A DNA stretch of 36,659 bases from Clostridia bacterium (GTDB taxonomy: Bacteria; Bacillota; Clostridia; Oscillospirales; Butyricicoccaceae), in assembly GCA_017444965.1 (NCBI GenBank), contig JAFSVO010000104.1, positions 1 through 36,659 of the forward strand, written 5' to 3'. A program made the position numbers and the translations under genes. Below the pieces are notes generated by a model that did not search any database, was not told the origin of the DNA, and saw only the letters and a list, made by a program, of their open reading frames with translations. Below, piece after piece: positions 1-36,659 of this stretch. Numbering within the stretch: position 1 is the stretch's first letter; every line of letters starts with the position of its first letter.

Positions 1-3000
1 GGGCTGTATACGCTTCCTTATTTCCGGATCATATCCGTCCTTTTTGAGCAGTTCCTCAAAGAAGCCCGTAAAGTCGTGCGGCAGGCTCGTGTCGGTGCGC
101 GTGAACACGCCGGCGCCTACTATAAGTATCGTGGGGCTGCGCCCTACGTCGCCCGTCGTGATATTGGGCTCCTTGATAGCGGGCGGGGTCGACCTGTCGA
201 CGATAAGCTTCCACCGCGCGACAAGCGTGAGCCCGCCGAAGGGCACCGTGCCCTTTTCAAAGTTAAACTCCTTAGAGTAATCGTAGCCCTCGTACCAGCC
301 CTTGAAGATATATCCCTCTTTTACGGGGTCCTCCGGCCTTTCGACCGTATCTCCCTCTTTGGCGTCTGTGGACGTTATCGGAGAGCCGTTGAGCGGGTCG
401 ATATTGACTTTAAAGGTGTCGGGCACCTTGCCCTCTTTGCCGAGAACGAACTTGGAGGCGAGCTTCTGCATGGCTATCGCGTCGTCCTTTTCGAGCTTGC
501 CCTTTACAGACGACGTTTCGTACCCGAAGTAGCCGAGGCCCGTCGGGCTCTTGTTTAAAGCCGCGGCGCATACGGCCGCCGCCGCGAGGTAGGAGCCCTT
601 GGCGCTCGCTCTGTTGCCGACGTTCGCCATCGTCTTTACGTCGTTTGCTTCGCGGTAAAGGTCGGTCTTTATCTTCGCCGTGTCGGAACTGTAGGCGAGG
701 AACAGATCCGCCAAAGATACCGTAACGACGTTCTTCGTTATCTTCTGTACCGCTTCTTTCGCCGCGGAAAGCTCGTCGTTTATCGCCGCGGTATGCGACG
801 CGTAATCGGTTATCGGCTTATCCATTGAGGCAAAATCGCCGAAGTTCGCCATATGCGGATAGGGACCTACCAGAATTACTTTTACGTTCGGGTTTTTCTC
901 ATACGCTATTTTAGCGAGCTTGGCGGCGGTGGTGATATTATACCTGCGCGTGCTCTCGGAAATTATCGAGTGGTCGCGCCCCGTCTGAAGGATAAGGTAA
1001 TCGAACCTTGTCGAATTGAAGTATCTGTAAGCCCTTTTGCCCGAGCTTAAGCTCGAGAAGGTCTCGTCGTTTATGTCCCCTCTCGCGCTCGAGGCGAACA
1101 GCTCGTAAAGGTTGAAGGTGGTGGAGGTGTCGGTATGCGAGAAGGTCGCCGAAATAAGGTTCATCGGCTTGTTTTCGGCAGCCGTCATAAGGTTTTTGAG
1201 CGTCTGGTACATATTGAAGCTGCCGAGCGAATAGCCGCCGAACATAAACACGTTCATCGCGCCCTCGACCGTTTCGTCGTCAAAATGCACCTTGACCTTC
1301 GTGCCGTCGGTAAGGGTCGGAGGAGGCGCCGTAGAGGTCTTTCCGGTATCGGGGTCTACCCACGTCGCGTCGTCGACCTCGCGCACCTTGTCGGTCTTGA
1401 TACCGAGGGCAGCTTCCGCCGCGACCGCCTGAAGCTTCATACCGTAGGACGGGAGTATCTCGTACCCCTTTTCGCACGTGAAGGCGTCAAGCCCGACGGG
1501 GCTTTCTTTGAACGTCTCGGCGAACACGCACGCCGCTGAGAGATAGCTGCCGTAAACGTCTGCGAAGTCGGTCTTGAGCGAGCCGTAGGGGGACAGAACG
1601 CCGCGGCTTATGCAAAGCTCGAACGCGCGGTTTACGTCGGCTATTCTGAAGGGGAAGGATATGACCGAGGCGACCTTGTCGAGATACTTTTCTATCGCCG
1701 CCGCGTGATCGGCGCGCCCCGTTATCTTCGCGGGAATGAAGTACTGCTTGTACATGTTCCCCTCGAGGTCCTGTCTTCCGTAGTTGCTGAAGAAGAGCAC
1801 CTGCACGTCGGGGTTGTGCTTTGACGCCGCGTCGTATATGGCGTGGATCATCTTTATTTCTTTCTGCGCGGTCGATTCGCTTAAGAGCGCGTTGTCGCGC
1901 CCGAGCATAAGGACGAGCGTGTCGTACTTATTCTCTTTGCAGAGCTTCTCGACTTCAGACGCGTTTTCACCGACGAGCCCCGTCTCCCAGATATTATAGT
2001 TATTGCCCTTGGCGAGCGTGTCGACCTTGACAGTGCGCCCGCTCTTGGCGGCTATCGCTTTAAAGAATGAGCCGGTATCGTAGCCCGAGCCGGATACGGG
2101 GCCGCTTCCCACGAAGAGAACGCTCTTTATATCGGTGTGCCATGCGCCGTAGCTTCTGCCCGAGCCCGCGGGCTTCGCCCAGCCGGCGTAAAGAGTTATA
2201 TCGGAGGGCGGCATGGTCGCCTGCATAAAGCTGAATCTGCCCGAAAGCTCGGGGTCAAAGAACCAGCCCGCGAAGATAAGCCCCTCTCTTACGGGGTCCT
2301 TGGGGGCGGGTATCTTCGCGCCCGTTTTCGCCTTTAAGGGCGCGACGGGCGTGCCGCCGTTCGTGAAGAAGGTGACGGTATGCTCGGGGTCATTGCCCTT
2401 GTAATCTTTTCCGAACGCCGTCTTATACGCCTGCTTCTGAAGCTTTAAAAGCATGGCGCCGTCGATTATCTTGCCGTTGTAACCTAAACCGGTAGATCCG
2501 TAGACCGGCATACCGACCGGGCTTTTCTTGAAGACGGAGGCGTACACCGTCGCCGCCATAAGATACGAGCCCTGCGCGTTCGCGCGGTTTATGCCGTTAT
2601 ATCTGCCCTCTCTGCCGTCGGCTTTCTGATAGAGGTCCTTTACTATAGCGTCGTCGTCGCCGTAGTTCATAAAGGCGTCGGTAACGTATACGACCTGCAC
2701 GTTTTTGGCGAAATTGCCCTTAAGTATCGCGGCTTTGGCGTCTTCCGCCTGCTTGTTTATAAGCGCCGCGTGGTCGCGCATATTCTCGGCAAGACCTACC
2801 TTTACGTCGGTAAAGGACTGCGTGTTGGGATAGGGCGTGACGAGGATTATCTTAACGTCGGGGTTCTTTTCTGAGGCTATCTTCGCTATCTTGCAGCATG
2901 AGATCACGTCCGCGTTATAGTGCTCTTCGCTCGACAGCGAATAATCCTTGCCCGTCTGCAGTATGACGTAATCGAGGCCCTTGTCCGCCGCGCTCTTGAG

Positions 3001-4791
3001 CGCGGGGCCCGCCCTTAAGGTCGAGAAGGTAAGGTCGTTTATATCGTTTCGTTCCTTAAAGAACTCGTAGAGGTTATAGGTCGTGGACGACGTATGCTCG
3101 AGCTTGACGAAGGAGGAGACGACGTCCGCCTTTTCGCCCTCTTTTATCATGTCGACGAGCGTCTGCGCCGCGTTGAAATTAGACATCGGTATAGAGCCGA
3201 AGAGGAAGAGCCGTATCTGCTTCTTATCACTGTCCTCATTTTCCGCCGGAAGCTTGGTCATGACCGTCGGCTCGGGATACTTGTATATCGGGTCGTTTTT
3301 ATAGCTTAAGTCTTTTTCAATAAAGTCTTCGTAAATGTCGACGAACCGCGTGTAGTCGGACACGTCGGGAAGAGAGGTCGTTTTAGTACCGAAGGCGACC
3401 TGCGCCGCGAGCGCCTGAAGCTTGACGCCTACCTCGGGGTCTACCGTAAACTTATCCGTCTCAAAGCACCTTATGCCGACGGGCGACTTATTGAATATCA
3501 CCGCGTACATAAGGCACGCCTGCAGATAGCTGCCCTGAACGCCCGCGAAGTCGTTGGTTTCGTCGACGTAGGGCTGTATGCCGTTCTTTTTGGCGAGTTG
3601 GAACGCGGCGTTGCTGTTGACGACGCTGTAGTCCATCGGCAGGTCGTCTTTAAGCCTGTTCCAGAATTCGTCGATAAGCTCGGAGAGCGCGTCGGGCGTC
3701 TCTACGCGCGGAACGTGCTTCCAGTATATGTCTTTATAGTAGCTGCTGTTTACGTCCTGCCTCGTGTAGGGAACGACGCAGACGACTTTAACGCAGGGAT
3801 TATACTTTTTCACCTTGTCGTAGATGGTGGTGACGGCTAACCTTTCCTTATTATAGGTCTCGTCTCTTATAAGGCAGTTGTCGCGCCCGAGTTGAAGCAC
3901 GACGTAGTCGTATTTTCTCGACTCGAACATATTGGTCACGTTTTTGTAATTCGTGCCGACGAGCCCCGTTTCCCAGATGCTGTAGTTAGAGCCGAGCACG
4001 AGCGAGTCGACGATAAGCGGCTCACCGTCGGCGCGCGCTATCCTTTGAAGGAAGGCCGCGGAGTCGTGCTCCTGCCTCGATACCGTCCTCGCGAGTATGC
4101 CGGAGCCGACGAAGAGGACGCTTAAGGGCCGCTCTTCAATAACGACTCTCGTAAGCCCCGTCTTTGCGGAAGCGCTCGCGCCCGTTATGCTTTTCGTGCC
4201 GGTGACTTCGCCGTAAACGTAGTATCTGCCGCCCTTTTTAAGCCCCGCGGGTATGGCGACGCCCGCTTCCGTCTGCCCCTCTAAAAGGGTGCCGCCGGAC
4301 GTCTCCGCCTTGTTCGTCAGATACCATTTATAGGTGTAAACGTACCCTCTGTTCTGCTTGACGGTCACTTCAAACGAGCCGCCCACTTTTTCTGAGGCGT
4401 ACGCCGTCGCGGGCTGGGTATCTATCTCGGGGGTGACCGCCTCGCCGAGCTCTATCCACGACGCCTTTAAGGTCATAGACTCGGTCACCGGCGTTCTGAA
4501 CTTATAAAGCGAGCCCGAGGGCAGGCACCATCCTTCGAAAATGAAGCCTTCGCGCGAGGGGTCGGCGGGCTGTTTTAATATCTCGCCCGCGTTTACGGTA
4601 ACCGCGTCGACGGGCGTGCCGCCGTCGCTGTCGAAGGTCACGGTGCAGACGGCCGCGTTTGTATCGGTGTCCGCGGTCTGCCCCGGCTCTTCTCCCCCGC
4701 CGGAGGGGGCGGCGTCCTTCTCGCAGGCGCAGAAGAGCGCGAGCGTAAAGCAGAGCAACAGCAGAAGCGAGATCTTTAACCACTTTTTCAT
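1..4791 (-). CDS. Giant InlB-repeat lipoprotein with SGNH-like pseudo-hydrolase modules, left cassette (C-terminus off window)
   Basis: The frame is open from the ATG at 4791 to the window edge, giving 1597 residues with the C-terminus missing. An AAGGAG ribosome binding site precedes the start. The N-terminus is a lipoprotein signal (MKKWLKISLLLLLC, then a Cys near residue 23). An InlB/Listeria-Bacteroides repeat, an Ig-like YxWYLTNK domain, and modules in the order A, B, InlB, A, B, InlB and the start of a third A follow. It is colinear with the 2044-aa protein at 12932-19066, so about 445 residues are probably missing. The modules end in a GSYL...A..Y...F.KSPVG block like DUF4886/SGNH proteins, but the GNS nucleophile motif reads GSG or GSI and the D-x-x-H block is absent. 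I infer a non-catalytic, membrane-anchored surface binding protein. It sits 89 bp behind the SLH gene and is probably co-transcribed with it. The ligand is unknown. Confidence 0.85.
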   Translation of the reverse strand, partial: MKKWLKISLLLLLCFTLALFCACEKDAAPSGGGEEPGQTADTDTNAAVCTVTFDSDGGTPVDAVTVNAGEILKQPADPSREGFIFEGWCLPSGSLYKFRTPVTESMTLKASWIELGEAVTPEIDTQPATAYASEKVGGSFEVTVKQNRGYVYTYKWYLTNKAETSGGTLLEGQTEAGVAIPAGLKKGGRYYVYGEVTGTKSITGASASAKTGLTRVVIEERPLSVLFVGSGILARTVSRQEHDSAAFLQRIARADGEPLIVDSLVLGSNYSIWETGLVGTNYKNVTNMFESRKYDYVVLQLGRDNCLIRDETYNKERLAVTTIYDKVKKYNPCVKVVCVVPYTRQDVNSSYYKDIYWKHVPRVETPDALSELIDEFWNRLKDDLPMDYSVVNSNAAFQLAKKNGIQPYVDETNDFAGVQGSYLQACLMYAVIFNKSPVGIRCFETDKFTVDPEVGVKLQALAAQVAFGTKTTSLPDVSDYTRFVDIYEDFIEKDLSYKNDPIYKYPEPTVMTKLPAENEDSDKKQIRLFLFGSIPMSNFNAAQTLVDMIKEGEKADVVSSFVKLEHTSSTTYNLYEFFKERNDINDLTFSTLRAGPALKSAADKGLDYVILQTGKDYSLSSEEHYNADVISCCKIAKIASEKNPDVKIILVTPYPNTQSFTDVKVGLAENMRDHAALINKQAEDAKAAILKGNFAKNVQVVYVTDAFMNYGDDDAIVKDLYQKADGREGRYNGINRANAQGSYLMAATVYASVFKKSPVGMPVYGSTGLGYNGKIIDGAMLLKLQKQAYKTAFGKDYKGNDPEHTVTFFTNGGTPVAPLKAKTGAKIPAPKDPVREGLIFAGWFFDPELSGRFSFMQATMPPSDITLYAGWAKPAGSGRSYGAWHTDIKSVLFVGSGPVSGSGYDTGSFFKAIAAKSGRTVKVDTLAKGNNYNIWETGLVGENASEVEKLCKENKYDTLVLMLGRDNALLSESTAQKEIKMIHAIYDAASKHNPDVQVLFFSNYGRQDLEGNMYKQYFIPAKITGRADHAAAIEKYLDKVASVISFPFRIADVNRAFELCISRGVLSPYGSLKTDFADVYGSYLSAACVFAETFKESPVGLDAFTCEKGYEILPSYGMKLQAVAAEAALGIKTDKVREVDDATWVDPDTGKTSTAPPPTLTDGTKVKVHFDDETVEGAMNVFMFGGYSLGSFNMYQTLKNLMTAAENKPMNLISATFSHTDTSTTFNLYELFASSARGDINDETFSSLSSGKRAYRYFNSTRFDYLILQTGRDHSIISESTRRYNITTAAKLAKIAYEKNPNVKVILVGPYPHMANFGDFASMDKPITDYASHTAAINDELSAAKEAVQKITKNVVTVSLADLFLAYSSDTAKIKTDLYREANDVKTMANVGNRASAKGSYLAAAAVCAAALNKSPTGLGYFGYETSSVKGKLEKDDAIAMQKLASKFVLGKEGKVPDTFKVNIDPLNGSPITSTDAKEGDTVERPEDPVKEGYIFKGWYEGYDYSKEFNFEKGTVPFGGLTLVARWKLIVDRSTPPAIKEPNITTGDVGRSPTILIVGAGVFTRTDTSLPHDFTGFFEELLKKDGYDPEIRKRIQP

Positions 4792-4835
4792 ACTCTTTTT
4801 CTCCTTATCCTTCAAGGCTTTAAGTATCGCGGGGC

Positions 4836-4870
4836 GGGCGCGGGGGAAGCGCGAGCGTCCCGGCGCGCCC
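4836..4870 (-). other. GC-rich hairpin between SLH and lipoprotein genes, left cassette
   Basis: GGGCGCG plus GGGA pairs with TCCC plus CGCGCCC, with a small bulge. It lies in the 89-bp gap between the SLH gene stop and the lipoprotein start. No T-run follows on the minus strand, so it is not a clear terminator. A different hairpin occupies the same position in the other cassette (19116-19145). It may protect a processed mRNA end or reduce read-through. Confidence 0.4.
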
Positions 4871-4880
4871 GGAGCCGCCG

Positions 4881-7800
4881 TCAGTCGAGTGCCGTCTCAG
4901 CCGCCTTCTGCAGGTCGAGCGCAAGCTCCTCAGGCGTCTGTCCGAGATAAGTTAAGATATCCGTCGTCTCTACGTCTTCGGGATTGTCAAGGCTGCCGCC
5001 CACGTCGTCGGAGCCCAAACATTCAAGCCCGACGGGGGTCTTGCCGAACATGACCGCGTACAGGGTCGCCGCCGCGAGGTAGGCGCCCGGCGCGGAAGCG
5101 CAGTTCGCGAAGTTGACGCCGAGCACGTAAGAAAGACTGTCGTGGTTTTCAAGTCTCCAGCCGAAGGGTCTGAAGAGCACGTTCGCGAGCTTAGCCTCGT
5201 CGCCGTCCGCGTACGTCTCGAACGCGTCGCCGACGTACGCTACCTTGACGGGCTCTTTAAGGTACCCGTCGGCGTCGACCGCCGCGGCTATCGCCTGAAC
5301 GCTCTTGTCTATCGCCTCTACGTGCGATTTGTGCGAGCGAACGCCGGTCATCGCCGCGAAGTCTTTTTCAAACCCCGTCGTGTGTCCGTAGGGCGCGTAG
5401 ATAACGAACCGGACGTTGGGATTTATATCGGTCGCTATCTTCACAAGCTTTCTTATGCAGTTTCTTTCGTCCTGAACTCTGTTCGATATGGTCATCGAGT
5501 AGTCTCTGCCCGCCTGGATCACAACGTAATCCCACACCGTCCCGCCGGACATAGCGTTCGAGAGCGCCGCGTTCTTTATCGTGTAATCGGTAATTGCGGT
5601 CGAATTGAACAGCTCGTAAGGATTCCACGTGTTCATCGTGCTGGTATGCGCAAGCTTTATTGAGGTCATATTGACGGGCACGTCGAGCCCCGTTTCTATC
5701 ATCTGCTTTAAGGTCTGGTCCGCAGAATATGAGCCGACCGGGTGGTTGCCCCAAATAAGAACGTTCAGCTCGCTCTTTTCAAAGCTGACGCTTATCGGCT
5801 GCGACCAGCTTTCGGCGGTGAAGGTCTTTCTATGCGCCGTTACCTTGCAGAAGTAGTAAAGGACCTTTCCGAGGTCATCCTCGCTCGCTTTTATAAACAG
5901 GGCGCTTTCGGTCGCGCCGTCTATCGCGGCGGCGTTGCTTTCCGTCGCGCTGTCACCGACGTACCACTGATACTCGTAAGTGTGTCCGGGCTGTTCGGCG
6001 ACCGTCACGAAAAGCGTCTCGCCGAGCGTCGCGTATTTTACCGTCGCCGACTGTGACTGATCCTTGAAGACGGGCGCTATCGCTTCGTCCGCGAGCCTGT
6101 TGTACCAGAACTTAAATACCGTGTCGCCCGCGGGGGATATAACGTCGGTCGCGACTCTGCCGGCGTTTTCGGCGTCTTCATAATAGTCCTCTATCATCGA
6201 GGGCTGAACCGTCGTTTCCTTTCCGGCGTAGCCCGTAAGGGTATCCGTTCTTAAAAGCTCGTACCCCGTCTTGTCGCTGTTCTGTATATAATGCTCGACC
6301 TTATACTGAGCCTTCGCGGGCTCGGTACCGAGCGCGGTTTTCTGCGCCGCCGCCTGAAGGTCGAAGACAAGGCCCGCCGGCGTGTCGCCGAGTATTTCGG
6401 CAAGAGCGGATGCGCGCGCGTTCGTTAATACGTCCGAATTGTCCGCCGCGACGCCGGTCACGGTAAGCCCGACGGGAGATTCCGAAAGAGCCGTCGCGAA
6501 CACGGTCGCCGCCGTAAGATAGGCGCCCGCCGCCGACGCGCGGTTGGCGAGGTTTTTGCCGTAGCAGGGCGTAGTCGTGCTGACTAACGCAGGCTCCTGA
6601 TAAAGCAGCTCTTTTACCTTGTCGTTTCCGCCTGCGAAATCGGCGAAGGCCGAGCTTACGTAAGCTATTTTCACCCCGTTTTCAAGGTAGGCGTCCGCTT
6701 CTATCTCGCTCTTGTTATCCTCCGCCTCGGAGTTTATCCACGCGACGTGCGAGGCGAAATCCTTTACGCTGCCCGACGTGAAGTCGGCGGCGAAGTTTAC
6801 GGTATGCGCGTACGGCGCGACGAGAATAAACTGAACGTCGGGGTTGCGGTCGGAGGCAAGTTTTGCGAGCTTGCGCAGCGCGTAGCTGTTCTTGAGCTTG
6901 GCGTCGGCGCTTGTCGCCGCCGAGTCGCGGTTTGTCTGTATAATTGCGTAGTCGAGGTCTACCGTCTCAAACGCCTTTTTGGTGTTGGCGTTTGAAAGGG
7001 TGTAGTTTGTAAGTGACGTCCTCGCGCTTGATTCGAACATTTCAAACACGTTATACGTGTTATACGTTGCCGTGTGCGCCGCGCTGACCTGGATAAGGTT
7101 TACCGTGACCCCGAGCTTTTCCTCGAGCATCGCCTTTAAGGTGTCGACCGCGTGATGGACGCCTGCCGGATACCCGCCGAAGGAGTAGATATTGAGAGTA
7201 TCCTTCTTATAGGTCGCCGCGGCTACGGTCGACGTCGCCGTCTTGACGTCGCCCTTGCGCTTTGCCGTGACGGTCGCGAAATAGTATTCGGTGGTATCAA
7301 GGTTTCCCTCGTCCGCCTTTATCCTATAGACGGGGCCCGTCGCGCCCTCTATCGCCTCGGCGCCGTCCGCGCTTGCCTGCGTGTTCTTATACCACTGATA
7401 GGTATAGGTGTTGCCGGGCATTTCGTCTATTTCTACCCTTAAGCTCTTGCCGGGCGTCGCGTATTTGACGGTGACCGCGGGCGCGAGGTCCTTTTCAAAT
7501 TCGGGAAGGGTCGCTTCATCCGGAAGCTTGTCGTAATAGAATCTGAACACGGTAGAGCCGTCGGCTTCTATCTCGGCAGAGCTTACCCTGTCGGGGTGCT
7601 TTTTATTTTCGGCGTAGTCTTCTATCTCTATGCCGGTATGAGTCCTCGCGACTCCGGCGAACGCCTGCTTTATTTCTTCCTTATACAGGTCGTAGCCCGT
7701 CTTGTCGGCGTTCTGCCTGTAATACTCTATTTTATACGACGCTCTTTCGGCGTCGGTGCCGAAGGTTATCTTCTGCGCCGTCGCCTGAAGCTCGAACTTA

Positions 7801-10334
7801 AGCTCTTTTACGCTCATGCCCGTCTCTTCTATAGCGAGCGCCGTTTCGGAATTCGACTCGCTGTCGAGGTTTGAGCTGTTCGAGGTCGTGCCCGGGCACT
7901 CGAGCCCGACGGGCGACGAGCCCGTAAGCGCGGCGTACATGACCGCCGCCGAGAGATAGGCGCCGACCGCGTTCGGGCGGTTTGCGAAGTTCTTGCCGCG
8001 GATAAGATCCTTCGCGACGTAGCCGTTGTCCGGTCTGAAAAGGGTCTTCGCGAGCTTATCCTGATCGCCGCCGGCGAAGCTTTCAAACGCGCTGCCGACG
8101 TACGCGACCTTTACTTTATTAGTAAGATACTCTTCGCTGTTGATATTCGACGCCGCGGCCTCCGCCTCGGCGTTTATAAGCGTTACGTGCCCCTTGTGGC
8201 TTCTTATCGCGGCGCGGGGGAAGTCTATCTCAAACCCGGTCGTGTGCCCCGAGGGCGCGACAATAGCGACCTTTACGTCGGGATTAAGCAGGGAGGCGAG
8301 CTTTACTATCTTCATGACCGAGTAGATGTTCTGCGTTTTGTTTGAAAAATAGTTTAAGGATACGTCCTTGCCCGTCTGAAGCAGAATGTAATCGAGCGGC
8401 GTCTCTTTAAGCACTTTTTCTACGGAAGAGCTCGCGAAGGTGTAGTTGTCAAGGTTTCCCCGGGCGTTTGCGGTAAAAAGCTCGTAGATGTTATAGGTGC
8501 TGGTCGTCGAGGCATGCCCCGTATAGCTGCCCATTACCTTCATCGTGACGCCGCAGCTCTCTTTGAACATTTCGGTAAGCGTCGTGACGGCGCTGTAAGA
8601 GCCGAGCGTATGCCCGCCGAAAACGAAGAGGTTTACGTAGCTGTCCTCTATCGACGCGTATTTTACCTTAGCCGCCTCGGAGACGGTCTTAAGACTTGCC
8701 GTGCCGCGCGCCGCGGTGACCTCGCAGTACCAGTACTCGGTCTCGCCGAGAAGGGCCTCCTCGGGCGCGACCTTGTATTTTGCCGTTTTCGCGCCGGGGA
8801 CCGCCGTTCCGCCCTCGTTTGACGCCTTACTGTTTTTATACCACTGATATGAATAACTGTTGTTCTGCTTTTCGTCGACCTTGACCTCTATAAACTCGCC
8901 GCTCGACATATATCTTACGGTGATATCGGAGGGCTGTTCGTTTATCACGGGCTGGGTGGGGTTGCCCGACGATTCCGTCGGCCTCGATATGACCGCGCCG
9001 CTGCCGCCGCCCGTAACCGTCGCGCCGCTCTGCGCCGGGGTGTTTCCGACGGTCACGTTTTTTGAGCCGTCGCCCGCGGTGACCTCGGTCGCCGGAGTGG
9101 TTACGGCTATCGTGTCGCCGTTGGCGCTGACCCTTGTTACCTTGCCGCCGCCCGATATACTGACTTTATCGCCGTCGGCGCGCACCTCCTGTATCTCGCC
9201 GCCTATGGGCACGTTTACGTTCGTATTCTCGGTGCCCTTGTTTACCGTAGCCGATCTTACCTGGCCGTTTACGGTCAAGGTAGCGCCGCTGCCGTTGACG
9301 CCGGCGTTATACACCTTGCCGCCCGTCTCTACGGTAAACGCGCCGCCCGATATCATCGCGCTCTCGACCGCGCCCGCGACCGATACTGTCGCGCTTTTGT
9401 CCTTTACCACGACCGAATAGACCGAGCTGCCGGACGTTGTATTGAGATACGCGCCCTTAGCCGTTTTGGATATGACCGCGCTTTCGGCGGAGCCGTTTAA
9501 AGTTACCTGAGCGTTCGAGTTTATAAGAAGCGCGCCCGCCATGTCGCCGTCTATCCTGACGTTGCCTTTGCCCGCCTTTTCGGCGACGACTACGCTGCCT
9601 TCATAATCGTGCGTTTTTATATTAACCTTCGCGGAGGTCGTAACGACCGTTATGCCGTCGCCCGTAAGGTTATATTCGCCGCCCTCGGTTATATAGTCCT
9701 TTATAAGGCGGTCGATTATCGTCACTATCTCGCCGCGGGTCACGTTGGCTTTGGCGTTTATCCTGCCCTGCGAGTCGCCCTTTATGACGCCGCGCGCTAT
9801 CATGGCGCCGACGTAGCCGCGAGCCCACGAGGCGACCTCATCTTTGCCCGAAAGGGAGGTCGCCTTAAGCGCGCCCTCATACTCGGAAACCGCCGCGGCT
9901 CTTCCCAGCATAACGAGGAACTCCTGCCGCGTTACGTTGTCGTTCGGGCGTATCTTCCCCGCGCCGTCGCCGTTCATCACTTCGTTTACGTTGAGGATAT
10001 AAAGATACGGGACGTACCACGCGCCGCGGACGACGTCCTTAAAGGAGCCGTAAAAATCCGCCGTGGCGGTGACGTTATCCTGATACCCCAGCGCGAGCGC
10101 TATGATCTTCGCGACCTGCGCGCGGGTAGCGGGGCTTCCGCCCGAAAACTTACCCGAGCCGTCGCCCGAAATAACGCCGAGGCCCGCCCATCTTTTCGCC
10201 GCCGCCTCATAGTAAGTGCCGGCGACGTCGTAAAATTCCGCGCCCTGCGCCGCGGTATCTGCCGCGAACACGTTCGGCAGCGCCGAAAGCATCATTGCGA
10301 GAGCGAGGACTATTGAAACAACGCGTCTTTTCAT
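4881..10334 (-). CDS. Giant SLH-anchored surface protein with three SGNH-like pseudo-hydrolase modules, left cassette
   Basis: The protein has 1817 aa. The start at 10334 has GGAGGT eight bases upstream. Residues 1-24 are a signal peptide. Three SLH domains follow (about 32-88, 92-145 and 155-212; motifs TRAQ, TRQE, TRGE), which in this family bind pyruvylated secondary cell-wall polymer. Residues 225-455 are Gly/Val/Thr-rich short strands, probably a beta-solenoid. Then come Ig-like domain (460-560), B module (565-815), MucBP-like YKIEYY repeat (865-936), Ig (940-1045), B (1046-1295), MucBP-like (1343-1414), Ig (1420-1520) and B (1522-1775). The B modules keep H-x7-N-x2-E, x-[RK]-D, P-x-x-H-T and GAYLxAA, but lack the SGNH Ser and His. 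There is no LPXTG. It lacks one MucBP-Ig-B unit found in its paralogue at 19157-26059. I infer a wall-bound binding scaffold; catalysis is unlikely. Confidence 0.9.
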   Translation of the reverse strand: MKRRVVSIVLALAMMLSALPNVFAADTAAQGAEFYDVAGTYYEAAAKRWAGLGVISGDGSGKFSGGSPATRAQVAKIIALALGYQDNVTATADFYGSFKDVVRGAWYVPYLYILNVNEVMNGDGAGKIRPNDNVTRQEFLVMLGRAAAVSEYEGALKATSLSGKDEVASWARGYVGAMIARGVIKGDSQGRINAKANVTRGEIVTIIDRLIKDYITEGGEYNLTGDGITVVTTSAKVNIKTHDYEGSVVVAEKAGKGNVRIDGDMAGALLINSNAQVTLNGSAESAVISKTAKGAYLNTTSGSSVYSVVVKDKSATVSVAGAVESAMISGGAFTVETGGKVYNAGVNGSGATLTVNGQVRSATVNKGTENTNVNVPIGGEIQEVRADGDKVSISGGGKVTRVSANGDTIAVTTPATEVTAGDGSKNVTVGNTPAQSGATVTGGGSGAVISRPTESSGNPTQPVINEQPSDITVRYMSSGEFIEVKVDEKQNNSYSYQWYKNSKASNEGGTAVPGAKTAKYKVAPEEALLGETEYWYCEVTAARGTASLKTVSEAAKVKYASIEDSYVNLFVFGGHTLGSYSAVTTLTEMFKESCGVTMKVMGSYTGHASTTSTYNIYELFTANARGNLDNYTFASSSVEKVLKETPLDYILLQTGKDVSLNYFSNKTQNIYSVMKIVKLASLLNPDVKVAIVAPSGHTTGFEIDFPRAAIRSHKGHVTLINAEAEAAASNINSEEYLTNKVKVAYVGSAFESFAGGDQDKLAKTLFRPDNGYVAKDLIRGKNFANRPNAVGAYLSAAVMYAALTGSSPVGLECPGTTSNSSNLDSESNSETALAIEETGMSVKELKFELQATAQKITFGTDAERASYKIEYYRQNADKTGYDLYKEEIKQAFAGVARTHTGIEIEDYAENKKHPDRVSSAEIEADGSTVFRFYYDKLPDEATLPEFEKDLAPAVTVKYATPGKSLRVEIDEMPGNTYTYQWYKNTQASADGAEAIEGATGPVYRIKADEGNLDTTEYYFATVTAKRKGDVKTATSTVAAATYKKDTLNIYSFGGYPAGVHHAVDTLKAMLEEKLGVTVNLIQVSAAHTATYNTYNVFEMFESSARTSLTNYTLSNANTKKAFETVDLDYAIIQTNRDSAATSADAKLKNSYALRKLAKLASDRNPDVQFILVAPYAHTVNFAADFTSGSVKDFASHVAWINSEAEDNKSEIEADAYLENGVKIAYVSSAFADFAGGNDKVKELLYQEPALVSTTTPCYGKNLANRASAAGAYLTAATVFATALSESPVGLTVTGVAADNSDVLTNARASALAEILGDTPAGLVFDLQAAAQKTALGTEPAKAQYKVEHYIQNSDKTGYELLRTDTLTGYAGKETTVQPSMIEDYYEDAENAGRVATDVISPAGDTVFKFWYNRLADEAIAPVFKDQSQSATVKYATLGETLFVTVAEQPGHTYEYQWYVGDSATESNAAAIDGATESALFIKASEDDLGKVLYYFCKVTAHRKTFTAESWSQPISVSFEKSELNVLIWGNHPVGSYSADQTLKQMIETGLDVPVNMTSIKLAHTSTMNTWNPYELFNSTAITDYTIKNAALSNAMSGGTVWDYVVIQAGRDYSMTISNRVQDERNCIRKLVKIATDINPNVRFVIYAPYGHTTGFEKDFAAMTGVRSHKSHVEAIDKSVQAIAAAVDADGYLKEPVKVAYVGDAFETYADGDEAKLANVLFRPFGWRLENHDSLSYVLGVNFANCASAPGAYLAAATLYAVMFGKTPVGLECLGSDDVGGSLDNPEDVETTDILTYLGQTPEELALDLQKAAETALD

Positions 10335-10371
10335 ACAATACTACCTCCGTTCGGGTAACGTAAGCTTTTTC

Positions 10372-10387
10372 CGCCGCGCCCGCGGCG
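10372..10387 (-). other. Short hairpin between solute-binding and SLH genes, left cassette
   Basis: CGCCGCG and CGCGGCG form a 7-bp stem with a two-base centre in the 76-bp gap. On the minus strand it is followed by GGAAAAAG rather than a T-run, so it should not terminate. No promoter is visible in this gap, so the SLH gene is probably read from the solute-binding gene promoter. Confidence 0.3.
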
Positions 10388-10410
10388 TTTATTGCGCGCT
10401 ATCTTAAATA

Positions 10411-12219
10411 TCAGTTTTCCGCGAAAGCGCCGTACATTGTGCCGTAGCCGAAGCCGTTAATATAACGCTCCGCCGGGAAGCGCAGCTTTTCGTTGAAAAG
10501 CAGCTTGGTCGGAAGCTCGAAGAGCGGTACGTACATACACTCGTCTAAAAGTACCTTTTCCATCTGCTGGCAAAGATGAACGAATTTTTCGTTATCGTAG
10601 CGCGAAACGCTCGCCTCGTTGTAATATTCGTCGAACTGCGCGAGGTTGTCCTTGTTCGCCCAGTAGAAGCGGGCGGGCTTATACGCGCCGCAGTAGGGCC
10701 ACATAGTGTCGAGCGGGTCCTCCGCGACGTCGAGCGAGCCGATGTTTATGTCGTAAGCCGTAGGCTCGTTCGGGTTCCATCTGCGCAGGTTGTACGCTTC
10801 GTCGCCCGCGACGGCGCGCACCGTTATGGTCACGCCGTCAAACTTTTTGTTTATCTGCTCGCTCAATATCTCAGCCGCGGCTTTAGAGCGCAAATCGTCC
10901 GATTTATAATATATCTCGGTTATTACGTTGGTCTGCCCTGTCGCCTCAAAGGCGCGATCGAGGAGCTTTTTCGAAAGAGAGGGATTGCACATGGAATAGG
11001 GGTCTTCAAGGTAATCGGCGCCGGGCATATCGACGAACGCTATTCCGTGGTTGGCGTCGCCCATTACCTGCCTTCTGAATATGCGGCCGTAGGGGTTGCC
11101 GCGAAGCCCGTCGGCAAGGTCGACGCGGTCTATGCCGCAGGACAGCGCCTTGCGGAAATCGTTATTGCCTAAAATGCCGTTGTAATTCGGGTTGCCCGTA
11201 TTGATAAAGAAGAACATCGTAGATTCAACGCCGCTGTCGTACGCCCTCGGGTCGCCGTCGTACTCTTTCCACAAAGTGAAGCTTGCCGAGCCGACGCTCG
11301 CCTGGTCGAGCTCGCCGTTTTTGAACATTTTGACCGCCGTCGAGGTGCTTTTAACGACCGATATCTCTATCCCGTCGTAGTGGATAAGGTCGGCTAAAAC
11401 GTAATCGGGGTTCTTTTTGAAAATAAACTTGTCTTCTCCCCACGAGGTCAGTATAAAGGGGCCGGAGCTTACGAAGTTGTCAAGGTCGCCGCCGTAGGAA
11501 GAGCTCATGCCGTCGAAGCCGAGGCCCTTTTTAAAAACGCCCTCGTGTATCATCGGCCATTTTGAGAAAAAGTACGTAAGGTCGTCTTTCGCCGCGCGCT
11601 GAGTCAGCGTTATCTCGACCGTATAGTCGTCTTTCTTTTTAATGCCGACGTCTTCCCAGTAGACGTCTTCGCCCAAAGTCATCTGCTGATGGTATTCGGG
11701 GGCGTTCTTTATCTTTACGACCGGGCTTTTGTAAAAGCTGTTCGCCGTCATGAAAAGAAGATAGGGGTCGAGTATCGTCTTCATCGTAAAGACTACAGTG
11801 TCGGCGGACATTAAGTCGCCGTTCGCCCATTTGCAGTCCTTTCTTATGGGTATGTCCCAGACAAGGCCTTCCCCGTCGGCCTGCACCGGGTCGCCCGCCG
11901 CGAGCGCGGGGATGCAGGAAAAGCTGACTTTATCTTCATTAACGTAGGGCGTGTAAAGCGCCGTCGTGCAGAGAGAATATATCTCTTTATTCGCCGCGGC
12001 GTTCGACATAAGGTAGTTTAACGTCGTGGGAGTCGACGTGACGTAATACCTGAAAACGCCGCCGTAGGGGCGCCCGTCCCCGCCCGCGGGCGCGGACGGC
12101 GCCGTCTCCGCCGCGGACGGCGGGTTTGGCGAGCCCGTCTGCGCGGGCTTTTCACCGCAGGCGACGAACGCCGAGACCAAAAGCAGCAAAGCTATCAGAA
12201 GAGAAACGCTTTTTTTCAT
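10411..12219 (-). CDS. Family 5 (Opp/Dpp-type) solute-binding lipoprotein, left cassette
   Basis: The protein has 602 aa. A lipoprotein signal ends at a lipobox (AFVAC, Cys 21), followed by a Pro/Ala/Ser-rich linker to about residue 50. The rest is a full-length SBP_bac_5 protein: KWANGDLMSADTVVFTM is the family's N-terminal signature region, SSGPFILTSW and NPDY follow, and NNDFRKALSCGIDR matches the usual FRKAxxxxIDR motif. The family delivers oligopeptides, dipeptides or other small ligands to ABC importers. No permease or ATPase gene lies nearby, so the partner is either elsewhere or absent. It is clearly paralogous along its length to the protein at 26300-28111. It has its own promoter at 12258-12286 and leads a three-gene unit with the SLH protein and the InlB lipoprotein. 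The ligand cannot be told from sequence. Confidence 0.93.
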   Translation of the reverse strand: MKKSVSLLIALLLLVSAFVACGEKPAQTGSPNPPSAAETAPSAPAGGDGRPYGGVFRYYVTSTPTTLNYLMSNAAANKEIYSLCTTALYTPYVNEDKVSFSCIPALAAGDPVQADGEGLVWDIPIRKDCKWANGDLMSADTVVFTMKTILDPYLLFMTANSFYKSPVVKIKNAPEYHQQMTLGEDVYWEDVGIKKKDDYTVEITLTQRAAKDDLTYFFSKWPMIHEGVFKKGLGFDGMSSSYGGDLDNFVSSGPFILTSWGEDKFIFKKNPDYVLADLIHYDGIEISVVKSTSTAVKMFKNGELDQASVGSASFTLWKEYDGDPRAYDSGVESTMFFFINTGNPNYNGILGNNDFRKALSCGIDRVDLADGLRGNPYGRIFRRQVMGDANHGIAFVDMPGADYLEDPYSMCNPSLSKKLLDRAFEATGQTNVITEIYYKSDDLRSKAAAEILSEQINKKFDGVTITVRAVAGDEAYNLRRWNPNEPTAYDINIGSLDVAEDPLDTMWPYCGAYKPARFYWANKDNLAQFDEYYNEASVSRYDNEKFVHLCQQMEKVLLDECMYVPLFELPTKLLFNEKLRFPAERYINGFGYGTMYGAFAEN

Positions 12220-12257
12220 ACAACCACCCCCGAATATACTTAACCTATTATATTATA

Positions 12258-12286
12258 ATTGTAGCAAAGATACCGCTTAAAATCAA
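12258..12286 (-). promoter_or_regulatory. Predicted vegetative promoter of the left cassette
   Basis: On the minus strand TTGATT is followed after 17 bases by TACAAT, about 40 bases before the solute-binding gene start at 12219. The -35 hexamer is the same as at the right cassette promoter (28168-28196). Confidence 0.6.
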
Positions 12287-12311
12287 TTGAAAATTTGCAG
12301 TAAAAAGGCGT

Positions 12312-12363
12312 ATCGGGCCTATCTTTAAGGCGATAAAGAAACGTTTTTCGCCTTTCGCCCGAT
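12312..12363. other. Nested inverted repeat upstream of the left cassette promoter
   Basis: The outer arms are ATCGGGC and GCCCGAT, the inner arms AAGGCGA and TCGCCTT. It lies upstream of the -35 box, so it is not in the cassette transcript. It could be an operator or a remnant repeat. The rest of 12287-12439 shows only a short CGCGCC/GGCGCG hairpin near 12390 and no credible gene. Confidence 0.3.
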
Positions 12364-12497
12364 TTACGGAAAATAATTCTTTTCGCGCCCCGAAAGGCGC
12401 GCCCGCGCCGTATTATTTCGGGAAAAAACGCGAAAAAAAAGCGCATACCGGTATGCGCTAATGAATAATGAATACTTAAGACTTAAGAAATAATAAG

Positions 12498-12553
12498 TTC
12501 GGTGCGCGGCTTTGCCGCGCCTTATTGATAGATGCGGCTTCGCCGCATACCTT
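12498..12553 (+). repeat. Double-hairpin repeat core, copy 1
   Basis: The first stem is GCGCGGC/GCCGCGC with a TTT loop. The second is ATGCGGC/GCCGCAT with a TTC loop. It is flanked on the left by AATGAATAATGAATACTTAA. Confidence 0.7.
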
Positions 12554-12599
12554 CTTAAGTTAATGAATAATGAATACTTAAGACTTAAAAAATAATAAT

Positions 12600-12652
12600 T
12601 TCGGTGCGCGCAAGCGCGCCTATTTATTAGATGCGCCTACGGCGCATACCTT
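12600..12652 (+). repeat. Double-hairpin repeat core, copy 2 with a changed second stem
   Basis: The first stem is GCGCG/CGCGC. The second stem is ATGCGCC/GGCGCAT, whereas the other three copies in this array have ATGCGGC/GCCGCAT. Both arms changed together, so pairing is kept. Confidence 0.7.
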
Positions 12653-12694
12653 CATTATTCATTTTTAAGTCTTCAGTCTTAAGTCTTAAGTAAT

Positions 12695-12747
12695 TTCGGT
12701 GCGCGCAAGCGCGCCTTATTGATAGATGCGGCTTCGCCGCATACCTT
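12695..12747 (+). repeat. Double-hairpin repeat core, copy 3
   Basis: It has the GCGCG/CGCGC first stem and the ATGCGGC/GCCGCAT second stem. It is followed by TTAAGTCTTCAGTCTTAAG. Confidence 0.7.
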
Positions 12748-12789
12748 AATTATTCTTTCTTAAGTCTTCAGTCTTAAGTCTTAAGTAAT

Positions 12790-12842
12790 TTCGGTGCACG
12801 CAAGCGCGCCTATTTATTAGATGCGGCTTCGCCGCATACCTT
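12790..12842 (+). repeat. Double-hairpin repeat core, copy 4
   Basis: It is nearly identical to copy 3. One base change in the first stem (GTGCACG for GTGCGCG) weakens pairing. Its right flank runs up to the terminator at 12891. Confidence 0.7.
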
Positions 12843-12890
12843 AATTATTCATTCTTAAGTTTTCAGTCTTAAGTCTTAAGTAATAAAATC

Positions 12891-12916
12891 CGCGGTCCGG
12901 AAATTTCCGGACCGCG
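12891..12916 (-). terminator. Rho-independent terminator, perfect palindrome, possibly bidirectional
   Basis: CGCGGTCCGGAAA pairs fully with TTTCCGGACCGCG. On the minus strand it lies 15 bases after the stop of the 2044-aa lipoprotein gene and is followed by ATTTTATT. On the plus strand it is followed by CTTTTTGATTTTG. It ends the right cassette before the repeat array. Confidence 0.85.
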
Positions 12917-12931
12917 CTTTTTGATTTTGTT

Positions 12932-15900
12932 TTAATCCGCGAACATGCTTTCCGCGACGCCTTTCAGTATCTTGGCGTTATCGGCGTTCGCGCCGGCGAG
13001 GTAGGTTATCTCGTCGGGCATCGCGCCGAACATGGCGTTATAGAGCATGCACGCCGCAAGGTAAGAGCCGTCTTCCGACAGATAGTCGGACACCGAGTTG
13101 GCGTAGGGGCTTATGCCGCAGTCGAGCGCGGCATCCGCCGCCGCGGACAGGTCGCACAAGACGTAGCCCTTTTCGGCGAGCTTCGCTGTATAGGCGCTTA
13201 TGCGCTTCGCGTAGTCGCTGACCGACGCAACGCCGTTCTTTCTGACCTGGTCCTTATAGAGCTGGCCGTCGGCGTTCTGCCTCGCTACCGGTGAGACGAG
13301 GACTATCTTGACGTCCTTATTGTTCTCTTTTCCGAGCGCGGCGAGCTTTTCTATTGCGGCAAGCTCAGCATCCTTTGCTTTTTCGTCGTAAAGCACGGCG
13401 TCGCGCCCGACCTCGAGGACTATGTAGTCGTAGGTTTCGCCGCCGTAGCTGAACTCTACGTTGACCGCGGTGCTGTCGGCAAACTCGGCGAGGCTGTCGG
13501 AGCCCGTAAGGCTCTTGAACTCGTAGCCCTTCCTGAGCTGGCCGAGGAAGGAGCCGACCGTTTCGGGCACGCTGTTGTCGTTTATCATACGGCTGCCTAT
13601 ATACAGCACGTTAGCCGTCTTTCTGTCGACGTAGGTGTCGGATATCTCTATCTCGGGCACGTCGGTCTGCTTTAAGACTATATGGGCTACCGCGCGCTGT
13701 ATGGCGACGCCCTTCGTCGGCTCGACCGACTTTTTATCGGCGGTAAACCTCAGAAGTCCGACAGGCGACTTGCCCGTGATGCCGGCGTAGATGCCGCAGG
13801 CGAGCGCGTAGTCGCCGTATCTGCCCGCCTGGTCGCCCCAGGTGGTGTTGTACCAGGGATTTATGCCCTCAGTCTTGAGCAGGTACTCAAACGTGCTGTT
13901 CATGTCGACGACCGCCGGCTTATACTTGAGCGCCGGGAGTATCGTCTTGTTCATGCGGTCGTTTATCGCGTAAGAGTGCTCTTCGCGGTTGGTAACGTCT
14001 ATCTGCGCGAAGTTCCTGTAATAAGAGGTGGAAAGATCCTGGCGCGCGTGAGGCACGACGTACACGAACTTGGTATTGGGATTGTAGGAGAGCGCAAGCT
14101 CTGTTATGCCGTTGACCGCCTTCGCTTCCGAGCTTGCCGTGCTGTCGGATATAAGCGCGTAGTCGCGCGTGCCCTGGAAGACGACGGCGTCTACCTTGCC
14201 GTCGGCAACGAGCGGCTCTATCTCGCTGTAATTTTCGCCGACAAGCCCGTTTTCAAAGAGGTTGTAGTTGACGGGGCGCAGGCGCGTCCTTATCGTCGGG
14301 TTATAGCCCGCTTTGTCGAACAGCTCGGCGAGGAAGCCGGTGCAGTCGTGCGGCGCCGTGGAGTCGGTACGGATGAATATGCCCGCGCCTATGATAAGAA
14401 TCGTGGGACTGCGGCCTATGCCGCCCTCGGTTATATTGGTCTTTTCTATTTCGGGCGGTTTGGAGGTGTCGACTATAAGCTTCCACTTGGCGACGACCGT
14501 CATTCCGCCGAAGGGCACCGTATCATTTTCAAAGTCGACGAGCTTGGAGTATTCGTAATCGACGTACCAGCCCTTGAAGATATAACCCTCTCTTACGGGG
14601 TCCTCGGGCTTTTCGAGAAGGTCGCCCTCTTTGGCGTTCTTGATAACGATCGGCGTGCCGTTGACCGCGTCTATCGTCACGGTGAAGGTGTCGGGCACCT
14701 TGCCCTCGTTGCCTAAGACGAACTTGGACGCCAGCTTCTGCATGGCGATAGCGTCGTCCTTTTCGAGTTTGCCCTTGACGGAGGAGGTCTCGTACCCGAA
14801 GTAGCCGAGGCCCGTCGGGCTCTTGCCCGTAGCCGCCGCGTAGCACGCCGCCGCGCAGAGATACGCGCCCTTGGCGTTGGCGCGGTTGCCCGTGTTGGCG
14901 CGGGTGTTGACGTCATTCGCCTCGCGGTAGAGGTCGGCTCTTATCTTCGCGGGGTCGGAGCTGTAGGTATAGAAGAGGTCGCCCAAGGATACCGTGACAA
15001 CGTTCTTCGTTATCTTAAGGACTTCTTCCTTCGCCTGCGCAAGCTCTTCGTTTATCGCCGCGACGTGCGCTTTGTTGTCCTTTATCGGGACGTCCATATT
15101 CGCGAAGTCGTTGAACTCAGCCATATGTCCGTAAGGTCCTACGAGGATTATCTTGACCTTCGGGTTCTGCTCGACCGCGAGTCTCGCGATCTTGACGGCG
15201 GAGTAAACGTTCTGTCTGCGGTTGCTCTGGTAAGCGAGCGAGAAGTCGCGCCCCGTCTGGATGAACACGTAATCGAACTTTGTCGAATGAAGCTTTCTGT
15301 AAGACTTCTGAGCGCCGGAGCCGGTGGCGAAGGTGTCGTCGTTTATATCCGACCTGCCGGACGAGGCGAACAGCTCGTAAATGTTATAGGTGGTCGAGCC
15401 CTCGCCGTGGCCGAGCGCGCAGGAAACGAGGTTCATCGGCTTCTTTTCGGCGGTGGTCATAAGATTCTTTAAGGTCGTCGTCATGTTGTAGCTGCCGAAG
15501 GTAAAGCCGCCGAACATATAGACGTTGAGCGCCCCTTCGACCGTTTCGTCGTCAAAGTGCATCTTGACCTTGGTGCCGTCGGCAAGCGTCGGAGGCGACG
15601 CGGGCGAGGTCTTTCCGGTGTCCGGATCGACCCACTTCATATCGTCGACCTCGCGGATGTTTTCCGTCTTTATGCCGAGTATGGCTTCCGCCGCTATCGC
15701 CTGAAGCTTCATGCCGTAGGACGGGAGCACGGCGTAGCCGTTGTCGGTCGTGAACGCGTCAAGACCTACGGGGTTCTCTTTAAACGCCTCGGCGAAGACG
15801 CAGGCGCCCGAGAGGAAGCTTCCGTAAACGTCCTGATAATCGTTTTTAAGCGAGCCGTAAGGAGATATGACGCCCCGGCTTATGCAGAGTTCAAAAGCGC

Positions 15901-18900
15901 GGTTGACGTCTACGACCCTGAACGGGAAGGAGATGTAGAACGCCACCTTGTCGATATACTTTTCTATCGCCGCCGCGTGTTCCTCGCGGTTGGTGATGTT
16001 TATCGGCAGGAAGTAATTCTTATAGTAGCTGCTTTCGGTGTCCTGTCTGCCGTAGTTGCTGAAGAAGAGCACCTGCACGTCGGGGTTGTGCTTCGACGCG
16101 ACCTCGTAAATGGTCTGTATCATCTTAAGCTCTGCCTGGAAGGTGCTTTCGTTCTTTACGACGCTGTCGCGCCCGAGCATGAGGACGAGCGTGTCGACGT
16201 TATTGTCCTTGCAGAGCTTCTCGACCTTTTCGGCGCCCTCGCCGACAAGGCCGGTCTCCCAGATATTATAGTTCGCGCCCTGCGCGAGAGTGTTGACCTT
16301 GATATCGCGCCCGCTCTTGGCGGCTATCGCCTTGAAGAAGGAGCCGGTATCTTGACCCGTTCTCGACATAGGTCCGGACCCTACGAAGAGAACGCTCTTT
16401 ATATCGTTATGCCATTCGCCGTAGCTTCTGCCCGAGCCCGCGGGCTTTGCCCAGCCGGCGTAAAGAGTTATGTCGCAGGGCGGCATGGTCGACTGCATAA
16501 AGCTGAATCTGCCCGTAAGGCCGGGATCGTAGAACCAGCCGGCGAACTCGAAGTCGCGGAAGGTCGGGTCGGCGGGGGCTTTTACCTTCGCGCCCGTCTT
16601 CGCCTTTATCGGGGCTATTTCGGGGCCGCCGTTCGTGAAGAAGGTTATCGTATGCTCGGGATCCGCGCCCTTGTATTCCTTGCCGAAGGCGTTCTTATAG
16701 GCGAGCTTCTGCAGCTCTAAGAGCTTTGCGCCGTCTATTATCTTGCCGTTATAGCCGATGCCCGTCGAGCCGTAAACGGGAAGGCCTATCGGGCTTGCCT
16801 TGAAGATAGAGGCGTAGACCGTCGCCGCCATAAGATAGGAGCCTTGCGCGCTCGCGCGGTTGGCGGTGTTGGCTCTGCCCGAAACGCCGTTCGACTTCTG
16901 ATAAAGGTCGGCCTTTATCGCGGCTTCGTCGCCGTAACTCATAAATGCGTCGGAAACGTAGACTATCTGCACGTTCTTGGCGTATTTGCCCTTTAAGATG
17001 GCGTCTTTCACGTCTTCCGCCTCTTTGTTTATCGCGGCGGCGTGCTCGGCCATATTGGTGACGTCGAGCAGCTTTATGTCGGCGTACGTGCTGGTGTGCG
17101 GATAGGGCGCGACGAGGATTATCTTGACCTCGGGGTTATTCTCGGATACTATCTTCGCCGCCTTGCAGTAGGAAACGATGCTCGAGCGGTAATACTCGTC
17201 GGAGTTGTAGGAGATGTCTCTGCCCGTCTGGAGTATTACGTAATCAAGCCCCTTATCGGCCGCTTTCTTGAGGTTCGGGCCCGATTGCAGAGTGGAGAAG
17301 GTCATATTGTTTATATCGGTGCGCGACTTTGAGTCGAAGAACTCGAAGAGGTTGAAGGTGGTCGCGCCGCTCGTGTGAGCGAGGTCGATGACCGTCGAAG
17401 AGACGTTCACGTTCTGACCCGCTTTGATAAAGTCGATTATCGTCTGCGCCGTGTTGAAGGTACCCATCGGGAAGCCGCCGAAAATAGCGACCCTTATCTG
17501 CTCTTTTTCCGCTGTATCGGCGCTTGCGGGGAGTTTGGTCGTGACGGTCGGCGTGGGATACTTGTAGATCGGGTCGTTTTTATAGTCTAAGTTCACGTCG
17601 ATAAAGTCTTCGTAAATATCGACGAACTTAGTGTATTCGGAAACGTCGGGAAGCTTTGACGTTTTTATGCCCAAAGCCTGCTGCGCCGCCAGCGCCTGCA
17701 GCTTTACGCCCGTCTGAGGCGTTACCGAAAGAGTTTCGGTATCGAAGCACTGTATGCCGACGGGCGATTTTCCGAATATCGCCGCGTACATAAGGCACGC
17801 CTGCAGGTAGCTTCCGTCTACGCCCGCGAAGTCGTTCTTTTCGTTTACCCACGGCTGGAAGCCCTGCTTTAAAGCCGCTTCAAACGCCTTGTTGCTGTCG
17901 ACTACCGAATACTCGAAGGAGAACATATCCTTGATCTCGTTCCAGTATTTGTCTATCGCGGCGGATACCTCGGCTCTGTTCGTCGCCTTGGGATCGAGCT
18001 TGTTGTAGACCTCTTTATAATACTTGCTCGTGTCGTCCTGCCTCGCGTAAGGAACGAGGCATACCATCTTTACGTTGGGGTTGTATTCTCTCGCCTTGTC
18101 GTAAATGTTGTTCGCGGCGAGCTTTTCGTTGTTCATGACGCTCTGGCTGTTAAGGCAGTAGTCGCGCCCTAACTGTACCACGACGTAGTCGAAGACTCTC
18201 TGGTCGAACTTGTCGGTTATGTTTTTGTAGTTTGCGCCGACAAGGCCGGTTTCCCAGATATTATAGTTAGAGCCTAAGGCGACCGATTCGACTACGACCG
18301 CTTTGCCCGCCGCGCGCGCGAGGCGCTGAAGGAACGCCGCCGAGTCGTGCTGCTCGCCGCTCGTCGTCCTTATAACGACGCCCGAGCCGACGACCAAAAC
18401 GCTTATCGGCCTGTCGCGAAGCTCTATTTTAGTAAGGCCCGTTAAAGCGCTCGCGTGCACGCCGGTCGCGCTCCTCGTGCCCGTTACCTCGCCGTAAACG
18501 TAGTAGCGGTTGCCCTTTTTAAGGCCCGCCGGTATGGCGACCGAGTTGCTGTCCTGCCCCTCTAAAAGGGTGCCGCCCGAGGTCTGCGGCTTGTTCGTCA
18601 AATACCACTTAAAGGTATACACGTAACCTCTGGTCTGTTTTACCGAAACCTTGAAGGTGCCGCCCATATCCTCCGAGGCGTAAGCCGTTTCGGGCTGTTC
18701 CTCTATTTCGGGAACGACCGCCTCGCCTATCTCTATCCACGCGGCCTTTAAGGTCATCGATTCTTTGACTATGCTTTTAAAGTTGAATACCGCGCCGTTG
18801 GGAAGCATCCAGCCGTCGAATATATACCCCTCTTTGACGGGGTCCGCCGGCTGCTCTATTTTCCCGCCGACGTCGCAGGTGACGGGCGGTATCTCGGTGC

Positions 18901-19066
18901 CGCCGTCTGTGTCGAAGGTAACGGTGCAAACCGTCTCGGCGGCGTCTTCGCCTGTCTGAGCCGTATCCTCGCCCTCGTCGGGCGTCTCTTCCTTGCCGCA
19001 GGCGTAAGCGAACGCGAGCGCAAGGCAAAGCAGCAGCAGAAGCGAGATCTTTAACCACTTTTTCAT
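12932..19066 (-). CDS. Giant InlB-repeat lipoprotein with six SGNH-like pseudo-hydrolase modules, right cassette
   Basis: The protein has 2044 aa. AAGGAG precedes the start. A lipoprotein signal ends at Cys 23 (AFAYAC). The order is InlB repeat (46-111), Ig-like domain (118-216), A module (220-445), B (523-770), InlB (806-873), A (889-1105), B (1178-1425), InlB (1461-1530), A (1553-1778) and a shortened A (1818-2023). A modules carry VGSG, NYNxxE, GRD and [PN]xARQD-like motifs; B modules carry FGG, H-x7-N-x2-E, TGRD and PYxH. All end in G[SA]YLxA...Y...(F/T)GKSP, the block that suggests DUF4886/SGNH. The catalytic Ser is Gly or Phe, and the last Asp-x-x-His is missing. The likely role is a membrane-anchored surface binding protein working with the SLH protein encoded 90 bp upstream. 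The ligand is unknown and no enzymatic function should be assigned. Confidence 0.9.
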   Translation of the reverse strand: MKKWLKISLLLLLCLALAFAYACGKEETPDEGEDTAQTGEDAAETVCTVTFDTDGGTEIPPVTCDVGGKIEQPADPVKEGYIFDGWMLPNGAVFNFKSIVKESMTLKAAWIEIGEAVVPEIEEQPETAYASEDMGGTFKVSVKQTRGYVYTFKWYLTNKPQTSGGTLLEGQDSNSVAIPAGLKKGNRYYVYGEVTGTRSATGVHASALTGLTKIELRDRPISVLVVGSGVVIRTTSGEQHDSAAFLQRLARAAGKAVVVESVALGSNYNIWETGLVGANYKNITDKFDQRVFDYVVVQLGRDYCLNSQSVMNNEKLAANNIYDKAREYNPNVKMVCLVPYARQDDTSKYYKEVYNKLDPKATNRAEVSAAIDKYWNEIKDMFSFEYSVVDSNKAFEAALKQGFQPWVNEKNDFAGVDGSYLQACLMYAAIFGKSPVGIQCFDTETLSVTPQTGVKLQALAAQQALGIKTSKLPDVSEYTKFVDIYEDFIDVNLDYKNDPIYKYPTPTVTTKLPASADTAEKEQIRVAIFGGFPMGTFNTAQTIIDFIKAGQNVNVSSTVIDLAHTSGATTFNLFEFFDSKSRTDINNMTFSTLQSGPNLKKAADKGLDYVILQTGRDISYNSDEYYRSSIVSYCKAAKIVSENNPEVKIILVAPYPHTSTYADIKLLDVTNMAEHAAAINKEAEDVKDAILKGKYAKNVQIVYVSDAFMSYGDEAAIKADLYQKSNGVSGRANTANRASAQGSYLMAATVYASIFKASPIGLPVYGSTGIGYNGKIIDGAKLLELQKLAYKNAFGKEYKGADPEHTITFFTNGGPEIAPIKAKTGAKVKAPADPTFRDFEFAGWFYDPGLTGRFSFMQSTMPPCDITLYAGWAKPAGSGRSYGEWHNDIKSVLFVGSGPMSRTGQDTGSFFKAIAAKSGRDIKVNTLAQGANYNIWETGLVGEGAEKVEKLCKDNNVDTLVLMLGRDSVVKNESTFQAELKMIQTIYEVASKHNPDVQVLFFSNYGRQDTESSYYKNYFLPINITNREEHAAAIEKYIDKVAFYISFPFRVVDVNRAFELCISRGVISPYGSLKNDYQDVYGSFLSGACVFAEAFKENPVGLDAFTTDNGYAVLPSYGMKLQAIAAEAILGIKTENIREVDDMKWVDPDTGKTSPASPPTLADGTKVKMHFDDETVEGALNVYMFGGFTFGSYNMTTTLKNLMTTAEKKPMNLVSCALGHGEGSTTYNIYELFASSGRSDINDDTFATGSGAQKSYRKLHSTKFDYVFIQTGRDFSLAYQSNRRQNVYSAVKIARLAVEQNPKVKIILVGPYGHMAEFNDFANMDVPIKDNKAHVAAINEELAQAKEEVLKITKNVVTVSLGDLFYTYSSDPAKIRADLYREANDVNTRANTGNRANAKGAYLCAAACYAAATGKSPTGLGYFGYETSSVKGKLEKDDAIAMQKLASKFVLGNEGKVPDTFTVTIDAVNGTPIVIKNAKEGDLLEKPEDPVREGYIFKGWYVDYEYSKLVDFENDTVPFGGMTVVAKWKLIVDTSKPPEIEKTNITEGGIGRSPTILIIGAGIFIRTDSTAPHDCTGFLAELFDKAGYNPTIRTRLRPVNYNLFENGLVGENYSEIEPLVADGKVDAVVFQGTRDYALISDSTASSEAKAVNGITELALSYNPNTKFVYVVPHARQDLSTSYYRNFAQIDVTNREEHSYAINDRMNKTILPALKYKPAVVDMNSTFEYLLKTEGINPWYNTTWGDQAGRYGDYALACGIYAGITGKSPVGLLRFTADKKSVEPTKGVAIQRAVAHIVLKQTDVPEIEISDTYVDRKTANVLYIGSRMINDNSVPETVGSFLGQLRKGYEFKSLTGSDSLAEFADSTAVNVEFSYGGETYDYIVLEVGRDAVLYDEKAKDAELAAIEKLAALGKENNKDVKIVLVSPVARQNADGQLYKDQVRKNGVASVSDYAKRISAYTAKLAEKGYVLCDLSAAADAALDCGISPYANSVSDYLSEDGSYLAACMLYNAMFGAMPDEITYLAGANADNAKILKGVAESMFAD

Positions 19067-19115
19067 AAGCTTATTCTCCTTATCTTTTTTAAGGCTTTTC
19101 AGAAATAACGGTCTT

Positions 19116-19145
19116 GCCGGAAGAGGGCTTAACGCCCTCTCCGGC
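19116..19145 (-). other. Hairpin between SLH and lipoprotein genes, right cassette
   Basis: GCCGG-A-AGAGGGC pairs with GCCCTCT-CCGGC around a TTAAC loop, giving 12 pairs with one bulged A. Only a weak T-rich stretch follows on the minus strand. It sits where 4836-4870 sits in the left cassette, with unrelated stem sequence. It may be a leaky terminator or an mRNA-stability stem. Confidence 0.45.
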
Positions 19146-19156
19146 GCGGCCTTTCA

Positions 19157-22100
19157 TCAGTTCAGTGCGGTTTCTGCTGCCGCGGTCTGCAGGGCGAGCG
19201 CAAGCTGTTCGGGGGTCTGCCCGAGGTATTCGAGGATCGCCGCGGTCTCGGGATTGTCGGTCGTATCGAGCGCCGAATGCACCGACTCGCCCTCATAGCC
19301 GAGGGAGGTGAGACCGACGGGGGTCTCGCCGAACATCGTGGCGAATATGGTCGCCGCCGCGAGATACGCGCCGGGCGCCGAGCAGCGGTTCGCGAGGTTG
19401 GTGCCGCGGACGTAGGAGTTGTTTTCGTTGCCCGCCTGCCTCCATTCGTAAGGACGGAAGAGGACGGTCGAAAGCTTTGTGGCGTCGCCGTTCGCGTACT
19501 TTTCAAACGCGTCGCCTATATAAGCTATCTTGACGGGGGTCTTGAGGTAACCGTCAGCGTCGACCTTCGCCGCGACGGCTTTCGCCCTCTTGTCTATCTC
19601 GGCGACGTGAGTCGCGTGGGAGGATACGCCCGGAAGCGACGCGAAGTCTTTTTCAAAGCCCGTGGTATGTCCGTAAGGCGCCGCTATAATAAACTGTACG
19701 TTGGGATTTAAGTCGGAGGCGAGCTTGGCGACCTTCCTCATGCAGTTGTCTTCGTTCGTCGCGCTCGTAGCGGATGTGAGCGAGAAGTCTCTGCAGCCCA
19801 TGAATATTACGTAATCCCACGGCGTCGAGCCGGTAAGCGCGCTTGATATCGTCGAGTTCTTTATCGTGTAATCCGTAAGAGAAGTCGAATTGAAGAGCTC
19901 CCATACGTTCCAGGTCGTGTAGGTGGTCGTGTGCTCAAGACCGCTGTAGGTCAGGTTCACGTCGGTCTCAAGGTACTCTCCTATAAGCTGCCTTAAGGTC
20001 GGCGCGACGTTGTAGGAGGAAAGCGGGAAGCCGCACCAGAGGAATACGTTGAGCGGGCTCTTTTCAAAGCTTACGCTTATTGCCTGCGTCCACGTATCCG
20101 CCGTAAAGGTCTTTCTGTGCGCCGTGACCTTGCAGAAGTAGGTCTTTACGCTGCCGATATTGTCGTTCGTCGCCTTAAGGTCGACGGAAGATCCTGTCGC
20201 GCCTTCTATCGCTTCGGCGTTCGCGGCGTTTTCATCGTCGCCCGCGTACCACTGATAGGTGTAGGTGTGTCCCGGCTGCTCCTCTACCTCTACGGCGAGC
20301 GTTTCGCCGAGGGTCGCGTATTTGACCGTGACGCTTGACGGGGGCACCTTCTTGAACGCGGGGGCTGCCGCCTCGTCCGCGAGCCTATTGTAGTAAAGCT
20401 TGAAGGTCGTCTGTCCGTCCGCCGTGACGACCGCGGAAGCTACGCGGCCGGCGTTCGCGGTATCCTCGAAGTAATCCTCGAACATAGAGGCCTTCGCGGT
20501 CACCTCTTTGCCTATATAGCCCTCGAGCGTGTCGGTCCTCGCGAGGTCGTAGCCCGTCTTGTCCTCTTTCTGCAGGTAATGCTCGACCTTGAAGGCGGCT
20601 TTTTCGGGCTCGGTGCCGAGGACGGTCTTTTCGGCCGTCTTCTGAAGCTCGAACACAAGTCCGTTCACCGTCTCGCCCAGAAGATCAGCAAGCTCGGCTG
20701 CGCGCGAGTTGGCGGACAGATCCGCGTCGTTATTGGAAGAGCCCTTCGTTTCAAGCCCCACGGGCGACTCTTCGCAAACCGTCGCGAATATAGTCGCCGC
20801 CGCAAGATACGCGCCCGCCGCGGAGGCGCGGTTCGCGAGGTTTCTGCCGTAGGTGGGGGTCGTCGTGCTGATTATCTCGGGCGCCTGATAAAGCAGGGCC
20901 CTTGCGCCGGCGTCGCCGTCGGCGAAGCTCGCGAGAGCGTTGCTGACGTATGCTATCCTGACGTCGTTTTCAAGGTATCCGTCCGCTTCTATCTCGGCCT
21001 TGTTGCCCTCCGCCTCGGCGTTGATCCACGAAACGTGCGAATTGTAATCCATGACCTGCGTCGCGTTCGGGAAGTCGGAAGCGTAACCCGTGGTATGCGC
21101 ATAAGGCGCGACCAGTACGAACTGGGCGTCGGGGTTCCTCGCCGCGGCGAGCTTTGCGAGTTTGCGCAGCGAGTAGCTGTTCTGTACTTTATTCGTGCCG
21201 CTCTGCGAGGTCTCGCGGCTCGTCTGTATGATAACGTAATCGAGGTCGGTATTATTGAACGCGTCGTTCGTTTTGGTATTGCTTATGCTGAAGTCTGTGA
21301 GCGACGCCCTCGCGGTGCTCGAGAAGGTCTCGAAGAGATTGTACGTGCCCCAGGTCTGGCTGTGTCCGGTAGTTACGGTCACGTCGTTTATCTCAAGCCC
21401 CGTCTTCTCGGCGAGCATTTCAACGAGGGTGTAGCTCGTGCTGTAGGTGCCCATCGTGTAGCCGCCGAAGATATAGACGTTGAGCGGCTCTTTGGCGTAC
21501 GTTACGGAGGCGGCTGCCGAAGCCGTCTTCTTGGCGTCGTTCTTGCGGTGCGCCGTGACTTCGACGTAATAGTATTCGGTGGTATCGATATTCGCGTCGG
21601 TCGCGACGACCCTGTAAGTCTCGCTCACGGCGCCCTCTATCGCGACGCCTCCGGAATTTGATGCCGTCGTGTTTTTGAACCACTGATAGGTGTAAGTATT
21701 GCCGGGCGCTTCCTCGACCGCGACTCTTAAGGTCTTGCCGGGCGTCGCGTACTTGACGGTAACGTCCGAAATATCCTTCGTAAGGACAGGAGAAGTCGCC
21801 TCGTCTGAAAGTCTGTCGTAGTAGAACTTGAAGGTGGTCGAGCCGTTCGCCTCTATCTCGGCGCTGTCGACCCTTTCGGGATGCTCTTTATTTTCGAGGT
21901 AATCCTCTATCTCTATTGCTTTGCCCGTCTTTATGACGCCCGGGAACGCCTTGCCCGTTTCGGTCTTGTAAAGATCGTAGCCCGTCTTCGCGGCGTTCTG
22001 CGTATAATGCTCGGTCTTGTAGGTCGCTCTTTCGGGCTCGGTGCCGAGGACCGTCTTCTGAGCCGCCGCCTGCAGCTCGAGCTTGAGCTCAAGCGCGCCC

Positions 22101-25100
22101 ATGCCGAGCGCCGCCAAAGCGCTCGCCGTCTCTTCGTTGGTATCGCTCGTGAGCATACCGTCGTGGAGGTCGGAACCCTCTGTCTCAAGTCCGAAGGGGC
22201 TTTCGCCCGTTATCTGCGCGTACAGCGCCGCCGCGGTCAGATAGGCGCCCGCCGCGTTGCCGCGGTTCGCGAAGTTGTATCCGCGCACCGTGTTGTTCTG
22301 CGTGATCCCGTTGTCGGGGCGGTAAAGCGCGCTGACCTTGGATAAGTCGCCGCCCGTGAAGGTATTGAAGGCGTCGGTCACGTAGCAGATCTGCGCGGTC
22401 TTCGTAAGATATCCGTCTCTGTTCAAAGCCGCGGCTTCGGCTTCCGCCTCGATATTGATGGCTAAGCAGTGGGTCGCGTAATCCTCGATCCCCTTCTGCT
22501 TCGTCGGGAAGTCAGTTGAGAAGCCTACGGTGTGCGCGTAAGGCGCGAGTATGATGAACTGCGCGTCGGGATTTACCTCGGCGCACGTTCTCGCCAGGTT
22601 GCGAAGCAGGTTATCTATGTTCGTTTTGGAGGTGGAGTTTGTGAAAACGTTTTCTTTGCCAGACTGGATGATTATGAAGTCGGTGCCCTCTTCAAACGCC
22701 TTCTTCGTATTCTGTCCGTCGCTGCCGGTCGCGAAGACGACGTCCGCGGGGACAGACTGCGTGCCGGAGTTGACTATCTCGTTTAAGTTGTACGTGCCCC
22801 AGCCCGCCGTATGCGACGGAGAGACCGACGTTATCCTGTAATCCTCACCCGTTTCGGCGAGCATCTGCCTGAGGATATCCGACGCATCGTAAGATCCTAC
22901 GGTATAGCCGCCGAAGACGTAAACGTTTATGTAATTCGAGAAGGTGACCTCGGCGACGTTGGATATCGCCTCGGCGGAGGAATCGTTAAAGGTCGCCTTT
23001 ATCGTGCAGAAGTAGCTCTTCTTGACGCCCTCATCCGTCCTCGGCGCGATATAGGTCTTTTCGGTCGCGCCCTCTATAAGGACCGCCTCGCCGTTATCCT
23101 CGTACCACTGGTACTCGTAGGTATGCCCCTTCTGCTCTTCGATCTCGACGGTAAGACGCGCGCCCTTGGAAAGCTTGCGCTCGTCGACGCTTCTGGGCTG
23201 AGTGATTATTTCGGGGGTAAGCACCTTATTCGTGTAATAGAGCTTGAACGCGGTAGAGCCGTCGGCGGCGATGACCTGCGTCGCGACTCTTTCGGGCTTG
23301 TTCACGTCTTCGATATAGCCCGCTATATCCTTGCCCGTGACCGTCTTTTCCATGCCTATGAAAGCGGTGCCCTTTTCGTCCTTAGAAGGATCGTGGACGA
23401 ATTCGTCCGAATCGTCGATAAGGTAATACTGTACCGTGTATTCGGCTTTCTCGGCTTCCTGCTGTGAGAGCGTCTTCTGCGCCGCGGCGAGAAGCTCGAA
23501 CTTAAGTCCGTTCGCCGTCTCGTTCGCCGCCGCGAGGACCGCCGCCGTTTCGTCGTTCGCCGTGCTGTCAAGATTCGCGTTATTCGTAGTCGTGCCCATC
23601 GTATTCATTCCCGCCGGAGAGTCGCCGAAAAGCGTCCCGTACATGACCGCGGCGGAAAGGTACGCGCCCGCGGCGGAAGCGCGGTTCGCCGTGTTGTATC
23701 CGCGTATGCCGCCTGTGGAGTAATAGCCGTTATCCGGTCTGAAAAGGACCTTAGCCATCTTGTCGTAGTCGCCCTTTGCGTAGTTTTCAAAGGCGTTGCC
23801 TACGTAAGCTATTTTGACCTTGTTGTTTAACACTCCCTCGTCGTTTATCTTCGACGCGGCAAGCTCGGCCTCAAGATTCGCGAGCGAGACCTGCGCGCGG
23901 TGAGTGCTTATGCCCGCGCGCGAGAAGTCGACGTCAAAGCCCATCGTGTGTCCGTACGGGGCGACTATGACGACCTGCGCGTCGGGGTTGAGCTTCGCCG
24001 CCATAAGGGCTATCTTGACCGTCGAGTAAACGTTCTGAGTTCTGTTCGACGCCCAGTTGAGGGAGAAATCTCTGCCCGTCTGGATGATAACGTAATCGAA
24101 TGGGGTCTCCTTCAGCATCGTTTCAACGTTCGAGTTCGAGAAGGAGTAGTTGTTCATGCTCGACCTCGCGGTCGAAACGAAAAGCTCCCACACGTTGTAG
24201 GTGCTGCTCGTCGAGGTGTGCGAGGTGTAGGTGCCCTTCGGGACCATGCGCACGCCCGTTCTCTCTTTGAACATTTCGCAGACCGTGTCTATCGCGCTGT
24301 AAGAGCCTATCGTGAAGCCGCCGAAGACGAAAGCGTTCACGTAGCTTTCCGCCTTGGTCGCGTAGGTAACTTTTACTATATCGGAGTAAGTCGTAAGACT
24401 GCCGAGGCCGCGCGCCGCGGTAACGCCGCAGTACCAGTATTCCGTCTTGCCGATAAGCTCTTCGTCGGGCTTGACCTTGTACTGCGCGGTCCTCGCGTCT
24501 TTGACCGCCGCCGCGCCGTCGTAAGACTCTTCGGTGTTCTTATACCACTGGTAGCTGTAGCTGTTGTTCTCCTTTTCCTCGGCTTTGACCGTAAGGAACT
24601 CGCCGCTCGTCATGAACCTTACGTTGACGCCCGCGGGCTGCTCGGTTATGACCGGCTGAGTGGGGTTGCCCGAGGTCTCGACGGGCTTTGAGATGACGGC
24701 GCCGCCGCCGCCGCCCGTGACGACCGCGCCGCTCTGCGCCTCGGTCTTGCCGACCGTAACGCCGGTGGAGTAGGCGCCCGCGGTGACCTGCGTCGACGGG
24801 GTGTTGACGGCTATGTTGCTGCCGTTCGCGGCGACCTGCGCTACCGCGCCGCCGCCCGATACGGTTATATCGTCGCCGTCGGCTATAACGCTTCCGACCT
24901 CGCCGCCTATCGGTACGTTGACGCTCGTGTTGGAAGTGCCGTCGTTTACGGCGATAGTCTTGACTTCGCCGTTGACGGTGACGGCAGTGCCGCTGCCCTC
25001 AACGCCGACCGCCTCAATTTTGCCCTGCTTGTCGACCGTGACCGCGCCGCCTGCGACCGTCGCGCTTTCGACCTTGCCGGCTATGTTTGCAACGGCCTTC

Positions 25101-26059
25101 GGGTCGCGGCTGACGAATGAGGTAACGCGGCTTTTCTCGCCTAACTGCGCGTAAGCTCCGTTAGCCGTCGGGGCTATAACGAAGCTGTCGGCGGACCCGT
25201 TCATATATACCGACGCGTTCGAGTTTACCGAAACCGCGCCGGAGATCTCGCCGTCTATCGTAACGTTGGCTTTTTTCGCCGTTTCGGCGACTACCACGTT
25301 GCCTTTAAGCGAATTTGCCTTTATGCTTACCTTCTGCGAGGTCTTGACGACCGTTATGCCCTCGCCCGAAAGGGTGTATTCGCCGCCTTCGGTTATGTAG
25401 TCTTTAATAAGGCGGTCGATAATAGTCACTATCTCGCCGCGGGTTATATTGGCTTTCGCGTTTATGTTGCCCGAGGCGTCGCCTTTTATAACGCCGCGCT
25501 CTATCATGGCGCCGACGTATCCCTTCGCCCACGCGGCGACGTCTTCCTTGCCCGAAAGCTTAGACGCCTTTAAAGCGCTTTCGTTCTGCGCCATCGCCGA
25601 AGCTCGCCCGAGCATGACGAGGAATTCCTGCCTCGTGATGCTGTCGTTCGGGCGGATCTTGCCCGCGCCGTCGCCCTTCATTATATCCTTCGCATTAAGA
25701 CTGAAAAGATAGGGGATATACCACGAGCCGCGCACGACGTCCTTAAACGCGCCGTAAAAATCCGCGGTCGCGGTGACGCTCTCGTCAAAGCCGAGCGCAA
25801 GCGTTATTATCTTCGCGACCTGCGCGCGGGTGGCGTTGTTGCGCCCGAGGAATTTCCCCGCGCCGTCGCCCGAAATAACGCCGAGGCTCGCCCATCTTTT
25901 TGCCGCCGCCTCGTAATACGTGCCGGCAACGTCGGAAAACTCGACGCCCGACGCGGCGGGAGCCGCTGTCACCGTCATTTCGCCCGCGGCAAATACGTTC
26001 GGCATGACCGAAAGTATCATCGCAAGCGCTATGGCAAGCGAAATAATGCGTTTCTTCAT
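19157..26059 (-). CDS. Giant SLH-anchored surface protein with four SGNH-like pseudo-hydrolase modules, right cassette
   Basis: The protein has 2300 aa from the ATG at 26059, chosen because GGAGGT lies seven bases upstream and the signal peptide begins there; an in-frame ATG at 26086 would add nine residues before it. After the signal (1-25) are three SLH domains (about 38-92, 98-151 and 160-217), a Gly/Val-rich probable beta-solenoid (230-465), then four repeats of Ig-like domain plus B module (B at 572-822, 1042-1295, 1525-1775 and 2003-2255). MucBP-like repeats with YxVxYY/HY start (about 873, 1347, 1823) join them. B modules keep H-x7-N-x2-E, x-[RK]-[DE] and PYxHT but no SGNH catalytic Ser or His. 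SLH anchoring to the wall is established for the family; a binding or scaffold role is inferred. Its own promoter (26154-26182) and a terminator before it suggest expression separate from the solute-binding gene. Confidence 0.9.
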   Translation of the reverse strand: MKKRIISLAIALAMILSVMPNVFAAGEMTVTAAPAASGVEFSDVAGTYYEAAAKRWASLGVISGDGAGKFLGRNNATRAQVAKIITLALGFDESVTATADFYGAFKDVVRGSWYIPYLFSLNAKDIMKGDGAGKIRPNDSITRQEFLVMLGRASAMAQNESALKASKLSGKEDVAAWAKGYVGAMIERGVIKGDASGNINAKANITRGEIVTIIDRLIKDYITEGGEYTLSGEGITVVKTSQKVSIKANSLKGNVVVAETAKKANVTIDGEISGAVSVNSNASVYMNGSADSFVIAPTANGAYAQLGEKSRVTSFVSRDPKAVANIAGKVESATVAGGAVTVDKQGKIEAVGVEGSGTAVTVNGEVKTIAVNDGTSNTSVNVPIGGEVGSVIADGDDITVSGGGAVAQVAANGSNIAVNTPSTQVTAGAYSTGVTVGKTEAQSGAVVTGGGGGAVISKPVETSGNPTQPVITEQPAGVNVRFMTSGEFLTVKAEEKENNSYSYQWYKNTEESYDGAAAVKDARTAQYKVKPDEELIGKTEYWYCGVTAARGLGSLTTYSDIVKVTYATKAESYVNAFVFGGFTIGSYSAIDTVCEMFKERTGVRMVPKGTYTSHTSTSSTYNVWELFVSTARSSMNNYSFSNSNVETMLKETPFDYVIIQTGRDFSLNWASNRTQNVYSTVKIALMAAKLNPDAQVVIVAPYGHTMGFDVDFSRAGISTHRAQVSLANLEAELAASKINDEGVLNNKVKIAYVGNAFENYAKGDYDKMAKVLFRPDNGYYSTGGIRGYNTANRASAAGAYLSAAVMYGTLFGDSPAGMNTMGTTTNNANLDSTANDETAAVLAAANETANGLKFELLAAAQKTLSQQEAEKAEYTVQYYLIDDSDEFVHDPSKDEKGTAFIGMEKTVTGKDIAGYIEDVNKPERVATQVIAADGSTAFKLYYTNKVLTPEIITQPRSVDERKLSKGARLTVEIEEQKGHTYEYQWYEDNGEAVLIEGATEKTYIAPRTDEGVKKSYFCTIKATFNDSSAEAISNVAEVTFSNYINVYVFGGYTVGSYDASDILRQMLAETGEDYRITSVSPSHTAGWGTYNLNEIVNSGTQSVPADVVFATGSDGQNTKKAFEEGTDFIIIQSGKENVFTNSTSKTNIDNLLRNLARTCAEVNPDAQFIILAPYAHTVGFSTDFPTKQKGIEDYATHCLAINIEAEAEAAALNRDGYLTKTAQICYVTDAFNTFTGGDLSKVSALYRPDNGITQNNTVRGYNFANRGNAAGAYLTAAALYAQITGESPFGLETEGSDLHDGMLTSDTNEETASALAALGMGALELKLELQAAAQKTVLGTEPERATYKTEHYTQNAAKTGYDLYKTETGKAFPGVIKTGKAIEIEDYLENKEHPERVDSAEIEANGSTTFKFYYDRLSDEATSPVLTKDISDVTVKYATPGKTLRVAVEEAPGNTYTYQWFKNTTASNSGGVAIEGAVSETYRVVATDANIDTTEYYYVEVTAHRKNDAKKTASAAASVTYAKEPLNVYIFGGYTMGTYSTSYTLVEMLAEKTGLEINDVTVTTGHSQTWGTYNLFETFSSTARASLTDFSISNTKTNDAFNNTDLDYVIIQTSRETSQSGTNKVQNSYSLRKLAKLAAARNPDAQFVLVAPYAHTTGYASDFPNATQVMDYNSHVSWINAEAEGNKAEIEADGYLENDVRIAYVSNALASFADGDAGARALLYQAPEIISTTTPTYGRNLANRASAAGAYLAAATIFATVCEESPVGLETKGSSNNDADLSANSRAAELADLLGETVNGLVFELQKTAEKTVLGTEPEKAAFKVEHYLQKEDKTGYDLARTDTLEGYIGKEVTAKASMFEDYFEDTANAGRVASAVVTADGQTTFKLYYNRLADEAAAPAFKKVPPSSVTVKYATLGETLAVEVEEQPGHTYTYQWYAGDDENAANAEAIEGATGSSVDLKATNDNIGSVKTYFCKVTAHRKTFTADTWTQAISVSFEKSPLNVFLWCGFPLSSYNVAPTLRQLIGEYLETDVNLTYSGLEHTTTYTTWNVWELFNSTSLTDYTIKNSTISSALTGSTPWDYVIFMGCRDFSLTSATSATNEDNCMRKVAKLASDLNPNVQFIIAAPYGHTTGFEKDFASLPGVSSHATHVAEIDKRAKAVAAKVDADGYLKTPVKIAYIGDAFEKYANGDATKLSTVLFRPYEWRQAGNENNSYVRGTNLANRCSAPGAYLAAATIFATMFGETPVGLTSLGYEGESVHSALDTTDNPETAAILEYLGQTPEQLALALQTAAAETALN

Positions 26060-26066
26060 AAAACTT

Positions 26067-26072
26067 ACCTCC
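26067..26072 (-). promoter_or_regulatory. Ribosome binding site that fixes the SLH protein start
   Basis: GGAGGT lies seven bases before the ATG at 26059. No such site precedes the alternative ATG at 26086. Confidence 0.8.
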
Positions 26073-26095
26073 GTACCGGGTCGCATCCCCCGCCC

Positions 26096-26121
26096 CGGCG
26101 CGCTTTTTTACCCGCGCGCCG
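26096..26121 (-). other. Hairpin in the 5' leader of the SLH gene, right cassette
   Basis: CGGCGCGC pairs with GCGCGCCG across a ten-base loop, about 40 bases before the start codon and downstream of the predicted promoter. Leader stems of this kind often stabilise surface-layer protein mRNAs; that role here is inference. Confidence 0.4.
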
Positions 26122-26153
26122 CGAAAAGGGCATACTTTCCCATATATATTTGT

Positions 26154-26182
26154 ATAATAACATAGTTAAAAAATTATTACAA
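26154..26182 (-). promoter_or_regulatory. Predicted promoter of the right-cassette SLH gene
   Basis: TTGTAA is followed after 17 bases by TATTAT on the minus strand, in an AT-rich stretch. It leaves a leader of about 85-90 bases before the ATG at 26059. Confidence 0.5.
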
Positions 26183-26250
26183 GATGTTCACTATTATTTC
26201 TTTATTGTAAAGAGTAAAAATAGCCGCTCCCGTTTTGTGCATTTTGACAT

Positions 26251-26281
26251 AAAAACACGCCGCGGGAAAACCCGCGGCGTG
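26251..26281 (-). terminator. Rho-independent terminator after the right-cassette solute-binding gene
   Basis: CACGCCGCGGG pairs fully with CCCGCGGCGTG around a four-base loop. On the minus strand it is followed by TTTTTATG. It lies about 20 bases past the stop of the gene at 26300-28111. The left cassette has no counterpart. Confidence 0.85.
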
Positions 26282-26299
26282 AAATCCGTTGTTATTATA

Positions 26300-28111
26300 T
26301 TACTGCGCGAAGGCGCCGTACCTGGTGCCGAAGCCCCAGCCGTTCACGTAATGGTCGACGGGGAGAAGGAGCTTTTCGTTGAAGAGCTGCCTTGTCGGGA
26401 CCTCGTAAAGCGGTACCTGGATGCACTCGTCGACGAGCAGTATCTTTTCCATCTGCTGGCAGAGGGAGATGAGCTTGTCGTTGTCGGTGAGCGACGCGAG
26501 CGCCTCGTTGTATAGCTCGTCGAAGCGGGCTAAATTATCGAGGTTGTTCCAGTAGAAGCGGTTGGGCTTATAGGAGCTGGCGTAGAACTTGACCGTTTCA
26601 AGCGGCTCTTCGCTGGGGAGCAGCGAGCCGATGTTGAAGTCGAAGGAGGTCGGGTTGTCGGGATCCCATCTTCTGAGGGTGTACGCCTGAGCCTGCGGGA
26701 CGGCGCGGATGGTGATGTTGACGCCCTCTAAATTCTTGGTCATCTGTCTCTGCATGATCTCGGTCGCGCCGCGCGTATGCGTGCCGTCTTCCTTATAGTA
26801 TATCTCGAAGGAAACGTTCTGCTGATTTGTTTCTTCAAACGCCTTGTCGAGGTACTGGTTCGCCACCTGCGGTTTGTAGATGGCGTACGGATCCTCTACG
26901 TAATCGGCGCCCGGCATATCGACGAAGGCAATGCCGCGGTTCGGGTCGCCCTTTATGGACCTTCTGTAAATACGGCTGTAGGGATAGCCGCCGAGGGTGG
27001 AGGCGAGGTCGACGCGGTCGATGCCGTAGAATATCGCCTTGCGGAAGTTGACGTTGCCGAGGAAGTTATTGAAATTCGGGTTGCCCGTGTTGATGTAAAG
27101 ATACATCGTAGAGTCGTTCCAGTATTCGTAAACTCTCGGGTCGTCCTCATACTCTTCCCACTGGCTGTAGGTGATGGACGCTTCGTCAAGGTCGCCCTTT
27201 AAGAACATCTCAAGCGCGGTGTTCGCGTCGGGCACGACTCTTACCTCAACGCCGTCGAAGTGGATAAGGTCGGCGTAAACGTAATCGGGGTTCTTTTCAA
27301 AGACGTATTTCGAGTCGGTGACCCAGCCGGTCAGGATAAAGGGACCCGAGCTAACCCAGTTGTCAAGGTTGGTGCCGTAGATAGTTGAGGTGCGGTCGGC
27401 GCTCATTCCCTTTTCAAAGGTCGCCTCGTGGATCATGTTGCCGCTCGTGAAGAAGCGCATGACCTCCATCTCGTTGGTGGCGCGGGTAAGGGTTATCTCT
27501 ATCGTGTAATCGTCTATCTTCTTTATTCCGACGTCTTCCCAGGGCACTTCAATGCCCAGCGCCGCCTGCTGCTGATACTCCGCGGCGTTCTTTATCCTGA
27601 CGTAGGAGTTGTTCGTTATATAAGACACAAGGTTGAGCATATACGGATCGAGGATGATCTGATAGGTATACATGACCGTGTCGGCGTTCATAAGGTCGCC
27701 GTTCGCCCACTTGTAATCCTTGCGGATGGGTATGCGCCAGACGTAACCCTCTTCGTCGACCTTGGTAGGCACGTCGGAGGCGAGCATCGGATAGTAGGAA
27801 TAGGTGGCCTTGTCCTCGTTGACGTAGGTCATATAAAGCTTCGTCGTGCAGAACGCGGCAAGCTCGGCGGGGTACGTGTCCGACGTGGTCAGAGTATTGA
27901 GCGTTGTGACCGAGGTAAGGAAGGACTGTTTGAATACGCCGCCGTATGGACGGTCGTCGCTGCCGGTCGCGATGACGGTCTCCGCGCCGTCCGCGGGCTT
28001 TTTGCCGCCGTCCGCCGTCGGCTTTTTATCGCCGCCGCCCTCGCTGCCGCACGCGGCAAACGCGGCGACTATCATTATAATAGCCAACACAAGCGCCAAG
28101 GTCTTTTTCAT
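26300..28111 (-). CDS. Family 5 (Opp/Dpp-type) solute-binding lipoprotein, right cassette
   Basis: The protein has 603 aa. AGGAGG lies seven bases before the ATG. The signal ends in AAFAAC (Cys 21), followed by a Lys/Gly/Ala-rich linker. The body is a complete SBP_bac_5 protein: KWANGDLMNADTVMYTY, SSGPFILTGW, KNPDYV and NVNFRKAIFYGIDR are visible. It is strongly similar along its whole length to the left-cassette protein at 10411-12219, including the C-terminal GYG/GFGT(M/R)YGAFA end, so the two are recent or constrained paralogues. No ABC permease or ATPase gene is adjacent. A promoter is at 28168-28196 and a terminator at 26251-26281, so here the gene can be a single-gene transcript. The family imports peptides or other small molecules; the ligand is unknown. 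Confidence 0.94.
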   Translation of the reverse strand: MKKTLALVLAIIMIVAAFAACGSEGGGDKKPTADGGKKPADGAETVIATGSDDRPYGGVFKQSFLTSVTTLNTLTTSDTYPAELAAFCTTKLYMTYVNEDKATYSYYPMLASDVPTKVDEEGYVWRIPIRKDYKWANGDLMNADTVMYTYQIILDPYMLNLVSYITNNSYVRIKNAAEYQQQAALGIEVPWEDVGIKKIDDYTIEITLTRATNEMEVMRFFTSGNMIHEATFEKGMSADRTSTIYGTNLDNWVSSGPFILTGWVTDSKYVFEKNPDYVYADLIHFDGVEVRVVPDANTALEMFLKGDLDEASITYSQWEEYEDDPRVYEYWNDSTMYLYINTGNPNFNNFLGNVNFRKAIFYGIDRVDLASTLGGYPYSRIYRRSIKGDPNRGIAFVDMPGADYVEDPYAIYKPQVANQYLDKAFEETNQQNVSFEIYYKEDGTHTRGATEIMQRQMTKNLEGVNITIRAVPQAQAYTLRRWDPDNPTSFDFNIGSLLPSEEPLETVKFYASSYKPNRFYWNNLDNLARFDELYNEALASLTDNDKLISLCQQMEKILLVDECIQVPLYEVPTRQLFNEKLLLPVDHYVNGWGFGTRYGAFAQ

Positions 28112-28167
28112 CTTATTTCCTCCTAAATGTTAAAAAATAATCGATTTTTCGCTTTGTCGTTTTTTAA

Positions 28168-28196
28168 ATTATATCAAATAAAAATTTAAAAATCAA
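28168..28196 (-). promoter_or_regulatory. Predicted vegetative promoter of the right-cassette solute-binding gene
   Basis: TTGATT is followed after 17 bases by TATAAT on the minus strand, about 50 bases before the start codon. A weak A/T-rich inverted repeat lies further upstream (about 28230-28255) between this promoter and the stop of the isomerase gene; I do not call it a terminator. Confidence 0.7.
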
Positions 28197-28319
28197 GTAA
28201 CTTTTATTCAAAATAACCAAACGGGCAGGAGCCGAAAAAACCTTTTTCAGCCGCAAACTTCCCGTTAAGCTTGTTTATACGCGGTTTCGCGCTTAAAATA
28301 TTACGAAAATATTAAGCAA

Positions 28320-29024
28320 TTATTTTTTATTTCTGTCGTCGAAGGCGCGTCTCGCGGCGCTTATCATCTCGTCGACCATCTTCGCCCTGTCGGGGGCTTT
28401 GGCGACGCCGGACGACGAGCCGGTGGCCTCGGCGCCCGCGTAGATCATGTCGTAAACATCCTGCCCGTTCTTTATGCCGGCGCCCTGAAGCACCTGTATC
28501 TCGGGGTCAACGCTCTTGACCGCCTCGATAGACGCTTTGATATAGCCGAGGTCGCTCGTCTGGCCCGTGCCGATAAGCTCGGTCGGCTCGGCGACTATGA
28601 CGTTGGGCGAAAGCAGGGCGACCGATTTGGCTTCGGCAATAGAGTCGGAGCAGACTATCGTCATAAGCCCGACCTCGTCGGCGCGCCTGATCGTTTCGCG
28701 AAGGGTCGAATAGGTTATCGGCCTTTCGGCGTGGTTGAGCATTACGCCCACGGCGCCCGCCGCCTTGACCGATTCGGGAAGAATGTCGGCAAGCCCGCGC
28801 CCGACGGGTATCGGGTCCATATGCGGGGCGAAAACGAAAATGCGCTTGGTGTTTTCGGCGACCCTTCTTATATCGGCGAAGGGGGTGGTGAAAATGATGT
28901 CGATATCGTATTTTTCCGCCGCGGCGTCGGCGGCCTTGGCAAGCTCTAACACGTCGTCGCCGAAAAGATAGGATTTGGGGCCTATTTCAAAAAAGGGCTC
29001 TCTTAATTTTTTACCTTTGAACAT
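28320..29024 (-). CDS. Triosephosphate-isomerase-like protein (archaeal/short type)
   Basis: The protein has 234 aa, close to the short archaeal-type TIM length rather than the ~250 aa of typical bacterial TpiA. Family features are LNHAERP (catalytic His 98), AEPTELIGTG (catalytic Glu 146), and the phosphate-binding glycines GAGI and GSSSGVAKA. Lys 17 in EIGPKSY sits where the catalytic Lys is expected, although the usual N-x-K context is not present. TIM interconverts glyceraldehyde-3-phosphate and dihydroxyacetone phosphate in the cytoplasm. Short TIM paralogues can act on other sugar phosphates, such as erythrulose phosphates, in catabolic operons. The divergent SIS isomerase gene suggests such a side pathway rather than core glycolysis. 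It has its own promoter at 29075-29103 and a GGAGG site before the ATG. Confidence 0.85.
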   Translation of the reverse strand: MFKGKKLREPFFEIGPKSYLFGDDVLELAKAADAAAEKYDIDIIFTTPFADIRRVAENTKRIFVFAPHMDPIPVGRGLADILPESVKAAGAVGVMLNHAERPITYSTLRETIRRADEVGLMTIVCSDSIAEAKSVALLSPNVIVAEPTELIGTGQTSDLGYIKASIEAVKSVDPEIQVLQGAGIKNGQDVYDMIYAGAEATGSSSGVAKAPDRAKMVDEMISAARRAFDDRNKK

Positions 29025-29074
29025 AGCAGTTCCTCCGTAATTTACACGTTTTATTAAATGATTTTTATATTTTG

Positions 29075-29103
29075 ATTATAGTATTTATATGAGAATAAGT
29101 CAA
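29075..29103 (-). promoter_or_regulatory. Predicted promoter of the TIM-like gene
   Basis: TTGACT is followed after 17 bases by TATAAT on the minus strand, about 50 bases before the start at 29024. This is the closest match to consensus in the window. Confidence 0.8.
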
Positions 29104-29112
29104 TAAACAATC

Positions 29113-29141
29113 TTGATTTTACGCGCGGGCGGGGTTATTAT
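29113..29141 (+). promoter_or_regulatory. Predicted promoter of the SIS-domain gene
   Basis: TTGATT is followed after 17 bases by TATTAT on the plus strand. Its -35 box is nine bases from the -35 box of the divergent TIM promoter, so one regulator bound between them could control both. Confidence 0.7.
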
Positions 29142-29153
29142 ATATTTGACTTG

Positions 29154-29160
29154 AAAGGAG
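29154..29160 (+). promoter_or_regulatory. Ribosome binding site that fixes the SIS gene start
   Basis: AAAGGAG lies eight bases before the ATG at 29169. An upstream in-frame TTG at 29151 would overlap the predicted transcription start and has no such site. Confidence 0.8.
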
Positions 29161-29168
29161 TGTTTAAA

Positions 29169-29768
29169 ATGAAAAAGAAGTCCGCGCAATACGCCGAAAA
29201 CGCGTTTACCATAGAAGCCGAGGCGCTGAGCACGGCCTGGAAAAACATGGACAAAAAAGCGTTCGCCAAGGCGGTCGACGTGCTTAAAGGCGCCGAAAGG
29301 ATAGCCGCCTCGGGCTGCGGCCACACGGGTATCGCCTGCCGCCATTTCGCGCACCTTATGTGCTGCATAGAGCGCCCGGCGCGCTTTATCTCGCCCGCCG
29401 AGGCGGTGCACGGCGCGACCGGCTTTATACAGAAGGGCGACGCCGTGATACTCGCGTCCCGCGGGGGCAAGACCGCCGAGCTTATGCCCATTATGGATAT
29501 ATGCCGCAGAAAGGGCGCCGTAATAATCTCGATAACCGAGAACACCGAGTCGCCTCTCGCGAAGGGCTCGGACATAGTCCTGCCCATGAAGATAAACAGC
29601 GAGACCGACAAATACAACAGCCAGGGCACGACCAGTTTTATCGTGACGAACGCCATTTTCGACGCGCTTCAGGCGGCGCTTATCGAAGAGACGGGCTATA
29701 AAAACGAGCAGTTCGCCGTCATTCACCCGGGCGGCGCGGTCGGAGAAAGACTTAACAAGAAGAAATAA
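29169..29768 (+). CDS. SIS-domain sugar-phosphate isomerase, KpsF/GutQ-like without CBS domains
   Basis: The protein has 199 aa from the ATG at 29169. It is a single SIS domain: ASGCGHTGIA (47-56) and ASRGGKTAEL (96-105) are the two phosphosugar-binding loops, ITENTESPLA (122-131) follows, and HPGGAVGERL near the C-terminus matches the HPGGxLGxxL motif of arabinose-5-phosphate isomerases. KpsF, KdsD and GutQ carry two CBS domains after this point (about 320 aa), which are missing here, as in many catabolic SIS proteins. It probably interconverts a ketose and an aldose phosphate in the cytoplasm; the sugar is unknown. It is the only plus-strand gene, divergent from the TIM-like gene, and is followed by a strong terminator. 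Confidence 0.88.
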   Translation: MKKKSAQYAENAFTIEAEALSTAWKNMDKKAFAKAVDVLKGAERIAASGCGHTGIACRHFAHLMCCIERPARFISPAEAVHGATGFIQKGDAVILASRGGKTAELMPIMDICRRKGAVIISITENTESPLAKGSDIVLPMKINSETDKYNSQGTTSFIVTNAIFDALQAALIEETGYKNEQFAVIHPGGAVGERLNKKK

Positions 29769-29789
29769 ACGTAAAAAAGGGCTTTTCTA

Positions 29790-29824
29790 AAAACAAGACA
29801 GGGGTCTGACCCCTGTCTTGTTTT
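29790..29824 (+). terminator. Rho-independent terminator of the SIS gene
   Basis: AAAACAAGACAGGGG pairs fully with CCCCTGTCTTGTTTT around a TCTGA loop, ending in TTTT, 22 bases past the stop. The A-rich left and T-rich right arms would also allow function in the other orientation. Confidence 0.9.
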
Positions 29825-29825
29825 A

Positions 29826-30157
29826 ATGAATAATGAAGACTTAAAACTTAAGAATGAATAATTGAGGTATGCGGCAAAGCCGCATTTATCATTAGACGCC
29901 CCTGCGGGGCGTACCATAAGGCGGCGCCTTGTATATCATGTTTCGCCTGCGGCGAAACATATCATACCGGTCTCGGTATATCATATCGGCGCAAGCCGTA
30001 TATCATTAACTGTTTATAGTTTTTCACTCCGTAAGGCTGTCTTCATTCCCCGCGCCTTCGGCGCGATGGCGGAACGCTTAACTTCACTTTGCGGCAGCGC
30101 CGCGAAACTTCACGGTGAGCGAAAGCGAGCCGCTTCACTTGCCGCGGAGCGGCATAC
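29826..30157. repeat. Composite hairpin-repeat region (gene-free)
   Basis: It starts with AATGAATAATGAAGACTTAA, the same terminal sequence as the array at 12440-12885. An inverted copy of the double-hairpin core (29865-29915) follows, then a run of at least seven more hairpins with unrelated stems, including 29918-29930, 29938-29960, 29964-29979, 30051-30065, 30091-30103 and 30141-30153. It ends at the stop codon of the DUF4405-type gene. I see no gene; about 30004-30050 has no clear structure. Confidence 0.7.
29865..29915 (-). repeat. Double-hairpin repeat core, copy 5 (inverted)
   Basis: On the minus strand it has stem ACGCCCC/GGGGCGT, spacer CTAATGATAA and stem ATGCGGC/GCCGCAT ending in ATACCTC. 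The second stem equals that of copies 1, 3 and 4, while the first stem is different but still fully paired. Confidence 0.7.
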
Positions 30158-30832
30158 TTAACTTAAACGATCTCTTTTCCTCATCAAGAAAAGACGTCTG
30201 AAAAGCGCTTTCAACCCGTACCCGATCCACGCGAAGAGGACGATCATTGAAAGGTATTCGCCAAGGGTCAGGATAAGCGGCTTGTCGAAATCGAAAAAGA
30301 CGAACTGCGTTTTCAGGAACATATACTCGTACAGGCGGTTTGTGATGAACGCAAAGACGCCGAATGCGGCTGTAAGCGTCAGTACGACGGCAAGCGGTAT
30401 GAACGCCGACTTTTTCTTTTTCAGCCGGTAAAGCCATATATCCGCGTGCAGTCCGAGGTGCAGGCTCATAAGCGCAAAGCCCCAATATGACGAAAGAAGA
30501 TGCACGGTACGCGCCGCAGCGGAAAGCCCGTCGGTCGGCAGAAATGTATAAAGATGCTTCGACATAACGATACCGCTTGCGGGCAAAAGTATCATCACCG
30601 CGAAAAGCAGGAAATTTACGGCGGTATTGAGTATCCGCACCGGAGTCTGCCTACCCTTGAACGTCGCCGCCGTCGATCTGCGGTTCAGAATGTGATGCGC
30701 GATAAACAGAACGAGCATCACGCTCCCGACGATCTCGTGCAGCGTTTCGCCGGCGAGCGAGTACGCCATAAGAGGCGGAAGCGCGGCGGTCATTGCTATA
30801 TCAAGCGCGGTTTTAAGAGTTTTCTTTTTCAT
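30158..30832 (-). CDS. DUF4405-type membrane protein, probable b-type heme carrier
   Basis: The protein has 224 aa with about six hydrophobic segments (roughly 10-27, 32-50, 68-90, 112-130, 143-163 and 186-210). The opening LDIAMTAALPPLMAYSLAG followed by LHEIVG and AHHILN is typical of DUF4405/cytochrome-b561-like proteins. Histidines 32, 46, 47, 111, 125 and 129 fall at or near helix ends and could ligate hemes. Such proteins pass electrons through the membrane; that activity is inferred here. It starts one base after the stop of the iron-sulfur flavoprotein gene, so the two are translationally coupled and may be redox partners. It is the last gene of the operon, and its stop abuts the hairpin-repeat region. 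Confidence 0.8.
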   Translation of the reverse strand: MKKKTLKTALDIAMTAALPPLMAYSLAGETLHEIVGSVMLVLFIAHHILNRRSTAATFKGRQTPVRILNTAVNFLLFAVMILLPASGIVMSKHLYTFLPTDGLSAAARTVHLLSSYWGFALMSLHLGLHADIWLYRLKKKKSAFIPLAVVLTLTAAFGVFAFITNRLYEYMFLKTQFVFFDFDKPLILTLGEYLSMIVLFAWIGYGLKALFRRLFLMRKRDRLS

Positions 30833-30833
30833 A

Positions 30834-31376
30834 TCAGCGAACCGAAAGCCCCATCCGGTACGCCTCCTTGTACGCGGACGTGTCTTTTATTTCGCCTTTT
30901 TCGTAAACGCCGACGCCGTAGATCACTCCCATTTCCTTCGCGCCTTCCACGCAGTCGGCGTAGCCGCGGAAGCACTCTATCGTGCGCTCCTGCGACGCCT
31001 TTTCATCATCGGCGCAGGTCGCGATATAATAAAACTCTTTGTCTTTGACCTCAGTCCAGCGTGCGACCGTGCGGTCTATAAGGGTCTTGAGCTGCGCGTC
31101 TATGGAGTAGAAGTATACCGGGCTTGAAAGCACCAGAACGTCGGCGTCTATCATCTTCTGTAATATTTCCGCCATATCGTCCTTTTTGGCGCATTCGCCG
31201 CCCGACTTTTGGCAAAAGTAGCACGCGGCGCAGTAGCCTATCTTCTTTTCGGCTACGCGTATTTTTTCAACTTCGTTTCCGGCATCCTTCGCCCCGCGCA
31301 TAAACTCGTCGCAGAGCATATCGGAATTGCCGTCTTTGCGCGGGCTTCCGGATAAAATAAGCACCTTTTTGCTCAT
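30834..31376 (-). CDS. Iron-sulfur flavoprotein (NADPH-dependent FMN reductase family)
   Basis: The protein has 180 aa with a flavodoxin-like fold. LSGSPRKDGNSD (8-19) is the FMN phosphate loop of this family and SSPVYFYS (84-91) the isoalloxazine-side loop. Cysteines 49, 52, 55 and 62 form C-x2-C-x2-C-x6-C, the compact motif that in archaeal and clostridial iron-sulfur flavoproteins holds a 4Fe-4S cluster. These proteins transfer electrons from ferredoxin or NAD(P)H to acceptors such as quinones, oxygen or peroxide; which one applies here is not known. It lies 18 bp behind the HD-GYP gene and one base ahead of the DUF4405-type membrane protein, its most likely partner. Confidence 0.88.
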   Translation of the reverse strand: MSKKVLILSGSPRKDGNSDMLCDEFMRGAKDAGNEVEKIRVAEKKIGYCAACYFCQKSGGECAKKDDMAEILQKMIDADVLVLSSPVYFYSIDAQLKTLIDRTVARWTEVKDKEFYYIATCADDEKASQERTIECFRGYADCVEGAKEMGVIYGVGVYEKGEIKDTSAYKEAYRMGLSVR

Positions 31377-31394
31377 AATATCTTCCTTTCTTTT

Positions 31395-32660
31395 TTAAAC
31401 GGCGGCGCCGCCTATGGAATTATAATATCTTTCACCTTCGCTTCTTGCCGCCGCCTCACGGAGGCGGTCTATTTCTTCATAACGCTCGCCCAAAAGCGCG
31501 ACGATATCTCCGTCTATGCCGCCCGAGCGGACGTTTTCGGAAAGCACGGCAAACGCTTCCTTACGGTTCATGCCTTTGCGGTAAGGGCGAACCTCGGTAA
31601 TAGCCGAAAAGATATCGGCGACCGCCATTATCCGCGCGCCCGTGTCAAGTTCGGAGGCGCCCAATCGGAAGGGATAGCCCTTGCCGTTTAATTTTTCGTG
31701 GTGAAGCCCCGCCCACCACGAGATCTTTTCAAACCCCTCTACGTTCATCATAATAAGCCGCGTGTAGTAGGGGTGCTCTTTTACTACGTTGAACTCTTCC
31801 TCGGTAAGTCTGCCCGGCTTTTCGAGAATAGCGCGCGGGACTTTAAGCTTGCCGATATCGTGCATATGCCCAGCTACGGTCATCATCTTGCATTCGTCGG
31901 GAGAAAGCCCCGCGAACCGCGCAAGCGCGCCCGCCGCCGCCGCGACCCCCGCCGAGTGCATTGCGGTAAAGGATGAGCGGAAGTCGATAACGCGCGACAT
32001 AATGACCGTCATTTCAACGGCGCGGTCGAGCGACACGGGGGATATCTCGCCCACGAAAAAGTTGAGGAATTGCGGGTTATAGCGAAGGTCCATCCACACG
32101 TATTCGTTTTCGCTCGCGCGTAAAAAGGCGTCGGCGACTTCCTCTGAAAACTCCGTTCCGCGCGCTCTCAAAACCGCCTCGCGTATGTCCTTTACCTGAT
32201 TTAACACGGGCGCGTCGCCCCGCACCATAGCCGAAACGGCGTCGGCGAGGTGCACGGTGTTCGCTATGCGCGCGCTTTGAAGACACTCTTCCTTTATCTT
32301 TTCGTCCAGCGTAAGGTAATAGCTCCAGCTTTTCTGGCAGTAGCGCACTATATTCGCCACGGCTTTCGCGTCGGGGAAACCCTCTACAAGGCGGGCGCTT
32401 ATCTCGGAAACGTCGAAGTCTTCGCTTTCAAGCTCTTCTATGCTTTTCGGCTCGTCGGAGGTTATGAAACCTATGTCGTGAACGAGCGCCGCCATACGGG
32501 TAAGCGCAAGCTCGCGCTCGGAAAAGCCCGCCTCGCGCCCTATCATATACGCCATATACGCCGTCTGCTGATGGTGATTTTCAATATTCGGGTCTATTAA
32601 GTTAAGCGCCTCGGCAAGAGAGGCGTTTAAATCGCGCATGTTGGTAAAGCGTTCGTTCAT
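31395..32660 (-). CDS. HD-GYP domain protein with a second N-terminal HD domain
   Basis: The protein has 421 aa, is soluble and has no sensor or receiver domain. The N-terminal HD-like domain has HH at 29-30 and VHDIGF at 60-65. The C-terminal domain is HD-GYP: H235, MHDIGKLKVP (266-275), KEHPYY (294-299) and HHEKLNGKGYP (320-330), so metal-binding residues and the GYP signature are present. HD-GYP proteins hydrolyse cyclic-di-GMP or related dinucleotides; the N-terminal domain may be a second metal site or a regulatory domain. It is unusual inside an operon of redox enzymes: 9 bp behind the lipoprotein-flavodoxin gene and 18 bp before the iron-sulfur flavoprotein gene. Activity is likely from motifs; the substrate is not proven. 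Confidence 0.9.
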   Translation of the reverse strand: MNERFTNMRDLNASLAEALNLIDPNIENHHQQTAYMAYMIGREAGFSERELALTRMAALVHDIGFITSDEPKSIEELESEDFDVSEISARLVEGFPDAKAVANIVRYCQKSWSYYLTLDEKIKEECLQSARIANTVHLADAVSAMVRGDAPVLNQVKDIREAVLRARGTEFSEEVADAFLRASENEYVWMDLRYNPQFLNFFVGEISPVSLDRAVEMTVIMSRVIDFRSSFTAMHSAGVAAAAGALARFAGLSPDECKMMTVAGHMHDIGKLKVPRAILEKPGRLTEEEFNVVKEHPYYTRLIMMNVEGFEKISWWAGLHHEKLNGKGYPFRLGASELDTGARIMAVADIFSAITEVRPYRKGMNRKEAFAVLSENVRSGGIDGDIVALLGERYEEIDRLREAAARSEGERYYNSIGGAAV

Positions 32661-32669
32661 AGCTGTTTT

Positions 32670-33656
32670 TCAGTACTCAAGCTTTGAAAGCCAGCTTTTT
32701 ATGCTGTCGGCGCTTTTCGAAACGCTCTCGCCGCTTAAAGCCAGACCGTCAAGTACCGTCGCGCCCGGCTCAAAGCCCTTTATCGTCTTGTAGGTGCCGC
32801 CGTCGCGCGAGCCGGCGTGGGTGTTGAAGGGTATTATGGTCTTTCCCGTAAAGTCGTAGGCGTCAAAGAAAGTGTAAAGCTCCATAGGCAGCGTGTACCA
32901 CCAGACAGGGTAGCCTATGAATATGACGTCGTAATCCACGGGATTTACTTCAAGCGTTATCTCGGGGCGCTTATCGCCGTCGGTGTTCTTTTTCGCCTCA
33001 TCCGCCGTTTCACGGTAGCCGAGAGGATATTTTTTAACGGCGGTTATTTTTGAGAGTTCTCCTCCGACCGTTTCGCTTATTACCTTTGCAAAGTACTCGG
33101 TAGAAGCCGCGCCGTCAAACTGCGGGGTGGCGGAGGACACGGCGTCGGTATCGACCGCCGTCTGCGCGCTGAAATATAAAACGAGTATTTTTTTGTCTGA
33201 TGCGGTATCCGCCGCGGGCGCGTCGTTCGCCGGCGCCGCGTCATTCGCGGGATTTTCATTCTTCGCGGGAGCTTCTTCCTTAGCGGGGGCTTCTTCCTTT
33301 GCGGGAGCTTCTTCTTTAGCAGGCGTTTCTTCTTTCACCGGAGCTTCTTCTTTCAAAGGAGCTTCTTCTTTTGCCGGCGTCTCGGGCGCCGGGGTGTTTT
33401 CCGAAGGTTTAGCTTCGTCCGCGGCATTATCGGGCGCGGGGGCGTCTGCGGGCGTCTTCTCGGGCGCAGGCGTATCATCCGCCTTGTCGGGCGTCGGCGT
33501 TTCATCCGCCGCGGGTATTTCCGCCGCGGCGTCGGCGGGAGCGGCGTCCGCGGCGCCCGTGTTATTTTCGGTGGGCGTCTCCGGCGCCTTATCGCCGCAC
33601 GCGTAAAGTGCGAAAAGCATAATGACTGCGAGAATTAAAGATATTGTTTTTTTCAT
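32670..33656 (-). CDS. Lipoprotein with an extracytoplasmic flavodoxin domain
   Basis: The protein has 328 aa. The signal ends in the lipobox ALYAC (Cys 20). Residues 22-152 are a Pro/Ala/Glu/Lys/Asp-rich stalk that includes about six xKEEAP repeats (95-131). Residues 155-328 are a flavodoxin_4-type domain with LYFSAQTA (phosphate loop, altered by a short insert), IGYPVWWYTLPM and FNTHAGSRDGG. The cytoplasmic flavodoxin encoded at 34517-34987 has the same signatures. Flavodoxins are normally cytoplasmic FMN electron carriers; here the domain is predicted to sit outside the membrane on a long stalk, with a role in electron transfer to external acceptors being an inference. The start is one base after the stop of the aldo/keto reductase gene, so the two are coupled. 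The loop insert means FMN binding needs testing. Confidence 0.88.
   Translation of the reverse strand: MKKTISLILAVIMLFALYACGDKAPETPTENNTGAADAAPADAAAEIPAADETPTPDKADDTPAPEKTPADAPAPDNAADEAKPSENTPAPETPAKEEAPLKEEAPVKEETPAKEEAPAKEEAPAKEEAPAKNENPANDAAPANDAPAADTASDKKILVLYFSAQTAVDTDAVSSATPQFDGAASTEYFAKVISETVGGELSKITAVKKYPLGYRETADEAKKNTDGDKRPEITLEVNPVDYDVIFIGYPVWWYTLPMELYTFFDAYDFTGKTIIPFNTHAGSRDGGTYKTIKGFEPGATVLDGLALSGESVSKSADSIKSWLSKLEY
33264..33374 (-). repeat. In-gene tandem 18-bp repeat encoding xKEEAP
   Basis: About six near-identical hexapeptide units (residues 95-131 of the lipoprotein-flavodoxin) form the middle of its stalk. Units differ mainly in the first residue (Ala, Leu, Val), so copy number could vary by slippage without frameshift. 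Confidence 0.75.
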
Positions 33657-33657
33657 T

Positions 33658-34500
33658 TTATTTCACCTCATAAGTCGGCTGCCACGCGGCGTACGAGGCA
33701 AGCTCTTTTTCGCCGCCGTTGTAATAGCGGACGCCTTTGTCAAGTTTTGCGATTTTTGCCATTTCTTCATCCGTCAGGACAAAATCGAAAATATCGGCAT
33801 TGTCCTTTATATGCGCGACGTTCTTGCTGCCCGGGATAACGGTGAATCCCATCTGCGTATGCCAGCGCAGAATGACCTGCGCGGGACTCTTGCCGTACTT
33901 GTCTGAAAGCGTTTTAAAGACCGGCTCGTTTATCAGCGACTTGTCTCCGTGACCGAGCGGATACCATGACATGAGCTTGATGCCGTACTTATCGAGCGTT
34001 CTGCGCAATTCTTCCTGCGTAAAATACGGGTGCGCTTCGACCTGAATGAACTGCGGCGCTGTTTCCCATTTTGTTTCAAGCTCCGCGATATATTTGCCCT
34101 CGAAGTTGGAAATGCCTATCGATTTCGCCTTGCCCTCGCGGTACGCTTTTTCAAGCTGACGGTATCCCGCGAGCCAGTTTCCTGCAGGCTGATGGATATA
34201 GAGCAGATCGACGTAAGATACGCCGAGACGCTCTAAAGTTTCATCGACCGCCTTTTCGTTTTCGTACTCGGAGGGCCACAGCTTGGTCGAGAGGAATACT
34301 TCCTCACGGGCAACGCCGCTTTCTTTTATCCCTCTGCCGACCGCGCGCTCGTTTACGTACGCCGCCGCCGTGTCGACGAGGCGATAACCCATTTTCAGCG
34401 CCTCTCTGACGCTGTTTTCCGCTTCTGCGGGAGAAAGCATAAACGTTCCGATCCCTACGACCGGGCATTTTAAACCGTTGTTAAGTTCTGCGTATTCCAT
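33658..34500 (-). CDS. Aldo/keto reductase, DkgA-like
   Basis: The protein has 280 aa, normal for AKR family 5-type enzymes. The catalytic tetrad is visible as D43, Y48 (DTAAAY), K73 (STKLW) and H103 (YIHQP). GISNF (129-133) and IPGSKNVAHI (222-231) are the usual NADPH-binding region. These enzymes reduce aldehydes, methylglyoxal or keto sugars with NADPH in the cytoplasm. It lies 16 bp behind the flavodoxin gene. The set alcohol dehydrogenase (YqhD-like) plus DkgA-like reductase parallels the E. coli yqhD-dkgA pair induced by reactive aldehydes, so detoxification of carbonyls is the likely role. Exact substrates cannot be told. Confidence 0.92.
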   Translation of the reverse strand: MEYAELNNGLKCPVVGIGTFMLSPAEAENSVREALKMGYRLVDTAAAYVNERAVGRGIKESGVAREEVFLSTKLWPSEYENEKAVDETLERLGVSYVDLLYIHQPAGNWLAGYRQLEKAYREGKAKSIGISNFEGKYIAELETKWETAPQFIQVEAHPYFTQEELRRTLDKYGIKLMSWYPLGHGDKSLINEPVFKTLSDKYGKSPAQVILRWHTQMGFTVIPGSKNVAHIKDNADIFDFVLTDEEMAKIAKLDKGVRYYNGGEKELASYAAWQPTYEVK

Positions 34501-34516
34501 ATTGACCTCCGTTTTT

Positions 34517-34987
34517 TCAAAACTGTTCTGTCCACTTTTTCAGTTCTTCTGCCGAGGCGGAAGAGGAAAAGCGTTTGCCGTCGGGCACAGTCGCGCCGGG
34601 CGCGAGCGACTGCATATTCTTGGCACTGTCGCCGAGACCCGAGCCGCCCGAGGTGCAGAAAGGAACGACCGTTTTGCCCGTAAAGTCGGCGCTTTCCATA
34701 AAGGTATCTATTATCGACGGCTCACGGTACCACCACACCGGGAAGCCGACGAATATCACGTCATAACCCGAAACGTCCGGCTTTGCCGCCATAGTCGGAC
34801 GGCAGTTTCTGTCTTTCATTTCAAGTGTTGAGCGGCTTTTTGCGTCCGTCCAGTCGAGGTCTGCGCGGGTGTAAGGCGTTTCGGGCGCTATCTCAAAAAG
34901 GTCGGCGCCCGCCGCATTTGCCATATTCTCCGCTAATCTTTTTGTAACGCCGCTTGCGCTGAAATATGCTACCAATACTTTTTTCAT
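34517..34987 (-). CDS. Flavodoxin (flavodoxin_4 type)
   Basis: The protein has 156 aa, typical length, with no signal peptide. VAYFSASGVTKRLAE (6-20) is the FMN phosphate loop; VGFPVWWYREP and PFCTSGGSGLGDS form the flavin-contacting loops. It is an FMN-binding single-electron or quinone-reductase-type protein in the cytoplasm. It lies 13 bp behind the alcohol dehydrogenase gene and 16 bp before the aldo/keto reductase gene. The lipoprotein-flavodoxin in the same operon is its probable paralogue. Its redox partner is unknown. Confidence 0.9.
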   Translation of the reverse strand: MKKVLVAYFSASGVTKRLAENMANAAGADLFEIAPETPYTRADLDWTDAKSRSTLEMKDRNCRPTMAAKPDVSGYDVIFVGFPVWWYREPSIIDTFMESADFTGKTVVPFCTSGGSGLGDSAKNMQSLAPGATVPDGKRFSSSASAEELKKWTEQF

Positions 34988-35000
34988 ACTCTTTTCTCCT

Positions 35001-36179
35001 TTACATACTCGCTGTCAATATGCGTATAAGAGCGTCCTTACCGATCGGCGCGTACATCCACGGCTCGTTTGTGCTGTCGTTTTCAAGGATGTGATCCGCC
35101 ATTTCGTCTATCGCCTCCGCTTTCACGCCGAGTTCGGAAAGGTGCATCGGGATACCGATAGATTCAAAGAACCTGTAAAACGCGTCGATGACCTTTTCCG
35201 CAATTTCCGTATCGGGCAGGTTTTTGTCAAATCCGAAAAGTCCGGTGCCGAGCGTTACAAATCTCTCGACCGTTCTTTCGGTAAGGATCTCTTTCATCCA
35301 GCGCGGCGTTATGATCGCAAGCCCCGCGCCGTGGGTTATGTCAAAATACGCGGAAAGGGCGTGCTCTATAGAGTGCATCGGCCAGCCGGAATAGCCCGCG
35401 CCGTTCGCGAGTATGCCGTTGCAGCCCCATGCGCAGACGTACATAAGCTCAGACCTTGCCGCGTAGTCATCCGGCTTTTCGAGGGCGATCTTAACGTTTT
35501 CCATAAGCGAACGGAGCGCTGATATCATAATTCCGTCGTTGAAGGTCGAATGCGGATCGGCGAAAAATTGCTCTAATACGTGATTTATCGCGTCCGCCGT
35601 GCCGCAGGCGGTCTGCCACTTGTTTACCGTGAAGGTATATTCGGGATCGAGGAATGATGCGGCGGGATACATCAGCGGATCGAGATAACCGCGCTTGTCG
35701 TTTATCGCCGTGTTTGAAATTACGCAGCCCATGTCGTATTCGCTGCCCGTCGCGGCGAGCGTGATAATGTCGACTATCGGGACAGCCGCTTTCGCCTTGA
35801 CTTTGCCGGAGATAAGATCCCATCCCTCGCCGTCGTATTTGGCGCAGACCGAGATCGCCTTGGAACAGTCGAGCGTAGATCCGCCGCCGATCGCGAGTAT
35901 CACGTCGATATGATTCTCTTTGCAAAGTCTCGCGCCAGTGACGACCGAGGGGTCATATTTGGGGTTCGGCTCTATTCCCGAAAGCTCGACGATATTGAAA
36001 TCACGAAGAAGCTCTTTGACCCTGTCGTAAAGTCCAATCTTTTTGACAGAGCCGCCGCCGTAGGTGAGAAGAACGTTCTTTCCGTACCGTCCGATAACAG
36101 CGGGCAGATCTTTTACGCAGTCTTTTCCGAAATAGAGCGTCGTGGGTGTGTTGTAAGTGAAATTTCCTATCATTTTCAT
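35001..36179 (-). CDS. Iron-containing alcohol dehydrogenase, YqhD/butanol-dehydrogenase type
   Basis: The protein has 392 aa, normal for the family. GGGS (98-101) binds the cofactor phosphates. The metal ligands D196, H200, H269 and H283 are all present (GTADAINH, MHSIEH, ITHGAG), at nearly the same spacing as in YqhD. These enzymes reduce aldehydes to alcohols with NADPH in the cytoplasm. In E. coli, YqhD protects against short-chain aldehydes from lipid peroxidation; in clostridia, related enzymes make butanol. The gene starts nine bases after the TetR stop, so the regulator probably controls this operon. Which aldehyde is used is not known. Confidence 0.94.
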   Translation of the reverse strand: MKMIGNFTYNTPTTLYFGKDCVKDLPAVIGRYGKNVLLTYGGGSVKKIGLYDRVKELLRDFNIVELSGIEPNPKYDPSVVTGARLCKENHIDVILAIGGGSTLDCSKAISVCAKYDGEGWDLISGKVKAKAAVPIVDIITLAATGSEYDMGCVISNTAINDKRGYLDPLMYPAASFLDPEYTFTVNKWQTACGTADAINHVLEQFFADPHSTFNDGIMISALRSLMENVKIALEKPDDYAARSELMYVCAWGCNGILANGAGYSGWPMHSIEHALSAYFDITHGAGLAIITPRWMKEILTERTVERFVTLGTGLFGFDKNLPDTEIAEKVIDAFYRFFESIGIPMHLSELGVKAEAIDEMADHILENDSTNEPWMYAPIGKDALIRILTASM

Positions 36180-36188
36180 TTCCTCCGT

Positions 36189-36659
36189 TTATTTGAATAG
36201 TTTTATCAAAAACGCGTAAATAAGGTCGTAAGCGCCTGTTTCATCAAAACTCATACCGGCGTTCTTCATGGCTTCTTTCTGCTTTTTTGTCGCGTTTGAA
36301 AAGGGGTACACGCCGACCATAAAAGGAAAAAACATATAGAGCAGGCGTTTCGTCGCCGCCTTGTCCGTCCCCGGGAGGAACTTTTCAAAAAGCCGCTCAA
36401 ACGTTTCGATAAGCGCGCGATAGGTGCGCTTGAACTCGGTAAGCTGTTCGACGCGGCTGTTACCCTCCATATCGTAAACGTTCATCGCCAGAAGCTTTAA
36501 AAGCCGCGGGCGTGCGGCGAGCGTGCGGGCTACCTCCGACGCGAGAGCCTCTTTTTCAAGATAGGCGTTTCGGTCGCAAACCTCTTGAAGGGAGCGCGTC
36601 CACAGTTCATACTCGCGGCGGAAGAGGGCGAGGAATATCTCCTCCTTCGTCCGGAAATA
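36189..36659 (-). CDS. TetR-family regulator (N-terminus off window)
   Basis: The reading frame is open from the right edge to the stop at 36189, giving 157 residues. The visible part begins with YFRTKEEIFLALFRREYELW, the end of the TetR DNA-binding domain and the start of its core; the helix-turn-helix itself lies outside the window. The first internal ATG (36485) is not the real start because the upstream codons continue the TetR pattern. The remaining helical domain should bind a ligand. It lies nine bases ahead of the alcohol dehydrogenase gene, so it is probably an autoregulated repressor of the whole operon down to 30158. By context, the inducer may be an aldehyde, quinone or similar electrophile. 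Confidence 0.87.
   Translation of the reverse strand, partial: YFRTKEEIFLALFRREYELWTRSLQEVCDRNAYLEKEALASEVARTLAARPRLLKLLAMNVYDMEGNSRVEQLTEFKRTYRALIETFERLFEKFLPGTDKAATKRLLYMFFPFMVGVYPFSNATKKQKEAMKNAGMSFDETGAYDLIYAFLIKLFK

Follow-up and report, generated by a model that had tools for sequence, protein, structure and literature searches.

What do the long repeat proteins of this locus do, and what has become of the hydrolase fold that their repeated modules recall? The window (the whole stretch of DNA analyzed, 36,659 nucleotides) is contig 3 of a 1.96-Mb assembly of 297 contigs (completeness, 78.65%) and carries module arrays in four long minus-strand proteins, P0001, P0002, P0003, and P0004. 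We consider it rather probable that each module is a DUF4886-like domain of SGNH fold, deprived of its esterase triad and retained for noncatalytic binding of cell wall or glycan.

In positions 1 to 28111, a cassette of three genes is duplicated in tandem; it is transcribed in the order SBP_bac_5 lipoprotein, SLH array, and lipoprotein array, and paired proteins share 50 to 68% identity (Table 1). Three SLH domains were found in each of P0001 and P0003, both with signal-like N termini; for P0001, the Met at 26059, the start implied by the first-pass annotation, was the best one. P0002 and P0004 gave no SLH match, having instead lipoprotein-like signals and Listeria-Bacteroides (Flg_new) repeats, and by sequence they look like lipoproteins, so that the SLH anchor at first assigned to the arrays applies to P0001 and P0003 and not to the other two. 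A sister genome has the same order of SBP gene, SLH array, and lipoprotein array, followed by a protein with a module and an NlpC/P60 domain. Upstream of its SBP gene are four M20-type peptidase- or amidohydrolase-like frames (L094:918-6165, recognized only by eye), with which peptide scavenging would be consistent. Scans of the window for Rfam families and tRNAs gave no match, and positions 28320 to 36659 carry unrelated genes on the minus strand (TIM-like, cytochrome b561-like, FMN reductase, HD domain, two flavodoxins, and aldo/keto reductase), with a 208-aa frame (29100 to 29726, minus strand) lacking any Pfam match at an E value of 0.001.

TABLE 1 Proteins, SLH domains, and modules of the window
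Feature	Position	Strand	Description	Basis
P0006	26300..28111	-	SBP_bac_5 oligopeptide-binding-type lipoprotein, gene 1 of cassette 1 (P0006-P0001-P0002)	PF00496 E 3.5e-51; gene order shared with sister species
P0001	19157..26059	-	Signal peptide, 3 SLH domains, beta-rich stretch, Ig-like domains, 4 type A modules	Translation; SLH E 1.1e-26; Ig_3 over cut-off
P0001 three SLH domains	25433..25942	-		PF00395 matches
P0001 module 1	23462..24346	-	Type A (FGGF ... NTANRASAAGAYL)	
P0001 module 2	22043..22936	-	Type A (FGGY ... NFANRGNAAGAYL)	
P0001 module 3	20615..21484	-	Type A (FGGY ... NLANRASAAGAYL)	
P0001 module 4	19160..20053	-	Type A (WCGF ... NLANRCSAPGAYL)	
P0002	12932..19066	-	Lipoprotein-like signal (LALAFAYAC), Listeria-Bacteroides repeats, 6 modules B-A-B-A-B-B	Translation; Flg_new E 2e-40
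P0002 module 1	17660..18412	-	Type B (VGSG)	AlphaFold model m936010dc9d81; best match DUF4886 4i8i, Z 21.9
P0002 module 2	16673..17500	-	Type A (FGGF)	
P0002 module 3	15665..16405	-	Type B (VGSG)	
P0002 module 4	14705..15529	-	Type A (FGGF)	AlphaFold model m5cd41d67fab8; SGNH 4s1p, Z 19.9; DUF4886 4i8i, Z 18.8
P0002 module 5	13661..14410	-	Type B (IGAG)	
P0002 module 6	12935..13618	-	Type B, short (IGSR)	
P0005	10411..12219	-	SBP_bac_5 lipoprotein, gene 1 of cassette 2 (P0005-P0003-P0004); 54% identity to P0006	
P0003	4881..10334	-	P0001 paralogue (50% identity), signal peptide, 3 SLH domains, 3 type A modules	
P0003 three SLH domains	9729..10235	-		PF00395 matches
P0003 module 1	7752..8642	-	Type A (FGGH)	
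P0003 module 2	6324..7199	-	Type A (FGGY)	
P0003 module 3	4884..5768	-	Type A (WGNH; NFANC)	
P0004	1..4791	-	P0002 paralogue (68% identity), lipoprotein-like, modules B-A-B-A plus fragment, cut by contig end	
P0004 module 1	3379..4128	-	Type B	
P0004 module 2	2401..3219	-	Type A (FGSI)	
P0004 module 3	1393..2133	-	Type B	
P0004 module 4	433..1257	-	Type A	
P0004 module 5	1..138	-	Fragment (VGAG), cut by contig end	

The profile of the modules, whose alignment includes those of the window, recovered 18 of 18, namely, 17 full modules (four in P0001, six in P0002, three in P0003, and four in P0004) and a 46-aa fragment in P0004, matching the first-pass count of 13 full modules in three complete proteins and four plus a partial one in the fourth. 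Module length, given there as 220 to 250 aa, is actually 228 to 298 aa: 273 to 298 aa in type A (n = 11) and 228 to 251 aa in type B (n = 6 full modules). All modules of P0001 and P0003 are type A, and the types are mixed in P0002 and P0004. The usual type A motifs are FGG[FY] (block I), H...T-[YFW]-N-x-x-E (block II), Q-T-G-R-D (block III), P-Y-x-H (following strand 4), and N-x-x-N-R-x-x-A-x-G-[AS]-Y (block V); at the corresponding places, type B usually has VGSG, N-Y-N-x-W-E, G-R-D, R-Q, and D-[FYQ]-x-x-x-x-G-[SD]-[YF]. Block I varies (FGGF, FGGY, FGGH, WCGF, WGNH, and FGSI in type A; VGSG, IGAG, and IGSR in type B), the N-x-x-N-R of block V is present in 10 of the 11 window type A modules (N-C in P0003 module 3), and the type B form of block V is present in 6 of 6 full modules. 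Types A, B, and C across the genus were sorted by motif, 35 modules being clear fits to A or B; a few A-like and B-like modules remain in type C, and the window modules are unaffected by this.

Confident AlphaFold models were obtained for two modules, one of each window type. The type A model (P0002 module 4; pLDDT, 90.9; pTM, 0.91) best matched a putative SGNH hydrolase (4s1p, over 182 residues) and then the crystal structure of a DUF4886 protein (4i8i, over 227 residues), with other SGNH or GDSL proteins lower, at Z near 15. The type B model (P0002 module 1; pLDDT, 89.9; pTM, 0.90) best matched 4i8i (224 residues, 2.6 Å), which covers nearly the whole module in both models. Structure prediction was the proposed check for an unrelated fold; SGNH proteins were the top matches for both models, and the SGNH/DUF4886 likeness first seen by eye stands. 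By hhalign, types A, B, and C match one another with 99.9 to 100% probability (A versus B, 99.9%) and match canonical DUF4886 sequences with 94.3% (A), 96.9% (B), and 98.0% (C) probability. Judged from these profiles, the module repeat family and its link to DUF4886 are far beyond chance; the models place types A and B in the SGNH superfamily by predicted fold, and models and profiles together support a relationship of both types to DUF4886.

DUF4886 (PF16227, SGNH clan CL0264), itself without known function (PMC9487903), matches the predicted fold of the modules over nearly its full length, C-terminal helices included, and has in common with them a block with G-x-Y-L-x-A and SPxG close to the C terminus. 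Unlike it, the window modules lack the catalytic Ser and the DxxH, carry Arg/Lys-Asp at block III where DUF4886 reads mostly LQQxS, and stand in arrays with anchors. At the curated Pfam cut-off for DUF4886 (26.7 bits), hmmscan listed no window protein (best window score, 21.2 bits), and an orthologous array protein of the sister genome passes with 47.4 bits. Pfam and NCBIfam scans gave only weak Lipase_GDSL_2 matches, with P0004 as a whole protein just over that cut-off. Annotation pipelines miss the modules because those of the window fall under the DUF4886 cut-off and are at best marginal generic GDSL matches. A PDB sequence search with the module profile gave no meaningful match; matches came from fold comparison alone.

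At block I, type A aligns with canonical DUF4886 without gaps (LNVYMFGGF versus MDILSIGNS), so the nucleophile position can be read directly. It is occupied by F, Y, H, Q, I, M, or C in the 20 clear type A modules (Ser in 0/20); Gly takes this place in 13 of the 15 clear type B modules, and Leu or Asn does so in the others. The nucleophilic Ser is absent from all 17 full window modules and all 35 clear A and B modules of the genus, in keeping with the earlier reading of VGSG, FGGF, FGGY, and IGAG as replacements. A displaced Ser (GS in FGGFTxGSY) was rejected as a candidate, its position varying among S, T, V, and N. At block V, a His at -5 or -6 from the conserved Gly (two possible registers) was found in 0/35 clear A and B modules and 0/17 window modules. 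The final Asp-x-x-His had been described as replaced by NR-type or D-x-x-G sequences: no window module and no clear A or B module keeps the His, and the NR-type replacement holds for type A, but D-x-x-G fits only half of type B and was dropped as a general motif, the remainder reading D-x-x-D or D-x-x-S. The DUF4886 controls (canonical homologues from four genomes of the genus and one other genus of the family) were intact at G-[NS]-S and D-x-x-H in 8 of 8 full-length homologues, with DxxH in 9 of 9. The loss of the canonical Ser and His from the window modules is real.

Other residues are conserved in the modules. In type A, block V has N(-6) and N(-9) in 20/20 and R(-5) in 19/20, and in type B, it has D(-6) in 15/15. 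Block III carries Arg or Lys in 35/35 type A and B modules, 46/49 type C modules, and none of the DUF4886 controls; the Asn oxyanion residue is absent from types A and B, with Arg or Lys in the region instead, and the controls also lack GxND there, reading mostly LQQxS. Such conserved Arg, Asp, His, and Asn residues could serve different chemistry. Active-site strand-end loops make up 24% of type A positions and hold 15 of its 31 near-invariant residues (P about 0.001 with hand-picked loop windows; a rank test over all positions was weaker, with P of 0.02 to 0.03). This concentration would not be needed by a mere spacer, and it weighs against the modules being an SGNH scaffold for a stalk or S-layer-like coat that holds no ligand. 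We regard that reading as unlikely, even though the alternation of arrayed modules with Ig-like or Listeria-Bacteroides repeats recalls stalk proteins and SLH anchors are common in the genome (48 SLH matches genome-wide); the single modules in NlpC/P60 proteins also make a spacer role less natural.

Slightly more doubtful still is that the modules remain enzymes, with a rebuilt site (for example, the type A RD pair with His41, His135, and Asp141) and a different reaction or substrate. A near-invariant new polar set in place of the old triad would suit such a site, and SGNH relatives with altered oxyanion holes exist, such as PatB1 with an Arg (PMC9487903). However, no Ser, Thr, or Cys is conserved at the nucleophile position, and block V differs, with N-x-x-N-R in type A versus D in type B; because the two types conserve different residues there, one shared new mechanism is unlikely. 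That the modules, having lost their catalytic residues, are simply decayed and functionless is highly improbable and already disfavored by the selection signal: comparison of the paralogous proteins, module by matching module, gave dN/dS values of 0.21 to 0.36, so the module genes are maintained, under purifying selection. The frames are also long and intact, and the orthologous locus is kept in the sister species.

Type C (n = 49) includes intermediates, with Ser in 19 modules, His in 6, and both in 4. Because these four keep Ser and His, some members of the wider family may still be active, and such modules are possibly active or intermediate forms. Type C modules with Ser and the block V His, without an Asp three residues earlier, are encoded at L058:1636-4911, L060:9487-15243, L073:3686-6124, and L082:3276-6521.

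Family counts rest on genome profile searches and fetched contigs. The source genome, which is incomplete, has at least 63 module matches; its fetched contigs hold 64 modules in 45 reading frames, some cut by contig ends, that span 133.5 kb (6.8% of the assembly). Two other members of the genus gave 13 and 20 matches, and one gave none. No module match was found in 83 genomes of other genera of the same family or, with a type A-led profile, in 397 further genomes drawn across the phylum; a scan of genome contigs found one other MAG only (RGIG2138, from goat colon), and a scan of viral contigs found no relative. Among the several hundred genomes searched, the module family appears to be restricted to the genus. 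A tree (made by a quick method, with some open forks) separates the modules from DUF4886 and sets types A and B largely apart; matching module positions of P0002 and P0004 and of P0001 and P0003 pair in it, the pattern expected if whole genes were duplicated.

By prediction, most type C proteins are lipoproteins in which a single module accompanies an NlpC/P60 domain and, in many cases, DUF11; nearly all of the sequences listed retain the catalytic Cys and His of NlpC/P60. Fusions to NlpC/P60 also occur for the other two types, in three type A proteins on contig 66 and in type B proteins in G002, and the domain is therefore a partner common to all three. Signal-like N termini are present on almost every complete module protein. 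Other contigs of the source genome (L052 to L068) encode dozens of predicted lipoproteins that combine one pseudo-SGNH module with NlpC/P60, and such genes often lie in tandem; contig 70, for example, has seven module frames.

Binding by noncatalytic modules, the reading that we prefer, is what we infer from this pattern: each module would hold a cell wall or surface-glycan ligand in its remodeled active-site pocket. Two facts make such a ligand the most likely: NlpC/P60, the usual fusion partner, is a cell wall peptidase, and polysaccharide is known to bind at the SGNH active site of CtCE2. In most proteins of the family, all outside the window, a single module would target or regulate the NlpC/P60 peptidase that it adjoins. 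The window arrays, held by SLH domains (P0001 and P0003) or a lipid anchor (P0002 and P0004), would provide multivalent attachment, with peptidoglycan or some other polymer of the envelope, or else a polysaccharide of host or plant origin, as candidate targets; the link to the cell wall reaches these four proteins through their relatives only, because they are themselves without NlpC/P60. The gene for an oligopeptide-binding-family lipoprotein just upstream of each array pair would fit capture of material freed from cell walls. More tentatively, the whole may be a genus-specific recognition system, in which more than 60 copies of a dead SGNH-esterase fold serve as cell wall or glycan binders with diversified pockets (A, B, and C), singly to direct secreted NlpC/P60 peptidases and in surface arrays.

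NlpC/P60 hydrolases with separate cell wall-binding modules, such as SH3 or LysM, are known, and most family members outside the window likewise join a secreted peptidase to an accessory module; unlike in those systems, the accessory here is an SGNH-fold domain and not a known cell wall-binding fold. Noncatalytic use of the SGNH fold already has precedents in CtCE2 and OSK. The active site of CtCE2, a CE2 SGNH esterase of Clostridium thermocellum, binds cellulose noncatalytically (PMC2661963); it resembles the proposed arrangement in that an SGNH active site binds polysaccharide and helps a neighboring hydrolase, and it differs in being a single domain that keeps the Ser-His dyad and esterase activity. 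The RNA-binding OSK domain of Oskar belongs to the SGNH clan (PMC9487903) and was recruited to binding rather than hydrolysis, as the window modules presumably were; OSK, however, is part of an animal germ line protein, binds RNA, and forms no secreted array. In the open-access literature, no title was found that describes an SGNH domain with SLH or with NlpC/P60. What appears to be new is the scale, the restriction to one genus, the display of arrays on SLH or lipid anchors, and the combination with NlpC/P60. If the binding reading is right, the modules would be a large natural set of an esterase active site turned binding site, with graded forms within one genus (intact DUF4886, Ser and His kept, Ser only, and neither); they would add a cell wall- or glycan-binding fold overlooked by annotation pipelines and explain the use of about 7% of the assembled genome in a gut bacterium.

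The source genome also encodes canonical DUF4886 proteins in which GNS and DxxH are intact (L001:1501-2202 and L002:574-1311), and every member of the genus searched has at least one. Contigs 79 and 160 have nearly identical ends (L058:1-1548 and L063:1-1554), perhaps strain variants or a collapsed repeat.
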